The notes under the pieces were generated by a model. That model had not been told where the DNA came from. It made no database searches and was given only the letters and a program-made list of their open reading frames with translations. Both the position numbers and the translations under genes were made by a program. Of a stretch of DNA of 64,000 nucleotides, positions 1 through 64,000 are shown in pieces; within the stretch, counting starts at the first letter, position 1; each line of letters starts with the position of its first letter. The DNA is taken from assembly GCF_026167665.1 (NCBI RefSeq), contig NZ_CP098740.1, positions 6,758,001-6,822,000 of the forward strand. The letters run 5' to 3'. The stretch is from Streptomyces drozdowiczii (GTDB taxonomy: Bacteria > Actinomycetota > Actinomycetes > Streptomycetales > Streptomycetaceae).

Positions 1-541
1 GGCCGAGCTGGGCGTGGGTGGCGACGGAGAGCCCGGTGGCGAGGGCGGCCCGCGCCGAGGCGCGGAGCACCTTGCTCTCGGGCGGCGTCGGGACGTCCCC
101 GTGGCTGCCGATCTCGCCGAGGACACCGGGGCGGATGCCGGTGGTGTCGATGCCGTCCTCGATCTCGCGGACGAGGGTGGCGGTCAGGTCCCCGACGCTG
201 CCGCTGTCGATCTCGGGGGTGTGGAACGGCTCGTAGTACCAGCCGGTCGCGGCGACGACGGCGACCTGGGCGTCCCGGGAGATCCGGGCCAGGGCGCGTA
301 TGTCCCGGCCCATGCCGCGGCAGGTCAGCTCGACGACCAGGGCGAGCCCGTACTCCTCGCGGAGTGCGGCCAGTTCGGCGGTGACGGCGGCGGTGTGCCG
401 GCCGGCGGCGAGCACGGCGCCGCCGTCACCCCGGTGGTCGAGGTCGAGGACGAGGTGTTCATGGGCCAGGGCGGGGCCGCGTACCGCGTCGGGGGCGATG
501 TCTCCGAGGACGGTACGCAGCACGGGGGCGGGGCTGTTCAT
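1..541 (-). CDS. php: Phosphotriesterase-homology protein (Php-like), partial
   Basis: Start ATG at 541 on the minus strand; the C-terminal part runs off the left window edge, leaving about 180 residues. The N-terminus carries the amidohydrolase metal motif AHEHLVLD (HxH), later WYYEPFHTPEID, then GEIGSHG, where a Glu sits at the position that bridges the two metals in Php proteins (a carboxylated Lys in true phosphotriesterases), and VATHAQLG with a further metal-ligand His. It follows the YhfT gene by 48 bp on the same strand. In E. coli the php gene closes the yhf operon, so this is probably the Php member of the same system. A binuclear-metal hydrolase is a safe call; the substrate is unknown. 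Confidence 0.88.
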   Translation of the reverse strand, partial: MNSPAPVLRTVLGDIAPDAVRGPALAHEHLVLDLDHRGDGGAVLAAGRHTAAVTAELAALREEYGLALVVELTCRGMGRDIRALARISRDAQVAVVAATGWYYEPFHTPEIDSGSVGDLTATLVREIEDGIDTTGIRPGVLGEIGSHGDVPTPPESKVLRASARAALATGLSVATHAQLG

Positions 542-589
542 CGTGGGGGGTCCTTCTGGGGTCGGCCTGCGTGATCCGGGGGAGTGGGG

Positions 590-1927
590 CTATCCCTTGA
601 TCGGTGTGAACAGGTCCATCCAGTAGAGGAGGTTGAGGAGGATGCCGCCGACGATCACCGCGGCCGGTGCCGCGGCCATCCGGACGACCGGCCGGCCCAT
701 CGCCTCGTTCAGCAGGTAGAGCCCGCCGACGGTGAGGATGCCGAGGCCGCCGCCCATGGCGTTGGCCGCCATCAGCGAGCCGAAGAGGATCGCCAGCTGG
801 AGCGTCTCGCTGATCGCGCTGCGCAGGTGCTCGGACGAGTCGCGGACGCTGGGCAGCCGCCCGAGGAGCTTGCCGATGTAGGACAGGGCCAGCACCTCGG
901 CCGCGAAGACCAGGGCGCCGACGATCGCGGCGAGGAACGGGTTCGGCATCAGATAGCCGATGGGGTACACGAGGGTGAAGCCCGCGATGCCGTACGCGCC
1001 GGAGGCCAGCGCGGTGGTCGCGATCAGCGGGATGAAGCCGAAGACGCGGTAGAAGTCGACCTGCGCCGCCTCGGAGTACTGCCCCTTGGCGATCAGGAAG
1101 CTGGTCGCCTCGCCGCCGCCGAATATGTGCATCTGGGCGAGCACACAGACTCCGGCGCCCAGCACCATGAACAGGGGCAGGTACCTGCGCAGCCGGGCCG
1201 CACTGGCGCTGAAGAGGGAAGCCATCGGGTCGTCGCCCTCCACGACGGGTTCGCTCACGCCCGCGGCCCGGTCCGCCTTGCGCTGGGCGACGTCCTTGGC
1301 GACGGCGAGACCGATGAGCATCAGCACACCGACGGCCATCGCCAGCGCCCCGGCGAACATGTTGGGCCACAGCTTCATGGTCATGACGACCAGGGCGAAC
1401 TCCAGCAGCCCCGCGATGCCGCCCCACTTGCGCCCGAACTGCTTGGTGATGGCCAGCACCGGGAACAGCGTGAAGAGGAAGAGGATCGGGGTCGACATCT
1501 GCTGCATGGCGGTGATGAAGTCGACCGGCAGGTCATGGGCCACGTTGTTGGCACCGTTGAGCCCGAAGACGACGACCGCGCCCCAGGCCCCGCCGAGGAT
1601 CGGCGCGAGCCACTTCTTCGGCGACAGCATGCCGAGGATGTCGGTGGGCAGGAAGAGGAGCCACGGGTTCAGCACACCGGTGGACAGCGCCATCGGGGCG
1701 CCGAGCCCGAAGATGAACCCGGCCGAGAGGCCGAACGAGACCGCCGTCGTCGCGCTGCGCGTGGTGCGCCCCTGGATGAAGTCCAGGAGGAACGGTCGTA
1801 CACCGTCGTTGAAGACGGCCAGCGCCATGTGGGAGATGTACGCGGTCAGCGCACAGAGGGCTATGACGGTCAGTTGCTGGGCCAGCGAGAAGTCGAGGCT
1901 CGTACCGGCTGCGAGTGTCGTACTCAC
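590..1927 (-). CDS. yhfT: YhfT-family integral membrane transporter
   Basis: A 445-residue, very hydrophobic protein with about 11-12 predicted membrane segments, starting at GTG 1927 with an AAGGAG ribosome site at 1937-1942. It begins MSTTLAAGTSLDF and ends DLFTPIKG. A charged cytoplasmic loop around residues 195-230 (KDVAQRKADRAAG) interrupts the hydrophobic segments. Sequence character and gene order (YhfU upstream, Php downstream) match YhfT, the putative permease of the enterobacterial yhf operon. No biochemical substrate is established for the family; import of the compound processed by Php and its missing partners is an inference. Translation may be linked with yhfU, whose stop lies 48 bp upstream. 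Confidence 0.85.
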   Translation of the reverse strand: MSTTLAAGTSLDFSLAQQLTVIALCALTAYISHMALAVFNDGVRPFLLDFIQGRTTRSATTAVSFGLSAGFIFGLGAPMALSTGVLNPWLLFLPTDILGMLSPKKWLAPILGGAWGAVVVFGLNGANNVAHDLPVDFITAMQQMSTPILFLFTLFPVLAITKQFGRKWGGIAGLLEFALVVMTMKLWPNMFAGALAMAVGVLMLIGLAVAKDVAQRKADRAAGVSEPVVEGDDPMASLFSASAARLRRYLPLFMVLGAGVCVLAQMHIFGGGEATSFLIAKGQYSEAAQVDFYRVFGFIPLIATTALASGAYGIAGFTLVYPIGYLMPNPFLAAIVGALVFAAEVLALSYIGKLLGRLPSVRDSSEHLRSAISETLQLAILFGSLMAANAMGGGLGILTVGGLYLLNEAMGRPVVRMAAAPAAVIVGGILLNLLYWMDLFTPIKG

Positions 1928-1975
1928 GGGGTCACTCCTTCGTGCCCGGGGTGATTCAGAGTGGGGTGGCTGGGG

Positions 1976-2332
1976 TCAGCCGCGGGCGGCGATGGCGCGC
2001 GCCATGAGAGGGGCGATGGTGTCGATCTGGTCCATCGAGAAGCCGAAGACCTTCTTGCCCTCGTCCAGCAGGGCGGTGACCTGCTCCTCGGTGGGGATGG
2101 TGCGGCCGAAGGTGTGGCAGACGGCGCTGCCCATCAGGCCGACGAGGACGCCGAGCGAGGCACCGGCGCCCGTGTGGCAGGTGCCCAGGTAGAAGTCGGC
2201 CTGGCCGACACGCAGCTTCATCGCGGCGTCCATGTCGCTGGAGGCGGTGACCTCCAGGCCGTCGATGCCGAGCTGCTTGATGGTCTGGGTGACCTCGGTC
2301 TTGCCGACGCCGCCGGCGAGGATCTTCGTCAT
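1976..2332 (-). CDS. yhfU: YhfU-family protein (DUF2620)
   Basis: A 118-residue soluble protein, ATG at 2332 with a weak AGCAGGA upstream. It starts MTKILAGGVGKTEV and contains a Gly-rich central stretch, CHTGAGASLGVLVGLMG, typical of DUF2620. This family is known almost only from yhf-type operons, next to YhfT and the PRD protein YhfY. It resembles the small glycine-rich partner subunits of transporters, but no function is proven. The gene is compact, with no signal peptide or membrane anchor, and lies between yhfY (37 bp upstream) and yhfT. Confidence 0.83.
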   Translation of the reverse strand: MTKILAGGVGKTEVTQTIKQLGIDGLEVTASSDMDAAMKLRVGQADFYLGTCHTGAGASLGVLVGLMGSAVCHTFGRTIPTEEQVTALLDEGKKVFGFSMDQIDTIAPLMARAIAARG

Positions 2333-2368
2333 GTCCTGCTTCTTTCCGGATGGTGGGGACGGGGTGGT

Positions 2369-2755
2369 TCAGGAGGAGGGCGCGGCCGGCGCCTGCTGGG
2401 CCAGGACCGCGAGGTGCATGCCGAGGAAGTTGACCTCGGACTCCGGGAGGGCGGCCCCGAGTTCGCGGCGGGCGCGCTCGGCGACGGCACGGGCGCGGCT
2501 GACGGCCTCGGGATGTCCGGCCAGTTCGGCGGCGACTTGGTCGTCGGTGAGAAACTGCTCGATGGCCTCGCCGTCGAGGAGCCGGGTGAGCGCCATCATC
2601 AGGTGGCTGGTGAGCATGCCGGCGGTCGCCTCGGTCACGGTGTTGCCCTCCGCCTCCAGGGCGGCCAGCTCGGCCGTGACGAAGTCGGCGACCTCGGGCT
2701 TGATCTGTCCGCCTTCGCGGAAGAGCTGAAGCCGCAGGGCCAGCTGGTCGTCCAT
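2369..2755 (-). CDS. yhfY: YhfY-like PRD-domain protein
   Basis: A 128-residue protein starting at ATG 2755, preceded by a perfect AGGAGGA at 2761-2767. It is a single mostly helical PRD-like domain: MDDQLALRLQLF, then LTSHLMMALTRLLDGE, which contains the conserved His of PRD modules, and SEVNFLGMHLAVLAQQ near the end, which holds a second conserved His. PRDs in other systems sense phosphotransfer and control a regulator; here the PRD is free-standing, as in E. coli YhfY. It is the first gene of the yhfY-U-T-php transcript and has its own promoter with the same operator-like element as yhfZ. Confidence 0.82.
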   Translation of the reverse strand: MDDQLALRLQLFREGGQIKPEVADFVTAELAALEAEGNTVTEATAGMLTSHLMMALTRLLDGEAIEQFLTDDQVAAELAGHPEAVSRARAVAERARRELGAALPESEVNFLGMHLAVLAQQAPAAPSS

Positions 2756-2774
2756 GGCGATCCTCCTAAAATCG

Positions 2775-2803
2775 ACAGTAACCAGGATTTTGTATTTTGA
2801 TGA
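2775..2803 (-). promoter_or_regulatory. Promoter/operator of yhfY-yhfU-yhfT-php, copy 2 of a repeated element
   Basis: Read on the minus strand, the -10-like TACTGT (2775-2780) lies 17 bp from a -35-like TCATCA (2798-2803). The predicted transcript starts near 2768, leaving a leader of about 12 nt that carries the AGGAGGA of yhfY. In the 31 bp from the -10 start, 25 bases are identical to the element before yhfZ at 3801. Shared, position-fixed sequence inside both promoters is best explained by one regulator binding both, most simply YhfZ itself; that part is inference. Confidence 0.7.
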
Positions 2804-2854
2804 GGCCGAAGGTCCCGTCGCGGGCAGGACCTTCGTCCCGATCCGGCCCGGGGC

Positions 2855-3793
2855 TCAGTACGAGGGCAGCCGAGTGCCCTCGATCACCTCGCGCTGGAGC
2901 GAGGTGATCAGTGAGAGATCCAGGGAGTCCCGGACGGCGGCCAGGGACTTGGCCCCTTCGGTCCGCCCGATGACGGCCGCGCTCGAGTTGCGCAGCGACA
3001 GCTCACGGGTGACCTCGTCCCCCAGCGGAAGCACGTCGACCCCGAACCCGAGCCGGTCCTGCACCTCGTCCAGGTTCCAGACGGTGGCATCGACCTCCTC
3101 GCGGGCGAAGAGGTCGGGCAGCTGCATGTACGAGGCCTCCACCCGCTGGACGTCCGGGCGCCCGGCGAAGACCAGGTCGACCAGCATGCGCAGATCCTCC
3201 GACGCGTGGTCGACCGCGACCCGCAGGCCCGGGGCGTCCAGATCCACGCCGTGGCGCAGGAGCATGCCGTGCGCGCCGACGTAGGTGGCCGGCCCCAGCT
3301 CCGCCACCAGCTCCACCGGATGCTCGGCGATCAGCTCGTCGGCGGCGAAACGGGACAGGACGACGAGGTCGACCTTGCCTTCGAGCAGGGCCGCGGTACG
3401 GGCTCCGGCGCCGCGCATGAAGGTGATCGCGAAGGGCGCGCCGGCCTCCTCGAAGGCGCCGCGGAGCCCGGTGGCCAGGCCCTCGTACCGGCGGGAGTAC
3501 GGCAGCGGCATCGCGGCCAGCAGCGTCCCGAGCCCGGAGAGCCGCCAGAGTATGGAGCGGTCCGAGTGGGCGAGGAAGGTGCCCAGGTGCCCTCGGGCGG
3601 TCGTCTTGATGGCGCCGGACTCCTCCAGTAGCTGGAGGGCCGCCTGGACCGTACCGTTTCCGCAGCCCAGTTCCTCCGCGTAGTCCCGCACCCGGGGCAG
3701 TCGCGTGTCCGGCTCGTGGTTGAGCAGCAGGACCGCGAGCTGGCGGGCGGCCAGTCCGTTGCGCGTGAGGAAGCGGTCATCGAAGGCGTTCAC
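2855..3793 (-). CDS. yhfZ: YhfZ-family transcriptional regulator
   Basis: A 312-residue DNA-binding regulator. The N-terminal GntR-like winged helix spans about residues 5-75 (LPRVRDYAEELGCGNGTVQ, then LEESGAIKTTARG), followed by a periplasmic-binding-like effector domain with the YhfZ signature AMPLPYSRRYEGLATGL and the C-terminal ending LPSY, both recalled from E. coli YhfZ. GTG 3793 is chosen as start: an upstream in-frame ATG at 3829 falls inside the -35 box, while the predicted transcription start (about 3794) almost coincides with the GTG, so the mRNA is probably leaderless. It heads the yhf locus, 100 bp before yhfY, and is the likely controller of both promoters. Confidence 0.87.
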   Translation of the reverse strand: MNAFDDRFLTRNGLAARQLAVLLLNHEPDTRLPRVRDYAEELGCGNGTVQAALQLLEESGAIKTTARGHLGTFLAHSDRSILWRLSGLGTLLAAMPLPYSRRYEGLATGLRGAFEEAGAPFAITFMRGAGARTAALLEGKVDLVVLSRFAADELIAEHPVELVAELGPATYVGAHGMLLRHGVDLDAPGLRVAVDHASEDLRMLVDLVFAGRPDVQRVEASYMQLPDLFAREEVDATVWNLDEVQDRLGFGVDVLPLGDEVTRELSLRNSSAAVIGRTEGAKSLAAVRDSLDLSLITSLQREVIEGTRLPSY

Positions 3794-3800
3794 GAAAAGA

Positions 3801-3829
3801 ACAGTAAACAGGATTCTGGATATTGACAA
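3801..3829 (-). promoter_or_regulatory. Promoter/operator of yhfZ, copy 1 of a repeated element (leaderless start)
   Basis: On the minus strand, -35 TTGTCA (3824-3829), an exact 17-bp spacer and -10 TACTGT (3801-3806). Seven bases past the -10 lies the GTG of yhfZ (3793-3791), consistent with leaderless translation, which is common in Streptomyces. The spacer and -10 (TCCAGAATCCTGTTTACTGT) recur before yhfY with few changes, suggesting that YhfZ represses or activates its own gene and the operon through the same site. Confidence 0.7.
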
Positions 3830-3904
3830 GGCTCCGCACCGAAGCCGCCTGGCTCCGCACAGGAGCTACCTGGAGGGCGCGGAACCGGTCGACGAGCCCG
3901 GCTC

Positions 3905-5188
3905 CTAGCTGCGACTCTGGCCTCGCATGACATCGACCAGGTCGGTGCCCGCGAGCCGCCCCCCGTACAGAGCGCCCCAGGCGACCAGCGAGACTGCCCC
4001 GATAAGGGGCGTCGCCGCCTCCGGTGGCATCCCCGCAGCCAATGCCCCGGTCACCGTGCCGATCACGACCGTGCCGAAGGCGACCAGCCGAACCCACTCC
4101 CGGCTCACCGCCGGCGTCACGCCCTCGAGGTCTTCGGGGTCCAAGAGGGCCAGGGTGCGCCCCTGGGCGTACCGCGCGGCGATCTTCAGCAGCATGGCCG
4201 CCGTCTCCTCGAAGACCTTCCCCGTGACGGCTTCCCGGTCCTGCCTGGCCTCCATGGCCCGCAAAGCGCCCACCACTTGTGCTGCGTGCTTCTTCAACTC
4301 GCCGCGCCGCTCCCGATGTACGCGGCCGTGCCGGACCCGCCACGCGGTCCACACCGCGCGCTCGGCTGCCTTCAAGCTGACCCGTGGCGTGTGCAGGTCG
4401 TAGGGGGACACGCGTTCGTAAGCGAGCCCGACGCTCCCGCAGACGGCGAGCAGCGCCACCACTGGCTGCCACCGGGCCGCGCTGGACCGCCAACCGACGG
4501 CGGCAGGGGCATCGACCCCTCGCGCATGGTGCAGGAGCGGCCAGGCGGCGCGCACGACCGAGGCCAGCATCAGCAGGAGCACGACCACCGACAGGGTCTT
4601 GGCCGTCTCCAGCGGGTCGGCCGACGGATCGGCTATCACGGGGCCCACCGCTTCCCGCACCCAATGGGGCCCGTTCTGCCAGACCCTCACGAGCAGGTTC
4701 ACCGCGTCCAGGCACTCGTCGGCATCGGTCGAGGGCCCGCTCGATCCACTGATCCGGTCCGCCCGCAAGCAGAACGGAGGATCCGGGAGCTCGCTGCTCG
4801 ACGGGTGCACCGTCATGTATTGGAGACCGACGGCAAGCGTGCCGACGTTGAGCAGGACCACCACGAGCCAGCACAGCTTCACCAGGTGTACGGCGAGTGC
4901 CGCGGGCGTTGCGGCGCACCATAAGTAGACGGCCCGCACCACACGAGTCCACGCGACCGTCGTCACGCCCGGAGGGACCGGAACGCCTTGGACCTCCGGA
5001 GGCCGGGGAACCCCCGGACCCTCCCTCGGCCTCAGGCGCACCACGGCATTGCGCAGCCGTCGCGTCGCGCGGACCGCGACCCACGCCTCCCAACGGCTGC
5101 GCGCGGACCTGTCCCAGACCACCCACCCCAGGCAGAGGATGATCAGGAGGGCGACGGTCTCCGCCAGGGATATGAGCAGTGCGGTCAT
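3905..5188 (-). CDS. Unrecognised multi-pass membrane protein
   Basis: A 427-residue protein that I cannot assign to a family. It has an N-terminal membrane segment (LISLAETVALLIILCLGWVV), a hydrophobic pair near residues 85-125, further segments around 200, 230 and two at the C-terminus (LVAFGTVVIGTVTGALAAG and PLIGAVSLVAWGALYG). A charged cytoplasmic stretch near 270-330 is rich in Arg/Lys and could be coiled coil. An extracytoplasmic loop carries Cys pairs. ATG 5188 is preferred; a TTG at 5206 would add six residues. Its neighbours are the yhfZ promoter downstream and the glycan region transcribed away from it, so context gives no function. Confidence 0.72.
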   Translation of the reverse strand: MTALLISLAETVALLIILCLGWVVWDRSARSRWEAWVAVRATRRLRNAVVRLRPREGPGVPRPPEVQGVPVPPGVTTVAWTRVVRAVYLWCAATPAALAVHLVKLCWLVVVLLNVGTLAVGLQYMTVHPSSSELPDPPFCLRADRISGSSGPSTDADECLDAVNLLVRVWQNGPHWVREAVGPVIADPSADPLETAKTLSVVVLLLMLASVVRAAWPLLHHARGVDAPAAVGWRSSAARWQPVVALLAVCGSVGLAYERVSPYDLHTPRVSLKAAERAVWTAWRVRHGRVHRERRGELKKHAAQVVGALRAMEARQDREAVTGKVFEETAAMLLKIAARYAQGRTLALLDPEDLEGVTPAVSREWVRLVAFGTVVIGTVTGALAAGMPPEAATPLIGAVSLVAWGALYGGRLAGTDLVDVMRGQSRS

Positions 5189-5279
5189 CCGGGCGGTTTG
5201 GTCCAACTCATTCCGATGCGCAGCAGTCCTGCCGTAGTCGACGCTGTTTCACACGGCGGTCCTACTTCCGTGCGGAGCA

Positions 5280-5328
5280 TTGACGCTGTCAACTCAAGTG
5301 GCTACGTTCCCACATGGCATCGATCCCA
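5280..5328 (+). promoter_or_regulatory. Promoter and LacI-type operator A (first ABC importer/GH92 unit)
   Basis: -35 TTGACG (5280-5285), 17-bp spacer, -10 TACGTT (5303-5308). Immediately downstream is the dyad TGGCATCGATCCCA (5315-5328; 6 of 7 arm positions pair), positioned to overlap the expected transcription start. The same layout occurs at 17012 and 12021. A LacI-family protein encoded at 15809 is the likely ligand-responsive repressor; the start-site overlap fits repression. Confidence 0.75.
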
Positions 5329-5401
5329 GGTCGCGGAGACGCCCGAAGCGGCGGCGGTCGCGCACCGGGACCGGGCCGGACCACCTACCCCGGGAGACAA
5401 C

Positions 5402-6832
5402 GTGCCGCCACCCAACCCCGCCGCCCCAGGCCGTGCCGGTAGTCCGCATCCGTGGAGTGCCCCGGCCCGTCCCGCCCGCCGGGCCGTTCTCGCCGCCGGC
5501 GCCGGAGCCCTGGGCGCGCTCGCCGTGACAGGCTGTGCCACGGCGTCCGGCAGGGAGCGGTCACTGCGCGTCGCCTACCCGTTCTGGGGCGCCGACGACA
5601 TCGTGCACCGTCAGATGAAGGACACCGCCGCCGCGTACGAGAAGGCGGTGCCGGGGCGACGGGTGGAACTCGTGCCCATCCCCGACCAGCAGGGCAACTT
5701 CGCCACCAAGATCGAACTGATGCAGCGGTCCGCGCCGAGCGCACCGGACGTGGTCTTCCAGGACACCGTGATGACCAACGCCGACGTGCAGGCGGGCTAC
5801 CTCCAGCCGCTCGACCGTCATCTCGGACGCTGGCGGGACTGGGAGCAGTTCGACGCCACCGCCCGCTCCGCCACCCGCGCCGACGACGGCCACGTCTACG
5901 GTGTCCTCACGGGCACCGACGTACGCGCCGTCTTCTACGACAAGCGGGTGTTCGCCAAGGCCGGCCTGCCCACCGCCTGGACGCCGCGGAGCTGGGCCGA
6001 TCTGCTGCACGCCGCCCGCACCATCCGCCGTCGCGTGCCCGGAGTGGTGCCGCTCAACATCTACGCCACCAAGGCCCTCGGCGAAGCCACCACCACCCAG
6101 GGGCTGCTGATGCTCCTGTACGGGACGCGCGACGGCTTCTACGACGCCCGCAACCGCACCTGGACCGGCGACACCCCGGGACTGCGCGAGACCCTCGCCT
6201 TCGTCGACACCGTCTTCCGGGAAGGGCTCGGCCCCACCCCGCAGATGTCGTTCAACCCGACCGTGCGGGACAAGATCGTCTCGGAGATGCTGCCCGCCGG
6301 AGAGGTGGGCATCGCCCTCGGCGAGGGCTCCTGGACGCCGAAGACCTGGATCAAGGGCGGCTCCGCGCCCTGGCCGGGGTGGACCGAGCACATCGGAGTC
6401 GTCGCCATGCCCACCCGGACCGGCCCGGTCCCGGGCGACAGCGGCCGGGTGAGCCTGTCGGGCGGCTGGATGCTCTCGATCGGTGGCCACAGCGCCGTGC
6501 CCGACGAGGCGTTCCGCTTCATCACCCTGGCCACCGGCCGCCGCCGAGCCCTCCAGTACGCCATCGAGAACGCCCAGATCCCGGTCCGCCAGGACGTCCT
6601 GAGCGACCGCGCCTACCTCGACTCGCTGCCCACCAACGCACTCTTCGCCGACCTGCTCAGGACGACGAGCTTCCGCCCGACGCAGGCCGCGTACCTGATG
6701 GTCTCCAGCCGGGCCCAGATCGCCATGGAGGACGTGATGACCGGCCACGCCACCCCGGCCGAGGCCGCCCGCGCGTACGCCTCAGGGCTGCGCGACGACC
6801 TCGGCGACGGGCAGGTGAAGGACCGTGACTGA
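5402..6832 (+). CDS. ABC sugar-importer substrate-binding lipoprotein
   Basis: A 476-residue extracellular solute-binding protein (family 1, MalE-like). GTG 5402 follows GGGAGA at 5391-5396. The signal region has twin arginines (RPARRAVLAAGAGALGAL) and a lipobox ending in Cys (AVTGC), so it should be exported by Tat and lipid-anchored. The mature part has the usual two-lobed features: VVFQDTVMTNADVQAGYLQPL, then GVLTGTDVRAVFYDKRVFAKAGL, the classic hinge-adjacent segment. It overlaps the first permease by 8 bp. No ATP-binding subunit is encoded nearby; Streptomyces importers of this class share the MsiK ATPase, so that is expected. The substrate is unknown; mannose oligosaccharides are suggested by GH92 downstream. 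Confidence 0.9.
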   Translation: MPPPNPAAPGRAGSPHPWSAPARPARRAVLAAGAGALGALAVTGCATASGRERSLRVAYPFWGADDIVHRQMKDTAAAYEKAVPGRRVELVPIPDQQGNFATKIELMQRSAPSAPDVVFQDTVMTNADVQAGYLQPLDRHLGRWRDWEQFDATARSATRADDGHVYGVLTGTDVRAVFYDKRVFAKAGLPTAWTPRSWADLLHAARTIRRRVPGVVPLNIYATKALGEATTTQGLLMLLYGTRDGFYDARNRTWTGDTPGLRETLAFVDTVFREGLGPTPQMSFNPTVRDKIVSEMLPAGEVGIALGEGSWTPKTWIKGGSAPWPGWTEHIGVVAMPTRTGPVPGDSGRVSLSGGWMLSIGGHSAVPDEAFRFITLATGRRRALQYAIENAQIPVRQDVLSDRAYLDSLPTNALFADLLRTTSFRPTQAAYLMVSSRAQIAMEDVMTGHATPAEAARAYASGLRDDLGDGQVKDRD

Positions 6833-7784
6833 GGCGATCCACGCCCGCCCGGCCGCCGAGAAGCGGGTGCGCGGACAGGTGCGCGCACCCGCCGCTCCAC
6901 CGCCACCCCGCCGAGCCCGTCGCGGGCTCCGCCGCTCGCTCCCGCTCGTGCCCGCGCTCGCCCTGCTCGCGGTGTTCTTCGTCGGGCCCGTCCTGTGGTG
7001 CGTGTACGCCGCGTTCACCGACACGGCCCTGACCGGCAGCGCGGCCCGTGACCCGCACTTCGTCGGGGTGCGCAACTTCACCCGCCTGCTCGGCGACCAC
7101 CAGTTCGGCTCGTCGGTGCTGCTCACCCTCGTCTTCGCCCTGGCCTCCGGGGTCCTCGGCCAGAACGGGCTCGGGCTCTCGCTCGCCCTGCTCATGCGAG
7201 GCCGCGCCCAGTGGATCCGCACCACGCTCGGGGTCCTGCTGGTCGGCGCGTGGGTACTGCCGGAGATCGTCGCCGGATTCACCCTGTACGCGTTCTTCTC
7301 CGACGGCGGCACCCTGGACACCGTCCTGACCTCCCTGCACCTGCCCGCGCCCGACTGGCTCGTCAGCCACGCCATGCTGACCGTGGTCCTCGCCAACGTG
7401 TGGCGCGGTACCGCCTTCTCCTGGATGGTCTACACCGCGGCGTTGGACGAGATACCCCCGGAGATCGAGGACGCCGCCGCGACCGACGGAGCGAGCGGCG
7501 CCGCCCGCCTGTGGTGGGTGACGCTGCCGATGATCCGCCGCTCGGTCTTCACCAACCTCATGGTGGTGACCCTGCAGACGCTGGCGGTCTTCACGCTGAT
7601 CTTCGTCCTGACCGGCGGCGGCCCCAGCGGCGCCAGCGAGACGATCCCGCTGTACATGTACCAGCAGGCGTTCAAGTTCTTCCAGCTCGGACAGGGAACC
7701 GCCATCGCGCTCGTCCTCCTGGCCATCGGCGGCGTCTTCTCCTTCCTCTACCTGCGCCTCCTGAAGCCGGAGTTGAACCAGTGA
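6825..7784 (+). CDS. ABC sugar-importer permease (MalF type)
   Basis: A 319-residue inner-membrane permease starting at GTG 6825 inside the end of the binding-protein gene. It has a basic cytoplasmic N-terminus and six membrane segments, beginning LPLVPALALLAVFFVGPVLW. The EAA loop that contacts the ATPase reads EIEDAAATDGASGAARLWWV, followed by LPMIRRSVFTNLMVVTLQT. It pairs with the next gene, whose GTG overlaps its stop codon, to form the channel. Family assignment is firm; specificity is not visible. Confidence 0.92.
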   Translation: MTEAIHARPAAEKRVRGQVRAPAAPPPPRRARRGLRRSLPLVPALALLAVFFVGPVLWCVYAAFTDTALTGSAARDPHFVGVRNFTRLLGDHQFGSSVLLTLVFALASGVLGQNGLGLSLALLMRGRAQWIRTTLGVLLVGAWVLPEIVAGFTLYAFFSDGGTLDTVLTSLHLPAPDWLVSHAMLTVVLANVWRGTAFSWMVYTAALDEIPPEIEDAAATDGASGAARLWWVTLPMIRRSVFTNLMVVTLQTLAVFTLIFVLTGGGPSGASETIPLYMYQQAFKFFQLGQGTAIALVLLAIGGVFSFLYLRLLKPELNQ

Positions 7785-8659
7785 CCTCCCCCGCGAACCC
7801 GCCCACCCCGTCCGCGCTCTCGCTGACCCGGCTCAGCCTGCCGCGCCGCTCCGCTTCCACGACCGTGGTGTACGTCGTGCTGCTGGGCGTGGCCGTGTGC
7901 TTCGCCGCCCCGTTCGTCTGGCTGCTCGTCGCCTCGGTCGACGCGAAGGCGACGGCGAGCGCCGCGGTTCCGGACCTGACGCTCGGCAACTTCTCCGCGG
8001 TGCTGAACTGGAGCACCAGCATCCGCCCCATCCTCAACAGCCTCCTGCTGTGCGGCGGCGCGGCGCTGGTGAACATGGTCGTCTCGGTGTTCGCCGCCTA
8101 TCCGCTCTCCCGCTACCGACTGCGCTTTCGCCGCCCGCTCCTCTACGGCGTCCTCTTCGCCACCGGCCTCCCGGTCACCGCGATCATGGTTCCCGTCTAC
8201 GAGCTCTTCGTCCGCATCGAGCTGGTGGACTCGCTGTGGGGCACCATGCTCTTCCTCGCCACGGCCACGCTGCCCTTCTCGCTCTGGCTGACCAAGGGGT
8301 TCATGGACGGTGTGCCCGTGTCCCTGGAGGAAGCGGCCTGGGTGGACGGGGCCTCGGGCCTCCAGTCACTGCGCCATGTGGTGCTGCCGCTGATGGCACC
8401 GGGCATGGCGGTCGTCGCCGTCTTCACGTTCATCGGCGCGTGGGGAAACTTCTTCATCCCCTTCGTCCTGCTCCAGTCCCCGGAGCGCGAGCCCGCCGCC
8501 GTCAGCCTGTTCACCTTCTTCGGCCAGTACGGGACGGTCGCCTACGGCCAGTTGGCCGCCTACTCCATCCTCTACTCGCTGCCCGCGATGCTCCTGTACG
8601 TCCTGGCCTCGCGCAAGCTCGGGGGCGGCTTCGGGCTCGGCGGAGGGCTCAAGGGCTGA
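7781..8659 (+). CDS. ABC sugar-importer permease (MalG type)
   Basis: A 292-residue permease starting at GTG 7781, overlapping the preceding stop by four bases. It has six predicted membrane segments and a canonical EAA motif, LEEAAWVDGASGLQSLRHV, then LPLMAPGMAVVAVFTFIGAW. The segment NSLLLCGGAALVNMVVSVFA and the pair of prolines after YELFVRIEL fit MalG. It completes the three-gene importer of unit A. The GH92 gene follows after 82 bp with its own ribosome site. Confidence 0.92.
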   Translation: MTSPANPPTPSALSLTRLSLPRRSASTTVVYVVLLGVAVCFAAPFVWLLVASVDAKATASAAVPDLTLGNFSAVLNWSTSIRPILNSLLLCGGAALVNMVVSVFAAYPLSRYRLRFRRPLLYGVLFATGLPVTAIMVPVYELFVRIELVDSLWGTMLFLATATLPFSLWLTKGFMDGVPVSLEEAAWVDGASGLQSLRHVVLPLMAPGMAVVAVFTFIGAWGNFFIPFVLLQSPEREPAAVSLFTFFGQYGTVAYGQLAAYSILYSLPAMLLYVLASRKLGGGFGLGGGLKG

Positions 8660-8741
8660 GACCGCGCGGCACGCCGTCAGGAGAGCGGGCGCGGAACATC
8701 CGGCCCACCCCGATCCGACGACCCCAGAAGGAGCAGACCGC

Positions 8742-11700
8742 ATGAACAGCCCATCCCTACCGGACAACAGGGCCGTGCCGCCGGAGCGCCGCCGACGGGC
8801 CCGACCGCTGCTCGCGGCGGCCCTGGGCCTCGGCCTCCTGCTGACGCCCGCCCCCTCGCCCCCGTGGCCGCCGCCGCGCCGACGCCCGCGTCACCGGAGG
8901 ACCCGGCCTCCCTCGTCGACGTGTTCACCGGCACCGCGCCCAGCTCACCGGCCGTGGAGAAGGCGATGGGCGAGAACTTCTCCCGGGGCAACACCCACCC
9001 GGCGGCCACCGCCCCGTTCGGCATGATCCAGTGGGGTCCGGACACGGTGAAGCCGGCGCCCGGCCAGTACGCGGCCGACGACGACCGGCTCAAAGGGTTC
9101 AGCCTCACACACCTGTCCGGCGGTGGCTGCACCGCGTTCGGCGACGTACCCGTGCAGCCCGTCCCCGGGGACATCGGCCGGTCGCCGGCCACGCACCCCG
9201 ACGACTACGTCGCCACCTTCGACCATGCCGACGAGGGCGCGTCACCCGGGAGTTACCACGTCCGGACCGACAACGGGGTCGACACCCGCCTCGCCGCCGG
9301 GACGCGCGCCGCGGCCGGCCGCTTCACCTTCCCCGCCGGACACGACGGCAAGGGGACCGTACTCCTGAACACGTCCGGCAGCGCCAACGGAACAGCCGGT
9401 GTCACGGCCCGCGTCGAAGGCGACCGTACCGTGAGCGGCACGGTGAGCAGCGGCGGCATCTGCAGCGCGAAGGCGCCCTACGACCTGTCCTTCCGGATCG
9501 TGTTCGACCGGCCGTTCACCGCACACGGCACCTGGCAGGGCGACCAAGTCCACCGGGCGGCCGGCACCCTGGCCGAAAAGGGCGGAAAGGACGGGAACGG
9601 CGTCTTCCTGACCTTCGACACCGCCCGGCACCGCGCCGTGAACGCCCGCGTCGCGATCTCCTACACGGGCGCCCCCGGCGCCGCCGCCAACCTCGCCGGC
9701 ACCCGGCACCTCGCCTCGGTCGAGGACCTGGCCGCCGCGACCCACGACGCCTGGAACAGTGAACTGCGGCGCATCCGGGTGGCCGGCGGCTCCCAGGAGC
9801 GCACCCGCGTCTTCTACACCGCGCTCTACCACTGCCTCCTCGAACCTCGCACGCTCAGCGACGTCGACGGCCGCTACCGCGGCTTCGACGGGAAGATCCA
9901 CCGAGTAGCTTCCGGCCGCACCTGGTACGGGAACTTCTCCGGCTGGGACGTGTACCGCACCGAGACACCCCTGCTGGCGTTCCTCGACCCGGACCGCGCA
10001 TCCGACATGGCGCAGTCCATGGTCGACGCCGCCGACCAGTCCGGCCGGCTGCCCCGCTGGACGCTCCTGAACAACCAGACCAACGGCATGGTCGGCGACC
10101 CCGCCCCGGTGATGCTCGCCAGTGCATGGGCGTTCGGCGCACACGACTTCGACCTCGACGGCGCCCTGGAATACGCGGTCGAGGCCGCCACCCGGGCGGG
10201 GCCCGAGCGCCCCGACGGCTATGTGGAACGCCAGGCGGTGGCCCAGTGGCGAGCCAACGGCTTCCTGCGCAACGGCGATTCCCCGCTCGGCTCCTCGGCC
10301 GCGACCAGCCTCGAATACGCCGTGGACGACTTCGCCGTCGCGCGGCTCGCGGCGGCGAACGGCGACACGGCCCGGCGCCGCGCCTTCATGCGTACCGCGC
10401 ACAACTGGCAGAACCTCGTCGACGGCGCGGACGGCAGCCTGGGGCCACGGCTCGCGGACGGCACCCTCCAGAACTCCGCCAACCCGGCATCCCTCGCCGG
10501 GTTCCAGGAGGGCAGCGCGGCGCAGTACCAGTGGATGACCGGCCCCGACCTCGCCGCGCTCGCCGCGGGCATGGGGGGCAACCGGCAGGCCACGGCCCGG
10601 CTCGACGACCACTTCACCGAAGTCGACGCCGGGTCCAGCACGCCGTACGCCTGGATCGGCAACGAGATCACCTTCGGTGCGCCCTGGGCCTACCACGCCT
10701 TCGGAGCGCCCAACCACACCAACGACGTGGTGCCGCGCATGCTCGACCGGTTCACCACGGGACCGGCCGGCCTGCCCGGCAACGACGACCTCGGCGCCCT
10801 CTCGGCCTGGTATGTGTGGGCGAGCATCGGCCTGTACCCGGAGGCGCTGGGAACGGCCCGACTGGCCCTCTCCACACCGGCGTTCCCGGCGATCGCCATC
10901 GACCGGGGGAGTGCCGGGACCCTGCGGATCGGCGCCCCGCGCGCACGCGAGGACCAGGTCTACGTCGCCGACGTGCGGCTGGACGGACGGGCCCACGCGC
11001 CGAACTGGGTCCCGGCGGACTCCCTGCGCGGAACCGCCCGCCTCGACTACCGCCTCACGAGCAACCGGTCGAGCGACTGGGGTACGGCCGAGGGCGACCT
11101 GTATCCCTCGTACGCGGAGGGACGCGCGCCGGCCATCGCCTCCGCCGCACCCGTCACGGCGGCGCCCGGGACCTCGGCGGCGACCCGGCTGGAGTTCCAC
11201 CGGATCGGCGGCCGCCCCGGCCCCGTGCACTGGCGGCTGCGCCCGCCCGAGGGGGTGACCGTGGACCGTTCCGCAGGCGTCACCGCCACCGGTGGCCACG
11301 CGTCCGTACGCGTGCGGGTCCCCGCGGCCACGCCGGCCGGTTCCCTCGTCATCCCGGTCGACGCGACCACCGCAGACGGCAAGCGGCTGCCGTCCGCCGC
11401 GATCCGGGTGTCGGTCCTGCCGCGCGGGACCACCTCCGTGCTGCCGTGGGCGGACGAGGCGGGGACGTCGACCGCGACCCGGCCCGTGGGCGACTTCAAC
11501 GGCTACGGCGGAAGCTTCGTCGCCGAGGAGCTGGCCGAGGACGGGCTCGTCCCCGGGCAGGACGTCACCGTGGACGGCATCGGCTACCGCTGGCCCGACG
11601 CCGCACCCGGCAGCCCGGACAACATCAACGCGCACGGCCAGACCGTCACCGTCCACGCGGCGCCCGGACAGAGCCGGCTCGGCCTGCTCGGCGCGGGCAA

Positions 11701-12007
11701 CGAGGGCGCGGCCACCGGCGAGGTCACCGTCCACTACACCGACGGCACGACCCGGCGCGCTTCCGTGACCCTGGGGGACTGGCACCTCGACGGGGCCACC
11801 GCGCCGCCCCCGGGCAACACGGCGGCCGCGACCATGCCGGAACGGCAGATGGCGGGCGGCACCCCCGAGAAGATGACGGTCTACATCTGGTCGACGTCCG
11901 TCCCCGTCGACCCGCACCGGACGGTGGCGTCCGTCACGCTGCCGGAGCGGACGACGGGAGGTCAGATGCACGTCTTCGCGGTCGGGGTGGGCGAGGCGGA
12001 GAACTGA
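8742..12007 (+). CDS. Secreted GH92 alpha-1,2-mannosidase; frame broken once near 8851
   Basis: ATG 8742 follows AAGGAG and encodes a clear signal peptide (RRRRARPLLAAALGLGLLL), but the enzyme continues in another frame whose first start codon is GTG 8864. Adding one C to the five-C run at 8851-8855 joins them into a 1088-residue preprotein with an AAAAP cleavage region. GH92 signatures are present: NTHPAATAPFGMIQWGPDT, HLSGGGC, NFSGWDVYRTETPLL and GNDDLGALSAWYVWASIGLY, with the paired Asp of the catalytic-base motif. After about residue 800 come a NEW3-like beta-sandwich and a C-terminal carbohydrate-binding-like domain. Members are calcium-dependent exo-mannosidases acting on N-glycans or mannan. 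If the break were real, only an unexported form from 8864 would be made. Confidence 0.9.
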
Positions 12008-12020
12008 TCCCCCCGGTTGG

Positions 12021-12050
12021 TTGACGCCCCGGGGGCCCTGCGGCATCGTT
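12021..12050 (+). promoter_or_regulatory. Promoter of the MBL-GH36-lacI unit
   Basis: -35 TTGACG (12021-12026) and, after 18 bp, a -10-like ATCGTT (12045-12050) that aligns base for base with the TACGTT boxes of the other two units. The -10 lies inside the left arm of the 48-bp palindrome, so any protein on that palindrome would block RNA polymerase. Confidence 0.65.
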
Positions 12051-12087
12051 CTCATGTGGGATCGATCCCACATGAGAACGATGCCGC
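12040..12087. promoter_or_regulatory. Perfect 48-bp palindrome containing LacI-type operator B
   Basis: Two exactly complementary 24-base arms meet at 12063/12064 inside ATCGAT. The centre is a perfect 14-bp LacI-type site, TGGGATCGATCCCA (12057-12070). The outer arms (GGCATCGTTCTCA and its complement) each match the right half of operator C, so up to three overlapping sites are possible. It overlaps the -10 box and the predicted transcription start and ends 31 bp before the MBL start codon, so it will also be present in the mRNA leader as a hairpin. It is probably the highest-affinity site, controlling the regulator's own operon. Confidence 0.8.
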
Positions 12088-12118
12088 CCGGCCGGGCGGG
12101 AAGGAAGGACCAGCCGTC

Positions 12119-13962
12119 GTGGGCCTCACCCGCATCACCGACCACGTCCACCGGTTCGAGGACACCTGCCACGTCTACGTGCTCCACCACGAACACGAGG
12201 CGCTGCTCATCGACTTCGGGTCGGGCGCAGTCCTCGACCACCTTCACGACCTGGGCGTGGAGCGGGTCACCGACATCCTGGTCACCCACCATCACCGCGA
12301 CCAGGTGCAGGGGCTCGCCCGGGCCGTCGCGGCCGGGATCCGGATATGGGTGCCGCCGGTGGAGCGTGACCTCATCGAATCCGTCGACGAGCACTGGCGC
12401 ACACGCCCCCTGGACAACGACTACGACGTGCGGCAGGACCGGTTCTCGCTGCTGGAACAGGTGCCGGTCACCGGCGCGGTCGCCGAGTACCGCACCGTCC
12501 GGCACGGCGCCTTCGACGTCCACACCCTGCCGCTGCCCGGACACACCGTGGGATCCGTCGGGTACCTCGTGGACCTGGACGGCCGCCGGCTCGCGTTCAC
12601 CGGGGACCTCGTCCACGGGGAGGGCCGGCTGTGGTCGCTCGCGGCGACGCAGTGGGCGTACACCGGCTTCCACCCCAACGCGGGCATGGAAGGAGCAGCG
12701 GCCACCGTCCTCTCCTGCATGCAACTGCTCGACCACGAACCGGAGATGCTGCTCCCCTCGCACGGCGAGCCGGTCACCGACCCGCCCGCGTCCGTGAAGC
12801 GGCTCCGCGGCCACCTCCAGGACCTGATCGACATGCGGCGCGCCACCCCTTGGCTGCCCGAGCCCCTCCTCGACAGCCCCTGGAAGACGGTCACCCCCAC
12901 CTGCTGCGCAACACCACCAGCATGGCCAACTCCTACGCCCTGCTCTCCGAGCACGGAACCGCGCTGCTCATCGACTTCGGCTTCGACCTGACCACCGGAC
13001 TGCCCGGCGGCCACGACCGCTCATCCCGCCGCCCTCTGCTGGCCTCCATCGAGGCGCTGCGCCGCGACCACGGCATCGACCGGGTCGAGGTGGCGCTGCC
13101 CACGCACTACCACGACGACCACGTCGCCGGGTTCAACCTGCTGCGCGAGGTGCACGGCACCGAGATCTGGTCCCCCGCCCACATCGCGCCCGTTCTGACC
13201 GCGCCGCTCCGCTGGGACCTGCCGTGCCTGTGGTACGACCCCATTCCCGTCGACCGGGTGCTGGCCGACGCCGCCCCGGTGCGCTGGCGCGAGTACGAGA
13301 TCGGGGTGCACGAGCTGCCCGGCCATACGCTCTACGCGGCGGCGTACTCCTTCACCGCGGACGGCCGACGCGTCATCGCCACCGGTGACCAGCAGAACAC
13401 CGCCTGGAGCCCGGGCGGGGGAGCGCCCGAACTCCTCAACTACCAGTACCGCAACCGATTCCGCGTAGACGACTTCGTGCGCAGCGCCGAGCTGTACCGC
13501 ACCCTGCGCCCCGAGCTGATGATCAGCGGCCACTGGTTCCCGTACGAGGTCACCGACGGCTATCTCGACATGCTCCTGCGCCAGGGCGAGAAGCTGGCCC
13601 GGCTGCACCGGGAGATTCTGCCGCGCGAGGTCGACTTCGACGCCGAGGGGTTCGGCGCGCGCATCGCCCCGTACCGCAGTGCGGTGGCTCCCGGCGGCGT
13701 CGTTCCGCTGCGGATCGAGGTCCGCAACCCGTTCCCCACGCCCGACCGCGCCACTCTGCGGACGGTGCTGCCGACCGGCTGGTCGGCCGAACCACTGGTC
13801 GCGGAAGTCGATTTGCGCGCCGGTGAAGTGCGCGAGGTCGACGTCACGGTGTGCATACCCGACGGCTGCCCGCCGAGCGAACGAGTCCGGCTCGCCGTCG
13901 ACCTGACCGTGGGGCGCATGGCCTTCGGGCAGCAGGCGGAGGCCCTGGTGAGCGTGCGATGA
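12119..13962 (+). pseudogene. Double metallo-beta-lactamase-fold hydrolase with NEW3-like tail; frame broken near 12894
   Basis: GTG 12119 follows GGAAGGAAGGA. The first domain (residues 1-250) has VTHHHRDQVQG, an HxHxDH motif whose last His is Gln, then LPLPGHTVGSVGY, FTGDLVHG and LLPSHGEP. The frame is lost at the five-C run 12894-12898; adding one C continues directly into a second domain with intact LPTHYHDDHVAG, HELPGHTLYAAAY, ATGDQQN and SGHWFPYE, then a C-terminal beta-sandwich (APGGVVPLRIEVRNPFPTP) like NEW3 domains of glycosidases. The restored protein has 614 residues and no signal peptide. It probably arose by domain duplication and is a metal hydrolase, perhaps esterase- or lactonase-like. 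Its operon links it to sugar use. The break is more likely a sequence error than decay. Confidence 0.8.
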
Positions 13963-15809
13963 CGATCACGGACACGCCGACTGTGCGAGCGCACCACGAC
14001 GAGCAGGGGATCCATGTCACCGGCCCGGGATGGCGGATGACCGTCGCCCCGGACGGGCTGACCGCCCTCCTGCACGGCCCGGCGGACGCCGCCCGCCCCG
14101 CCCACCCCGTACTCCTGCAACTGCACGCGGCCCTGGACCGCACCGACCGCAGCGACGAGACGGTCGCCGTCCGACCGCCGCGTCTGGAGTTCGAGGCGGG
14201 GCCATCGGGCTCCGGGCACCCCGTCGTCACCGTTGAGCGCCGCAGCACAGCCTGGCGGACGGCCCGCACCCGCGTCGTCTGCGGCCCCCGGGGCCCCGAG
14301 TTCACCTGGACCGTCGAGGGCGGCGGCGCCCTGCGTACGTCCCGGCTGTTCGCCGTGCGGGCGGCGCTCGGCGGGCGCGGCGGCGGACTCCGCCCCAGCG
14401 GCCACGACTGGGCGACCCTGTTCACCCCGAACCCCGGTCCGCCGCGCCGGCTCACCCGGACCGCGCGGGAAAGCGCCACGATCGGTGTCTGCGGCGACGC
14501 ACGGCCCGGCCGAGGGCACTGGTTCTTCACGCCCGCGCCGCTGGCCTTCGCGCTCACCGGCACCCCGATGGCCGACGACATCGCACCGGAACGGGCCGAC
14601 GCCGCGGACGGCTGGTGCCGGCTGGGCGTCGGCGCGCCCGTCGACGCGCTCACCTTCACCCGCCTCACGTACGAGCCCTCCGACGGCGGCTTCCACCTCG
14701 CGCTCGACCACGAAGGCCATACCCGCGTGGAGGGCGCGTACAGCACACCCTCGGTCCTGGTCTCGCCCGGACACCGCGACCCGTACGAGGCCCTGCGCGC
14801 GCACCACGACTGGCTCACGGAGCGCGGCTGGTCGGCCCGCCCGGCGACGGCTCCCGGCGAGCGGCCCGCCTGGTGGTCCGAGCCCATGTTCTGCGGCTGG
14901 GGTGCGCAGATGGCGCGCGCCCGCGACACCGGACTGGCCGCACCCCTGCTGAGCAGCCGCGCCGAGTACGACGCCCACCTCGCCCACCTGGAAGGGCACG
15001 GGCTGGTCCCGGGAACCGTTGTCGTGGACGACAAGTGGCAGGAGGAGTACGGGCGGTGGCAGCCGGACGAGCGGCGCTGGCCGGACCTGCGCGCGTGGAT
15101 CGCCGAGCGGCACGCTCGCGGACAGCGGGTACTGCTGTGGTGGCGGGCCTGGGCCCACGAGGGCGTCCCGGACGCGTGGTGCGTGCGGACCGCCGACGCC
15201 GCGCCCGTCGTGCTCGACCCCGAACACCCGGACGCCCGAGACCACTTGGCCGAGACAGTACGGCACATGCTGAGCCCCGAGGGCCTCGACGCCGACGGGC
15301 TCAAGATCGACTTCACGGCGGACACCCCGACGGGTGAGAGCCTGCGCCACCACGGCGACAGCTGGGGCATCGCCCTGCTGCACCGCTACCTCCGCGTCAT
15401 GTACCGCGCGGCGAAGTCCGCCAAGCCGGACGCCCTCGTCGTCACCCACACCCCGCACCCGGCCTTCGCCGACGTCACCGACATGATCCGGCTCAACGAC
15501 ATGCTGCGGCTGGACGACCCCGACCCGTACGCCCCCATCGTCCCGCAGATGCGGCAGCGGGCCGCCGTCGCCTCCGCGGGCTGCCCGGACCTCCTCGTCG
15601 ACACCGACGACTGGTGCGCCCCGGACCTGGAGCAGTGGCGGGCCTACACCGCCGTGAAGGACGAGCTCGGCGTCCCGGCGCTGTACCTGACGACGAAAAT
15701 GGACCGTACCGGCGAGCCGCTGGAAGAGGTCGACTACGCTGCGTTGCGGCAGCTGTGGGCCCGCTGGCGCACGGCACACGGTCACGCGGCGAAGGAAGGG
15801 TCCGACTGA
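13959..15809 (+). CDS. GH36-like (clan GH-D) glycoside hydrolase
   Basis: A 616-residue cytoplasmic enzyme, ATG 13959 overlapping the upstream stop. An N-terminal beta-rich domain of about 280 residues precedes a TIM barrel. Barrel motifs are VVVDDKWQEEYGRW, RVLLWWRAWAHEG, DADGLKIDFTADTP, where the Asp after Lys matches the nucleophile position of alpha-galactosidases, and LLVDTDDWCAPD, a candidate acid/base region. It resembles alpha-galactosidase/raffinose-synthase relatives but is shorter than typical GH36 proteins (about 700), so subfamily and substrate are open. It lies between the MBL protein and the LacI regulator in unit B. Confidence 0.75.
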   Translation: MTITDTPTVRAHHDEQGIHVTGPGWRMTVAPDGLTALLHGPADAARPAHPVLLQLHAALDRTDRSDETVAVRPPRLEFEAGPSGSGHPVVTVERRSTAWRTARTRVVCGPRGPEFTWTVEGGGALRTSRLFAVRAALGGRGGGLRPSGHDWATLFTPNPGPPRRLTRTARESATIGVCGDARPGRGHWFFTPAPLAFALTGTPMADDIAPERADAADGWCRLGVGAPVDALTFTRLTYEPSDGGFHLALDHEGHTRVEGAYSTPSVLVSPGHRDPYEALRAHHDWLTERGWSARPATAPGERPAWWSEPMFCGWGAQMARARDTGLAAPLLSSRAEYDAHLAHLEGHGLVPGTVVVDDKWQEEYGRWQPDERRWPDLRAWIAERHARGQRVLLWWRAWAHEGVPDAWCVRTADAAPVVLDPEHPDARDHLAETVRHMLSPEGLDADGLKIDFTADTPTGESLRHHGDSWGIALLHRYLRVMYRAAKSAKPDALVVTHTPHPAFADVTDMIRLNDMLRLDDPDPYAPIVPQMRQRAAVASAGCPDLLVDTDDWCAPDLEQWRAYTAVKDELGVPALYLTTKMDRTGEPLEEVDYAALRQLWARWRTAHGHAAKEGSD

Positions 15810-16861
15810 TGGCGAGCGGTACTGCGGGACGCGGGGGCCAGGCCGGAGGCAGACGGGTCCGCGCCACACTGCGCGACGTCGCCGACGCGGCCGGCACCTC
15901 GCACTCCACCGCCTCCCGGGCCCTCGGCGGGCACGGTTACGTCGCCGACCACATCCGCGAGCGGGTGCGGCAGGCCGCCGAGCAGCTCGGCTACGTCCCC
16001 GACGTCAGCGCCCGCACCCTCAAGGGCCGCTCCAGCGAGCGCGTCGGACTCCTCGTCTCCGACCTGCGCAACCAGTTCTACGCGGAACTCGCCGCGGGCG
16101 TCGAGCACGCCCTGTCCGCCGCCGGCTTCCAGATGGTCCTCGTCGACGACCACGGCGAGGAACAGCGCGCACTCGCCGGGGCGCGCGCCTTCATCGCCAT
16201 GCGGGCCGACGGGGTCCTGCTCGCCCCGGTCGGCAGGGTGGCCACGGAGACCCTGGTCGGGCATGGGGTGCCGGTGGCCGAGGTGGACCGCCGGTCGGGG
16301 GTGCGCGGCTGTGACGCGGTGACCATCGACAGCGAGCGGGGCGCCCGCCTGGCCGTGGAGCACCTGCTCGCTCTCGGCCACCGCAGGATCGGCCTCGTCG
16401 TGGACGAGATCCGCTGGGACACCGGCAGGGGCCGCCTCAAGGGGTATCGCGGAGCCATGCGGGCGGCTGGGCTCGCGGTGTCGCGCCGGTATGTGCTGGA
16501 CCTGAGCCAGACCGCCGGGCCGCCCGACGAGGAGGTTGCCCGCTTCCTCGCCGCGAACGACGACATGACCGCCGTCTTCGCCGCCAACAACGTGATGGCC
16601 GAGCTGATCTGGCAGGAGCTGGCCCGTCGGGGCACCTCGGTGCCGCGCGAGGTCTCCGTGATCGCCTTCGACGACCTCGGCTGGATGCGGATGGTGGCCC
16701 CTGGGCTGGCCGCTGTACGGCAGCCCGTCTTCCGCATGGGGAGCGAGGCCGCGCAAGCGCTCCTCGCCCGGATGGCCAGGGGCGGCGGCGGGCGCAGCGA
16801 ACACACACTCCTGGAGCCCGAGTTGATCGTCCGGGGCTCCACCGCGCCACCCAGGGGCTGA
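15809..16861 (+). CDS. LacI-family transcriptional regulator
   Basis: A 350-residue regulator; ATG 15809 overlaps the stop of the glycosidase gene and follows GAAGGAAGGG. The N-terminal helix-turn-helix (residues 19-40) reads LRDVADAAGTSHSTASRALG, with the hinge helix SARTLKGRSS; the rest is a sugar-binding periplasmic-type domain (VGLLVSDLRNQFYAELA, HRRIGLVVDEIRWDTGRGR, VSVIAFDDLGW). It is the only LacI protein in the window. Three matching operators lie before units A, B (its own) and C, so it is the likely autoregulating repressor of the 29-kb region. A terminator hairpin follows at once. Confidence 0.93.
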   Translation: MASGTAGRGGQAGGRRVRATLRDVADAAGTSHSTASRALGGHGYVADHIRERVRQAAEQLGYVPDVSARTLKGRSSERVGLLVSDLRNQFYAELAAGVEHALSAAGFQMVLVDDHGEEQRALAGARAFIAMRADGVLLAPVGRVATETLVGHGVPVAEVDRRSGVRGCDAVTIDSERGARLAVEHLLALGHRRIGLVVDEIRWDTGRGRLKGYRGAMRAAGLAVSRRYVLDLSQTAGPPDEEVARFLAANDDMTAVFAANNVMAELIWQELARRGTSVPREVSVIAFDDLGWMRMVAPGLAAVRQPVFRMGSEAAQALLARMARGGGGRSEHTLLEPELIVRGSTAPPRG

Positions 16862-16875
16862 CCGCCGCGCGTCCG

Positions 16876-16909
16876 GGACCGGCCGCCCCCGCGCAGGGGC
16901 GGCCGGTCC
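16876..16909 (+). terminator. Strong hairpin terminator after the lacI gene
   Basis: A perfect 14-bp GC stem (GGACCGGCCGCCCC with GGGGCGGCCGGTCC) around a 6-base loop, starting 15 bp past the regulator's stop. There is no U tract, as is usual for Streptomyces terminators. Confidence 0.75.
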
Positions 16910-17011
16910 GCGTGTCCGCGCCCTGCCCCCGTGTCCCCGAAATCGCCACCGCTGAGCGCGGCTCGGGTCCGCTCGTCCGGGAAATCGCCCCAGCCGGGGC
17001 CGGTTGAACCG

Positions 17012-17062
17012 TTGACGCTCGTCCCCGATGTGGCTACGTTCTCATGTGGGAACGATGCCACA
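17012..17062 (+). promoter_or_regulatory. Promoter and LacI-type operator C (14-gene unit)
   Basis: -35 TTGACG (17012-17017), 17-bp spacer, -10 TACGTT (17035-17040), then TGTGGGAACGATGCCACA (17045-17062) over the predicted start. The stretch GTGGCTACGTTC is identical to that in promoter A at the same distance from the -35, and CGTTCTCATGTGGGA is identical to part of the palindrome at 12040. These shared blocks are the main evidence that one regulator controls all three units. Confidence 0.78.
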
Positions 17063-17155
17063 CGGCGGAACCGGGGGGCGAGAGCCGCAGCGCCCGCCCC
17101 GCGACCCGCGTGGACGTCGATCCCCGCAGCCGGCCCGCCGCTCGAAGGAGAGACC

Positions 17156-18556
17156 ATGGCGGCTCCACCACCTCAGCCCCGCGACCGGGCGCTCCGCAGC
17201 ACAACGGGACCACGGTCCGCCGGACAGGCCCTGGTCGCGGCCCTCGTCCTGCTTCCCGCACTGACCGGATGCGGCGGAGTGACCTTCGCCGACTCCCGCT
17301 CCGACACGTTCACCACCATGGGCTTCGGTCTGGGCGACGCCCTCGCCGCGGACCGCCTCGACACCGCGCGGACCGCGCTGAAGGCGCGGGGGCTGACGGT
17401 CAAGGTCAACGAAGGCGCCTTCGACGAGCAGCAGTTCCTCTCCGCCGTCGCCGCCGGCGACCCGCCGGACGTGGTGGACATGGACCGCACCCTCATCGGC
17501 GGCTACGCGGCGCGGGGCGCGCTGCTGCCGCTCACCGACTGCCTCGCGCGCGAGCACATCGACACCGGCGACTACTACCCGAACGCGATCGCCGAAGGCT
17601 CACTCGACCGTGTCGTCTACGCCCTCCCCGACTCGTACGACAGCCGCCTGCTGCTGACGAACGACCGGGTGCTCCACCAGGCCGGGACCGAAGCCGCCCA
17701 GGTGGACACGGGGGACTGGACGGGGCTGAAGAAGCTCGCCGGCACCGTCGCCCGGCACAACGACGGGAAACTGACCCGGATCGGCTTCGACCCGAAGATC
17801 CCCGAGTTCTTCCCGCTGTGGGCGAAGGCCAACGGCGCCGACCTGATCAGCGCCGACGGCCGCACCGCCGAACTCGACGACCCCAGAGCGGTCCAGGCCC
17901 TCGCGTACGCCGTGAGCCTGATCGACGCCCAGGGCGGCTGGAGCCGCTTCAAGTCGCTGCGCGACTCCTTCGACCAGTTCGGCGCGAAGAACCAGTTCGT
18001 GAAGGACCAGGTCGGTTCGTACCCGATGGAGGACTGGTACGTGAACGTGCTCGCCGGTGCCTCGCCCGACGTCGATCTCGCGGCCGGCGTCTTCAAGGAC
18101 CGCGAGGGGAAGACCCTCAACTGGGCCTCGGGGCTCGGCTGGGCCATCCCCAAAGGGGCCAAGCACCCCGAGGCCGCCTGCACGTTCATCAAGAACATGA
18201 CGTCCACGTCGTCGTGGGTGCACGCGGCGCGGGCGAAGGCGAAGGACGTACGCAAGGCCGGGGCGCCCTACACCGGGGACGTGACCGCCAACATCGAGGC
18301 CGACCGGATCATCGAACACGACGTGTGGAAGCCCACGGGTCACGCCGCCTTCGACCAGGCGACCCGCATCGTGTTCGACCTCGCCCGCAAGGGCTTCTCC
18401 GTACCGTCCAACGCGGCGGGCACCGAGTTCAAGACGGCCTGGCAGAACGCCGTCAACCGGGTCCTGTCCGGTGAGCAGACCCCGCGGCAGGCCCTCGACC
18501 AGGCGCAGCGCGAGGCGCAGAGCGCCCTCGACCTCGCCAACGAGGGGCGGAGGTGA
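17156..18556 (+). CDS. ABC sugar-importer substrate-binding lipoprotein
   Basis: A 466-residue family 1 solute-binding protein; ATG 17156 follows GAAGGAGAG. The signal peptide (SAGQALVAALVLLPALTGC) ends in a lipobox Cys. Mature features include VNEGAFDEQQFLSAVAAGDPPDVVDMD, YALPDSYDSRLLLTNDRVLHQAG and GLGWAIPKGAKHPEAACTFI, all usual for sugar-binding subunits. It is first gene of unit C and overlaps the next permease by four bases. Its sequence is quite different from the binding protein at 5402, suggesting a different oligosaccharide. Confidence 0.9.
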   Translation: MAAPPPQPRDRALRSTTGPRSAGQALVAALVLLPALTGCGGVTFADSRSDTFTTMGFGLGDALAADRLDTARTALKARGLTVKVNEGAFDEQQFLSAVAAGDPPDVVDMDRTLIGGYAARGALLPLTDCLAREHIDTGDYYPNAIAEGSLDRVVYALPDSYDSRLLLTNDRVLHQAGTEAAQVDTGDWTGLKKLAGTVARHNDGKLTRIGFDPKIPEFFPLWAKANGADLISADGRTAELDDPRAVQALAYAVSLIDAQGGWSRFKSLRDSFDQFGAKNQFVKDQVGSYPMEDWYVNVLAGASPDVDLAAGVFKDREGKTLNWASGLGWAIPKGAKHPEAACTFIKNMTSTSSWVHAARAKAKDVRKAGAPYTGDVTANIEADRIIEHDVWKPTGHAAFDQATRIVFDLARKGFSVPSNAAGTEFKTAWQNAVNRVLSGEQTPRQALDQAQREAQSALDLANEGRR

Positions 18557-19509
18557 CCGGAGTGGCGCATCCCGTGACGACAACACCCGTACGCCACAAG
18601 CCGCGTAGCGTCTGGCGGCGTCGTGAGACCTGGGCCGCGTACGGCTTCATCTCGCCGTGGATCGTCGGCTTCCTCGGCTTCACGGCGGGGCCGATGATCG
18701 CGAGCCTCGTCCTGTCCTTCACCGACTACGACGGCATCGGCGCCTCGCACAACGTGGGACTCGCCAACTACCGGCAGCTCTTCCAGGACCCGGCCGTCAC
18801 CAAGTCCCTGCTGAACACCCTGGTGTTCGCGGCGCTCCGCGTGCCGTTGTCCATGGCGTTCGCCCTGCTCCTGGCGATGCTCCTGCTCAGGGCCGGCCGC
18901 GCCTCCGGGATCTTCCGCACGCTGTTCTACCTGCCGGTGATGACACCGTCCGTCGCCGTCGGCATCCTCTTCCTGCTGCTGTTCAACGGCAACGTCGGCC
19001 TGATCAACCACGTTCTCGGCTTCGTCGGCATCCAGGGCCCGGCCTGGACCACCGACGGCTCCTGGGTCAAGCCGGGACTCGTCCTGACCAGCCTGTGGTC
19101 GGTCGGATCCACCGTGATCATCTATCTCGCGGCGCTCAAGGGCGTCCCGAAGGACCTCTACGAGGCGGCGGAACTGGACGGCGCGGGACGGGGGAGGCGC
19201 TTCTGGCACGTCACCCTGCCGCAGATATCCGGCACCCTCTTCTTCACCCTCATCGTCAACACGATCGCCGCGCTGCAGACCTTCACCGAGGCGTACACGG
19301 CCTTCTTCGGTAGCTCCAACTCGCAGACGTACAACAACGACGCCGCCCTCTTCTACGTCGTGTACCTCTTCCAGCAGGCGTTCCAGTACATGCACATGGG
19401 GTACGCCTCGGCCCTCGCCTGGCTGCTGTTCCTCGTGATCCTCCTCATCACGATCGTGCAGGCCAAGGTCAGCAAGCGGTTCGTCTACTACGAGGGGGAC
19501 CAGCGATGA
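18553..19509 (+). CDS. ABC sugar-importer permease (MalF type)
   Basis: A 318-residue six-segment permease, GTG 18553 in a GTGA overlap with the binding-protein gene. It begins with a basic tail, then WAAYGFISPWIVGFLGFTAGPMI. The EAA motif reads LYEAAELDGAGRGRRFWHV followed by LPQISGTLFFTLIVN. A conserved FQQAFQYMHMGYASALAW segment precedes the last helix. It works with the next gene as the channel pair. Confidence 0.92.
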   Translation: MTGVAHPVTTTPVRHKPRSVWRRRETWAAYGFISPWIVGFLGFTAGPMIASLVLSFTDYDGIGASHNVGLANYRQLFQDPAVTKSLLNTLVFAALRVPLSMAFALLLAMLLLRAGRASGIFRTLFYLPVMTPSVAVGILFLLLFNGNVGLINHVLGFVGIQGPAWTTDGSWVKPGLVLTSLWSVGSTVIIYLAALKGVPKDLYEAAELDGAGRGRRFWHVTLPQISGTLFFTLIVNTIAALQTFTEAYTAFFGSSNSQTYNNDAALFYVVYLFQQAFQYMHMGYASALAWLLFLVILLITIVQAKVSKRFVYYEGDQR

Positions 19510-20426
19510 CCCAGCTGACCGCCCGGCCGGAGCCCACCGAGGCTCCCGCCTCCCCGGCGGCCGTCGTCGCGCGCACCGCGCCCCGGCGCCGGGAGACCGA
19601 ACGGCCCGCGCGCAAGGCCCTGCGGATCGCGAGCCTCCTGGTGGCGGCCGGCGTCTTCCTCTATCCGTTCCTGTGGCTGATCAGCGCCTCCCTGAAGCCC
19701 TCGACCGACGTCTTCGACAACGCGCTGATCCCGCGTGTGTGGCAGCTGGACAACTACGCCGAGATCTGGCGGGCCGTCCCCCTGCTCCAGTGGGTCGGCA
19801 ACAGCATCGCCGTCACCCTCGCGGCGGCCGTCACGGTCACCGTTTCCAGCGCCCTCGTCGCGTTCGGCTTCGCCTACTTCCGGTTTCCCGGGCGTGACGC
19901 GCTGTTCGCGCTCGTCATCGGCACGATGATGCTGCCCGCGGTGGTGACCATGGTCCCCCAGTACCTCATCTGGAACTGGCTGCACCTGGCCAGCACCCAG
20001 GTCCCGCTGTGGGCACCGAACCTGTTCGGCAGCGCCTTCTACATCTTCCTGCTGCGCCAGTTCTTCCTCGGCCTGCCCCGCGAGCTGTTCGAGGCGGCGC
20101 GCATCGACGGAGCCTCCTACTGGACGATGTTCTGGCGCATCGCGGCGCCGCTGTGCCGGCCCGCGCTCATCGTCACCTTCGTCTTCGAGGTGCAGGCTTC
20201 CTGGACGGACCTCGTCCGGCCGCTCGTCTACCTGCGCGACCCGCAGCTCTACACCGTTCCGCGCGGGCTGAAGGCCGTGCTGGACCAGTTCGGCGCGGGC
20301 GGCGAGATGCGCTGGGACATCGTCTGCGCGGCGAGCGTCGTGGTGACGGTCCCGATGATCATCGCCTTCTTCGTCTGCCAGCGGCATTTCACCGAGGGCA
20401 TCGCCACCACCGGAAGCAAGGGCTGA
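19506..20426 (+). CDS. ABC sugar-importer permease (MalG type)
   Basis: A 306-residue permease, ATG 19506 overlapping the upstream stop. It has six membrane segments, VTVTVSSALVAFGFAYFRF, and an EAA loop LFEAARIDGASYWTMFWRI followed by APLCRPALIVTFVFEVQASW. It ends TEGIATTGSKG, the common C-terminus of MalG-type permeases. The importer again lacks an ATPase gene, implying a shared one elsewhere. Confidence 0.92.
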   Translation: MTQLTARPEPTEAPASPAAVVARTAPRRRETERPARKALRIASLLVAAGVFLYPFLWLISASLKPSTDVFDNALIPRVWQLDNYAEIWRAVPLLQWVGNSIAVTLAAAVTVTVSSALVAFGFAYFRFPGRDALFALVIGTMMLPAVVTMVPQYLIWNWLHLASTQVPLWAPNLFGSAFYIFLLRQFFLGLPRELFEAARIDGASYWTMFWRIAAPLCRPALIVTFVFEVQASWTDLVRPLVYLRDPQLYTVPRGLKAVLDQFGAGGEMRWDIVCAASVVVTVPMIIAFFVCQRHFTEGIATTGSKG

Positions 20427-20433
20427 CCTGTCC

Positions 20434-21458
20434 ATGATCCTCTACGACGACCGGGCCCCGGGCGACCGCGCCGTGCTCGCCCTCGACATCGGCGGCACGA
20501 AACTCGCCGCGGGCGTGGTCTCCGGCGACGGCACCGCGCGCTCCTTCGTGACCTGCCCGACGCGGACCGAGGAGGGCCCCGAAGCGGCTCTGCAACGGCT
20601 GTTCGCACTCGGCCGGGAGGCGCTGACCGCGGCCGGGATCGCCCCGGAGCGGGCCGCCGACCGACTGGCCGGCTGCGGAGTCGGCTGCGGCGGTCCGCTC
20701 GATTCGGCGGGCGGCGTCCTCATCGCACCGCCGCACCTGCCGGGCTGGCTGGACATCCCCATCACCCGGCTCGCCCATGAGCAGTACGGACTGCTCACCG
20801 TCCTCGACAACGACGGCACCGCGGGCGCGGCGGGGGAGTGGCGCTTCGGAGCCGGCCGGGGCACCCGCCACCTCGTCTACCTCACCGTGTCGACCGGGAT
20901 CGGCGGCGGCGTCGTCCTCGACGGCCGCACCTACCGGGGCGCCACCGGAAACGGCGGCGAGCCCGGCCACGTCACCGTCCGCTCCGACGGCCGCCCCTGT
21001 CGCGGCTGCGGCCGCACCGGCTGCCTGGAGGCGTACGCCTCGGGCACGTCCATCGCCGAGCGGGCCCGTGAGGCCCTCGCCGCCGGGGACCAGCGGAGCG
21101 TTCTCGCCGCACTGCCCCACCCCGGGCCCACGGCCGCCGACGTCGCCGCCGCCGCACGCGACGGCGACCCCCTCGCCACGGCGCTGTGGGACGAGACCAC
21201 CGACCTGCTGGCCGAGGGCCTTGCCTCCATCGTCAACCTCTACGAACCCGAGCTGGTCGTCCTCGGCGGCGGCGTCACCCGCTCCGGAGAGCAACTTCTG
21301 TCCCCGGTGCGGGAGAAGACGCGCCGCCTCGCCATGAGGCCCGCGGCGAACGCCCGCATCGTGCGCGCCCGGGCCGGCGACCGGGCCGGAGTCCTCGGCG
21401 CCGCCGCCATCGCCCTCGAACGCCTCGTCGACGACCCCGCCCCCTGCCGGTCGCCTGA
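20434..21458 (+). CDS. ROK-family sugar kinase; stop codon lost to a frame break at 21440
   Basis: ATG 20434, 7 bp after the permease. It has the phosphate-binding DIGGTKLAAGVVSG, then NDGTAGAAGEW with the catalytic Asp, and the ROK zinc motif GEPGHVTV...CRGCGRTGCLEAYAS. As printed, the frame runs on to 22053 through the whole next gene, with nonsense Arg/Pro-rich sequence. Adding one C to the five-C run at 21440-21444 gives PAPLPVA and a TGA at 21456-21458, for a 341-residue kinase of normal length. It probably phosphorylates glucose, mannose or an amino sugar released by the glycosidases of this operon. Confidence 0.87.
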
Positions 21459-21490
21459 CCGCCCGGCCCCCCACCGCAATCAGGAGCCCC

Positions 21491-22126
21491 ATGTCCGCCC
21501 CAGCCCCCGGCCGCGTCCCCGCACCGCTGCAACTCGACGACCACCTCGCCGCCGCCCGCCGTCTGGAGGAGGTGCTGCCCGCCCTCCACACGGTCGGCGA
21601 CCTCCTCATCGGCGTGTTCCGGCGCGGCGGCCGCCTCTACACCTTCGGCAACGGCGGCAGCGCCGCCGACGCCCAGCACCTCGCAGGCGAGTTCATCGGC
21701 CGCTACCTGCGCGAACGCCGCGCCCTGCCCGCCGTATCCCTCGTCACCGACCCGTCCGTGGTGTCCTGCATCGGCAACGACTACGCGTACGAGGAGGTCT
21801 TCGCCCGCCAGGTCGAAGCCCTCGCCACCGCCGACGACATGGTGGTCGGCTTCACCACCTCCGGCCGCTCGGCCAACGTGATTCGCGGCCTGGAGGAAGC
21901 CCGCAAGCGGGGCGCCGTCACCGTGCTGTTCGCGGGCGGAGAGCAGGGCGGCATGCCGGCCGCCGCCCACGCCGACCATGTGCTGGTCGCCCCGGCCACC
22001 GCCACCGCCCGCATCCAGGAGATGCACCTCACGCTGCTCCACCTGCTCAGTGAGCACGTCGACGCCTGGGCCGCGGGCGTCGCACCGGCCCCCCTTACCG
22101 ACGCGCGGCAGGAGACCCCCGCATGA
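21491..22126 (+). CDS. SIS-domain isomerase, GmhA-like
   Basis: A 211-residue SIS-fold protein; ATG 21491 follows AGGAG. The signature FGNGGSAADAQHLAGEFIGRY is that of sedoheptulose-7-phosphate isomerase (GmhA) and close relatives, followed by GNDYAYEEVFARQVEALA, GFTTSGRSANVIRGLEEAR and a C-terminal helix EMHLTLLHLLSEHVD. GmhA normally serves heptose synthesis, but no heptose gene is present; in this catabolic operon it more likely interconverts an aldose/ketose phosphate made by the neighbouring kinase. It overlaps the GH38 start by four bases. Confidence 0.85.
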   Translation: MSAPAPGRVPAPLQLDDHLAAARRLEEVLPALHTVGDLLIGVFRRGGRLYTFGNGGSAADAQHLAGEFIGRYLRERRALPAVSLVTDPSVVSCIGNDYAYEEVFARQVEALATADDMVVGFTTSGRSANVIRGLEEARKRGAVTVLFAGGEQGGMPAAAHADHVLVAPATATARIQEMHLTLLHLLSEHVDAWAAGVAPAPLTDARQETPA

Positions 22127-24639
22127 GCACCCCCGACCCGACCCCGCCCGTGTCGCCCGCCTCGCGCGAGCGCACCCTCCACCTCGTCGGCAACGCCCAC
22201 ATCGACCCCGTATGGCTGTGGCGCTGGCCCGAAGGGCTCCAGGAGATCCGCGCCACGTTCCGCTCCGCGGTCGACCGCATGGAGGAGTACCCCGACTTCG
22301 TGTTCACCTGCGACTCCGTCATGTACCTGGAATGGATCGAGCGGCACGACCCGGAGCTGTTCGAGGAGATCCGCAAGCGGGTCGCCGAAGACCGCTGGCA
22401 GATAGTCGGCGGCTGGTGGATCGAGCCGGACTGCAACATCCCCTCCGGTGAGTCCTTCGTCCGCCAGGCTCTCTACGGGCAGCGCTACCTGATCGAGAAG
22501 TTCGGGAAGGCGGCCACCGTCGGCTGCAACCTCGACCCGTTCGGCCACAACGCGACCATCCCGCAACTGCTGCGCGGCGCCGGAATGGACGGCTACGTGT
22601 TCCTGCGGCCCGGGCCCCACGAGCAGGTGCTGCCCGGCCAGTTCTTCCACTGGGAGGCCCCCGACGGCTCCAGGGTCATCGCCTACCGGCTGCCCAACGA
22701 GTACTGCACCCCCGGCAAGGACATCGGCAACCACATAGACAAGTCCCTCGCGATGATGCCGCCGGACGAACCCGAGCTGATGGTGTTCTACGGCGTCGGC
22801 AACCACGGCGGCGGCCCCACCAAGGCGAACCTGGACTCCATCGCCCGCCTCGACGCACTCGGCGGCCTGCCCCGCATGGAGCAGAGCCACCCCGAGAAGT
22901 TCCTCGCCCGCGTCCGCGACCGCGACGACATCCCCGTGCACACGGGCGAGCTCCAGCACCACGGGCCGGGCTGCTACTCCGCGCACTCCGGCGTCAAGGC
23001 GTGGAACCGGCGCGCCGAGAACGACCTCCAGCGCGCCGAGAAATGGGCCGCCGTCGCCGCCGCCGTTGCCGAAGAGGCATACCCGGCGGACCAGTTGACG
23101 GAAGCGTGGAAGCTGGTCCTGTTCAACCAGTTCCACGACATCCTGGCCGGCACCTCGATCCGGTCCGCCTACGAGGACGCCCGCGACGACTACGGGCGGG
23201 CCCGCTCGATCGCCGCCGAGGTGTTCAACCGCGCCGTGCAGGCGATCGCCCGCCGCGTCGACATCCCGCTGCGCGAGGAAACAGTCCCCCTCGTCGTGTT
23301 CAACCCCCACCCGTGGACCCTGGAGTCGGACGTCGAGTTCGAGTACGCGCAGGCCGCCGCCGTGCGCCTGACCGATGACACCGGCGCCCCCGTGCCGGTC
23401 CAGCTCACCCGCTCCGAATCCACCATGCAGGGCAGCCGGGGCCGCCTCGCCTTCCGCGCCGAGGTGCCGCCGCTCGGCCTGCGCGTCTACCACCTGCTGC
23501 CCGGCGCCGACCGGGGCGGCGACAGCCCGGTGCGCGCCACCGGCACGACGCTGGAGAACGAGCACCTGCGCCTGACGGTCGACCCCGCCACGGGCTGGCT
23601 CTCCTCCCTGTACGACAAGGCCACCGGTGCCGAACTGATCCCCGAACGCCCCGGAGCACACGCCGTCGTCGTGGACGATGCCAGCGACACCTGGGGCCAC
23701 CGCGTCCGCGCCTACGACCGGGCGATCGGCTCCTTCACGCCCAGCCGCGTCCGCCTGGTCGAATCGGGCCCGGTCCGCGCCGTGCTGCGCGTCGAGTCGG
23801 CGTACGGCACGTCCACGATGTCCGAGGAGATCGTGCTGTCGGCGGGCGCCCGGCAGGTCGAGGTACGCACCGTGGTCGACTGGCACGAGCGCCTCAAGCT
23901 GCTCAAACTGCGGTTCCCGACCGCCCTCACCGACGTGACCGCCACGCACGAGATCCCGTACGGCCACCTGGAGCGCATCCCGGACGGCACCGAGGAGCCC
24001 ACCCAGGCCTGGGTCGACGTCACCGGCACCCTGCCCGGCGGCACCCGCGCCGGACTCGCCGTCCTCAACGACAGCAAGCACGGCCACGACGTACTCGGCG
24101 GCGAGATCGGCACGACCGCCCTCCGCAGCCCCGTGTACGCCTGGCACGAGCCGAGGATCCTCGACGAGGACGGCGTCTACGACTACCTGGACCAGGGACG
24201 CCAGGAGTTCCGCTACGCGCTGCTCCCGCACGGCGCCGACTGGCGCGCCGCCGACCCCGTCCGCCGCGCCGCCGAACTCAACCAGCCCCCGTTCGCCCTC
24301 CTGGAGACCTTCCACACCGGCCCGGTCCCCCAGCGCGCGAGCTGGGCCGACGACGGTGCCGGCGGTGTCGTGGTCACCGTCGTCAAGGGCGGCGAGGACG
24401 GCGACTTCGTCGTGCGCGGGTACGAGTCGCAGGGCCGCCCCGCCACGGTGCGCGTCGCCCTGCCCATGCTGGGCGAACAGCGCTGTGTGGAAGCCGAGTT
24501 CGGGCCCCATGAGATCAAGACGTTCCGGATCCCTCGCGACCCCGCGTCACCGGTCGTCGAGACCGACCTGCTCGAACGGCCCCTCGGAGCACCCGGGGGC
24601 GCCTCACTCGCGGCCCGGCCGGGCCCGATCGGCGCCTGA
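22123..24639 (+). CDS. GH38 alpha-mannosidase
   Basis: An 838-residue cytoplasmic enzyme. The N-terminal catalytic domain has VGNAHIDPVWLWRWPEG with the zinc-binding His-x-Asp, then CNLDPFGHN carrying the nucleophile Asp, and LQHHGPGCYSAHS with later zinc ligands. A helical middle domain (residues 300-370, including FNQFHDILAGTSIRSAYEDA) and a C-terminal beta-sandwich follow, as in the family. It has no signal peptide, so it acts on imported alpha-mannosides. It complements the secreted GH92 enzyme of unit A and is the strongest clue that unit C handles mannose-containing oligosaccharides. Confidence 0.93.
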   Translation: MSTPDPTPPVSPASRERTLHLVGNAHIDPVWLWRWPEGLQEIRATFRSAVDRMEEYPDFVFTCDSVMYLEWIERHDPELFEEIRKRVAEDRWQIVGGWWIEPDCNIPSGESFVRQALYGQRYLIEKFGKAATVGCNLDPFGHNATIPQLLRGAGMDGYVFLRPGPHEQVLPGQFFHWEAPDGSRVIAYRLPNEYCTPGKDIGNHIDKSLAMMPPDEPELMVFYGVGNHGGGPTKANLDSIARLDALGGLPRMEQSHPEKFLARVRDRDDIPVHTGELQHHGPGCYSAHSGVKAWNRRAENDLQRAEKWAAVAAAVAEEAYPADQLTEAWKLVLFNQFHDILAGTSIRSAYEDARDDYGRARSIAAEVFNRAVQAIARRVDIPLREETVPLVVFNPHPWTLESDVEFEYAQAAAVRLTDDTGAPVPVQLTRSESTMQGSRGRLAFRAEVPPLGLRVYHLLPGADRGGDSPVRATGTTLENEHLRLTVDPATGWLSSLYDKATGAELIPERPGAHAVVVDDASDTWGHRVRAYDRAIGSFTPSRVRLVESGPVRAVLRVESAYGTSTMSEEIVLSAGARQVEVRTVVDWHERLKLLKLRFPTALTDVTATHEIPYGHLERIPDGTEEPTQAWVDVTGTLPGGTRAGLAVLNDSKHGHDVLGGEIGTTALRSPVYAWHEPRILDEDGVYDYLDQGRQEFRYALLPHGADWRAADPVRRAAELNQPPFALLETFHTGPVPQRASWADDGAGGVVVTVVKGGEDGDFVVRGYESQGRPATVRVALPMLGEQRCVEAEFGPHEIKTFRIPRDPASPVVETDLLERPLGAPGGASLAARPGPIGA

Positions 24640-24707
24640 CAGGCACCCGACCCGACGAAGCCGAGGGCCCGGCGGGCGCTCCGTACACCTGGAAGACGGG
24701 AACACGC

Positions 24708-26729
24708 ATGACGGCGCACCGCGCTGCCGCGAGCGGGAACGGCGTGACACTTCGGACCCGGGCACAGGGCGGCCTGGCCGAACTGCCCTACGTCGTCATG
24801 CTGCTGACGGACGAGGGGCGGCTGCCGGTCCCCGCCGACGACCTGGTCCGGGACCCCTCGGGCGCCCTCCACCTGCGCGGCGAGGCCCACGGCTTCGCCG
24901 CGCGGCTGACCCTCACCCCGCGCCGGGACGAGCCGTCCTACCAGGCCACCCTCACGGTGGACCGCGTCGCCGACCGGGCCCTCGCCGCCGGACTCCGCGT
25001 CGAACTGCGGCTCGGCGCGGGCGACGATCCGGGCTGGCTTGTGCCCGGCGCCTTCTACGGCGAGAACCGGCGCGCCGACTGCACCCGCCCCTACCCCCGC
25101 TACCACCCCGACCCGGCCGAGTGCGCCGCCGACCCCACCGGCCTGACCTCGCCCGCCTGGTCGCTGCGCGCCGACCGGTGCGCCACGCCCGCCGTGTTCG
25201 CCCGCGACACCGAGGGCGGAGCCGCGCTGGCCACCGCCGAGCACGGCCCGCTCGGCGAGCAGGGCGTGGGCTTCGCCGACGACGGCGGCCGACCCGTTCT
25301 GCGTCTGCACTTCCCGTACCGCGAGGAGCCCGTCTCCTACTACGGCTCCGGCACCCCGCGCCCGGCCGACACCCCCACCCACCTCTGGCAGCCCGGCGAG
25401 CAGCGCACCCTGCGCTTCACCGTCCACCTGCACGACACCGACCCGCACGCCTACGCCCCCGTGCTGCGCACCCTGCACCGGGCGACCCCCGCCCACCCGG
25501 AGCCCGCCGCCTGGATCGGCATCGAGGAGGCCGCCCGGCTCTCCGCCGAGGGACTGCACCGCTGGCACTACCGCCCCGACCCGCCCGTCCTCCTGGAAAC
25601 CGCCGCCTTCGACCGGGAAGCCCTCGGCGAGAACGGCGACCGGCCCGCCATGCACGTCTCCTGGGTGAGCGGCACCCCGTACGCGTACGCCCTGCTGCTC
25701 CACGCCCGCCGCGTCGGCGACGAGACCATGGCCCGTGACGCGGCCGCCGTCATCGACCACATCTGCGCCCACCTCACCCCGGGCGGCACGTTCTGGGGCC
25801 AGTGGAGCGCGAGCGGCGGCTGGTCCGCCGGATGGACCGGCGACCGGTGCCGCGTGCACGCCCGCACGCTCGGCGACGCCACCCTGTTCACGCTGCGCGC
25901 CCTCGCCGCCGAGCGGGCCCACGGCGCGGAGCACCCCGCATGGGACCGGGCCGTACGCTCCAACCTGGCCGCCGCCCTCGCCGGGCAGGACCCCCTCACC
26001 GGACGCCTCGCCGCCGCCCACGACACCGAAACCGGCAAACCGCTCGACCACGAGGGCGCCGCCGGGCTCGCCTGGATCGCCGCCCTGGTGGAGGCCGCCG
26101 ACCTGTTCGGAGAGCCCGCGTACCTCGACGCGGCACGACGGGCCGGAGACGCGTTCGCCGACGACGTGCGCTCCGAGTTCCTGTGCGGCGCGCCCGAGGA
26201 CGTGTCCCTCGCCCCTACCTCCGAGGACGGCTACAACGCGGTCATCGCGTACACGCTGCTCCACGAAGCGGGCGACCGGGACGGCCGCTGGCTCGGCCTG
26301 GCCCGGCGCGCCGCCGACTGGACCCTCACCTTCCGGTACAGCTACGACGTCGCGTTCGCGGAGCACACCCTGCTGGGCCGCTACGGCTTCCGCACCCGGG
26401 GCGGCGACCAGGCGTCCCCGTCCAACCAGCACCTCCACGCCTTCGGCCTGATCTGCCTGCCCGAGTGGGTGCGGCTCGCCCGACACCTCGGCGACCCCTA
26501 CTACCTGAGTTCGGCCCGCGAGAACCTCGACTGCTTCCGGCAGTTCGTGGCCCGCGCCGACGGCGACTTCAACGCCTACCGGGGCATGGTCAGCGAACGC
26601 TTCTACCAGACCGAGTGCTTCCAGGCGAAGGGCATGCTCCTCACGCTCTCCCATGCCTGGTCCGCGGGCGTGCTCCTGTACGCCTGCGAGCGGGCCCGCG
26701 AACTCCCCGAATTCCAGGAGGACCTGTGA
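24708..26729 (+). CDS. Unassigned six-hairpin (alpha/alpha barrel) protein, probable carbohydrate enzyme
   Basis: A 673-residue protein starting at ATG 24708, 68 bp after GH38. The N-terminal 270 residues look beta-rich (GRLPVPADDLV, GAFYGENRRAD). From about residue 280 it is helical and repetitive in the way of six-hairpin glycosidases: PYAYALLLHARRVGDETMARD, EHPAWDRAVRSNLAAAL, LAWIAALVEAADLFGEPAYLDAA, LPEWVRLARHLGDPYYLSSARE. No signal peptide is present. I do not recognise a named family; glycosidase, lyase or epimerase are all possible with this fold. Its stop overlaps the GH1 start. Confidence 0.7.
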   Translation: MTAHRAAASGNGVTLRTRAQGGLAELPYVVMLLTDEGRLPVPADDLVRDPSGALHLRGEAHGFAARLTLTPRRDEPSYQATLTVDRVADRALAAGLRVELRLGAGDDPGWLVPGAFYGENRRADCTRPYPRYHPDPAECAADPTGLTSPAWSLRADRCATPAVFARDTEGGAALATAEHGPLGEQGVGFADDGGRPVLRLHFPYREEPVSYYGSGTPRPADTPTHLWQPGEQRTLRFTVHLHDTDPHAYAPVLRTLHRATPAHPEPAAWIGIEEAARLSAEGLHRWHYRPDPPVLLETAAFDREALGENGDRPAMHVSWVSGTPYAYALLLHARRVGDETMARDAAAVIDHICAHLTPGGTFWGQWSASGGWSAGWTGDRCRVHARTLGDATLFTLRALAAERAHGAEHPAWDRAVRSNLAAALAGQDPLTGRLAAAHDTETGKPLDHEGAAGLAWIAALVEAADLFGEPAYLDAARRAGDAFADDVRSEFLCGAPEDVSLAPTSEDGYNAVIAYTLLHEAGDRDGRWLGLARRAADWTLTFRYSYDVAFAEHTLLGRYGFRTRGGDQASPSNQHLHAFGLICLPEWVRLARHLGDPYYLSSARENLDCFRQFVARADGDFNAYRGMVSERFYQTECFQAKGMLLTLSHAWSAGVLLYACERARELPEFQEDL

Positions 26730-28114
26730 CAGGCACCGCCCCCCGCGACAGCACACTCGGCACCCTGCGCTTCCCCGACGGGTTCTCCTGGGGCACCTCG
26801 ACCTCCGCCTACCAGGTGGAGGGCGCCGTGGACGCCGACGGCCGGGGCGAATCCGTCTGGGACCGCTTCTGCCGGGTGCCCGGTGCCATCGAGCGCGGTG
26901 ACACCGGCGACGTCTCCGTCGACCAGTACCGGCGCCGCTCCGAGGACGTGGCCCTCATGGCCGGACTCGGCACCAACGCCCACCGCTTCTCCCTGGCCTG
27001 GCCCCGCATCCAGCCCGAGGGCACGGGACGCGCCGAGCAGCGCGGCCTGGACCACTACGACCGGTTCGTCGACGACCTGCTCGCCCACGGCATCCACCCG
27101 CTCGTCACCCTCTACCACTGGGACCTGCCCCAGGCCCTCCAGGACCGCGGCGGCTGGCGCGACCGCGACACCGCCCACCGGTTCGCCGATTACGCCGCCG
27201 TGTGCCAGGACCGCCTCGGCGACCGCGTCCACGACTGGGTCACCGTCAACGAACCCTGGATCGTGGGCCTCCTCGGCCACCAACTCGGCCTGCACGCACC
27301 GGGCGAGAGAGACCTCAAGGCATCCGTGACCGTCATGCACCACCTGCTGCTGGCCCACGGACTCGCCGCGCGCGTGCTGCACGACGGCGACGCACACGCC
27401 CGTACCGGCATCGCCTACAGCCTCTTCCCCCACACACCCGACAACCCCGGAAGCGCCGCCGACCGGGCCGCCGCACACGCCTCGGACGGCTACGTGAACC
27501 GCTGGTTCCTCGACCCGGTGCACGGCCGCGGCTACCCCGACGACACGCGCACCCACTGGGAACGGGCGGTGGGCGCCCTGGACTTCATCGAGGACGGCGA
27601 CCCGGACACCATCGCCGCCGCGAGCGACTTCATCGGCGTCAACTACTACACCCGGCGCATCGTCTCGGCCCGCCCCGGTGACGGCCCCTGGCCCTGGCGG
27701 GTCGAACCGGGCCGGGCCGACGTGGACCGCACCGACCTCGGCTGGGAGATCGTCCCCGACGACCTGACCGCCCTGCTGCTGCGCCTGCACCGCGAGTACC
27801 CGGGCGTCCCCCTCCTGATCACCGAGAACGGCGCCGTGTACCACCACGAGCCCGATGCCGACGGCGCCGTCCACGACGCACCCCGCACCGCGTTCCTGCA
27901 CGCCCACCTCAAGGCCGTGCACCGGGCCCTCGCCCAGGGCGCTCCGGTCGAGGGCTACTACCACTGGTCGCTCCTGGACAACTTCGAGTGGGCGATGGGC
28001 TACCGGCCGCGCTTCGGCCTCGTCCACGTCGACCGTTCCACCCAGCGGCGCACCGTCAAGGACAGCGGTCACTGGTACGCCCGCGCCGCCCGCACGGGCG
28101 GCATCCCGCGATGA
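26726..28114 (+). CDS. GH1 family beta-glycosidase
   Basis: A 462-residue enzyme starting at GTG 26726 (GTGA overlap; AGGAGG just upstream). Complete GH1 landmarks: FPDGFSWGTSTSAYQVEGA at the N-terminus, TLYHWDLPQAL, the acid/base Glu in WVTVNEPWIVG, GVNYYTRR, the nucleophile Glu in LLITENGAVY, and YYHWSLLDNFEWAMGY near the end. It is cytoplasmic. It probably cleaves beta-glucosides, beta-mannosides or beta-galactosides from imported oligosaccharides; the family cannot be narrowed by sight. Confidence 0.94.
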   Translation: MTGTAPRDSTLGTLRFPDGFSWGTSTSAYQVEGAVDADGRGESVWDRFCRVPGAIERGDTGDVSVDQYRRRSEDVALMAGLGTNAHRFSLAWPRIQPEGTGRAEQRGLDHYDRFVDDLLAHGIHPLVTLYHWDLPQALQDRGGWRDRDTAHRFADYAAVCQDRLGDRVHDWVTVNEPWIVGLLGHQLGLHAPGERDLKASVTVMHHLLLAHGLAARVLHDGDAHARTGIAYSLFPHTPDNPGSAADRAAAHASDGYVNRWFLDPVHGRGYPDDTRTHWERAVGALDFIEDGDPDTIAAASDFIGVNYYTRRIVSARPGDGPWPWRVEPGRADVDRTDLGWEIVPDDLTALLLRLHREYPGVPLLITENGAVYHHEPDADGAVHDAPRTAFLHAHLKAVHRALAQGAPVEGYYHWSLLDNFEWAMGYRPRFGLVHVDRSTQRRTVKDSGHWYARAARTGGIPR

Positions 28115-28175
28115 CCCCACCGGCACCGGCCGCAGGCCCCACGCCCCCGTCGCGGACGCGCACCGGAGGCACCGC

Positions 28176-29645
28176 ATGAACACACGATCACCGCTCCTCG
28201 CCGGCATCGACATCGGGACCACCCACATCAAGGCCCTGATCAGCGACACCGACGGCACCGTGCTCGCCCGCGCCGTACGCCGCACACCCGTCGCCCCCGG
28301 GTACCGGCACCCCGCCGACGGCGTACTCGCCGCCGCCCTGGACGCCCTGACCGACTGCGCCGACGCCACCGGTCGGCCGCCCGACGCGATCGGCGTGACC
28401 GGCATGGCCGAGACGGGCGCGCCCCTCGACCGCGACGGCCGGCCCCTGGACGACCTGCGCGCCTGGTCCGACCCCGAGCCCGCCCCGTACGCCCACAGCC
28501 TCGGCGCGCGGCTCGGCTCCGGCGCCCTGCACCGTGCCACCGGCGTCCTGCCGAGCGCGAAGGTGCCCCTGGCCAAATGGTGCGAACTCGCCGACCGCGA
28601 ACCGGAGACGGCCGCCCGGATGCACACCTGGGCGGGCGCCGCCGACCTGCTGGTCCACGCGCTCACCGGCCGCCTCGGCACCGACGCCACCTTCGCCCAG
28701 CGCACCATGGCCTGGGACCCGCACCACAAGCGATGGATCGAGGAACTGCTCACCGAGGCAGGGCTCACCACGCGGCACATGCCGCCCGTGCACGCGCCCG
28801 GCGACCCCGTCGGCACCGTCACGCGGCCCGTCGCCCTGCGCCACCGCCTGCGCGCCGGGGCGCCCGTCGTCGTCGCCGGACACGACCACCTCGTCGGCGC
28901 CTGGGCGGCCGGAGCACGCACGGCCGGGCAGGTGGCCGACTCGATGGGAACCGCCGAGGCCGTCCTCACCGTCAGCGCCACACCACCCGACCACGCGGCA
29001 GCCGCCGAGGAGGGCATGTCCTGGGGGAGGCACGCGAACGGGGAGCACTACATCCTGCTCGCCGGCATGCGCGGTTCGGGAGTGCTCGTGGAATGGGTCT
29101 GCGACCGGTTCCTGACCGGTACGAGCGGCGGCGACCGGTACGCCGCGTTCGAACGCCTCGTCCGGTCGCTGCCCGCGACACCCACCGGCCTCGTCCTCAC
29201 CCCGTACCCCGGCGGGCGCAGCGCACCGCGGCCCGACCCGCACGCGACGCTCGACCTCCGGGGCCTGGGCCTCGGCCACGGCCCCGCGGACCTGGCCCGC
29301 GCCGTCCTGGAGGGCACCGCGCACCACGCCCGCTGGATGGCCGACGTCCAGGCCACCGTGTGCGGCGCCGCCCCCGACTCGGTGACCCTGCTCGGCGGCT
29401 CGACCCGGCTGCGCCCGTGGACCGAACTGAAGGCAGCCGTCTGCCCCTGGCCCACCCGGTTGTGCGCCGAACCGGAGGCGCCCGCCCTCGGCGCCGCCCA
29501 CTGGGCGGGCGCCGCCCTCGGGCTCGACCCCGCCGCGCCCACCGCACCCTCGGACCCGGTCGTCCCCGACCCGGCGACGGCCGAGGCCCACCGGGCCTTC
29601 CACCACGACCGTTTCCTGGCAGCGGTCGCACCGCCACCCCCGTGA
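28176..29645 (+). CDS. FGGY-family carbohydrate kinase
   Basis: A 489-residue kinase; ATG 28176 follows GGAGG. The N-terminal ATP-site motif is GIDIGTTHIKALISD; then GVTGMAETGAP, AGHDHLVGAWAAG and VTLLGGSTRLRPWTELKA (the second phosphate/adenosine region). It belongs with xylulokinase/gluconokinase-like enzymes, but the substrate is not evident. With the aldolase next door it could supply a 1-phosphate ketose or phospho-sugar acid for cleavage. Confidence 0.88.
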   Translation: MNTRSPLLAGIDIGTTHIKALISDTDGTVLARAVRRTPVAPGYRHPADGVLAAALDALTDCADATGRPPDAIGVTGMAETGAPLDRDGRPLDDLRAWSDPEPAPYAHSLGARLGSGALHRATGVLPSAKVPLAKWCELADREPETAARMHTWAGAADLLVHALTGRLGTDATFAQRTMAWDPHHKRWIEELLTEAGLTTRHMPPVHAPGDPVGTVTRPVALRHRLRAGAPVVVAGHDHLVGAWAAGARTAGQVADSMGTAEAVLTVSATPPDHAAAAEEGMSWGRHANGEHYILLAGMRGSGVLVEWVCDRFLTGTSGGDRYAAFERLVRSLPATPTGLVLTPYPGGRSAPRPDPHATLDLRGLGLGHGPADLARAVLEGTAHHARWMADVQATVCGAAPDSVTLLGGSTRLRPWTELKAAVCPWPTRLCAEPEAPALGAAHWAGAALGLDPAAPTAPSDPVVPDPATAEAHRAFHHDRFLAAVAPPPP

Positions 29646-29705
29646 CCCTGCGGCCGAGGCCGCCCGTACCACCCCACCCGACGCACACACCGGAGAGACC
29701 CCACC

Positions 29706-30662
29706 ATGACCACGCGCGCCGACCGCCCCGCCCAGCTCGCCGGGGGCTCCGTCGCCCCGTGCCGCCTCGCCCGCCCCACCGGCACCTTCGCGATGGTCGC
29801 CGCCGACCAGCGCGACTCGCTGCGCACGATGATGGCCGAACGCGCCGGGGTGCCCGGCGACCGTGTCCCCGACGACGACCTCACCGAGTTCAAGCTCGCC
29901 GTCGCCCGCACGCTCGGCCCGTACGCCTCCGCGCTCCTCATCGACCGCCACTACGGCTACCACCGGCTCGTCGCGGAGCAGGTGCTCCCGGCGAGCTGTG
30001 CCCCGATCCTCGCCGTGGACGCCCTCGACCAAAAACCCGGGCAGCCCGTCGAAGACACCTCCCTGGACCCGGACATCGACCCCGCGGCGGCCGCCGCCGA
30101 CGGCACCCACGGCCTGAAACTCCTCGTCATCTGGCGCCGCGACGACCGACGCGACGAACGCGTGGCCCTCGCTGCCCGCTTCGTGGACCTGTGCCGAGCG
30201 GCCGGACTGGCCTCCGTCCTGGAACCCGTCGCCCGGCCCACCCCCGCCGAAGAGGCCGCAGGCACCTTCCGGCTCAACGACGCCATCGTGGAGGCTGCCC
30301 GCGAACTCGCGCCGCTGCGGCCCTCCCTCTACAAGGGCCAGGTCCCCGACGGCGGCACCGGCCCGCTCACCCGGCTCACCGCCGCGTGCGAGCGCATCGA
30401 CGCCGTGGTCGACGTCCCCTGGGTGGTCCTGTCCCAGGGCGTCGCCCCCGCCGACTTCCCCACCGCCGTGGAGGCGGCCTGCCGCGCCGGAGCCTCGGGA
30501 TTCCTCGCCGGACGCGCCCTGTGGACCGACGCCCTGACCGGCGACCGCGATGCCGCACTGCGCGGCCCCGGCACCGACCGGCTGCGCGGGCTCGGTGAGA
30601 TCGTGGACGCCCACGGCCGCCCCTGGTGGCAGGCGCCCGCCGCCGCGGCGGTGACCGCATGA
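29706..30662 (+). CDS. LacD/YihT-type class I sugar-phosphate aldolase
   Basis: A 318-residue TIM-barrel aldolase; ATG 29706 after GGAGAG. Matches to the LacD/YihT family: GTFAMVAADQRDSLRTMM, LTEFKLAVARTLGPYASALL, GLKLLVIWRRDD, the Schiff-base Lys at about residue 210 in SLYKGQVP, PWVVLSQGV and GASGFLAGRALW. Known members cleave tagatose 1,6-bisphosphate (LacD) or sulfofructose 1-phosphate (YihT). The sequence reads closest to YihT, but the rest of a sulfoquinovose pathway is absent. I call it a class I aldolase of unknown substrate. Its stop overlaps the next start. Confidence 0.85.
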   Translation: MTTRADRPAQLAGGSVAPCRLARPTGTFAMVAADQRDSLRTMMAERAGVPGDRVPDDDLTEFKLAVARTLGPYASALLIDRHYGYHRLVAEQVLPASCAPILAVDALDQKPGQPVEDTSLDPDIDPAAAAADGTHGLKLLVIWRRDDRRDERVALAARFVDLCRAAGLASVLEPVARPTPAEEAAGTFRLNDAIVEAARELAPLRPSLYKGQVPDGGTGPLTRLTAACERIDAVVDVPWVVLSQGVAPADFPTAVEAACRAGASGFLAGRALWTDALTGDRDAALRGPGTDRLRGLGEIVDAHGRPWWQAPAAAAVTA

Positions 30663-31351
30663 GCCGCCGCCCCCGTGTGTGCCTCGTGCACACCGTCGCC
30701 TCCCTGCCCGCGGTGTTCACGCCCCTGCTCGCCGAACTCGCCCCCGGCGTCGACCCCTACCACGTCGTGGACGAAAGCCTCCTGGCCGACACGATCGCCC
30801 ACGGCCGGCTGCCCCGTACCACCGCCCGTCTCGCCGCGTACGTCACACACGCCGAGGCGGCCGGGGCCGACGCGGTGCTCGTGACCTGCTCCTCCCTGGG
30901 GCCCGCCGCCGAGGAGGTCCGCGCGCTCACCGCCCTGCCCGTGCTGCGCGTAGACGAGCCGATGGCCGAAGCGGCCGTCCGCACCGGAATCCGCATCGCG
31001 GTCCTCGCCACGCTCGATTCGACCCTCGCTCCCACGGCCGGGCTCGTCACCCGCAAGGCGGCCGAGGCCGGCACCCCGGTCACCCTCGACACCACGGTCT
31101 GCCCCGGCGCGTACGCCGCTCGGACCGCCGGAGACCAGGACCGCCACGACGCCCTGATCGCCGAGGAAGCGCGCCGTCTGGCCGCCGACCACGATGTCCT
31201 CGTCCTCGCCCAGGCATCGATGGCAGCTGCGCTCACCGCGCTGCCGGACGACGCTCTCGGCGTGCCGGTGCTCACCTCGCCGCGCAGCGGCGTCGCGCAA
31301 CTCGCCTCCCTGTACGGGGAGGCCCGGCCCGAGGAGACCGCCCGCTCATGA
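30659..31351 (+). CDS. Asp/Glu/hydantoin racemase-like protein
   Basis: A 230-residue protein in ATGA overlaps with both neighbours. It has the Asp/Glu racemase fold with the first catalytic Cys in VLVTCSSLGPAAEE, IAVLATLDSTLAPT, a later Cys in DTTVCPGAYAA, and LAQASMAAAL. These enzymes use two Cys to move a proton at a carbon next to a carboxylate. Sitting directly before OtnK and OtnC, it could act on a sugar acid in the slot usually held by OtnI or a dehydrogenase; that is inference. Confidence 0.8.
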   Translation: MSRRPRVCLVHTVASLPAVFTPLLAELAPGVDPYHVVDESLLADTIAHGRLPRTTARLAAYVTHAEAAGADAVLVTCSSLGPAAEEVRALTALPVLRVDEPMAEAAVRTGIRIAVLATLDSTLAPTAGLVTRKAAEAGTPVTLDTTVCPGAYAARTAGDQDRHDALIAEEARRLAADHDVLVLAQASMAAALTALPDDALGVPVLTSPRSGVAQLASLYGEARPEETARS

Positions 31352-32592
31352 CCGTACTCGGCTGCATGGCGGACGACTTCACCGGCGCCACCGACCTCGC
31401 GGGCAACCTCGTCGCCACGGGCCGCCGCACCGTGATCACCATCGGCGCGCCCGTGGACCCCCTGCCCGAAACGGACGCCGTGGTCGTCGCCCTCAAGACC
31501 CGCACCGTGCCCGCCGCCGACGCGGTCCGGGCCGCGCTCGACGCCCACCGCGCCCTGCGGGAGCAGGGGTGTACGCGGTTCTGGTTCAAGTACTGCTCCA
31601 CGTTCGACTCGACACCGCGCGGCAACATCGGGCCCGTCATCGACGCCCTGCTCGACGCGACGGGCGCACCCTGGACGATCGCCTGCCCGGCCTTCCCCGC
31701 CAACGGCCGCACGGTCTACCAGGGCCACCTCTTCGTCGGGGACCGGCTGCTGAGCGAAAGCGGTATGCGTCACCATCCGCTGACGCCCATGACCGACCCG
31801 GACCTGGTGAGGGTGCTCGGCGCGCAGACCCGGCATCCGGTCGGGCTGCTGCCCCATGCGGTCCTGCGCGCCGGAGCCGCCGCGACCCGGGCACACGTCG
31901 AACGGCTCACCGCGGTCGGCGGCGCCCGCGTCCTGGTCACCGACGCCCTCGACGACGCCGACCTCGCCGCCGTCGAACAGTGCGCCCGCGAACTGCCGCT
32001 GGTCACCGGCGGGTCCGGTCTCGCCCTCGCCCTGCCGCCGGGCGCCGCACCGGCCGCCGCCACGATCCCCACCGCACCCGGCCCGCTCGCCGTCCTCGCC
32101 GGAAGCGTGTCCGAGACGACGATCGCGCAGACCGCCCACGCCCGCCGCCTGCTGCCGCACCGCAAAGTGCCCGTCGCGGATGCCGTGGCCGACCCGCCGG
32201 CCACCGCCCGCCACCTGGCGGCCTGGGCCCGGCCGCACCTCGACACCGGCAACGGCGTCCTCGTGTACAGCGCCGACCACCGTGAAGAAGTGCGCGACGC
32301 CCAGAAGGAGTTCGGCGCGGAACGAGTCGCCACGGCGCTGGAGGAAACCCTCGCCGCATGCGCGCGCGACCTCACCGCCGGAGGGGTCCGGCGCCTCCTG
32401 GTCGCAGGCGGCGAGACGTCCGGGGCCGTCGTCTCGGCACTCGGCATCCGGGCCCTGACCGTCGGACCCGCCATCGCCCCCGGCATCCCGTGGACGAGCG
32501 CCGACCACCGCGGCGGCCCCCTCAACCTGGCCCTGAAATCAGGCAACTTCGGACCCGAGGACCTGTTCACGACGGCGGAGGACCACCTGTGA
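31348..32592 (+). CDS. otnK: Four-carbon acid sugar kinase (OtnK family)
   Basis: A 414-residue kinase with the two-domain OtnK layout (formerly DUF1537). The N-terminus reads GCMADDFTGATDLAGNL, the family hallmark, then FWFKYCSTFDSTPRGNIGPV and NGRTVYQGHLFVGDRLLSESGMRHHPLTPM. The C-terminal nucleotide domain has LVAGGETSGAVVSALG and GPAIAPGIPWTS. Characterised OtnK enzymes phosphorylate 3-oxo-tetronates; the next gene encodes the matching decarboxylase, which supports this role. Its ATG overlaps the racemase stop and its stop overlaps the OtnC start. Confidence 0.92.
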   Translation: MTVLGCMADDFTGATDLAGNLVATGRRTVITIGAPVDPLPETDAVVVALKTRTVPAADAVRAALDAHRALREQGCTRFWFKYCSTFDSTPRGNIGPVIDALLDATGAPWTIACPAFPANGRTVYQGHLFVGDRLLSESGMRHHPLTPMTDPDLVRVLGAQTRHPVGLLPHAVLRAGAAATRAHVERLTAVGGARVLVTDALDDADLAAVEQCARELPLVTGGSGLALALPPGAAPAAATIPTAPGPLAVLAGSVSETTIAQTAHARRLLPHRKVPVADAVADPPATARHLAAWARPHLDTGNGVLVYSADHREEVRDAQKEFGAERVATALEETLAACARDLTAGGVRRLLVAGGETSGAVVSALGIRALTVGPAIAPGIPWTSADHRGGPLNLALKSGNFGPEDLFTTAEDHL

Positions 32593-33260
32593 CCGGCCCG
32601 CACACCGACCCCGCGGCCGCGCTCGCCGCCGCGGGCCGCCACCTCGCCGCGCTCGGCCTGAGCCCCGGGACCTCGGGCAACCTCAGCCTCCGCACCGCCG
32701 ACGGCATCCTCGCCACCCCGACCGGCCGTCCCCTCGCCGCACTGGAGGCGAGCGGCCTGAGCCTGCTGGACAGCGGCGGCCGCGTCCGGAAGGGGCCGCC
32801 ACCGACCAAGGAGGTGCCCCTCCACCTGGCCGTCCACGACCGCCTCGCCGGGGCAGCCGCCGTTGTCCACCTGCACTCCACCTACGCGGTCGCCCTCGCC
32901 TGCACCGAACCCGACGACCCGGACGACGCGCTCATCCCCTTCACCCCGTACGCCGTCATGCGCCTGGGCCGCGTGCCCCTCCTCCCATACGCCCACCCCG
33001 GCACGCCCGAACTGGCCGACGGCGTCGGACACCTGCCCGAGGACACCGCCGCCTTCCTGCTCGCCCAGCACGGGCCGGTCGCCGTCGGCCGGGACCTCGA
33101 CGAGGCCGTCGGCAGGGCGGTCGAACTCGAAGAGGCGAGCCGCCTCCAGTTCGCCCTCGCGCCCGCACCCCGCGTCCGCACCCTGACCCCCGCCCAGCGG
33201 GCCCACCTCACCGCCCGGACCCGCCGGACCGCCGAACAGCCCACCGAGGACCCCGTATGA
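32589..33260 (+). CDS. otnC: Class II aldolase, OtnC-type 3-oxo-tetronate-4-phosphate decarboxylase
   Basis: A 223-residue class II aldolase-fold protein, GTG 32589. Features in order: SPGTSGNLSLR, KGPPPTKEVPLHLAVH, the metal ligands in VVHLHSTYAVALA (HxH) and LAQHGPVAVG (third His). In known tetronate pathways OtnC decarboxylates the OtnK product to dihydroxyacetone phosphate. Its strict pairing with OtnK supports the call over a generic fuculose-phosphate aldolase. Confidence 0.88.
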   Translation: MTGPHTDPAAALAAAGRHLAALGLSPGTSGNLSLRTADGILATPTGRPLAALEASGLSLLDSGGRVRKGPPPTKEVPLHLAVHDRLAGAAAVVHLHSTYAVALACTEPDDPDDALIPFTPYAVMRLGRVPLLPYAHPGTPELADGVGHLPEDTAAFLLAQHGPVAVGRDLDEAVGRAVELEEASRLQFALAPAPRVRTLTPAQRAHLTARTRRTAEQPTEDPV

Positions 33261-34927
33261 GCACGACCCGGACCACCGACCAGTGGTGGCGCACCGCTGT
33301 CGTCTACCAGATCTACGTCCGCAGTTTCAGCGACAGCGACGGCGACGGCCTCGGCGACCTCCCGGGCATCACCGCCCGGCTGCCGTACATCGCGGACCTC
33401 GGGGCCGATGCCGTGTGGATCACCCCGTTCTACCGCTCGCCCATGCACGACGGGGGCTATGACGTCGCCGACCACCGCGCCGTCGACCCGCGCTTCGGCA
33501 CCCTCGATGACGCGGACGACCTCATCAGGCGCGCCCACGAGCTGGGCCTGCGCGTGATCATCGACATCGTGCCCAACCACACCTCCGACCAACATGCCTG
33601 GTTCAGGAAGGCGTTGACCGCACCTCCGGGCAGCGGGGCCCGCTCCCGTTACGTCTTCCGCGACGGCAGAGGTGACGGCACCGCCCCACCCACCGACTGG
33701 CAGTCCGTGTTCGGCGGCCCCGCCTGGCGCCGGGTTCCGGACGGCCAGTGGTACCTGCACCTGTTCGGCCCCCACCAGCCGGACCTCGACTGGAGCCACC
33801 CCGAGGTACGCGCCGACTTCGAGGACATCCTGCGCTTCTGGCTCGACCGGGGCGTCGACGGATTCCGCTTCGACGTCGCCCACGGCATGGCCAAGGACCT
33901 GGCCGACCCCCTGCGCGACCTCGGCCCCGCCCAGGTGCACCACCGCATCGTCGGCGACGGCTGGCAGGGTGACCACCCGTTCTGGGACCGCGAGGACGTC
34001 CACGGCCTGCTCCGCGGATTCCGCCGCGTCACCGACGCCTACACCCCGCCGCGCGCCACCGTGGCCGAATCCTGGGCGGCGCTCGACCGCCGAGCCCTCT
34101 ACACCCGCCCCGACGAGCTGCACCAGGCGTTCAACTTCGACTTCCTGAACACGCCGTGGCAGGCCGACGCCCTGCGCGCCACGATCGACCGATCCCTCGC
34201 CCTGGCCGCCGGCACCGGCGCGGCCCCCACCTGGGTGCTCTCCAACCACGACGTCGTACGGCACGCCTCCCGGCTCGCCCTGCCCCCCGGCGTCGACCCC
34301 GACGACTGGCTCCTCACCGACGGGCGGGCCCCCTCCGTCGACCCCGGTCGCGCCGCCCGCCGGGCCCGCGCCGCCGCACTGCTCCTCCTGGCCCTGCCCG
34401 GCGCCGCGTACCTCTACCAGGGCGAGGAGCTGGGTCTGCCGGAGGCCGCCGACCTGCCCGCGGACGTCCTCCAGGACCCGGTGCACGACCGGTCACGCGG
34501 ACGCCGCAAGGGCAGGGACGGCTGCCGGGTCCCCCTGCCCTGGGCCACCACCGGTCCCTCGCTCGGCTTCGGCCCCGGCCCCGCGTGGCTCCCGCAGCCG
34601 GCCTCGTACCGGCCCCTGAGCGTCGAGGCGCAACGCCGCGACCCGGACAGCATGCTGGCGCTGTACCGGCGGGCACTGGCCCTGCGGCGCACGTACATGA
34701 GCGCCGGCACCGGTACCGACGCACCCTTGCGCTGGCAGGGCGGGAGCGCTCCGGGAATCCTCGACTTCCACGCCGGAAACCTGCGCTGCGTAGTGAATCT
34801 CTCCCACGGGCCCATGAGGCTCCCGACCGACCACTCCCCCCTGCTCACCAGCACCCTCGCCGACGCGCCCCAGGACGCACTGCTCCCGGACGAGGCGGCC
34901 TGGCTGACGGACGTCAGGGAGGAGTGA
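33257..34927 (+). CDS. GH13 alpha-glucosidase
   Basis: A 556-residue GH13 enzyme closing unit C; ATG 33257 overlaps the OtnC stop. Conserved regions: VYQIYVRSFSDSDGDGLGDL, DIVPNHTS (region I), GFRFDVAH (region II, nucleophile Asp), TVAESW (region III, acid/base Glu) and VLSNHDVVRH (region IV). The order and the QPDLDWSHPEV segment fit oligo-1,6-glucosidase/alpha-glucosidase subfamilies. It is cytoplasmic and presumably releases glucose from imported alpha-glucosides. The 3' end overlaps the convergent Hsp18 regulator by 14 bp. Confidence 0.92.
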   Translation: MSTTRTTDQWWRTAVVYQIYVRSFSDSDGDGLGDLPGITARLPYIADLGADAVWITPFYRSPMHDGGYDVADHRAVDPRFGTLDDADDLIRRAHELGLRVIIDIVPNHTSDQHAWFRKALTAPPGSGARSRYVFRDGRGDGTAPPTDWQSVFGGPAWRRVPDGQWYLHLFGPHQPDLDWSHPEVRADFEDILRFWLDRGVDGFRFDVAHGMAKDLADPLRDLGPAQVHHRIVGDGWQGDHPFWDREDVHGLLRGFRRVTDAYTPPRATVAESWAALDRRALYTRPDELHQAFNFDFLNTPWQADALRATIDRSLALAAGTGAAPTWVLSNHDVVRHASRLALPPGVDPDDWLLTDGRAPSVDPGRAARRARAAALLLLALPGAAYLYQGEELGLPEAADLPADVLQDPVHDRSRGRRKGRDGCRVPLPWATTGPSLGFGPGPAWLPQPASYRPLSVEAQRRDPDSMLALYRRALALRRTYMSAGTGTDAPLRWQGGSAPGILDFHAGNLRCVVNLSHGPMRLPTDHSPLLTSTLADAPQDALLPDEAAWLTDVREE

Positions 34928-35537
34928 GGTCGTCGGTCTGGGCGGCCAGGTCGCCATGCGTACCGGTCAGGTGGTGGCGAGTGGCGGCCAACGGGGCGAT
35001 CAGGTCGGCGGGGTCGTCGTGGGCCAGGGCCGCGCGGAGTTCACCGACAGGCCGATGGGCGGCGGGCGGAAGATCGGTGAGCGCGATGATCTGGCCGGCG
35101 AGGCGGCGCAGGTCGGCCGCGTTGCGTCGGGCCCAGGCGGCGGAGTCGCGGCCGGCCGCCCGGGCCTGGCGCGTGGCCTGGACCCGCTGCTCGCCGGTCG
35201 TACCCGCCGGGCCCGGGCGGCCCCTCAGGTAGCGGCGCTCGGCGGCCTGGCGACTGGCGACGCCCAGCGGAGGGGCGAGGTCCGCCCAGCTCGCCCCGGC
35301 GTCGCGGGCCGTTTCGATCAGACCGGTCTCCCACCCGGCGAGTTGCTCGCGCACCTGTCGCAGCAGCGACAAGGAGGCCAATGCCTGCTCCGGACCGGGC
35401 GCAGGGGTGTCGGCGGCTCCGTGCCGGGCCTCGCGCAGCGCATCGTCGATGGCTTGCAGAGCCGCCGCGGCGGCGAGGAACGACACCGGACCGTCAGCTC
35501 CGGTGCCCGGCGAGGACGGCTGATCGGCCGCGGCCAT
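34914..35537 (-). CDS. Hsp18-associated regulator-like protein
   Basis: A 207-residue soluble protein encoded divergently from an Hsp18 gene. ATG 35537 is chosen because GAAGGAGG lies 6 bases upstream; longer in-frame starts would read through the operator region. It is mostly helical (VSFLAAAAALQAIDDALREA, LSLLRQVREQLAGWETGLIETAR) with a helix-turn-helix-like segment ASWADLAPPLGVASRQAAERRYL. Streptomyces annotations call such genes Hsp18 transcriptional regulators; it does not look like RheA or HspR. DNA binding to the nearby dyads is likely but inferred. Confidence 0.75.
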   Translation of the reverse strand: MAAADQPSSPGTGADGPVSFLAAAAALQAIDDALREARHGAADTPAPGPEQALASLSLLRQVREQLAGWETGLIETARDAGASWADLAPPLGVASRQAAERRYLRGRPGPAGTTGEQRVQATRQARAAGRDSAAWARRNAADLRRLAGQIIALTDLPPAAHRPVGELRAALAHDDPADLIAPLAATRHHLTGTHGDLAAQTDDLTPP

Positions 35538-35553
35538 GGGCCCCTCCTTCTTC

Positions 35554-35597
35554 GTCATCGTTCGGATGACATCTTGGTTGTCATCCATTGGATGACA
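35554..35597. promoter_or_regulatory. Paired operator dyads in the hsp18 divergent promoter
   Basis: Two similar inverted repeats, GTCATCG-TTC-GGATGAC (35554-35570) and TGTCATCC-ATT-GGATGACA (35579-35597), share half-site GGATGAC and a 3-bp spacer; their centres are 26 bp apart. They fill the gap between the regulator's ribosome site and the hsp18 leader, so binding would affect both genes. The first dyad lies just 17 bp from the regulator start codon, suggesting autoregulation. Confidence 0.75.
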
Positions 35598-35661
35598 TGT
35601 TACAACAGTGCCAGTGAGGCGCATTGGCAGCAACTGCCTGAACCCGCTGGAGGTGTTTTCC

Positions 35662-36093
35662 ATGTTGATGCGCACTGACCCGTTCCGTGAGCTGGACCGG
35701 CTGGCACAGCAGATGATGAGCCCGGGCACCTGGTCGAGGCCGTCGGTCATGCCGATGGACGCCTATCGCGAGGGCGACGAGTACGTGGTGGCGTTCGATC
35801 TGCCCGGCGTCGCCTCGGACGCCATCGACATCGACGTCGAGCGGAACATGCTGACCGTCAAGGCCGAGCGCCGGCCGGTGGCGAAGTCCGACGACGTACA
35901 GGTCGAGCTGTCGGAGCGGCCGCTGGGCGTCTTCTCCCGCCAGATCGTGCTCGCCGACACCCTCGACACCGAGCGCATCCAGGCCCACTACGACGCCGGG
36001 GTCCTCACCCTGCGCATCCCGATCGCCGAGCGCGCCAAGCCCCGCAAGATCGCGGTCGGCGTCGGCTCCGGACGCCAGGAGATCTCCGGCTGA
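35662..36093 (+). CDS. hsp18: Hsp20/alpha-crystallin small heat-shock protein (Hsp18)
   Basis: A 143-residue small heat-shock protein; ATG 35662 has GGAGG at 35650-35654. N-terminus [18 protein letters not shown], alpha-crystallin domain from about residue 33 ([27 protein letters not shown]) and the family signature [16 protein letters not shown], followed by a short RKIAVGVG tail resembling the I-x-V/I anchor. Such proteins form oligomers that hold unfolded proteins under heat stress. It is probably heat-induced through the paired dyads upstream. A long hairpin follows. Confidence 0.93.
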
Positions 36094-36109
36094 GGCCGCC
36101 CGGTACGTG

Positions 36110-36147
36110 CGGAGGGCGGGGGCCCGACCGGGCCCTTCCGCCCTCCG
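36110..36147 (+). terminator. Hairpin terminator after hsp18
   Basis: Outer stem CGGAGGGCGG/CCGCCCTCCG (10 bp) and inner stem GGGCCC/GGGCCC (6 bp) around GACC, with a two-base TT bulge. It starts 17 bp past the stop codon. Confidence 0.75.
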
Positions 36148-36218
36148 CCTCCTCTTCGGCCACCCCACCTGACCCGACGCACCACTCCACTCCGGCTTCG
36201 AGAAAGGCAAAGACCGCA

Positions 36219-36662
36219 GTGACCACCGACGTACGCGCACCACTCGGGCACCAGCAGCAGTACTCGACGGCGTACGAACAACTGCTGGAGAAAGTCCGCT
36301 ACGAAGGCGCCTACCCCACCCGCGAGCGCGCCGAGGAAGCAGTCCGCCTGGTCCTCGCGGGGTTGGGGCGCCAGCTGACCGGCGACGAACGCGTGGACCT
36401 GGCCGCCTGCCTGCCCACGGAGGCCGCGCGGGTCCTGACCGCGCAGGTCCCCGGCCTCCAGCCGCTGACCGGCTGGGCGTTCGTCAAGGACCTGGCCACC
36501 CGCTCCGGCGCCCCCCTGGCCCCCACCCGCTGGGACACCGGATCCGTCTTCTCGGCCGTCGCCGCCCACGCGGGCCCCGACCTGATCACCCGCGTCCTCG
36601 ACCAGCTCCCCGCCGGCTACGCGCTGCTCTTCGGCCGCGCCGAACTCGCCCGGGCCGCGTAA
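36219..36662 (+). CDS. DUF2267 domain protein
   Basis: A 147-residue acidic helical protein, GTG 36219 after AAAGG. One DUF2267 repeat is visible: EQLLEKVRYEGAYPTRERAEEAVRLVLAGLGRQLTGDERVDLAACLP, described here by its ends YEQLLEKV and LAACLP, followed by a second helical half with RVLDQLPAGYALLFG. The family is widespread in actinobacteria, often near stress genes, with no known activity. Its position after hsp18, behind a terminator, fits a stress role but does not prove it. Confidence 0.82.
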   Translation: MTTDVRAPLGHQQQYSTAYEQLLEKVRYEGAYPTRERAEEAVRLVLAGLGRQLTGDERVDLAACLPTEAARVLTAQVPGLQPLTGWAFVKDLATRSGAPLAPTRWDTGSVFSAVAAHAGPDLITRVLDQLPAGYALLFGRAELARAA

Positions 36663-36702
36663 TCACAAGTGGCCCGCTCCTGCCCGGGAGCCGGCAGCCG
36701 GG

Positions 36703-37610
36703 TCACCCGGTCGTACGGGCGGCCATGTCGAGGAGCCTCTGGAGGCTCAGGCCGTGCGCCGCGTCGATGCCGGTCCCGACGCCGGTGCGGATCGCGGTGG
36801 CGAACTCGCGCCGCAGGACGGGCCAGCACTCCTCGTGGTCGATGCCGGCAGTGTCGTAGACCAGTTCCTCGTCGGGGCCGAACAGCTCGACCCGGGTCCT
36901 CGCCCGGGGCAGTCGCACGCTTCCGGAGAGGGACGCCTGGCTGACGGCGCCGTTCTCGTGCTCGCAGGTCAGCTCGACCCATCGGCGCGGGTCGCCGGTG
37001 GCCCGTACGGAGGCGATGGGCGCGACCGCGGTGTCCAGGATGTCGAGGAGGTGCGGGCCGAGGTCGAGCAGGGCGCCGTGCTCCAGCCGCCAGGAGGTGG
37101 CGAACTCCCCGCCGAGGAAGGCCCCGTGCAGATAGCAGGAGCGGGCTCCCGTCACCTGGTGCCCGGCGGCCTCGGCGAAGAAGGCGCGGGTGACCGGGTG
37201 GTAGCGCTTCGTCAGGACGAGCTGGGAGATCACCCCGTGCTCGGCGACGGCGTCCGCGACCGCGTGTGCGGTGTCGAGGTCGGCGCCCAGCGGCTTCTCC
37301 AGGAGGAGGGCGCGGCCCGCGGCGGCGGCGCGTGGGGCGAGGGCGGCCTGCACGGCGGGCGGTACGGCGAAGGCGATCGCCTCGCAGGTGTCGAGGAGTT
37401 CCTCGAAGGAGCCCGCCACCGGCGCCCCGTAGGGTGCGGCGACCTCGGCCGCCGCTTCCGGGCGGCGGGCCCAGACCCCCGCGAGCACCGTCTCCGGCCC
37501 GGCGGCCAGCATCCGGGCGTGCATGGCGCGGGCCCACGGGCCCGCGCCCACGAGGCCGGTGCGGACAGGTTCATGGGACCAGGCGGGCGGCAGGGGGTGG
37601 TGCTGGACAT
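36703..37610 (-). CDS. Gfo/Idh/MocA-family oxidoreductase; frame broken near 37566
   Basis: An NAD(P)-dependent dehydrogenase for sugars or inositols. The Rossmann start GLVGAGPWARAMHARML is in frame with LLLEKPLGADLDTAH (the EKP catalytic motif) and KRYHPVTRAFF, but has no good start codon. ATG 37574 or 37610 (with GGAGAG upstream) lies in another frame; inserting one C between 37551 and 37574 gives MNPVRTGLVGAGPW, a normal family N-terminus and about 290-302 residues. As printed, only an internal GTG at 37551 could start it. It is last in the leftward sugar operon. Confidence 0.82.
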
Positions 37611-37674
37611 GGTGCTCTCCGTCGATGTGCGGGTGCGGTGCGTTCGCGCCGGGCGTCCCGGGGCGCGGGCCGTC

Positions 37675-38889
37675 TCAGACGCCGTTCGCGCTCCTGGCGA
37701 GAGCCGCGAGGCGGGCGTCGGCGCGGTCGGGGGCGTACAGGTGGTCGATCACCATGCGGGCGGCTCCGACCAGGGCGGCGCGGTCGCCGAGTTCGGAGGT
37801 GACGACCTGGAGGTGTGCGGTGGTACGGGGCATGGCGCGCTGGTAGATGAGTTCGCGTACGCCGGTGAGGAAGGGGGTTCCCGCGAGGTCGCCGCTGAGC
37901 ATCAGCACGCCGGGGTTGAGCAGGGTGACGACCGTGACCAGGACCTCGCCGACGCGCTGCCCCGCCTCCCGGGCGAGCCGGACGGCGTCGGGCTGGCCGG
38001 CGGCGAGGTGGTCGCGCACGTCGGACCCCGAGGCGGTGGGCACCCCGGACGCGGTGAGCTGGCTCGCGATGGACCGTCCGCTGGCGACGGCGGCGAGGCA
38101 CCCGTAGGACCCGCACATGCACAGGGCGTCGGGACGGTCGTGCAGCCGGATATGGCCGATGTCGCCCGCTCCGCCGTCGATGCCCCGGTAGACCTCGCCC
38201 TTGACGACGACGCCGGCGCCGATCCCCGTGGACGCCTTGACCAGGACGAAGGCGCTGCAGTCCGGGTGGCCTGCCCGCTGTTCGGCCAGGGCCATCAGGT
38301 TGGCGTCGTTGTCGACGAACACGGGCAGCGGCCCCTCGGTCGGCATCGGCCCGACGTGCTCGGCCCATGCTTCGCGCAGCCGTTCCCGTACGGGGAAGCT
38401 GTCCCAGCCGGGCATGATCGGGGGCTGGACGATCCGGGCGGTCTCCCAGTCGACCGGCCCCGGTACGGAGAGCCCTATGCCGCACACCCGCTCGGCCCCC
38501 ACGCCCGCCTCGGCGAGCAGCGGGCCGAACCAGCGTGCCAGCCGGTCCAGGGCGATGTCGGGGCCGTCGGCGATGACGAGGGCCCCGGTGTGTTCGGCCA
38601 GGACGGTGCCGGCCAGGTCGAGTACGGCGACGCGGGCGTGCCGGGTCTCCAGGTCCGCCACGAGCACGACGGCGTGCCCGGGGTCGAACTCCAGCCGGGC
38701 GGAGGGGCGTCCGCCGGTGGAGGTGCCGGTCGCGCCGCGCAGCCACCCCGCTCCGAAGAGCTGGTCGAGCCGGTGTCCCACCGTGGAGCGGGACAGGCCG
38801 GTCGCCTGCTGGAGCTCGCCGCGCGTGGTGGCCTCGCCGCTGCGGATGAGCTGCAGCAGATGTCCCGCGCCGGCCTGGTTCCGTGCCAT
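37675..38889 (-). CDS. ROK-family transcriptional repressor (NagC/XylR type)
   Basis: A 404-residue regulator. ATG 38889 follows GGTGAGGA; a GTG five codons upstream is also possible. The N-terminal winged helix covers residues 8-70 (TRGELQQATGLSRSTVGHRL), followed by a ROK sugar-binding domain: DLETRHARVAVLDLAG, GIGLSVPGPVD, VDNDANLMALAEQ and the zinc motif CMCGSYGCLAAVASG. It sits at the end of the third ABC importer operon and probably senses its imported sugar, acting in the divergent promoter region at 42265-42400. Confidence 0.9.
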   Translation of the reverse strand: MARNQAGAGHLLQLIRSGEATTRGELQQATGLSRSTVGHRLDQLFGAGWLRGATGTSTGGRPSARLEFDPGHAVVLVADLETRHARVAVLDLAGTVLAEHTGALVIADGPDIALDRLARWFGPLLAEAGVGAERVCGIGLSVPGPVDWETARIVQPPIMPGWDSFPVRERLREAWAEHVGPMPTEGPLPVFVDNDANLMALAEQRAGHPDCSAFVLVKASTGIGAGVVVKGEVYRGIDGGAGDIGHIRLHDRPDALCMCGSYGCLAAVASGRSIASQLTASGVPTASGSDVRDHLAAGQPDAVRLAREAGQRVGEVLVTVVTLLNPGVLMLSGDLAGTPFLTGVRELIYQRAMPRTTAHLQVVTSELGDRAALVGAARMVIDHLYAPDRADARLAALARSANGV

Positions 38890-38906
38890 CCCCGTGGTCC
38901 TCACCC

Positions 38907-39851
38907 TCAGCTCTTGTCCGCACCGCTGGTCAGGCCCTCGGTGAGGAGCCGTTCGGCGGAGAAGAACAGGAGTACCACAGGGATGGTGAGCACGACCGAT
39001 CCGGCCATCAGCACCGTCTTGGACACCTCGATGCCGTTGGCCAGTTGCTGGAGGCCGAGCGAGACCGTCCACCGGTCGGGGTCGGCCGCCAGGAAGAGGA
39101 GGGCGAACAGGAATTCGTTCCAGGCGATCATGAAGACGTACAGCCCGGTGGCCATCAGGGTCGGCAGGGCGAGCGGCAGGATGATCTTGCGTACGGTCTG
39201 GAGCCGTGACGCCCCGTCGATCGCCGCGGCCTCCTCGATGCTGAAGGGGATGGTGACGAAGTAGTTCTTCAGCATGTAGATCGAGACCGGCACGGTCTGT
39301 GCGATGTAGACGATGGCGAGCCCGACCAGACTTCCCGACAGCCCCATCTTCGCGAACATGACGAACAGCGGCACGGCCAGCAGCGTGGCGGGGAAGAGAT
39401 AGACGGCCAGGAAGAGTGCGCTGACCTGGCGGTTGCCGAAGAACTTCAGCCGGCTGACGGCGTACGCGCCCGGTACGGCGGCGGCGAGGGTGAGCAGGAC
39501 CGTGGCGACGGCGACGAGCGCGGAGTTGACCAGCATGCCGAGGAAGCCCTGGCCGCCGTCCTCCGAGGACTTGAGGACGCTCTCGTACGTGTCGAGCGTG
39601 AAGTCCTTCGCCGATACCCAGAGGTTGCCCGGGTCGAGGAGCAGCGCGTCGATGGGCTTCACCGACAGCATCAGCATGTAGTAGAAGGGCACGATCGTGA
39701 TCGCGGCGAGGAAGACGATCACCACCCAGCGCATGACGCCGAAGAACCGTTCCTCGAACTGGGCCCGGGTGAGCCGGTTCCGCCGTGGCGCGGGCAGCGG
39801 GCGGCCGGTGCGCTCCGTGCGGTCGCGGGTGAGGGTGGGGGCGGTGGTCAT
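38907..39851 (-). CDS. ABC sugar-importer permease (MalG type)
   Basis: A 314-residue permease; ATG 39851 overlaps the stop of the upstream permease. Six membrane segments begin at VVIVFLAAITIVPFYYMLML; the EAA motif is IEEAAAIDGASRLQTVRKI, followed by LPLALPTLMATGLYVFMIAW. It ends TEGLTSGADKS. It forms the channel of the third importer with the protein from 39848-40828. Confidence 0.92.
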   Translation of the reverse strand: MTTAPTLTRDRTERTGRPLPAPRRNRLTRAQFEERFFGVMRWVVIVFLAAITIVPFYYMLMLSVKPIDALLLDPGNLWVSAKDFTLDTYESVLKSSEDGGQGFLGMLVNSALVAVATVLLTLAAAVPGAYAVSRLKFFGNRQVSALFLAVYLFPATLLAVPLFVMFAKMGLSGSLVGLAIVYIAQTVPVSIYMLKNYFVTIPFSIEEAAAIDGASRLQTVRKIILPLALPTLMATGLYVFMIAWNEFLFALLFLAADPDRWTVSLGLQQLANGIEVSKTVLMAGSVVLTIPVVLLFFSAERLLTEGLTSGADKS

Positions 39852-40828
39852 GCCGATTCCTCCTGCATCTTCTTGCCGAAGAACTTGAAGTAGATGCCCA
39901 GGAGGGCCATGAGTACGACGGCGAGGACGAGGGCCTGTGCGGACGCGGCCCCCACGTCGAAGCGCGAGGTGAGGAAGTCGTAGACGCGCACCGCCACCAC
40001 GTCCGTGCCGGAACCGCCGCCGGTGAGCAGGTAGATGTCGTCGAACTTGTTGAACGTCATGATGAAGCGCAGGACGGACAGCAGGGCGATGACGGGCATG
40101 AGCTGCGGCAGCAGGATGTGCCGGAAGCGCTGGGAGAGCGTGGCGCCGTCGACCTCCGCGGCCTCCTCCAGGCCGGCCGGTACCGCCTGGAGGCGGGCGA
40201 GCATGAAGAGGAAGGCGAACGGGAAGTAGCGCCAGGTCTCGAAGGCGATGACGGTGAGCAGCGCCAGCGGGATGTCGAAGTGGACGCCCAGGAAACCTAC
40301 TTCGTAGGACCTGGTGGAGAGGAAGGCGATGGGGTCGTCCCACCCGAAGAGCTTGCGGCCCCACTCGTTCACGATGCCGTACTGCGGGCTGAGCGCGACC
40401 TCCCAGACGAAGGAGACCGCGACGACGGGCGCGACGTACGGCAGCAGCATGGCGGCGCGCAGCACGCCCCGCCCACGGAAGGGCTTGCGCAGGGCGAGGG
40501 CGGCGACCAGCCCGAGGACGACGGAGCCGGCGGTGGCGCCGACGGTGTAGAGGAGGGTGGTGCCGAGGCTGCTCCAGAAGCCGGGGGAGCCGAAGACCTG
40601 GGAGAAGTTGTCCAGGGTCCAGCGGCCGAAGAGGCCGTTCTCCTGGATGTTCACCAGCTTGGCGTTCTGGAAGGCGAGCAGGACGGTCCACAGGATCGGC
40701 AGGATCACCACGACCAGGACCACGAGGAAGGTGGGGGTCACGAAGGCGAGCCCCGCGCGGTTCTCCCGCCTGCTCGAACTCTGCGATGGGACGCGGCGCT
40801 TCTTCGCGCCGCTCGTGATTGTGCTCAT
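39848..40828 (-). CDS. ABC sugar-importer permease (MalF type)
   Basis: A 326-residue permease with a basic N-terminal tail (GAKKRRVPSQSSSRRENR) and six membrane segments from FVTPTFLVVLVVVILPILW. The EAA motif reads LEEAAEVDGATLSQRFRHI and is followed by LLPQLMPVIALLSVLRFIM, with a conserved FDDIYLLTGGG. It starts 33 bp after the binding-protein gene in the same leftward operon. Confidence 0.92.
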   Translation of the reverse strand: MSTITSGAKKRRVPSQSSSRRENRAGLAFVTPTFLVVLVVVILPILWTVLLAFQNAKLVNIQENGLFGRWTLDNFSQVFGSPGFWSSLGTTLLYTVGATAGSVVLGLVAALALRKPFRGRGVLRAAMLLPYVAPVVAVSFVWEVALSPQYGIVNEWGRKLFGWDDPIAFLSTRSYEVGFLGVHFDIPLALLTVIAFETWRYFPFAFLFMLARLQAVPAGLEEAAEVDGATLSQRFRHILLPQLMPVIALLSVLRFIMTFNKFDDIYLLTGGGSGTDVVAVRVYDFLTSRFDVGAASAQALVLAVVLMALLGIYFKFFGKKMQEESA

Positions 40829-40861
40829 GGGACGGTTACCTCGTGGGGGAGCGGCGTAGGG

Positions 40862-42264
40862 CTACTGGAGGGACTTCTGGAGGGCGGTCACTTCTTCGTC
40901 GGCCTCCTCGGCGGCCCGGTCGGGCGACAGCTGGCCGCTGGTCATCGCGCCGATGGCCTTGGCGACGGGGAGCTCGCCGTTCGTGGCACCGACGAGGGTG
41001 CCCTGCCCTTGGGTGAGGCCCCACCGCTGCATGCCGCCGACGCCCTTGACGAGCTGGTCCAGCAGGGCCGGGGGTACGCCTTCTGCATGGATTCGCGGTG
41101 GTCGACGCCCATGACGCTGGCGCGCCAGTCCTGCTCGAAGGAGCCGGGCTTCTGTGCCGTACCGGTGCGGACGGGGAGCTTGCCCTCCGGGGCCATGCCG
41201 AACCAGTCGGCGTACCCCTTGCCCATCATGTACTCGATGAACTTCCGGGAGGCCCCCGTCTCGGCGGTCCTGGTGACCGCCCATGACGTGATCTCGCCGA
41301 ACTGCGCGGGTTCCTTGCCGTCGGGCCCCTTCAGCGCGGTGACGACCCCGGTGTTGCGGGCGAGGAACTTGGGGTCCTTCTTGCACTCCGGGCAGCTGGG
41401 CAGCGCGTCGGAGCGCAGCCCCGCCAGCTCGTCGAGCAGGAAGGACGACCAGACCATCATCGAGGACTTGCCGGCGAAGTAGGTGGCGCGGGTGGTGTCC
41501 ACGCTCTGGGTGCCGGGCGCCCCGTGCTCGCGGGCGAGGGTGTCGTACGCCTTGAAGGCCGTGCGGCACGCGGGGGAGTCGAGGGCGGGCTTGCCCGCCT
41601 CGTCGACCAGCTGGCAGCCGTTGGCCAGGGCGAGGTCCTCGAAGCTCTGCTGGGTGAAGACGTCCGAGGGGTCGGTGGCCAGCGAGATGCCGTCCCGGCC
41701 GCCCTTGTCGAGCGCGGCGGCGGCCTTCAGGGCGCTTCGGTAGTCGTCCGGCGCGTCGAGCCCGGCCTTGGCGAACAGGTCCTTGCGGTAGACGAGGATC
41801 TGGAGCCAGGCGTCGGAGGGGACGCCGAGCCGGGTGCCCCCGTCGGAGGTGAGCGCGAGCGCGTTGCTGTTGAACGTGTCCGGCCTCAGGTCCTTCACGA
41901 TGCGGTTCGCGACCTCGGTGTTGAGCAGGCCGTTGCCGTACATCTGCCAGACCTGGCCCATCGGGACCGCTCCGATGACATCGGGGAGCTTGCCGGCCGC
42001 CGCCGCGGACATGATCAGCTGCGGCAGCTGTGCCTCGTCGACCCCGACGAGGTCGACCTTGACACCGCTCTCCTTCTCGAAGCGGCTGATGACCTTTCTG
42101 GTCGCCGCCATCCGCGGCGGCAGGTTCTCCTGCGACCACACCGTGATCCTGTTGTCGGGCCGCTCCGCGCCCGAGCTGCCGGAGCAGCCGGCCAGCAGGC
42201 CCCCGGCCAGGGTCGCGGCGAGCCCGAACAGGGTCACCCTCGACCGTCGGGTCTTCATCACCAT
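40862..42264 (-). CDS. ABC sugar-importer substrate-binding lipoprotein; frame broken near 41070
   Basis: A family 1 solute-binding protein starting at ATG 42264. Signal peptide with lipobox TLAGGLLAGC; mature motifs QLPQLIMSAAAAGKLPDVIGAV, LQILVYRKDLFAKAGLDAPDD and KFIEYMMGKGYADW. The frame is lost at the five-G run 41070-41074 (C run on the coding strand); adding one base joins MQKAYP to PALLDQLVKGVGG and ends at ALQKSLQ, 467 residues in all. Without it the last 65 residues are nonsense. First gene of the leftward operon. Confidence 0.88.
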
Positions 42265-42400
42265 GCTCTGTCCTCACGCCACTTACGCACTTACCTCACG
42301 CATCTCAGCATTACTTTTGCGTGTTGACAAGACATAACTCTGAGATATCTTCGACGGAAGTCAGCGAGCAACACCCCTCCAAGCGCTACCGGAGCTCCCC
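42265..42400. promoter_or_regulatory. Divergent promoter region of the ROK-controlled sugar locus
   Basis: 136 AT-richer bases between two divergent operons. Rightward: TTGACA (42324-42329), about 16 bp, TATCTT. Leftward: TTGTCA on the overlapping complement, 17 bp, TGAGAT. The inverted copies ATCTCAG (42302-42308) and CTGAGAT (42340-42346), 38 bp apart centre to centre, are candidate operator parts for the ROK repressor at 37675-38889. Confidence 0.6.
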
Positions 42401-43447
42401 GTGGAACGCGTCGTCCAGTTCACCGGCCCCCGTCAGGTCGAAGTCGCCGAGCACGAGAGCGCTCCGCTGCCCGCCGGGCATCTGCGGGTCCGCACCCGCT
42501 ACTCCGGCATTTCGGCAGGAACGGAACTCACCGCCTATCGCGGGACGAACCCCTACCTCACGCGCACCTGGGACGCCGAGGCCCGGATCTTCCGCGACGG
42601 GGCCGCCGGGATCGAGTACCCGGTGGCCGGCTGGGGCTACTCCGAGGTCGGCGAGGTCACCGAGGTCTCCCCGGAACTCGTCGGCACGCCCGGCATGCCG
42701 ACCGTGGGCGACCTGGTCTGGGGCATCTGGGGCCACCGCAGCGAGGGCATCGTCCCGGCCGAGCGCATGGTCGGCCACACCCTGCCCGCCGGTCTCGAAC
42801 CGCTCGCCGGGGCCTTCGCCCGGGTCGGCGCCATCGCGTACAACGCGATCCTGGCCGCCGACATCCACCTCGCCGAGGACGTCGCCGTCTTCGGCCAGGG
42901 CGTCATCGGCCTGCTCACCACCCGCCTCGCCCAGCTCAACGGCGCCCGCGTCACCGCGGTCGACGCGCTCGACGGCCGGCTCGAGACAGCCCGGGCCTAC
43001 GGCGCGCGCCACACCCTCAACGCCCGCACCGAGAGCGTCGCCGAACGCATCCGGGAGGCCACCGGGGGAGCGGGCGCCGATGTCGCCATCGAGATCAGCG
43101 GGGTCTACCCGGCCCTGCACGAGGCCGTCCGCTCGGTCACCGTCGGCGGCCGGGTCGTGGCGTCCGGCTTCTACCAGGGCGACGGCGCGGGGCTGCGCCT
43201 CGGCGACGAGTTCCACCACAACCGGGTACAGCTGATCTGCTCCCAGATCGGCGGGGTCCCCCCGCAGCTCGCGGGCCGCTGGACCGTCGAGCGGCTCCAG
43301 CAGACCTTCCTGTCGCTGGTCGCCGAAGGCCAGGTCGATGTGGAGTCCCTGGTCAGCCATGTCGTCCCGGCGGCCGACGCCGCCGACGCCTACGTGCTGC
43401 TCGACGAGAAGCCCGCCGACGCCCTCCAGGTCGTCCTGGAGTTCTGA
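42401..43447 (+). CDS. Medium-chain (MDR) alcohol dehydrogenase-like protein
   Basis: A 348-residue NAD(P)-binding oxidoreductase, GTG 42401 after GGAG. The N-terminal GroES-like domain has VRTRYSGISAGTELTAYRG, where the zinc-binding Cys of classical enzymes is absent; the cofactor domain begins VAVFGQGVIGLLTTRLAQLNGARVTAVDAL. The GRTVASGFYQGD-like segment (GGRVVASGFYQGD) is typical of sugar/polyol relatives. It opens the rightward operon and probably oxidises or reduces a sugar imported by the divergent ABC system. Confidence 0.87.
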   Translation: MERVVQFTGPRQVEVAEHESAPLPAGHLRVRTRYSGISAGTELTAYRGTNPYLTRTWDAEARIFRDGAAGIEYPVAGWGYSEVGEVTEVSPELVGTPGMPTVGDLVWGIWGHRSEGIVPAERMVGHTLPAGLEPLAGAFARVGAIAYNAILAADIHLAEDVAVFGQGVIGLLTTRLAQLNGARVTAVDALDGRLETARAYGARHTLNARTESVAERIREATGGAGADVAIEISGVYPALHEAVRSVTVGGRVVASGFYQGDGAGLRLGDEFHHNRVQLICSQIGGVPPQLAGRWTVERLQQTFLSLVAEGQVDVESLVSHVVPAADAADAYVLLDEKPADALQVVLEF

Positions 43448-43518
43448 ACCGGCGTACGCCCCCGACCCCACCCCCCCAGAACCCCGAGCGCCCTCCACCC
43501 GGCGCCGAAAGGCATCCC

Positions 43519-44319
43519 ATGCTGAAAACCGCCTGCCAGGAACAGCTCCTCCCCGGCGACACGCTCCAGGAGAAGTGGGCCTTCGCCCAGGACGCCGGCT
43601 ACGACGCCGTGGAACTGCGGTCCAAGGGCGACTTCCACTTCCGTGACCGGCTGCCCGAGCTGAAGCAGGCCCTCGCCGACGGCGTGGTCATGCCGACCGT
43701 CTGCGTCGAGATGCTGCACTTCTTCGCCGCCTTCGACGACGACCTGCGCCGCGACGCGATCGAGCAGATGAAGTCGCAGCTCTCCGTCGCCGCCGAGATC
43801 GGCGCGCTCGGCGTGCAGACCCCCGCGTCGTACGGCATGTTCTCGCGCAGGCTCCCGCCCTTCGAGCCGCCGCGCACCGAGGAGCAGGACCGCGAGGTGC
43901 TGCTGGCCGGTCTGACCGAGCTGGGCGAGCACGCCCGCCAGGAGGGCGTCACCCTCTACCTGGAATCGCTCAACCGGTACGAGGACCACATGGTCAACCG
44001 GCTGGACCAGGCCGTCGACCTGATCCGCGCGGTCGGCCTGGACTCCGTCCGCATCGGCATCGACAGCTACCACATGAACATCGAGGAGGCCGACCCCTCG
44101 GCCTCGATCCTGGCGGCCGCCCCGTACATCGGCCACGCCCAGGTCAGCGACTCCAACCGGTTCCAGCCGGGCGCCGGACACCTCGACTGGCCGGCCTGGA
44201 TCGGGGCGCTGCACAGCATCGGCTACGACGGCTACCTCGCCGCCGAGTGCCGGCTGACCGGCGACCCCCTCGCGGCCGTCCGGTCCATCCCGTCCTTCCT
44301 CCGGAGGTCCGGCGCGTGA
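43519..44319 (+). CDS. Sugar phosphate isomerase/epimerase (xylose-isomerase-like TIM barrel)
   Basis: A 266-residue TIM-barrel protein of the AP endonuclease 2/xylose isomerase-like family, ATG 43519. Motifs: EKWAFAQDAGYDAVELR, a metal-ligand Glu in TLYLESLNRYEDHMV, IGIDSYHMNIEEADP with Asp and His ligands, AQVSDSNRFQPGAGHLDW and the final Glu in LAAECRL. Such enzymes epimerise or isomerise ketoses and inositol derivatives. Its stop overlaps the next GTG, and together with the MDR and Gfo/Idh enzymes it suggests an oxidation-epimerisation-reduction route. Confidence 0.88.
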   Translation: MLKTACQEQLLPGDTLQEKWAFAQDAGYDAVELRSKGDFHFRDRLPELKQALADGVVMPTVCVEMLHFFAAFDDDLRRDAIEQMKSQLSVAAEIGALGVQTPASYGMFSRRLPPFEPPRTEEQDREVLLAGLTELGEHARQEGVTLYLESLNRYEDHMVNRLDQAVDLIRAVGLDSVRIGIDSYHMNIEEADPSASILAAAPYIGHAQVSDSNRFQPGAGHLDWPAWIGALHSIGYDGYLAAECRLTGDPLAAVRSIPSFLRRSGA

Positions 44320-45690
44320 CCTCGCTGCTCGAAACCCCCGTGCCCGCCGCCGCCGACGACCTGACCCTTCGGCGCGGCGCGGCACGGGTACTCCTCACCA
44401 ACTGGACCGGCTCCTCCACCGTCCCGTCGCACGGCCTGTACCCGCACCAGTGGAGCTGGGACTCGGCCTTCATCGCGATCGGACTGCGCCATCTCTCGGT
44501 GCGACGGGCCCAGCGCGAGCTGGAGAGCCTGCTGGGCGCCCAGTGGGCCGACGGCCGCGTCCCCCACATCGTGTTCAGCCCCGAGGTACCCCTCGACGCC
44601 TACTTCCCCAGCCCCGACTTCTGGCGCTCCTCCACCGCCGGCGCCCCCTCCGGAGCCCCGGCGGGCACCGAGACCTCCGGCATCGTCCAGCCCCCGGTCC
44701 ACGCGCTCGCCGCCTGGCTCGTCCACCGGGCCGACCCGGAGACCTCCCGCAGCCGCCGCTTCCTGCCCCGGCTGTACGACCGGCTGGTGGCCTGGCACGA
44801 CTACCTCACGGACCGCCGCGACCTCGGAGGCGGCGGCCTGGCGGCCATGGTGCACCCGTGGGAGCCCGGCATGGACAACAGCCCCTGCTGGGACGGCCCG
44901 TTGCAGCGCGTCGAACCGGCCGCCCCCGGTTCGTACCGGCGCGCCGACCTCGCCCACGGGCAGGCCGCGGAACGCCCCACCGACCTGGACTACGGCCGGT
45001 ACGTCCGGCTCGCCACCGACTACCGGGACAGCGGCTACGCGGACGCGCGAGGCACACACGCCTTCGCCGTCGAGGACCCCTGCGTCAACGCGCTGCTCAT
45101 CGTCTCGGAACACGCCCTGGCCCGGATCGCCGCCGAAACCGGCGCGGACCCCGCCCCCACGAGGAGCGGGCGGCCCGCCTGACCGACGCCCTGGTGGAGC
45201 GGCTCTGGTCGCGCGCCGACGGCATGTTCCTCGCCCGGGACCTGGTCGCCGACGAACTGATCCCGAGCGCAGCGTCGCGGGGCTCGTCCCGCTCATCGTC
45301 CCCGGCCTCCCCCGGGACACCGCCGACACCCTGCTCGCCACGGCCCGGGGGAGCGGGTTCCTGCTCGGCCGGATCCCTATGGCACCCTCGTACGACCTCA
45401 CCGGGCACGCCTTCGACCCGTCGCGCTACTGGCGCGGCCCCGCCTGGTTCAACACCAGCTGGCTGCTGGAGCGGGGGCTGCGCCAGTACGGCCAGACCCG
45501 TGAGGCGGCCGTGCTCCGGGCGGCCATGCTCGACGCGGCGGGCACCAGCTCCTTCGCGGAGTATGTGGACCCCTTCACGGCCGAGGCCCGCGGCACCCGC
45601 GCCTTCGGCTGGACCGCGGCCCTCACCCTCGACCTGCTGGCGGACGAGCCCGCTTCCCCGGACGCGCTATCGATCGGAGTACGCACATGA
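44316..45690 (+). pseudogene. GH63-like mannosyl/glucosylglycerate hydrolase-type enzyme; two frame breaks
   Basis: GTG 44316. An alpha/alpha-barrel hydrolase: HGLYPHQWSWDSAFIAIGL (catalytic Asp region), SGIVQPPVHALAAW, MVHPWEPGMDNSPCWD (second acidic pair) and SRYWRGPAWFNTSWLLERGL. The frame breaks twice; adding one C at 45154-45158 gives DPAPHEERAARL, and one C at 45262-45264 gives DELIPERSVAGLVP, restoring 458 continuous residues. The layout matches GH63 bacterial enzymes that hydrolyse mannosylglycerate or glucosylglycerate, so a compatible-solute substrate is plausible. As printed it is not translatable as one protein, but the repairs are clean and error is likelier than decay. Confidence 0.82.
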
Positions 45691-47645
45691 ACGGCGCTCC
45701 CGGACCGGACACCACCCTGGTCCACGCGGGCACCTTCGCCGTCCTCGGACCCGACGGCGGTGTCAGAGGCCGCCGCGGAACCTCCCCCGACGGACTCTTC
45801 CACCGCGACGCCCGGCATCTGAGCCGATGGACCCTGACCGTCGACGGGGCCGCGCCGGAGGTACTGGTGCCGTCGTCCGGTGAAGCGTCCGCCCTCTGCG
45901 TCCTCACACCGCCGGGCACCCGGGACGAGCCGGCCGCGTACACCGTCTTCTGCGAACAGGCCGTCTCCGCCGGTGTGCTGACGGAGTCTCTGCGACTGGT
46001 CAACAACCGCCCGGTGCCCGTCGAGGCGGTCCTCTCCCTGACCGCGGACGCCGACTTCGCGGACCAGTTCGAGCTGCGGTCCGACAAGCGCCGGTACGAG
46101 AAGGACGGCGCCCGGCGCACCGCGAGCACGGACGGGGACGGAGTCACCTTCACGTACGAGCGAGGCGCATGGCGGTCGCGTACGACCGTCCGGTCGTCCC
46201 CCGCCCCGGCTGCGATCCGGCCGGTGCGCGCACCGGACACCGCCCACCGGCTGGACTGGCATCTGGAGCTGCCCTCCCACGGCGCGGCCGAACTCCTGCT
46301 CACCGTCACGGCGTTCGCCCACGGCGCACCCGCTCCGGCCGCCGTCCGCACCCCGGCCGAGGCCGTCGCGGAGCACGCGGCGGACACGGCGGCCTTCACG
46401 GCGTCTCCGTTGCCCATCCCCGCCGGGGCACCCGAGGGCCTGGCCGACGCGTGCGCACGCGGGCTGAGCGACCTGGCGGCGCTGCGTGTTCCGGCCAACG
46501 GCCCGGACGGCGAACGCGTCCTGGTGCCCGCGGCGGGAATCCCCTGGTTCCTCACGCTCTTCGGCCGGGACTCGCTCTTCACCTCCCTCTTCGCGCTGCC
46601 CTACCGGCCCGAACTGGCGGAGGGCACCCTGCGCGCCCTCGCGGCGACCCAGGGCACGGCGTACGACGCGGACCGGGGAGAACAGCCGGGCCGCATCGTC
46701 CACGAGATCCGGCACGGCGAACTGGCCCACTTCCGCCAGGTCCCGTACGGCCGCTACTACGGCTCGGTCGACGCCACCCCGCTCTTCCCGGTCCTCCTGG
46801 ACAGCTATACGGAGACCACCGGCGACCGCACCCTCGCGACCCGCCTCGAAGACCAGGCGCGGGCCGCGGTGTCCTGGATGTTCCGCGACGGCGGCCTGGA
46901 CGAGTCCGGCTACCTGGTCTACTCGCCCGACCCCAAGGGCCTGGTGAACCAGAACTGGAAGGACTCCGAGGGCGCGATCTGCTTCCTGGACGGCTCCCAG
47001 GCCGAGGGCCCGATCGCCGTCGCGGAGGCGCAGGGGTACGCCTACGATGCGCTGGTGCGCACCGCGCGGCTGGCCCGCTCGGTGTGGGGCGACGCCGCGT
47101 ACGCCGACCGCCTCGACAGCGCTGCCGCCGACCTGCGGGAGAGGTTCCTGCGGGACTTCTGGATGCCCGGCCCCGACTTCCCGGCGCTGGCCCTGGACGG
47201 CCGGGGCCGCCAGGTCGACTCGCTGGCCTCGGACGCGGGCCATCTGCTGTGGTCCGGCATCCTGGACGCGCCACACGCGGAGCGCGTGGGCCGACGCCTG
47301 CTGGAGCCGGACTTCTTCTCGGGCTGGGCCATCCGCACCCTGGCATCCGGCCGGCCCGGCTACCACCCGCTCTCGTACCACCGGGGCACCTGCTGGCCGC
47401 ACGACAACGCGGTCATCCTGCTCGGGCTGGCGCGGTGCGGCCTGAAGGAGGAGACACGCAAGGTCGCCCTCGGCCTGCTGGAAGCGTCGGCCCACCACGG
47501 CCACCGACTCCCGGAGGTGATGGCGGGCTACGCGCGCTCCCAGCACCCCCGACCGGTGCCGTACCCCCACTCCTGCTCACCGCAGGCGTGGGCGGCCGCG
47601 ACACCGCTGGCCGTGCTCACGGCCCTACGGGAGACGGAGCACTGA
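45687..47645 (+). CDS. Glycogen-debranching-type amylo-alpha-1,6-glucosidase-like protein
   Basis: A 652-residue protein; ATG 45687 overlaps the upstream stop. The N-terminal beta domain (GTFAVLGPDGGVRGRRGTSPDGLFHRDARHLSRW is its start, with HLSRWTL the usual signature) is the glycogen-debranching N-terminal domain. The alpha/alpha barrel has IPWFLTLFGRDSLFTSL (catalytic Asp), VNQNWKDSEGAICFLDG, GHLLWSGILDAPHA and YHRGTCWPHDNAVILLGL. It is typical of actinobacterial amylo-1,6-glucosidase homologues, many of which act on non-glycogen oligosaccharides. Last gene of the rightward operon; a terminator hairpin follows. Confidence 0.88.
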   Translation: MNGAPGPDTTLVHAGTFAVLGPDGGVRGRRGTSPDGLFHRDARHLSRWTLTVDGAAPEVLVPSSGEASALCVLTPPGTRDEPAAYTVFCEQAVSAGVLTESLRLVNNRPVPVEAVLSLTADADFADQFELRSDKRRYEKDGARRTASTDGDGVTFTYERGAWRSRTTVRSSPAPAAIRPVRAPDTAHRLDWHLELPSHGAAELLLTVTAFAHGAPAPAAVRTPAEAVAEHAADTAAFTASPLPIPAGAPEGLADACARGLSDLAALRVPANGPDGERVLVPAAGIPWFLTLFGRDSLFTSLFALPYRPELAEGTLRALAATQGTAYDADRGEQPGRIVHEIRHGELAHFRQVPYGRYYGSVDATPLFPVLLDSYTETTGDRTLATRLEDQARAAVSWMFRDGGLDESGYLVYSPDPKGLVNQNWKDSEGAICFLDGSQAEGPIAVAEAQGYAYDALVRTARLARSVWGDAAYADRLDSAAADLRERFLRDFWMPGPDFPALALDGRGRQVDSLASDAGHLLWSGILDAPHAERVGRRLLEPDFFSGWAIRTLASGRPGYHPLSYHRGTCWPHDNAVILLGLARCGLKEETRKVALGLLEASAHHGHRLPEVMAGYARSQHPRPVPYPHSCSPQAWAAATPLAVLTALRETEH

Positions 47646-47673
47646 CCAGCGCTGCCTCTTCGGAGTCGTCCAC

Positions 47674-47705
47674 GAGGCGGGAGCGGCCCCGGGCGGTCCC
47701 GCCTC
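47674..47705. terminator. Bidirectional hairpin between convergent genes
   Basis: Arms GAGGCGGGA (47674-47682) and TCCCGCCTC (47697-47705) form a perfect 9-bp stem, directly against the stop codon of the convergent EF-hand gene. Confidence 0.65.
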
Positions 47706-48242
47706 TCAGCCCACCGGCTGTCCGACCAAGTGGTCCGATACCCCGGTCGCGTCGGGGGTGTAGAACTCCCTGATGGCCTCGCTCCAGGCCGGGACCGCTA
47801 CCTGCTCCGTGCCCACGGGCTCCAGCGCGTCGAACAGGGCACGGGTGTTCGGCTGGGCGAAGCCGATGGCCGCCATGACCGCCATGAACGTCTCCCGCTC
47901 GACCAGCCCGTCACCATCCGGGTCCGCCACACCCGTGAGCGCCCCGGCGAACTCCGCGAGCGCCGGACCGAACCGCTGCGGGTCGAGGACCACCGTCCGG
48001 AACTCCTCGGGGTCCACCTTGCCGTCGCGGTTGGTGTCCGCGTTCTCGGCAAGAGCCTTCCAGAACGTCCGGAAGGCAGTCACCATCGCATCGCGCTTCT
48101 CCGCGCCCGCCTCAGGAACCGCAGCCGTGACCCTCCGGGCCATCAGCTCGAAATCGTCGGCCTCGATCGCCCCGTTCCCATCGGCATCGAACAACGTGAA
48201 CACCAGCCGGACCCGCTCGACCGCTTCAGCGCGCATGAGCAC
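47706..48242 (-). CDS. EF-hand calcium-binding protein (calerythrin-like)
   Basis: A 178-residue cytoplasmic protein with three intact EF-hand loops, DADGNGAIEADD, DTNRDGKVDPEE and DPDGDGLVERET, and a fourth degenerate one (EPVGTEQVAVPA). This 4-hand layout matches Streptomyces calerythrin-type calcium buffers or sensors. The start may be GTG 48242 or ATG 48236; both have a purine-rich stretch upstream. Single-gene unit with no functional link to its neighbours. Confidence 0.92.
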   Translation of the reverse strand: MLMRAEAVERVRLVFTLFDADGNGAIEADDFELMARRVTAAVPEAGAEKRDAMVTAFRTFWKALAENADTNRDGKVDPEEFRTVVLDPQRFGPALAEFAGALTGVADPDGDGLVERETFMAVMAAIGFAQPNTRALFDALEPVGTEQVAVPAWSEAIREFYTPDATGVSDHLVGQPVG

Positions 48243-48362
48243 CTCACCCCTCAGACAATCCGCGTACTTCGCATGACGAACCCTAGGGACGAACTGTCAG
48301 ACGTTGTCCCCGCTCACACGGCGTTCACCCGAACGAGACCGTGATCGCAGCGCTGCGCCCGG

Positions 48363-49079
48363 TCAATGCAGGATGCTGACGGCGCGGGCGATGACGAGCA
48401 GGGACGTCGTCAGTGCCGCGATGCTCTCGATGCTCATCAGCAGTTTGGCGCGGCTGGAGAGCGGCATGGTGTCGGTGGGGCTGAAGGCGGTGGAGTTGGT
48501 TACGGAGATGTACAGGTAGTCCACCAGGGTCGGCACCCAGTCCGAGGAGACGCTCGCTCCGTCGGCGACCTCCTGGACCGCGTCGTCGTTCTCGTCCTGG
48601 GAGAACCGGAAGTCCGCCAGGGGCAGTTCGTCGCGGGGCGCCTGCGTCCGGGTGACGGGGCCGCCCCGGTCCAGTTCCCAGAAGGCCAGCCCGAACACGA
48701 TGATGTTCGTCAGCCACACCTGCAGGGCGGCCGTGAGCAGCCCGGGGCCGTCCTTCACCCCGGCGTGGATCAGTTCGTGGATCAGGATGCCCAGCGCGGT
48801 CATGTTGCTCGCCGCGATCACGAGCACGAGCGTCAGGGACAGCACGCGGAACGTCCGGGTCTGGCGGGTCAGACGCCGGGGATTGATCGCCACCAGGGGA
48901 ACGAGGAGCAGTACTTCCAGTCCGGGCAGGACGAACCGCGGAGCGACCAGCAGCTGCTGCGGGAGGGCCAGGTAGAGCACGATCGCCACAAGGGTCGCCA
49001 GGACAGCGGGGAGCCGTGCCTCACCTCGCCGCTCATGACGTGGATGCCTGAACTTCATCTCTGCCCGGCTCGTCACCAT
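48363..49079 (-). CDS. Membrane protein, DUF1345/ion-channel-like
   Basis: A 238-residue protein with about five membrane segments (VLATLVAIVLYLAL, GLEVLLLVPLVAI, SLTLVLVIAASNMTALGILI, WLTNIIVFGLAFWEL and SIAALTTSLLVIARAVSIL). The stretch DYLYISVTNSTAFSPTDTMP sits where two-helix ion channels have their pore loop and selectivity filter, but lacks the potassium filter TVGYG. ATG start at 49079; a charged cytoplasmic loop separates the fourth and last segments. Transport activity is not certain. Confidence 0.75.
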   Translation of the reverse strand: MVTSRAEMKFRHPRHERRGEARLPAVLATLVAIVLYLALPQQLLVAPRFVLPGLEVLLLVPLVAINPRRLTRQTRTFRVLSLTLVLVIAASNMTALGILIHELIHAGVKDGPGLLTAALQVWLTNIIVFGLAFWELDRGGPVTRTQAPRDELPLADFRFSQDENDDAVQEVADGASVSSDWVPTLVDYLYISVTNSTAFSPTDTMPLSSRAKLLMSIESIAALTTSLLVIARAVSILH

Positions 49080-49229
49080 GGCCTACTCCCTTGTGACACG
49101 ACTGCGCTGTGATCAGTTCCCTTCCCCCGATCCGGGCAAGGGTGCTGATCGCCCGCGAAGACCGTGTGTCGTCCCGCGCCCTCTCCGCACGCACGCGTGC
49201 GTTCAGCCGGCCATTGCCATGTGCGCGGG

Positions 49230-50789
49230 TCAGGCCGAGGACAACTGCTCGGCGATCTCCTTGACCCACGCGGCACTCCTGTCGGGGTCGTTGAGGGACT
49301 CCGCCCACTCGTCCGGGGTCAAGCCATGGTTGTCAGGGCCCGCTTTGAGAGCGACGAGAAGAGCCCTGGCCGAGTCGCGCATGCCGGACGACGTCTGGCC
49401 GCTCCCTTCGATACCCGCTCCCGCCGCGAGTCCGTAGATCCTGCGCGCCATGGCCTGGCGTTCGCCGTTCTCGACCTTTTTCCAGAACTTCAAGGCTTCC
49501 TTCAGAGCGTCGGGCCGAGAGGCGGGCGGAGCCGGGGTTTCGTCTGCCGCCGCCCAGCGTTCCGGGTGGCGTACCCCGTCGTACCGCTTCATGCCCGCGC
49601 GGCCCGCCTTGTACGCGGTGACGCCGAGGATGAGGCCGGCTGCTCCGGCGGCCAGGCCCCAGCCGACGGGATTGCTCGCCAGACCGGCTCCGCCCGCTGT
49701 GGCGGCGACCGCCGTCACGATGCCGCCCGCGGCCTTGGCGGACTCGCCCACGGCGGTGGCCGCCTGCTTGCCGATCTTGTTGCGCTGCTTGCCCAGCGCG
49801 TACGTGTGCACGGTGTTCATGGTGTTCGCGTCTTCGGCGCGCCGGATGTCGGCGGCGGCGTCACGGGCGGCGCCCGTCGCCGCCCAGGCGGCATCGATGG
49901 CCTGGGAGACACGGGCCATCCGGTCCTCGCCCTCGTGGTCCCAGTGACCGTCCAGCGCGACGTACGCGTCGTCCGCGGCCTGTTCGGCTTCCCGGCGGGC
50001 CAGATCCAGCCGGGCCATGGCCTCCTCGTCGGTGCGGTCGTGCCTTTCGAGCCCTTTCAGGGCGTGGTACTTGCGAGCGGTCAGCCCGACCCGTGTCGCC
50101 GCGCGGGCGCCCTTCACCGCTCCCACCACGCCGGAGCCGATACCGCTGACCTCGGATGCCGTCGCGGCGTGCGCCGCCATCTGCGCCTTCGTCAGTTCCT
50201 TGGCGATGCCGAGCGCGTAGTTCCCCGCTCCGGCGGCACCGACGACCGCGTCGGCCGTCTTGGAGTTCGCCTTCTTGTCCGCCGTGTGGAAGGCGGCCCC
50301 GTCCTTGTGCTTCGTGGCGTCCTTCCTGGCTTTGACCGCCTCCATTCCACTGAGTAGGGCGCCGGCCGTCTCCGTGACGAGGTTCTCCGATGCGGCGGCG
50401 GTCCCCGACGCGCCGGTGGAATGCTTGAGCCCCTCGCTCGCGGTCGCGGATGCCTGCTGGGCGAAGCCCGCGTTGGCGGGAACGTGGATGCCCTTGACGA
50501 AGGTGTCGATGAGTTCGAGGTTCTTCTTGACCTTGTCGAGCACTGCGGCGATCCGGTCGCGGTAACTCCTGGGAGCCGGGAGGGCAGCGGTGTTCTCCGC
50601 TGCTGTGCTCCTGGCGGCTTCGTCGGCGCGCTGCACCGCCGCGACCGCGACTCGATTGCCGAGGCTGGCCTGGATCGCGAGGAGCGGGTGGCCCGGCGAG
50701 ACGAGGGACGGATCTCCGGTGCGGCCCCGCTCCCGGGCCGAGGGCGGGGCCGACTGCCGAGTCGGAGTGCGGTGGACCGGGGTGCTCAT
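49230..50789 (-). CDS. Large Ala-rich protein with injection-system/toxin-type N-terminal motif
   Basis: A 519-residue protein. Near the N-terminus it has HPLLAIQASLGNRVAVAAVQR, an LLxLQxxxGNxxVxxxxQR motif seen in actinobacterial proteins carried by extracellular contractile injection systems and related toxins. The body is helical and low in complexity, with a long coiled-coil-like middle (DLARREAEQAADDAYVALDG) and a hydrophobic Gly/Ala hairpin GLASNPVGWGLAAGAAGLILG that could insert into a membrane. The C-terminus is a compact helical region (SLNDPDRSAAWVKEIAEQL). No structural injection genes lie in the window. Cargo or effector is a hypothesis only. Confidence 0.72.
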   Translation of the reverse strand: MSTPVHRTPTRQSAPPSARERGRTGDPSLVSPGHPLLAIQASLGNRVAVAAVQRADEAARSTAAENTAALPAPRSYRDRIAAVLDKVKKNLELIDTFVKGIHVPANAGFAQQASATASEGLKHSTGASGTAAASENLVTETAGALLSGMEAVKARKDATKHKDGAAFHTADKKANSKTADAVVGAAGAGNYALGIAKELTKAQMAAHAATASEVSGIGSGVVGAVKGARAATRVGLTARKYHALKGLERHDRTDEEAMARLDLARREAEQAADDAYVALDGHWDHEGEDRMARVSQAIDAAWAATGAARDAAADIRRAEDANTMNTVHTYALGKQRNKIGKQAATAVGESAKAAGGIVTAVAATAGGAGLASNPVGWGLAAGAAGLILGVTAYKAGRAGMKRYDGVRHPERWAAADETPAPPASRPDALKEALKFWKKVENGERQAMARRIYGLAAGAGIEGSGQTSSGMRDSARALLVALKAGPDNHGLTPDEWAESLNDPDRSAAWVKEIAEQLSSA

Positions 50790-50961
50790 GACGTACCTCT
50801 CCTGTGCCGGACCGGGCGACTGGAGAGTAGTGAGGCCGGACCAACGGAAGGAGTACGGCGGGAAGATCCTTCACCGTTCACCGCCGGTGCGGCCTTCACC
50901 TGACGGCCACTTCACTGCCCCGCCTGCCGGCGCCGGCGGTGTGCCGGCCCGCCGACCCGGA

Positions 50962-52173
50962 TCAGGACGGCTGGATCAGCCCCGCCTTCCCGTAGATCGT
51001 CGCCATGCGCGCCCCCGCCTTGCCCGAGGCGAAGCCCATCCCGATCTGGAAGACGCCGGGCTTGGCCGGGTCCGGAATGTACACGCCGAGCCCCTCCGGT
51101 TCGCGGTACTCCAGCGTGTACGCGGCCGCCGTGTGGGCGGGGTTGACGGTCTCCTTGAACGGGACGGGCGGCGCGGGGTCCAGGGCGCCCGTGGCGAGGT
51201 TGACCGAGGTGATGAACGTGTTGCCGACGCCCGGCTGGGAGATCACGACGCTCTCGTCGCCGACCTGCTGAGTGGAGTTGTAGCTGTTGCCGTGCAGCAT
51301 GTAGAGGTACCGGCCGACGACCGCGTACCCCTGGAGGAACGGGTCGCCGTACGTGGAGAGGGGCCATCCGGGAACCGCTGTGAGCCTGGGTTCGCGGATA
51401 CTGGCGAGGGGCTGGGTCCAGACGCCGAGGCGGGCCAGGTCCAGATCGTGGACCTGGAAGACGAACGCCCCGTCGGCGTCGCGGAAGCGGATGGCGAGGC
51501 GGCCGTAGACCGGGTCGACGGAGGCGGTGTACGTCGAGCTTCCCGGGACCGGCTGGTACGTGGCGAGTCCGGCGGACCCGAAGTCGAGGACCTTGCCGTT
51601 GACGAACGGGAAGCGGGCCAGCCGTTGGCCGCGACTGGTCTCCCTCTCCTTGTCGTCCGGGTACACCGGGTCCTGCACTATCTGGCCGTTCGTCTCGGTC
51701 CACAGATACGCGGTGCTTCCGACCGGCTCGACGCCGATGCTCATGCCGTGGCCGAAGCCGCGCAGGTACATGTAGCCGAGCGTGTTCCCGGACATGTCCC
51801 ACTTGGTGATCGTCAGATCGCCGTGCCGGTTGCGTTCGGTGGCGCTCACGGGGGCGGACTCGCCCGCGAGCTTCAGTCCGCCCTGCGTCACCTGCGCCAG
51901 GTAGATGTGCCCGTTGGCGTTGTCGTAGCCGAAGGACTGGAGAATCGTCGCGTCGCGCAGCGGCTTCTCGCGTATCCACTTGTCCGCCGCGCTGTTCAGG
52001 TCGAGCCGGGGCGAGGGCACCAGCAGCGCCGAGCCCGGCGTAGGGTGCGTGGCCGCGGAGGCTGTGCCGGTGCCGATCGACACGCCGGCAGCGGTGAGCG
52101 CGCCCGCGCCGCTCCACGCGATCAGGGAGCGGCGACTGGGGTGGGTGAGTCTGTCGTGGGTCATGGTGCTCAT
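50962..52173 (-). CDS. Secreted TagC/P68-receptor-binding-like beta-propeller protein
   Basis: A 403-residue protein with a Tat signal (PSRRSLIAWSGAGALTAAGV) and an Ala-x-Ala cleavage region (GTASAATHP). The mature part has repeated beta-propeller strands around ILQSFGYDNANGHIYLAQVT, GHGMSIGVEPVGSTAYLWTE and GYAVVGRYLYMLHGNSYN, the pattern of proteins annotated teichoic acid biosynthesis protein C or phage P68 receptor-binding-like propellers. ATG 52173 or the second ATG at 52164. It probably binds cell-wall or environmental polymers; enzymatic activity is not shown. Confidence 0.78.
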   Translation of the reverse strand: MSTMTHDRLTHPSRRSLIAWSGAGALTAAGVSIGTGTASAATHPTPGSALLVPSPRLDLNSAADKWIREKPLRDATILQSFGYDNANGHIYLAQVTQGGLKLAGESAPVSATERNRHGDLTITKWDMSGNTLGYMYLRGFGHGMSIGVEPVGSTAYLWTETNGQIVQDPVYPDDKERETSRGQRLARFPFVNGKVLDFGSAGLATYQPVPGSSTYTASVDPVYGRLAIRFRDADGAFVFQVHDLDLARLGVWTQPLASIREPRLTAVPGWPLSTYGDPFLQGYAVVGRYLYMLHGNSYNSTQQVGDESVVISQPGVGNTFITSVNLATGALDPAPPVPFKETVNPAHTAAAYTLEYREPEGLGVYIPDPAKPGVFQIGMGFASGKAGARMATIYGKAGLIQPS

Positions 52174-52261
52174 CCAAGCCGGGCACCCGACCGCACTCAA
52201 CCCCACCCCCCGCTCAATTCCGGCATCCAACGTGCGGACGGCGCCGACGGCTTCGAGCGGC

Positions 52262-52281
52262 CGGCCGGGCACGCCCGGCCG
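52262..52281 (-). terminator. Hairpin after the GH65 gene
   Basis: CGGCCGGGC and GCCCGGCCG pair perfectly over 9 bp with a 2-base loop, 21 bp past the stop of the leftward GH65 gene. Confidence 0.6.
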
Positions 52282-52301
52282 CCCTCTCCTTTTGGAGTGC
52301 G

Positions 52302-54680
52302 TCAAGTAGCACGGGGGTCCAGCCGGTCGGTGGCACCCGGACGGCGGTGCAGTGGCTGCTCGGGCGTGGGCCGCCGCTTCGGCGGGGAGATCGGGAGGGT
52401 GACGGGCTCTTCGCCGTTCACATGGACCTCCGCGCCGTGGTGGTGGATCGTCAGGGGATCGCCGAGCAGCAGCGAGTACATCGCCTTGTCCGGCTCGATC
52501 TCCACCTGGAGGCACCGGCCGCGGAACTGGAGCCGGAAGGCCAGGCGGCTGAACTTCTCGGGCAGCCGGGGCGTGAAGCGGAGGCTGTCGCCGTCTCGTC
52601 GGGTGCCGCCGAATCCGGCGACCAGCGCCATCCAGGTACCGGCCAGCGAGGCGATGTGCAGTCCGTCGCGGGTGTTGTGCTCCAGGTCGGCCAGGTCCAT
52701 CAGCGCGGCCTCGGCGGTGTAGTCGTAGGCCAGCCGCAGATGCCCGGTCCGGGCGGCGACGACGGCCTGGCAGCACGCCGACAGGGAGGAGTCCCGTACG
52801 GTCAGCGGCTCGTAGTAGGCGAAGTTCGCGGCCAGCTGGTCGTCGTCGCAGTGGGTTTCGAACCAGCTGCCGCAGGTGTACATGGCCAACACGAGGTCGG
52901 CCTGCTTGATCACCTGCTTGCGGTAGATGTCGAAGTAGGGGAAATGCAGCATCAGCGGGTACTGGTCGGCGCGTGTGTTCGCGAAATCCCAGCGCTGGTG
53001 GTGGGTGAAGCCGGCGTGCTGCTCGTGCACGCCGATCTCCTTGTTGTAGGGGATGTGCACGGCCTCCGCGGCGTCTCGCCAGGCGGCGCTCTCCTCCTCG
53101 TTCACACCCAGCCGGGCCGCCTCCTCCGGGTGGCGTTCGCACACGTCCGCCGCGGCGAGGAGATTGGAGCGGGCCATGAGGTTGGTGTACGTGTTGTCGT
53201 CCACGACGGCGCTGTACTCGTCCGGCCCTGTAATGCCGTCGATGTGGAAGACACCGTGAGGGTCGTGATGGCCGAGGGAGCGCCACAACCGCGCCGTTTC
53301 CACCAGGAGTTCCAGGGCCGTCTCGCGCTCGAAGGCGCTGTCGCCGGTCACCGCCGTGTGGCGCACCGCGGCGTGCGCGATGTCGGCGGCCACATGGAAG
53401 GCGGCGGTGCCGGCCGGCCAGTACGCGGAGCCCTCCGAGCCGTCGATGGTCCGCCACGGGAACGCGGCACCGCGCAGTCCGAGCTGGGTGGCCCTGTCCC
53501 GGGCGGCGGGCAGGGTGGCCTGCCGCCAGCGCAGCGCCTCGGCGACCGCCTTGGGCTCGGTGTAGGAGAGGAGGGGCAGCACGAACATCTCGGTGTCCCA
53601 GAACGCGTGGCCGTCGTAACCGGAACCGGTCAGCCCCTTGGCGGGGATCGCCCGCTGTTCGGCGCGGGCACCGGCCTGGAGCACATGGAAGAGGGCGAAG
53701 CGGACGGCCTGCTGGATCTCCTCGTCGCCGTGCACCTCGACGTCGGCACGGGCCCAGAAGTCATCGAGGTAGGCCCGCTGCTGCGCCACCAGTTCGTCCC
53801 AGCCACCGTGCGCGGCGGCAGCCAGTGCGGCCTCGACCTGATCGCTCATAGCGGGCCGGGAACGGGCCCCCGACCAGCCGTGGGCGACGGTCTTCTGCAC
53901 CCGCAGCCGCTGTCCCGGGTCCAGGACGGAGGTGATGGTCAGGCGGGCGACATCCGTGTTGCTCTCGCTGCTGGTGGTGATCTCGCCGGGGGCGTCCACG
54001 ACGTGGTCGGCGGCCACGGCCACCCTGAGGCCGCTGCGCCGGGTGCGGTGGACGAGACGCAGCCGCGACCCGACGGCCTGGTCCTCCTCCGGCTCCAGCG
54101 GGGACTGCAACGCCTTAGCCGTCCGCGGGTCGCCGTCCGCCGAGGGCAGACTCTCGTTGGTCACCAGCTCCGACTGGATGACCACCCGGGTCCGGCTGTC
54201 GACGGGCTCCACCTCGTACTGCACGGCGGCGATGGCCCGCTGGGTGAGGGAGACGAGCCGGGTGGAACGCACCCGGACGGTCGTACCCGCCGGGGAGGTC
54301 CACTCGCAGCTCCGCTCCAGCACACCGCGCCTGAAGTCCAGGGTGCGTTCGTGCTTGCGGAGCCGCCCGTAGCGCAGGTCGAAGGGCTCGTCGTCCACCA
54401 GCAGCCGCAGCAGCTTGCCGTTGGTGACGTTGATGACGGTCTGGCCCGACTCGGGGTAGCCGTAGCCCGCCTCGGCGTACGGCAGCGGGTGCAGTTCGTA
54501 CACCCCGTTGAGGTAGCTGCCGGGCAGCCCGTGCGGTTCGCCCTCGTCGAGGTTGCCGCGCCAGCCGACATGCCCGTTGGACAGGGCGAAGACGGATTCG
54601 CTCTGCGCCAGGAGATCGAGGTCGAGAGCCGTCTCGCGTACGCGCCAGGGCTCGACGGTGTACGTGCGGTTGGTGATCAC
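52302..54680 (-). CDS. GH65 family disaccharide phosphorylase/hydrolase
   Basis: A 792-residue protein starting at GTG 54680, overlapping the upstream HAD gene. GH65 features: N-terminal beta-sandwich from NRTYTVEPWRVRETALDLD, YDGHAFWDTEMFVLPLLSYT in the alpha/alpha barrel, FHIDGITGPDEYSAVVDDN with the general-acid Glu, and WDFANTRADQYPLMLHFPY. It most likely phosphorolyses maltose, trehalose, kojibiose or nigerose to beta-glucose 1-phosphate, because the partner gene encodes beta-phosphoglucomutase. The family also has hydrolases, so the specific disaccharide is open. Confidence 0.92.
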   Translation of the reverse strand: MITNRTYTVEPWRVRETALDLDLLAQSESVFALSNGHVGWRGNLDEGEPHGLPGSYLNGVYELHPLPYAEAGYGYPESGQTVINVTNGKLLRLLVDDEPFDLRYGRLRKHERTLDFRRGVLERSCEWTSPAGTTVRVRSTRLVSLTQRAIAAVQYEVEPVDSRTRVVIQSELVTNESLPSADGDPRTAKALQSPLEPEEDQAVGSRLRLVHRTRRSGLRVAVAADHVVDAPGEITTSSESNTDVARLTITSVLDPGQRLRVQKTVAHGWSGARSRPAMSDQVEAALAAAAHGGWDELVAQQRAYLDDFWARADVEVHGDEEIQQAVRFALFHVLQAGARAEQRAIPAKGLTGSGYDGHAFWDTEMFVLPLLSYTEPKAVAEALRWRQATLPAARDRATQLGLRGAAFPWRTIDGSEGSAYWPAGTAAFHVAADIAHAAVRHTAVTGDSAFERETALELLVETARLWRSLGHHDPHGVFHIDGITGPDEYSAVVDDNTYTNLMARSNLLAAADVCERHPEEAARLGVNEEESAAWRDAAEAVHIPYNKEIGVHEQHAGFTHHQRWDFANTRADQYPLMLHFPYFDIYRKQVIKQADLVLAMYTCGSWFETHCDDDQLAANFAYYEPLTVRDSSLSACCQAVVAARTGHLRLAYDYTAEAALMDLADLEHNTRDGLHIASLAGTWMALVAGFGGTRRDGDSLRFTPRLPEKFSRLAFRLQFRGRCLQVEIEPDKAMYSLLLGDPLTIHHHGAEVHVNGEEPVTLPISPPKRRPTPEQPLHRRPGATDRLDPRAT

Positions 54681-55417
54681 GCGCTGCCTCCGAGTTCGGC
54701 GAGGTCCTTGACGACACGGTCGGCGCCGTGGGCGTACAGCGCGTCGGTCTGCCCGACGCGGTCGACGCCGACTACGAAGCCGAAGTGCCCGGACCTGCCC
54801 GCGTCCATGCCGGCCAGCGCGTCCTCGAAGACGGCGGCCCGGGACGCGTCCACGCCGAGGTCCCGGGCGGCGGCCAGGAAGGTGTCGGGGTGCGGTTTGC
54901 CCGGCAGGCTCCGTTCCCGGGCCACCACGCCGTCGATCCTTACGTCGAACAGCTGCTCGGCGTCGATGGAGTGCAGCACGTCGCGGGTGTTGGCGCTGGA
55001 GGAGACGATCGCGGTGGCGAGCCCGGCGGCGCGAACCGCGTCGATGTAGCGCAGCGTGCCCTCGTACGGCTCCACACCGTCGGTACGGATCTTCTCCAGC
55101 AGGAGCTCGTTCTTGCGGTTGCCGACCCCGTTGACAGTCCGGGCGTCCGGTGGATCGTCGGGGGTGCCCTCGGGCAGTTCGATGCCCCGGGAGGCGAGGA
55201 AGGAGCGGACGCCGTCGGCCCGGGGGCGGCCGTCGACGTACTCGTCGTAGTCGGAATCGGTGAAGGGTCGGAAATCCGCTCCGTCCCGCTCGCGCAGGAA
55301 GGCGTCGAAGGTCGCCTTCCAGGCGGCGGCGTGCACCACCGCCGTCCTGGTGACCACCCCGTCGAGATCGAAGAGACAGGCCTGGATGTCTTCGGGAAGT
55401 CCGAGCTGTGTCGTCAT
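54677..55417 (-). CDS. pgmB: HAD-family beta-phosphoglucomutase
   Basis: A 246-residue HAD hydrolase-fold enzyme; ATG 55417. Motif I with two Asp: ACLFDLDGVVTRTAVVHAAAW; cap domain FTDSDYDEYVDGRPRADGVRSFL; motif II TAIVSSSANTRDVL; motif III Lys in LPGKPHPDTFLAAAR; motif IV VFEDALAGMDAGRSG. These together mark beta-phosphoglucomutase, which turns beta-glucose 1-phosphate into glucose 6-phosphate. It is translationally coupled to the GH65 gene, forming a complete phosphorolytic route. Confidence 0.92.
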   Translation of the reverse strand: MTTQLGLPEDIQACLFDLDGVVTRTAVVHAAAWKATFDAFLRERDGADFRPFTDSDYDEYVDGRPRADGVRSFLASRGIELPEGTPDDPPDARTVNGVGNRKNELLLEKIRTDGVEPYEGTLRYIDAVRAAGLATAIVSSSANTRDVLHSIDAEQLFDVRIDGVVARERSLPGKPHPDTFLAAARDLGVDASRAAVFEDALAGMDAGRSGHFGFVVGVDRVGQTDALYAHGADRVVKDLAELGGSA

Positions 55418-55513
55418 GACCCCACAGTTCCCCGCCGGGGCCGGTCCGATCGGCTGACACGCTGTGAGCTGCGTCGCCGACTTGCCCACCTCTTCTACGT
55501 GACGGGCGGGGCC

Positions 55514-56071
55514 TTACCGCGCGGATCGGTCCTTCCATTCACGGTCGAGGATGGCGTGGACGACGGAATCGCGCCATCGGCCGGCCTTGATGATGTGCTC
55601 GCGGATGGTCCCCTCCTCCACCATCCCGGCGGCGGCCAAGGTTCTCGCCGACGCCGTGTTGAGTGGGGACCGTGCTCCCCAGATCCGATGCAGGTCCAGC
55701 TCCTCGAACCCGAGACCGAGAATCAGGCGGACCGTTTCGAGGCCGAGACCGGAACCCCAGGTGTCGGGGCGGAGCGCGAAACCCATCGTGGCCCCGCGCG
55801 GCTGATGAGGATCGGTGGCGAGCCGACCGAACCCGATCAGTTCCCCCGAGTCCTGCTGCACAACAGCCAGCCCGTACTGGGTCCGGGGCGTCTGCGTTGC
55901 CGACGCGACGAACCCGGCCACGATCTGTTCGACTTGCCCGCGCGTGCGCGGCTCGAAGGCCATGTGCTCGGTCGCCGCGGCACTGCCATAGATGGCCAGC
56001 AGGGCGTCGACGTCCTCGTCGGCGAGTTCACGCAGACCGAGACGACAACTGGAACGGCTGACCGGGTACAT
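55514..56071 (-). CDS. GNAT acetyltransferase (RimJ/RimL type)
   Basis: A 185-residue N-acetyltransferase starting at ATG 56071. It has RLGLRELADEDVDALLAIYG at the N-terminus, MGFALRPDTWGSGLGLETVRLILGLGFEELDLHRIW covering the acetyl-CoA motif (key residues RPDTWGSGLG), and NTASARTLAAAGMVEEGTIRE. This is the RimJ/RimL-like branch that acetylates protein N-termini, antibiotics or small amines. No context for a substrate. Confidence 0.9.
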   Translation of the reverse strand: MYPVSRSSCRLGLRELADEDVDALLAIYGSAAATEHMAFEPRTRGQVEQIVAGFVASATQTPRTQYGLAVVQQDSGELIGFGRLATDPHQPRGATMGFALRPDTWGSGLGLETVRLILGLGFEELDLHRIWGARSPLNTASARTLAAAGMVEEGTIREHIIKAGRWRDSVVHAILDREWKDRSAR

Positions 56072-56193
56072 GAACTGGACCCTAGCCTCTCGGCCCCGCG
56101 CCGAAGCCGTCGTCCCCACCGCGCACGAGGCCGGGGACCTGGAACGGCCTTTCGGCCAGGAAGAACCGACCCCGTTCAGAGGCTGGACGAGCT

Positions 56194-56538
56194 CTAGGCG
56201 ATGGTGGCGTTGAAGAAGGTGATGCCTGCGCCGCAGGCGCTTGCGCCGATCAGTACGGCGGTGGCCGGGTCGGCACCTCCGAGCGCGGCCACGGTTCCGG
56301 CGCCGATACCCACGAGCACGCCGAGAAGCAGGATGAGGGCAGAGCGTTGGCTCAGTAGCGAGTCTCGGTCGGTGTGCAAATGCCACTCCCAGGATCGTGC
56401 GCGCAATGGCGGTACAGCGCCACCGCCGCGATTGAGCACCGATAGTAGCATGCGTGAGAGTTCGTGAGCAAGGGTGAGAATCGGAGGATCGGGAGGTGTC
56501 GCACGCTCAGCGTCGGCGGAGTGTCTGGAGGAGTTCAC
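56194..56538 (-). CDS. Small two-helix membrane protein
   Basis: About 114 residues from GTG 56538; a shorter form from ATG 56451 would avoid a 32-bp overlap with the upstream gene. Two hydrophobic helices, SALILLLGVLVGIGAGTVAAL and ATAVLIGASACGAGITFF, form a Gly/Ala-rich hairpin after a charged segment. No recognised family. It probably shares a transcript with the RAMA-like gene. Confidence 0.6.
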   Translation of the reverse strand: MNSSRHSADAERATPPDPPILTLAHELSRMLLSVLNRGGGAVPPLRARSWEWHLHTDRDSLLSQRSALILLLGVLVGIGAGTVAALGGADPATAVLIGASACGAGITFFNATIA

Positions 56539-56899
56539 CGCTGTCGTCGAGGACCCAGAAGCCCCAGCCGTTGCGGTTGGGCTTCACATGTGGCTTGAGG
56601 GCTTGCAGGACCGCGCTGGCTGCCCCGCTGGGGGTACGGTACGTGCCGGCCGCCGGGCCCTCGGTGATCGTGAGCGCTTGGGTTGCGGGATCGTACAGAC
56701 CGGGGACGTGCGCTCCGTTGTAAATGGCATGGACGGCAACCGGGTTGTTCGCAGGGGCTGATGGGGCTGCGGCGGGGGAGGGGCGCTGGAAGTGATCGAC
56801 CAGTCGGCGCACCGCCTCCCCGGGGGTGACGTCCCAGGCGCGGGCGAGCAAGGTGATCTGGGTGTGGGTGACGTCGTCCACCGTGATGTTCTTGGGCAT
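56507..56899 (-). CDS. Small protein with RAMA-like C-terminal domain
   Basis: A 130-residue protein, ATG 56899. The N-terminal 40 residues form a short helical domain (VDDVTHTQITLLARAWDVTPGEAVRRL is its span, with GEAVRRLVDHFQ ribbon-helix-like). The C-terminal 75 residues (VHAIYNGAHVPGLYDPATQ, GTYRTPSGAASAV, NGWGFWVLDD) match the RAMA pattern: small aromatic/glycine motif, S/T-P-S-AA and a closing NGW-FW. RAMA domains occur next to modification methylases and are thought to read DNA or modified bases; here it stands alone. Confidence 0.72.
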   Translation of the reverse strand: MPKNITVDDVTHTQITLLARAWDVTPGEAVRRLVDHFQRPSPAAAPSAPANNPVAVHAIYNGAHVPGLYDPATQALTITEGPAAGTYRTPSGAASAVLQALKPHVKPNRNGWGFWVLDDSGELLQTLRRR

Positions 56900-57172
56900 G
56901 GGGGCAGTCTACCTCCAAAAGAGAGAATGTGAGGAAAACCGAGATCCGTGTCTCTTGCTTTCCCAACGATTCCTGCGCGGCGCTGTGTATACACGCGATG
57001 TGAACGCTGCCGTCCAAGGCCAGGAGGCCGGCCGCCCGTGTCGCGGCGTCACCCGTTTGGAACGTTCCTTTCGGTGGTGGGAGTCGTTGGGGACCATGGA
57101 ATCCCCTAAACGATCACGATCGAGTGCGGCACAGAGGGAGCCGGCGGTCGGTGTGGCTACAGGAGGTATGGA
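56900..57172. other. Intergenic region with GTGTATACAC palindrome
   Basis: 273 bp between divergent genes. It contains the perfect 10-bp palindrome GTGTATACAC at 56985-56994, of the kind bound by some GntR-family regulators, and the AGGAGG of the gene at 57173. No ORF here has a convincing start and composition. Confidence 0.5.
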
Positions 57173-57517
57173 ATGTGCTCTCTGCTGGAGAGCTTCTTCG
57201 ACACGATGGACGAGCTGCACGTCGACTTCCGTAGACGCCTGGAGGACATCGAACGGGAAGCACGCCCCGCCCCGCTGCCGAGCGCCGGCACCGAACACGC
57301 GGCGCACACCACGCACTCGGACAAGTACGAGGAGATTCGGTACCCGCTCGGGCTGCGACCGCTCTGGACCGACGAGCACCCGTCCGCCGAGCCCGTGAAG
57401 AACAGCGAGGAGAAAGGGTTCTCCGGCCCGGTCGCTCCGCTCCTCGGGGAACCGCCCCACGCAGAAACGATCGTCCGCGTGATGAAGAGGCAGGCAGGAA
57501 CGATTCGCCGCGCCTAG
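57173..57517 (+). CDS. Small hypothetical protein
   Basis: A 114-residue charged protein; ATG 57173 is preceded by AGGAGG at 57162-57167. It starts MCSLLESFFDTMDELHVDFRRRLEDIERE, summarised by its helical N-terminus DELHVDFRRRLEDI, then is Pro/Glu-rich and probably disordered. No signal peptide, membrane segment or known domain. The excellent ribosome site and preserved frame support it as a real gene. Confidence 0.6.
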   Translation: MCSLLESFFDTMDELHVDFRRRLEDIEREARPAPLPSAGTEHAAHTTHSDKYEEIRYPLGLRPLWTDEHPSAEPVKNSEEKGFSGPVAPLLGEPPHAETIVRVMKRQAGTIRRA

Positions 57518-57544
57518 ACCAAGCGGTCGGCTTTCCCGGCAGTT

Positions 57545-57682
57545 ATGAGGAGTACAGAGACTTTGACGAAGCTCATCGCAACCGTTCTGTTCACCACGGC
57601 ATTCGTTCTGGGTACGGCGATGGCCGCCCCATCGGATCTGACCGACTCCGCCGCCCACTTCATGAAGGACGAGGCCCCATGA
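57545..57682 (+). CDS. Short secreted peptide, 45 residues
   Basis: Read directly from the sequence: ATG 57545 to TGA 57682. The peptide has a basic start (MRSTETLTK), a hydrophobic core (LIATVLFTTAFVLGTA) and a signal-peptidase site (AMA/AP), leaving about 17 mature residues, PSDLTDSAAHFMKDEAP. Such tiny exported peptides are common in Streptomyces. There is no strong ribosome site, and nothing similar nearby, so the call is moderate. Confidence 0.5.
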   Translation: MRSTETLTKLIATVLFTTAFVLGTAMAAPSDLTDSAAHFMKDEAP

Positions 57683-57998
57683 CCCGGAACTGAGGGCGGA
57701 AGGCTATGAACGGCCCTTATCAACAGGGCAGTTGACCGCCGTGCCCGGCGCTGACCGCACCCGCGTCGGCACGGCCGGCGGCCGGCCCATGACGGAGTTG
57801 CCGGGTGCGCGGAACGGCGCGATGCTGGTGACACAGGCCATTTCGAGAATTCCGCAACGCGCGATCGAAGGCCCGGCCGGCCGCAGGGAATGCGCACCGC
57901 GCCGACCGCCCGACCGCACCCGTCGCGGAACTCGTCCGGTGGGCACCGACACCCAAAAACCGGTGGGTCATCACCGACACCCAAAAGGGGTGTGCGTC
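57683..57998 (+). other. Intergenic region with a 15-bp direct repeat
   Basis: 316 bp before the large hypothetical gene. CACCGACACCCAAAA occurs twice, at 57944-57958 and 57972-57986, exactly 28 bp apart; the second copy runs into the AAAAGGGG ribosome site. An open frame extends upstream to 57732, but its Arg/Pro-rich composition argues against coding. The repeat may be a regulator or translation-control site. Confidence 0.5.
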
Positions 57999-59816
57999 AT
58001 GATCGACGCCCGAACCCATGTCGTCGCCCTGTCGCAGCAGCTCAACACCCTCACGGCCGCCCCCGTCGACCCGGCACTCGACGCGGCCCGCAACCAGCTC
58101 GTCGACGACTGCGCCGACCACCCCGCACACGCCCGACTCGGCGCCCTGCTCGACCACGTCCTCGCCCACGCCGCATCCGACGGCACCGAGGCCGACCTGC
58201 TCGAGGAAGCGGCGAGGATGTGGACGGACGGCCTCGCCCTCTACGCCGAGATCGGCAGAATCCGCGGCGAGATCGAGACGGCCCTGTCCGACCCGTCGAG
58301 CCCCGAAGCCGCGTCGAGATTCTGCGAGGCCACCCTGAGCCTCCGCCACGCCACGAGCGACGCGAAGGGCACGTTCCTCCGGATGGACAGCCTCGGCAAA
58401 CGCCTGCGGACCATGGCCCACATCCCACGCCACCCGCGCCAGCAGGACGAACCAGTGTCCCAGTGGGGGTGGGGAGACGTCTTCCTCGCCCGCAGGACCG
58501 ACGCGCTCGTACGTACCGCGTTCGGCGAAGCCCGTACGGGGGAGACCCGCGCCCTGGCCTTCGGCATCCTGTCCGGCTACTCGGCGAACGCCGTCGGCTC
58601 CGTCTACCTGACCCAGGTCGTCGGCGGACCCCGCCGCTCTCACCGGCTCCGGGACCGCATAGCCCGTAACGCCATCGGATCGTGGTGCGGCGAGCGGTAT
58701 CCGGAGGTACGGAGCTGCCGCGAAATCGCGGACTCCCTGCGCTTCGACAACGCACCGGAGGCGACCCTGCCCGGCGAGACGGCCGACTTCCTCACGAGGA
58801 CGCTGAGGGAGACGTACGACCTGTCGCGGCTGAGCCCGGTGCCCGATCCGGCCCTGGGCTACGGGCGCCTGATCAGGCAGCTCGAACTCCTCGACACCTT
58901 CGTCCAGCCGCCCCCGCCGGCCCTGCCACCCGCCTCCTTCGTCACGAAGTTCTTCGCCGACCCCGCGCACCCGCCCCAGCCGGCCGTCACCCCGGAGACG
59001 GCCACACCCCCGTACGCCCACGGGCCCGGGGTGAAACCGACCACCTACCACGGATACGGCGGCGGACAGGTGGGGCCCCCGACGGCGACGGACAGCACCG
59101 CCGACAGCGAGAGCGCCTGCGGCAGCTTCTGCCTGGCCGTGCTGGCGTTCCTCTGCTTCGCCGTACTGCTCGGAGGCCCGTGCTGGGAGGAGTGGGGCGA
59201 GGAGAAGAGCTGCACGTTCTGGGACAAGCATGTGGCGGAGAACTGGCGGAACGCGTTCACCAATGACCTCAGCCAGGCCGAGAAGGACGCGCTGGCCTCG
59301 CAGAGCCAACCCCTCACCGGCAGCGGCTTCGCGGCGGCCGCCAGGGTGTCCCAACTCGACGAGCTGGTCTCCCAGTTGTTCGACCTCCACGTACGCCTCT
59401 GGGAGGCACTCGGCAAGGCGGCCGCCTACCTGTCCGGCTGCGGCCTCATCTACCCGGAGGGGCGGCTGGGCTTCCCGCTCTACCACCAGTTCCTCGCCGT
59501 ACCGAGCGACACCCTGCAGCCGCATCGCCCCGAGACGGACGACGTCCGCACGTTCTACCGGTATCCGCGGACCGAGATGGAGCACCCGGTCGACTACACG
59601 AAGACCGTTCCCGTCGGCGCCGACCCGGGCATCGTCCTCACGGCCACCGGCCCCGACTGCGTACGCAGGTGGGAGGAGGCCGCCCGGGGCACACCCGGCG
59701 ACACAAACCTCGACCTCGACGCGGACCGGGGCACGGCCCATCCGTGCTGGGCCACCCGCGGCTCGATCGAGGACGACCCGGTGGGCGTCGACATCCTCGC
59801 CTACCAGGACCTGTGA
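57999..59816 (+). CDS. Large hypothetical protein with one membrane segment
   Basis: A 605-residue protein I do not recognise. ATG 57999 is chosen for the AAAAGGGG at 57983-57990. The N-terminal 370 residues are helical, with GYSANAVGSVYLTQVVGG and ETADFLTRTLRETYDL; then a Pro-rich linker (FVQPPPPALPPASF), a Cys-rich hydrophobic stretch SFCLAVLAFLCFAVLLGG near residue 375-395, and a C-terminal helical domain (LDELVSQLFDLHVRLWEALG). One membrane anchor with large domains either side suggests a scaffold or sensor. It opens a three-gene cluster. Confidence 0.7.
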   Translation: MIDARTHVVALSQQLNTLTAAPVDPALDAARNQLVDDCADHPAHARLGALLDHVLAHAASDGTEADLLEEAARMWTDGLALYAEIGRIRGEIETALSDPSSPEAASRFCEATLSLRHATSDAKGTFLRMDSLGKRLRTMAHIPRHPRQQDEPVSQWGWGDVFLARRTDALVRTAFGEARTGETRALAFGILSGYSANAVGSVYLTQVVGGPRRSHRLRDRIARNAIGSWCGERYPEVRSCREIADSLRFDNAPEATLPGETADFLTRTLRETYDLSRLSPVPDPALGYGRLIRQLELLDTFVQPPPPALPPASFVTKFFADPAHPPQPAVTPETATPPYAHGPGVKPTTYHGYGGGQVGPPTATDSTADSESACGSFCLAVLAFLCFAVLLGGPCWEEWGEEKSCTFWDKHVAENWRNAFTNDLSQAEKDALASQSQPLTGSGFAAAARVSQLDELVSQLFDLHVRLWEALGKAAAYLSGCGLIYPEGRLGFPLYHQFLAVPSDTLQPHRPETDDVRTFYRYPRTEMEHPVDYTKTVPVGADPGIVLTATGPDCVRRWEEAARGTPGDTNLDLDADRGTAHPCWATRGSIEDDPVGVDILAYQDL

Positions 59817-59826
59817 GGACCCAGCC

Positions 59827-60753
59827 ATGGACACCGATCGAGGCCGCGAGCAACAGCCGCACGAGGGGGGCGACGACCGGCACGAGGGGGGCAACGACCG
59901 GCCCTACCTCTACATCCACAGCTACCCGCCGCCCGACCTGCCCGACGTGGGGGAGGACCACGGCGAACGCCCGGTCCCCAACGGCGTCTGCTGGTACCTC
60001 TGTTCAGGAATCCAGCCGCTGACCGCGTTCCAGCCCGGACAGGACTTGACCGCCCAGGTGGCCATCGGCAACTGGCAGGGCGGGAACAGCCCCTCGATGG
60101 CGTACGTCGGCCTGTGGTGGTCCAAGCCGGTGAGCGGGCCCGTCATCCCCGACCCGGCGAAGTTCATGGGGTTCTCCCCGGTCGCGGTGCCCCCGCACGG
60201 CGGCCGGGCCGAGACCACACCCCTCACCGCGCGGATCCCGGCGAGCTCGGGCAACCACATCTGCCTCCTGGCCAAGGTCTGGCACCCGCTGGACAACGTC
60301 GCCGCCGGAGGGCTTGCGGACCCCGTCAACGACCGCCACTGGGCCCAGCACAACTTGGCCGTCCTGCCGGCCGCCCCCGCCGCGCCGGAGCCCTTCGCCT
60401 TCCTCGCGACGAACCCGACGGACGACGAAGCCACGTATCAGATCGGCGTCCGCCCGATGCCCCCGGAACTGTGGGGCAACATCCCCAACGACGAGCGCCT
60501 GCGCCCGGTGACCGCCTCCGCCTGGCTGTCCCTGAAGGACACCACCACCGGGGAAGAGGCCCAGGGCCAGAACGAACTGACCCACACGCTCACGCTGGGC
60601 CCGATGGAGCAGCGCGCCATGGAACTGCTGCTCGTCGTCACCGACGAGGTGGGCAGCGAAGCCTTCGCACCCTTCCAGATCGCCCAGTACCGCGACGAGC
60701 GGCCGGTCGGCGGCATCGCCGTGATCGTACGAGGCCAGGCGGGGCTCCTCTAG
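59827..60753 (+). CDS. Hypothetical protein, second of a three-gene cluster
   Basis: A 308-residue soluble protein, ATG 59827, 10 bp after the preceding gene. It starts with a His/Asp-rich low-complexity tail (QQPHEGGDDRHEGGNDRP), then beta-rich sequence: YLYIHSYPPPDLPDVGED, VAIGNWQGGNSPSMAYVGLWW, FMGFSPVAVPPHGG and HICLLAKVWHPLDN, two likely beta-sandwich domains. No family is recognised and no signal peptide is seen. Tight coupling suggests it works with the upstream membrane protein. Confidence 0.7.
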   Translation: MDTDRGREQQPHEGGDDRHEGGNDRPYLYIHSYPPPDLPDVGEDHGERPVPNGVCWYLCSGIQPLTAFQPGQDLTAQVAIGNWQGGNSPSMAYVGLWWSKPVSGPVIPDPAKFMGFSPVAVPPHGGRAETTPLTARIPASSGNHICLLAKVWHPLDNVAAGGLADPVNDRHWAQHNLAVLPAAPAAPEPFAFLATNPTDDEATYQIGVRPMPPELWGNIPNDERLRPVTASAWLSLKDTTTGEEAQGQNELTHTLTLGPMEQRAMELLLVVTDEVGSEAFAPFQIAQYRDERPVGGIAVIVRGQAGLL

Positions 60754-60793
60754 GATCGGCCTTCGGACTCGTACGTTGAGAGGGGGCGCGGCC

Positions 60794-61306
60794 ATGACGA
60801 CCGACGTGACGCCAGAACTGGCCGAGGCGATCCAACGCGGCTACGACCGGCGCGACCGGGCGGACATGGCCCCGACGATCGCCTACTTCCAGTCGTTGCT
60901 GGCCGAACACCCGGACCACCCGGTCCTCGTGTACGAAGTGGGCGGCGCCTACGACACAGCCGGCCAGGAGGAGACCGCCCGCGGCTACTACGAACGCGCG
61001 CTCGCCCTCGGCCTCGACGGCGACGTCCTGCGCCGGTGCCTGTGCCAGTACGCCAGCACCCTCAGATGGCTGGGCGAGCTGGACGAGTCACTGGTGGTGC
61101 TCGACCGCGCCCGCAAGGAGTTCCCCGACTCCGACTCCGTACGCGTATTCCGCGCCCTGACCCTCAACGACGCCCACCGGTCCGACGAGGCGGTGGCCGA
61201 GTTGCTCACCGTCGTCACCACCCACGCCGAGGCCACCGACCTCGGCCGCTGGGCGACCGGCCTGCACGGCCTCGCCCAGTGGCTCGCCGACGGCCGCCCC
61301 GAGTAG
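60794..61306 (+). CDS. TPR-repeat protein
   Basis: A 170-residue protein, ATG 60794 after AGGGGG. It is built of helix pairs typical of tetratricopeptide repeats: AYFQSLLAEHPDHPVLVYEVGGAYDTAGQ is the first span (key ends YFQSLLAEHPD and YDTAGQ), then TARGYYERALALGLDGDVL and LDESLVVLDRARKEFPDSDS. TPR proteins mediate protein-protein contacts. It lies 40 bp after the previous gene and probably completes the three-gene unit. Confidence 0.85.
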   Translation: MTTDVTPELAEAIQRGYDRRDRADMAPTIAYFQSLLAEHPDHPVLVYEVGGAYDTAGQEETARGYYERALALGLDGDVLRRCLCQYASTLRWLGELDESLVVLDRARKEFPDSDSVRVFRALTLNDAHRSDEAVAELLTVVTTHAEATDLGRWATGLHGLAQWLADGRPE

Positions 61307-61641
61307 GTAGGGCAACCAGAGCGGGGAGAGCTCGTCGATCAGGTCGCTCGGCGTAGAGGCCCCAGCGGTCGGCAGCCAGGTGCGGCCGGGCCACGAGAAG
61401 TCCTCGGAGGGAGGGGTGGGGCCTCCGACGCCTCCGGACGGCGCGACACGCGACCCTCGCCCTTGACGTGCCGGCCGCATTTGCGCAACCCGGCCGGCGC
61501 GGCCCAGGGCATCGACCGCGTTGGCAGACGTTCGCAGAGAGCAAGGGTGGGCTCGCACTACCCAGTGTGTTCAAATAGCTCTGGCCAGAGTGTTGTTGCG
61601 TGTCGTGTGAACCGAACGTGCCATCGCGTGAAGGAGATCGT
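61307..61641 (+). other. Intergenic region before the DUF574 gene
   Basis: 335 bp without a convincing gene. It contains the perfect palindrome CTCTGGCCAGAG (61579-61590), about 50 bp before the methyltransferase start, a possible operator. A minus-strand peptide in this stretch looks somewhat protein-like but has no usable start. Confidence 0.5.
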
Positions 61642-62457
61642 GTGTTCCCCAACGGGTCGTTCGAACAGGGAAAGCCGCACCCGGCGCGGGTCTACGACAG
61701 CCTCCTCGGTGGCAAGGACAACTATCCGGTGGACCAGGCCGTCGCGGAGGGCATCGCCCAGCGGTGGCCGGAAATCCAGCGCAGCGCGCAGCAGAACCGG
61801 GCGTGGATGGCGCGCGCCGTACGGCACATGGTGAAAGAGGGGGGTGTCACGCAGTTCCTGGACATCGGCACCGGCATCCCCACCCGGCCCAACCTGCACG
61901 AGATCGCTCAAGGCATGGTGCCGTCGGCCCGGATCGTCTACGTGGACAACGACCCCGTGGTCCTGCGGCACGCCGAGGCGCTGCTCACCCCGATATCACC
62001 CGAGGGCCGCTCGACCTACCTCCAAGCCGACCTGCGTGACCCGCGCGCGGTACTGGCATCGCCCGAGGTGACCGAGACACTCGACATGACCCGTCCGGTG
62101 GGCCTGGTCCTGGCCGCGATCCTGCACTTCCTCGACGAGGACGAGGACCCGGCAGGCGTCCTGCGGGTTCTCGTGGACGCTCTCCCGGCCGGCTCGTATG
62201 TCGCGTTGTCCCATGCCTGTGGTGACGCGGACCCCGTCAGGGCAGAGGAGGCATCGGCCTTCTACCGGCAGAACAAAGTCTCCAAGCCCGTGGTGCTGCG
62301 CACGCAGAAGCAGATCGAGGAATTCTTCACGGGACTCGAACTGCTGGAGCCGGGCGTAGTGCCCGTCGACCGCTGGCGCCCGGACGCATCGGTGTCCGAG
62401 GGGCCTGACGACATGGGGTTCCGCGGTGGCCTGGGCCTCAAGCACGGGACTGCCTGA
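61642..62457 (+). CDS. DUF574-family SAM-dependent methyltransferase
   Basis: A 271-residue methyltransferase. GTG 61642 is chosen because AAGGAG ends 5 bases before it; a GTG at 61600 has no such site. DUF574 signatures: KPHPARVYDSLLGGKDNYPVDQ, NRAWMARAVRHMVKEGGVTQFLDIGTGIPTRPN (SAM motif FLDIGTG), RIVYVDNDPVVLRHAEALL and GLVLAAILHFLDEDEDP. The family is large in Streptomyces and of unknown target. Single-gene unit. Confidence 0.92.
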   Translation: MFPNGSFEQGKPHPARVYDSLLGGKDNYPVDQAVAEGIAQRWPEIQRSAQQNRAWMARAVRHMVKEGGVTQFLDIGTGIPTRPNLHEIAQGMVPSARIVYVDNDPVVLRHAEALLTPISPEGRSTYLQADLRDPRAVLASPEVTETLDMTRPVGLVLAAILHFLDEDEDPAGVLRVLVDALPAGSYVALSHACGDADPVRAEEASAFYRQNKVSKPVVLRTQKQIEEFFTGLELLEPGVVPVDRWRPDASVSEGPDDMGFRGGLGLKHGTA

Positions 62458-62676
62458 GGGATACCGCCCGCGCAGTATCTGACCAGGCTCTGCGGAAGCC
62501 TCCGCGGCGCACTCGGCGAAGTGCACGTTCCCGAGCGCCAGGTCTACCTGGACACCGTGCACCGCGGCGGGCGGGACTTGAAACTCCCGGGGCTCCGGCG
62601 ACGCGATGAGCTCCAGCAGGACCGCACAGCTCGCCGAGACGGGAAGCGGCGCCCCAACAGCGTTTCGTTTGCATGC

Positions 62677-63861
62677 TCATCGGCCGTTGGCGGCCAGTAC
62701 CGCCGTCATGCCTGCTTGGAGGTCCTTGACGAAGTATTCGGGCACTTCCAGCGACGGGAAATGGCCGCCGGCTTCGGGAGTCGTCCATCGGACGATCCGC
62801 TGGTACCGCTGCTGTGCCCAGGGCCGTGGGCACTTCTCGATGTCGCTGGGGTAGATGGTGATGGCTGACGGGACGTCGACGCGGAGGTCGGGGTCGAGGG
62901 CGTTGACGCCGCCGTGGCTCTCGTAGTAGATGCGGCCTGCTGACGCGCCGGTCCGCGTCAGCCAGTACAGGGTGACGTCGTCAAGGATTCGGTCGATGGA
63001 GACCGTTTCGAACGGACTGTCGCCGGTGTCCGTCCATTCGGCGAACTTGTCGAGGATCCAGGCGAGAAGCCCGACCGGTGAGTCGACGAGTGAGTAGCCG
63101 ATGGTCTGCGGTCGGGTCGCCTGCTGTTTCGCGTACGCCGAACGGTGCTGCCAGAAGTCGCGGGTCTCCTCGGCCCACTGGCGTTCGGCCGGCGTCAGCC
63201 CTTCGGTGGTCAGCCCGGCTGGTGCCTGCGCGAGCGTGGTGTGGATGCCGAGGACCTGCGCGGGGAACCTGCCGCCGAGGACGGTGGTGATCACGCCTCC
63301 CCAGTCGCCGCCGTGGGCTGCGAACCTCTCGTAGCCCAGCCTTCGCATGAGTTCCACCCATGCGGTCGCGATCTTTCCGACCCCCCACCCGGTGGTCACC
63401 GGCTTGTCGCTGTAACCGAAGCCCGGCAGCGACGGGGCCACGATGTGGAACGCCGGGGCATTGGCGTTCTTCGGGTCAGCCAGTTCATCGACAACGTCGA
63501 CGAACTCGGCGATGCTGCCCGGCCAGCCGTGGGTGAGGAGCAGCGGTGTGGCATCCGTACGTGGTGATCGGCGGTGAAGGAAGTGGATCCCCAGGCCGTC
63601 GATGGTCGTGCGGTACTGGCCGATCGCGTGCAAACGCTCCTCGAACCACCGCCAGTCGTACCCGGTGCGCCAGTAGCGGACGACGTCCACGAGGTCGGAG
63701 AGCGGTACGCCCTGATCCCACCGGCGTGGACCCGGTGCGGCGCGGTCCACCGTCTCGGTCTCCGGCAGTCGCGCTGCGGACAGGCGCGCGCGCAGGTCGT
63801 CGAGTTCGGCGTCGGTGGTGCGGGATGTGAATGCGTACACGTCATCGGTGGGGCGAGACAT
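62677..63861 (-). CDS. Epoxide hydrolase (EHN-domain alpha/beta hydrolase)
   Basis: A 394-residue microsomal-type epoxide hydrolase. The N-terminal EHN domain (residues 1-110: LDDLRARLSAARLPE, YDWRWFEERLHAIGQYRTTI) precedes an alpha/beta fold with oxyanion-hole motif LTHGWPGSIAEF, nucleophile Asp in HGGDWGGVITTV and a C-terminal His in EAGGHFPSLEVPEYF. It opens epoxides by forming an ester intermediate. Start ATG 63861 with AGGAGG upstream. Divergent from the gene starting at 63965. Confidence 0.93.
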   Translation of the reverse strand: MSRPTDDVYAFTSRTTDAELDDLRARLSAARLPETETVDRAAPGPRRWDQGVPLSDLVDVVRYWRTGYDWRWFEERLHAIGQYRTTIDGLGIHFLHRRSPRTDATPLLLTHGWPGSIAEFVDVVDELADPKNANAPAFHIVAPSLPGFGYSDKPVTTGWGVGKIATAWVELMRRLGYERFAAHGGDWGGVITTVLGGRFPAQVLGIHTTLAQAPAGLTTEGLTPAERQWAEETRDFWQHRSAYAKQQATRPQTIGYSLVDSPVGLLAWILDKFAEWTDTGDSPFETVSIDRILDDVTLYWLTRTGASAGRIYYESHGGVNALDPDLRVDVPSAITIYPSDIEKCPRPWAQQRYQRIVRWTTPEAGGHFPSLEVPEYFVKDLQAGMTAVLAANGR

Positions 63862-63902
63862 GGGACCTCCTGGTCATCGCGATACCGGCCGCATGACGTT
63901 GC

Positions 63903-63963
63903 GAACCGGCTATGACGGTTCTAGCGCGCCTTTGCGTCTGCGCGCAACCGGCTATGGTGGTTC
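63903..63963 (+). promoter_or_regulatory. Duplicated operator before a divergent gene
   Basis: GAACCGGCTATGACGGTTC (63903-63921, a perfect 6-bp dyad with a 7-base centre) and CAACCGGCTATGGTGGTTC (63945-63963) share 15 of 19 positions and lie 42 bp apart, four helical turns. The second copy contains a -10-like TATGGT (63953-63958) placed so that transcription would begin at the ATG at 63965, implying a leaderless, autoregulated gene. Confidence 0.65.
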
Positions 63964-63964
63964 C

Positions 63965-64000
63965 ATGCGTGCCGAGTTTCCCGACTTCCGCCTCGGAGCC
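63965..64000 (+). CDS. First codons of a divergent gene (window edge)
   Basis: ATG 63965 begins MRAEFPDFRLGA and is cut at the window edge after 12 codons. The beginning is compatible with a CGNR-type or similar small regulator, but too little is visible to assign it. The duplicated operator directly upstream supports a self-regulated transcription factor. Confidence 0.45.
   Translation, partial: MRAEFPDFRLGA

Follow-up and report, generated by a model that had tools for sequence, protein, structure and literature searches.

Which substrate would call for an α-mannosidase, a YihT-like aldolase and the tetronate enzymes OtnK and OtnC to be encoded side by side? The question is raised by a row of 14 genes, all on the plus strand, at positions 17156–34927 of a 64,000-nucleotide stretch of the Streptomyces drozdowiczii genome, hereafter the window.

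Gene content and extent of the locus

Genes were called with Pfam and NCBIfam models run on the predicted proteins (Table 1). Several junctions overlap by 4 bp, including every junction of RAC-OtnK-OtnC-GH13, where RAC denotes the Asp/Glu-racemase-family protein. The first-pass annotation had delimited a unit of 14 genes; all of these genes, their strand and their coordinates were confirmed, but the unit probably extends upstream over the MBL-fold, GH36/GH31-like and LacI genes (12119–16861), since these share a row with ROK, SIS and GH38 genes in three related loci (L044, L060 and L086). Conservation was assessed in 80 actinobacterial loci, the best 80 of 198 relatives, picked by the aldolase alone and fetched with flanks of up to 10 kb a side; genes in these and the other loci fetched were predicted by an in-house GC-frame caller, so that a part of the starts is misplaced and genes are at times missed or merged.

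Table 1 Genes of the row and of its probable upstream extension
Feature	Coordinates	Strand	Evidence
MBL-fold protein, N-terminal half, reading frame A	12119..12991	+	Pfam Lactamase_B
MBL-fold protein, C-terminal half, reading frame B, overlaps N-terminal half	12922..13962	+	Pfam Lactamase_B
GH36/GH31-like putative alpha-glycosidase, no Pfam match	13959..15809	+	weak PDB match
LacI-family regulator	15809..16861	+	Pfam LacI, Peripla_BP_3
ABC sugar-binding protein	17156..18556	+	Pfam SBP_bac_1
ABC permease 1	18553..19509	+	Pfam BPD_transp_1
ABC permease 2	19506..20426	+	Pfam BPD_transp_1
ROK sugar kinase, matched part; open frame continues to 22053	20434..21441	+	Pfam ROK
SIS-domain isomerase, GmhA-like	21491..22126	+	Pfam SIS_2; TIGR00441 164 bits vs cut-off 209
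GH38 alpha-mannosidase	22123..24639	+	Pfam Glyco_hydro_38N, Alpha-mann_mid, 38C
Putative carbohydrate-active enzyme, 673 aa; residues 264-671 = alpha/alpha barrel	24708..26729	+	
GH1 beta-glycosidase	26726..28114	+	TIGR03356 565.7 bits, above cut-off 478.5
FGGY carbohydrate kinase, proposed ketose 1-kinase	28161..29645	+	Pfam FGGY_N/C
YihT-like class I aldolase (DeoC/LacD family)	29706..30662	+	profile vs PDB
RAC, Asp/Glu-racemase-family protein, single catalytic Cys	30659..31351, start perhaps 30677	+	Pfam Asp_Glu_race
OtnK, 3-oxo-tetronate 4-kinase	31348..32592	+	NF043035 519.3 bits, cut-off 350
OtnC-like protein	32589..33260	+	Pfam Aldolase_II; NF043034 198 bits, cut-off 250
GH13 alpha-glucosidase-like	33257..34927	+	Pfam Alpha-amylase; PDB 8yif alpha-glucosidase 507.6 bits

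The second MBL-fold half falls in a cluster of 18 members with a median length of 616 aa. The PDB match of the GH36/GH31-like protein is to a GH31 α-galactosidase (E 1.6e-4), and 30 of the best 80 loci hold a homologue. None of the 13 NCBIfam models matched by the ROK kinase reached its cut-off. For the 673-aa protein, a Pfam search at E 0.001 gave no match and fold comparison yielded only the common α/α-barrel class (GH76, unsaturated glucuronyl hydrolase, 2-epimerases); hence it was given no specific activity. The GH13 enzyme of the window is of the hydrolase type and not GH13_18.

A YihT-like aldolase next to an FGGY kinase

Compared with PDB, the aldolase profile (alignment A1) matched YihT with 320 bits, a DUF2090 protein with 106 and LacD with 84. 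The YihT half of the YihT/LacD-type assignment made in the first-pass annotation was thus retained, whereas a LacD-type (tagatose bisphosphate) aldolase is disfavoured. By its sequence the enzyme is YihT-like; JGI names of the relatives' aldolases read sulfofructosephosphate aldolase. The FGGY gene lies immediately upstream of the aldolase gene in 47 of the best 80 loci. Its product matched 12 NCBIfam models and passed none, so that the position it phosphorylates is a guess.

Kinship with YihT would suit a variant of sulfoglycolysis, in which a glycan bearing sulfoquinovose supplies 6-deoxy-6-sulfofructose as the ketose, the FGGY kinase stands in for YihV and the aldolase acts on SFP as a genuine SFP aldolase does. 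YihV, the SF kinase of sulfo-EMP, belongs to the PfkB family; the sugar kinases of the row are of the ROK and FGGY families, its genes include neither a PfkB kinase nor a reductase or dehydrogenase for sulfolactaldehyde, and RAC, OtnK and OtnC would be left without a task. Actinobacteria with sulfo-EMP clusters are known (PMC8873060, from the part of the article available), but we consider this variant quite improbable here.

Conservation of the core genes among Actinobacteria

The gene set is not peculiar to this strain; the first-pass annotation had named confinement to this strain as an outcome that would speak against its reading. In the best 80 of the 198 relatives, FGGY, aldolase and RAC genes are consecutive in 42 loci, OtnK is present in 39 and a GH38 homologue in 31, the last against about 0.2% expected by chance (estimated from 32 GH38 genes in ~336 Mb). 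Aldolase and RAC are consecutive in 58 of these 80 loci and their genes overlap in 45 of the 58. OtnK follows RAC directly in only five of the 80; it adjoins a DeoR gene in 27, and many loci have OtnK-OtnC beyond the DeoR gene, on the opposite strand. At 80 bits, the surroundings of the aldolase lack RAC in 22 of the 80 and FGGY in 29, some loci being contig ends; the aldolase can therefore occur without either. RAC was counted in 58 loci at 80 bits and in 63 by clustering. Four loci from Micromonospora and Actinoallomurus have a distant DUF1537 gene and no OtnC.

Some relatives add GH2 and GH84, and inspection of their sequences suggested genes of GH4 and NagB type as well. Together with the several loci that hold the aldolase without RAC or OtnK, these genes favor a composite locus, whose glycosidases and ROK-SIS pair would serve an ordinary N-glycan-like mannose glycan while FGGY-aldolase and RAC-OtnK-OtnC would serve separate minor sugars, all co-regulated because their substrates are met together in plant or fungal debris; Cutibacterium, also an actinobacterium, has an N-glycan locus that includes GH38 (PMC6160142, in the portion available). 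The 42 consecutive FGGY-aldolase-RAC arrangements and the 27 OtnK genes beside DeoR argue otherwise, as does a genome in which no model for the usual sources of oxo-tetronate passes, and we find a composite locus somewhat doubtful.

OtnK and OtnC without their usual feeding enzymes

The L-threonate/D-erythronate pathway has four steps, catalyzed by LtnD or DenD, OtnI, OtnK and OtnC (PMC12540250, as given in the part available). OtnK is the sole NF043035 match of the genome at 1e-5, and OtnKs of three other core loci, scored singly, also exceeded the cut-off (412, 424 and 517 bits). NF043034 was the best family for the window's OtnC, which carries the Aldolase_II domain and scores below the cut-off of 250, as do homologues in L010 (205 bits) and L053 (196.5), whereas that of L014 (277) lies above it. 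As the first-pass annotation had proposed, OtnK and OtnC thus stand in a conserved coupled set without OtnI or a tetronate dehydrogenase, none of which passed its cut-off genome-wide: the best OtnI match (NF043033, cut-off 325) reached 170.6 bits outside the window and 62 bits inside it, near 43879-44256, and, with the threonate/erythronate dehydrogenase models (NF043037, NF043036), LtnD reached 189.9 bits against a cut-off of 350 and DenD had no match at 1e-20. Run on 14 control genomes, the models for OtnI, OtnK and LtnD each passed in a single genome and the DenD model in none, making the absence of DenD weakly controlled.

The same annotation had suggested a tetronate-linked or mannosylglycerate-type glycoside, from which the hydrolases would free an acid that goes straight into OtnK-OtnC. 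The OtnK and OtnC-like genes of the row agree with this, and family GH13_18, represented by a phosphorylase in 26 of the best 80 loci, includes glucosylglycerate phosphorylases, marked by (T/S)ETN (PMC7178133, in the part of the text available). The relatives' GH13_18 enzymes, however, have EVHAH in place of (T/S)ETN, which disfavors that activity for them. Moreover, a tetronate aglycone is disfavored because the FGGY kinase and the aldolase would be idle and the required dehydrogenase, like OtnI, was not found above cut-off in the genome; such a glycoside has very little chance of being the substrate. It fits better that the four-carbon acid is an aldolase product and would hence come from a larger, seven-carbon sugar acid. 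The sugar-acid operon interpretation is, in sum, partly supported.

The relatives' GH13_18 enzymes are nearest to sucrose phosphorylase (450.9 bits in L067; in L053, TIGR03852 gave 316 bits, under its cut-off of 334). Loop A of sucrose phosphorylase reads N(L/V)D(I/L/V)YQ, and His344 contacts the 6-phosphate in a sucrose-6F-phosphate phosphorylase (both from the available part of PMC7178133). In the two members read, loop A is LPHQ, and its P, H and Q are each kept in at least 90% of the 26 enzymes; given the role of His344, this loop would therefore fit an acceptor with an anionic end.

The racemase-family protein and related tetronate rows

Members of the Asp/Glu racemase family use two catalytic cysteines in a two-base mechanism. 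RAC shares with the Asp/Glu/hydantoin racemases the fold (predicted model with pLDDT 94.9; aspartate and glutamate racemases top the Foldseek list) and the first cysteine, C71, kept in 64 of 64 sequences. Where the family motif places the second cysteine, RAC has a glutamine (Q179, in an AQASM motif), kept in at least 90% of these 64 sequences and throughout the 32 rows of alignment A4. The racemase-like protein of the first-pass annotation thus keeps its family and loses its second cysteine, and a two-base racemase role for 30659-31351 is disfavored.

RAC groups were distinguished by score and neighborhood. A related group comprises matches below 100 bits in 12 Streptomyces genomes; all 12 loci were fetched, and in 10 the gene shares a row with OtnK-OtnC, directly beside OtnK in four (L105, L108, L109 and L110) and two genes away in six. 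Each of these 10 tetronate rows has an OtnI- or IolO-like isomerase, those read also have a dehydrogenase, and none has an FGGY or aldolase homologue at 1e-8. The RAC-type protein thus belongs to tetronate rows, and the FGGY kinase and aldolase occupy here the place held there by the dehydrogenase; this pair seems to stand in for the enzymes that normally feed OtnK-OtnC. OtnI-like and RAC-like genes stand side by side in L017, L022, L105 and L108-L110, which weakens RAC as a simple substitute for OtnI; RAC need not be the isomerase.

The Micromonospora loci L017 and L022 have a homologue of OtnI/hydroxypyruvate isomerase between their aldolase and RAC genes; that of L017 scores 249.8 bits as hydroxypyruvate isomerase and 203.5 as OtnI, both below cut-off. 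The higher of these scores would accord with a hexuronate route, in which the aldolase splits phosphorylated fructuronate or tagaturonate into DHAP and tartronate semialdehyde, the latter being isomerized to hydroxypyruvate. Hexuronates are abundant, and a rhamnogalacturonan lyase gene lies near the core in nine loci, eight of them Nonomuraea. Yet OtnK (519 bits, cut-off 350) and OtnC would be left without a C4 substrate and, phosphohydroxypyruvate being no β-keto acid, an OtnC-type decarboxylation would lack one too; the route is unlikely.

An OtnK tree was built from 35 of the 39 core OtnKs (370-520 aa), those of the 10 tetronate rows and four distant DUF1537 proteins. S. triticirhizae OtnK (L014) grouped with six of the 10 tetronate-row OtnKs (support 100/97), and we take the OtnK and OtnC of this locus to have been recruited separately for the same function.

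A proposed seven-carbon sugar-acid pathway

On sequence grounds, support extends to the gene content, its conservation, the YihT kinship, the replacement of the second Cys by Gln, an OtnK above cut-off and the lack of usual feeders above theirs. From these we infer reactions, order and substrate: plausibly, if short of probably, the unit serves to take up and break down an oligosaccharide of mannose, glucose and a ketose with a terminal carboxylate, its FGGY kinase and aldolase feeding OtnK-OtnC. After ABC import, the sugars would be freed by GH38, GH1 and GH13, probably also by the 673-aa and GH36/GH31-like proteins; mannose would be handled by ROK and SIS, and GH13 (the GH13_18 phosphorylase in those 26 relatives) would remove an α-glucosyl group from the keto-acid sugar. 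The FGGY kinase would then phosphorylate this sugar at C1, the aldolase would cleave the product to DHAP and 2,3-dihydroxy-4-oxobutanoate, an aldehyde acid of four carbons, the single-Cys RAC (accompanied by an OtnI-like enzyme in the two Micromonospora loci) would convert the latter into a usable 3-oxo-tetronate, and OtnK and OtnC would yield a second DHAP and CO2. As seven carbons equal 3 + 3 + 1, the sugar acid would be a hept-2-ulosuronate, a compound not found in the literature searched.

We put forward with some reserve, as a possibility, that many soil Actinobacteria use an undescribed EMP-type pathway for a C7 keto-uronic acid, carried as an α-glucoside, in which FGGY 1-kinase, YihT-like aldolase, RAC isomerase, OtnK and OtnC produce two DHAP and one CO2. 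In the literature searched for the combined pathway and for DUF1537/OtnI with racemases, which covered few subscription papers, no title or abstract among the matches listed described such a pathway. If the proposal is true, a natural C7 sugar acid and a component of actinobacterial tetronate operons have so far gone unrecognized, GH13_18 has a new specificity, and aldolases of this YihT-like clade are misnamed as sulfofructosephosphate aldolases. The aldolase and the tetronate module would form one sugar-acid route whose operon predicts the carbon skeleton of the acid, and the single-Cys RAC group would gain a testable role in oxo-tetronate metabolism.

Comparison with known systems

With sulfo-EMP (the yih operon and, in the available part of PMC8873060, Arthrobacter clusters), the locus shares a carbohydrate kinase accompanying a YihT-type aldolase, the likeness to SFP aldolase being one of sequence only; it differs in that FGGY takes the place of PfkB, that the row has neither a reductase nor a dehydrogenase for sulfolactaldehyde, and that four-carbon acid enzymes follow. 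Common to it and the tetronate pathway are an OtnK above the curated cut-off, an Aldolase_II-type OtnC-like protein and overlapping OtnK/OtnC genes, whereas here no dehydrogenase or OtnI exceeds its cut-off, a single-Cys RAC is added, and the FGGY kinase and YihT-like aldolase stand in the row. The Cutibacterium acnes N-glycan locus (PMC6160142, as far as the available part describes it) likewise groups GH38 with further glycosidase genes in one row; the row described here additionally holds the sugar-acid enzyme set.

Composition and extent of the gene unit

All fourteen genes described in the first-pass annotation were present, all on the + strand and of the families that it had named (see table of coordinates). 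Neighboring genes overlapped by 4 bp at each junction of the racemase-like gene (RAC), otnK, the otnC-like gene and the GH13 gene, as did the two permease genes, SIS and GH38, and the 673-aa protein and GH1 genes of the window. The GH13 protein was closest to an alpha-glucosidase (507.6 bits); the window has this gene and not the GH13_18 of relatives. Since genes for an MBL-fold protein, a GH36/GH31-like protein and LacI lie directly upstream, and share one row with ROK-SIS-GH38 in three relatives (L044, L060 and L086), the true unit is probably larger than first described, extending upstream.

The MBL-fold protein is encoded by two overlapping frames, whereas the proteins of its 18-member cluster (the window half counted) have a median of 616 aa; the split may reflect two genes, a frameshift or a sequencing error. 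The open frame of the ROK kinase extends ~200 aa beyond the ROK match and into the SIS gene, which is read in another frame; the median of its cluster of relatives is 334 aa. Directly upstream lie a second ABC importer, assigned by reading the sequence, and then a GH92 alpha-mannosidase gene; together these may form a further unit for mannoside uptake. Another sugar ABC importer region, similarly assigned, includes a MocA-type oxidoreductase gene and a TIM-barrel gene that matched the OtnI model weakly (62 bits).

Coordinates of features in the window and in other loci (L095, L096 and L101, Streptomyces loci fetched via RAC matches; lower L numbers, actinobacterial loci selected by the aldolase)
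Feature	Sequence	Position	Strand
Fourteen-gene unit	window	17156-34927	+
ROK kinase frame	window	20434-22053	+
FGGY kinase	window	28161-29645	+
YihT-like aldolase	window	29706-30662	+
RAC	window	30659-31351	+
Second ABC importer, GH92	window	5525-12007	
MBL-fold, first frame	window	12119-12991	
MBL-fold, second frame	window	12922-13962	
Sugar ABC importer	window	36703-45182	
MocA-type oxidoreductase	window	36703-37551	-
TIM-barrel gene	window	43519-44319	
RAC paralogue	L095	9269-9904	
RAC paralogue	L096	8789-9451	
RAC paralogue	L101	8426-9175	
GH13_18	L067	11574-13010	
Rhamnogalacturonan lyase	L030	5144-7471	
Sulfatase	L082	5635-7074	

Conservation across Actinobacteria

Few genomes of the family carry the aldolase: 5 of 200 at E 1e-20 (own genome counted), three of these at only 36-46% identity. 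A 20-relative alignment yielded 198 relatives in the genome collection, and homologues were counted within the fetched flanks of the best 80 of these 198 loci, which came from Streptomyces, Micromonospora, Jiangella, Cellulomonas, Microbacterium, Leifsonia, Naasia, Nonomuraea, Actinophytocola, Thermoleophilia and others. Genes of the unit co-occur in many of these 80 aldolase loci and are not found together only in this strain, the outcome that the first-pass annotation had named as telling against its proposal. Among the 53 loci spanning 20.8 kb or more, 24 carried GH38, the chance of a random stretch that size touching a GH38 gene being ~0.2% (32 GH38 genes in ~336 Mb, sizes rounded; the 33 listed rows include one split gene). 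Outside Streptomyces, OtnK-OtnC lies mostly on the opposite strand, across the DeoR gene.

Homologues and gene adjacencies within the flanks of the best 80 of 198 aldolase loci
Gene or adjacency	Loci (of 80)
Racemase-like, at least 80 bits	58
Racemase-like, by clustering	63
FGGY	51
DeoR regulator	43
OtnK	39
GH38	31
OtnC	30
GH36-like	30
GH1	26
GH13_18	26
GH2	23
673-aa protein	18
SIS	17
ROK	15
GH84	15
Aldolase-RAC	58
FGGY-aldolase	47
FGGY-aldolase-RAC in a row	42
OtnK-OtnC	29
DeoR beside OtnK	27
RAC-GH13_18	25
RAC-OtnK	only 5

A rhamnogalacturonan lyase gene (PF21348, scored for L030) lies close to the aldolase core in 9 loci, including eight from Nonomuraea; in seven of the 9 it directly adjoins the DeoR gene, which hints that pectin may be involved in those loci. 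In Thermoleophilia, the glycosidase row contains a sulfatase that scored above the cut-off for choline sulfatase (459 vs 433 bits).

Tetronate enzymes and their racemase-like partner

OtnK scored 519.3 bits against a curated cut-off of 350 and, at 1e-5, nothing else in the 7.39-Mb genome matched its model; the OtnC-like protein, at 198 bits, fell below its cut-off of 250. The first-pass annotation had noted that OtnI and a tetronate dehydrogenase are missing from the unit; genome-wide, neither OtnI (best 170.6, cut-off 325) nor threonate dehydrogenase (LtnD; best 189.9, cut-off 350) passed, and erythronate dehydrogenase (DenD) had no match at 1e-20, an absence that is weakly controlled because the DenD model passed in none of 14 known control genomes (OtnK, OtnI and LtnD each passed in 1 of 14).

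C71 of RAC was found in 64 of 64 sequences (window counted), and a Gln, inside AQASM, occupies what we take from the family motif to be the site of the second cysteine. The predicted structure has the Asp/Glu racemase fold (pLDDT 94.9). Among 293 genomes of the order, 109 had a match to RAC, and these were separated by score into core orthologues (4 genomes, 290-299 bits, own genome counted), a frequent paralogue (~108-199 bits) and a group below 100 bits in 12 genomes, whose 12 loci were all fetched. Because members of this last group share a row with OtnK-OtnC in 10 of the 12 loci (not in L111 and L112) and these ten keep the Cys in TCS and the Gln in LAQ, a racemase-family protein with a single Cys recurs as a partner of OtnK-OtnC in Streptomyces. 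Its gene is directly beside OtnK in L105, L108, L109 and L110; in L100, L102, L103, L104, L106 and L107 it is two genes away, across an isomerase and a tartrate/isopropylmalate-dehydrogenase-like gene. Scored singly, the isomerases of L105 (277.6) and L108 (289.8) were OtnI-like, below the cut-off of 325, and that of L100 was IolO-like, below cut-off (101 vs 300); the L105 and L108 dehydrogenases were of the D-2-hydroxyacid type. OtnK (540.5 bits) and OtnC (284.5) both passed in L100; in L105 OtnK passed (451) and OtnC was just below (246.4 vs 250). FGGY and aldolase homologues were absent from the ten stretches at 1e-8 (1e-10 in L100).

In the three loci examined, the frequent paralogue lies beside panD (aspartate decarboxylase, from sequence reading) and a small acetyltransferase-like gene, and has LAQ(A/G)S instead of the second Cys.

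A predicted route from a seven-carbon ketose

Against solved structures, the aldolase alignment profile scored ~320 bits with the SFP aldolases YihT, 106 with a DUF2090 protein and at most 84 with tagatose bisphosphate aldolases. YihT converts sulfofructose 1-phosphate to DHAP and sulfolactaldehyde, according to PMC8873060. Sulfofructosephosphate aldolase was the name seen in JGI among the best 120 relatives, and gene context argues against it for this clade.

Directly after RAC in 25 of its 26 loci, and overlapping it in 20 of the 25, GH13_18 may release the ketose. The protein of Microbacterium L067 was nearest to B. adolescentis sucrose phosphorylase (450.9 bits), and that of L053 was just below the sucrose phosphorylase cut-off (316 vs 334). 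The loop A motif is LPHQ in the two members examined, and P, H and Q are each conserved in at least 90% of the 26. The corresponding motif of sucrose phosphorylases is N(L/V)D(I/L/V)YQ, and a sucrose-6F-phosphate phosphorylase binds the 6-phosphate through His344 (review PMC7178133). It is therefore a reasonable guess that the acceptor is a ketose whose end is anionic. The PHQ motif of L067 and its 25 relatives matched none of the specificity motifs consulted in PMC7178133; these proteins may have a new phosphorylase specificity.

The four-carbon precursor for OtnK-OtnC would be made by the aldolase. A YihT-type aldolase yields an aldehyde, and the aldehyde isomer of 3-oxo-tetronate is 2,3-dihydroxy-4-oxobutanoate; the predicted products would thus be this compound and DHAP, the substrate a ketose of seven carbons ending in a carboxylate, and the net yield two DHAP and one CO2. 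This substrate is a prediction, since at 80 bits the aldolase lacks FGGY in 29 and RAC in 22 of 80 loci, partly at contig ends, the window OtnC is below cut-off, a distant DUF1537 without nearby OtnC occurs in four loci, and the papers searched yielded no natural hept-2-ulosuronate. The locus may be composite. The proposal of a new pathway for oligosaccharides ending in a sugar acid is partly supported, in that the genes stand together beyond this strain, and sharpened as to its substrate.

In Micromonospora L017 and L022, a hydroxypyruvate/OtnI-type isomerase gene lies between aldolase and RAC (249.8 and 203.5 bits in L017, both below cut-off). The OtnK of S. triticirhizae L014 falls in a group with six of the ten OtnKs from tetronate rows (support 100/97), and the OtnC of L014 passes (277 bits); its tetronate function was thus probably recruited from another source. 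There is a moderate chance that the route is truly new. In the tetronate rows OtnK-OtnC accompany a dehydrogenase, whereas their companions in the window and in related loci are FGGY and a YihT-like aldolase; this contrast is part of the case for the aldolase as the source of the four-carbon precursor.
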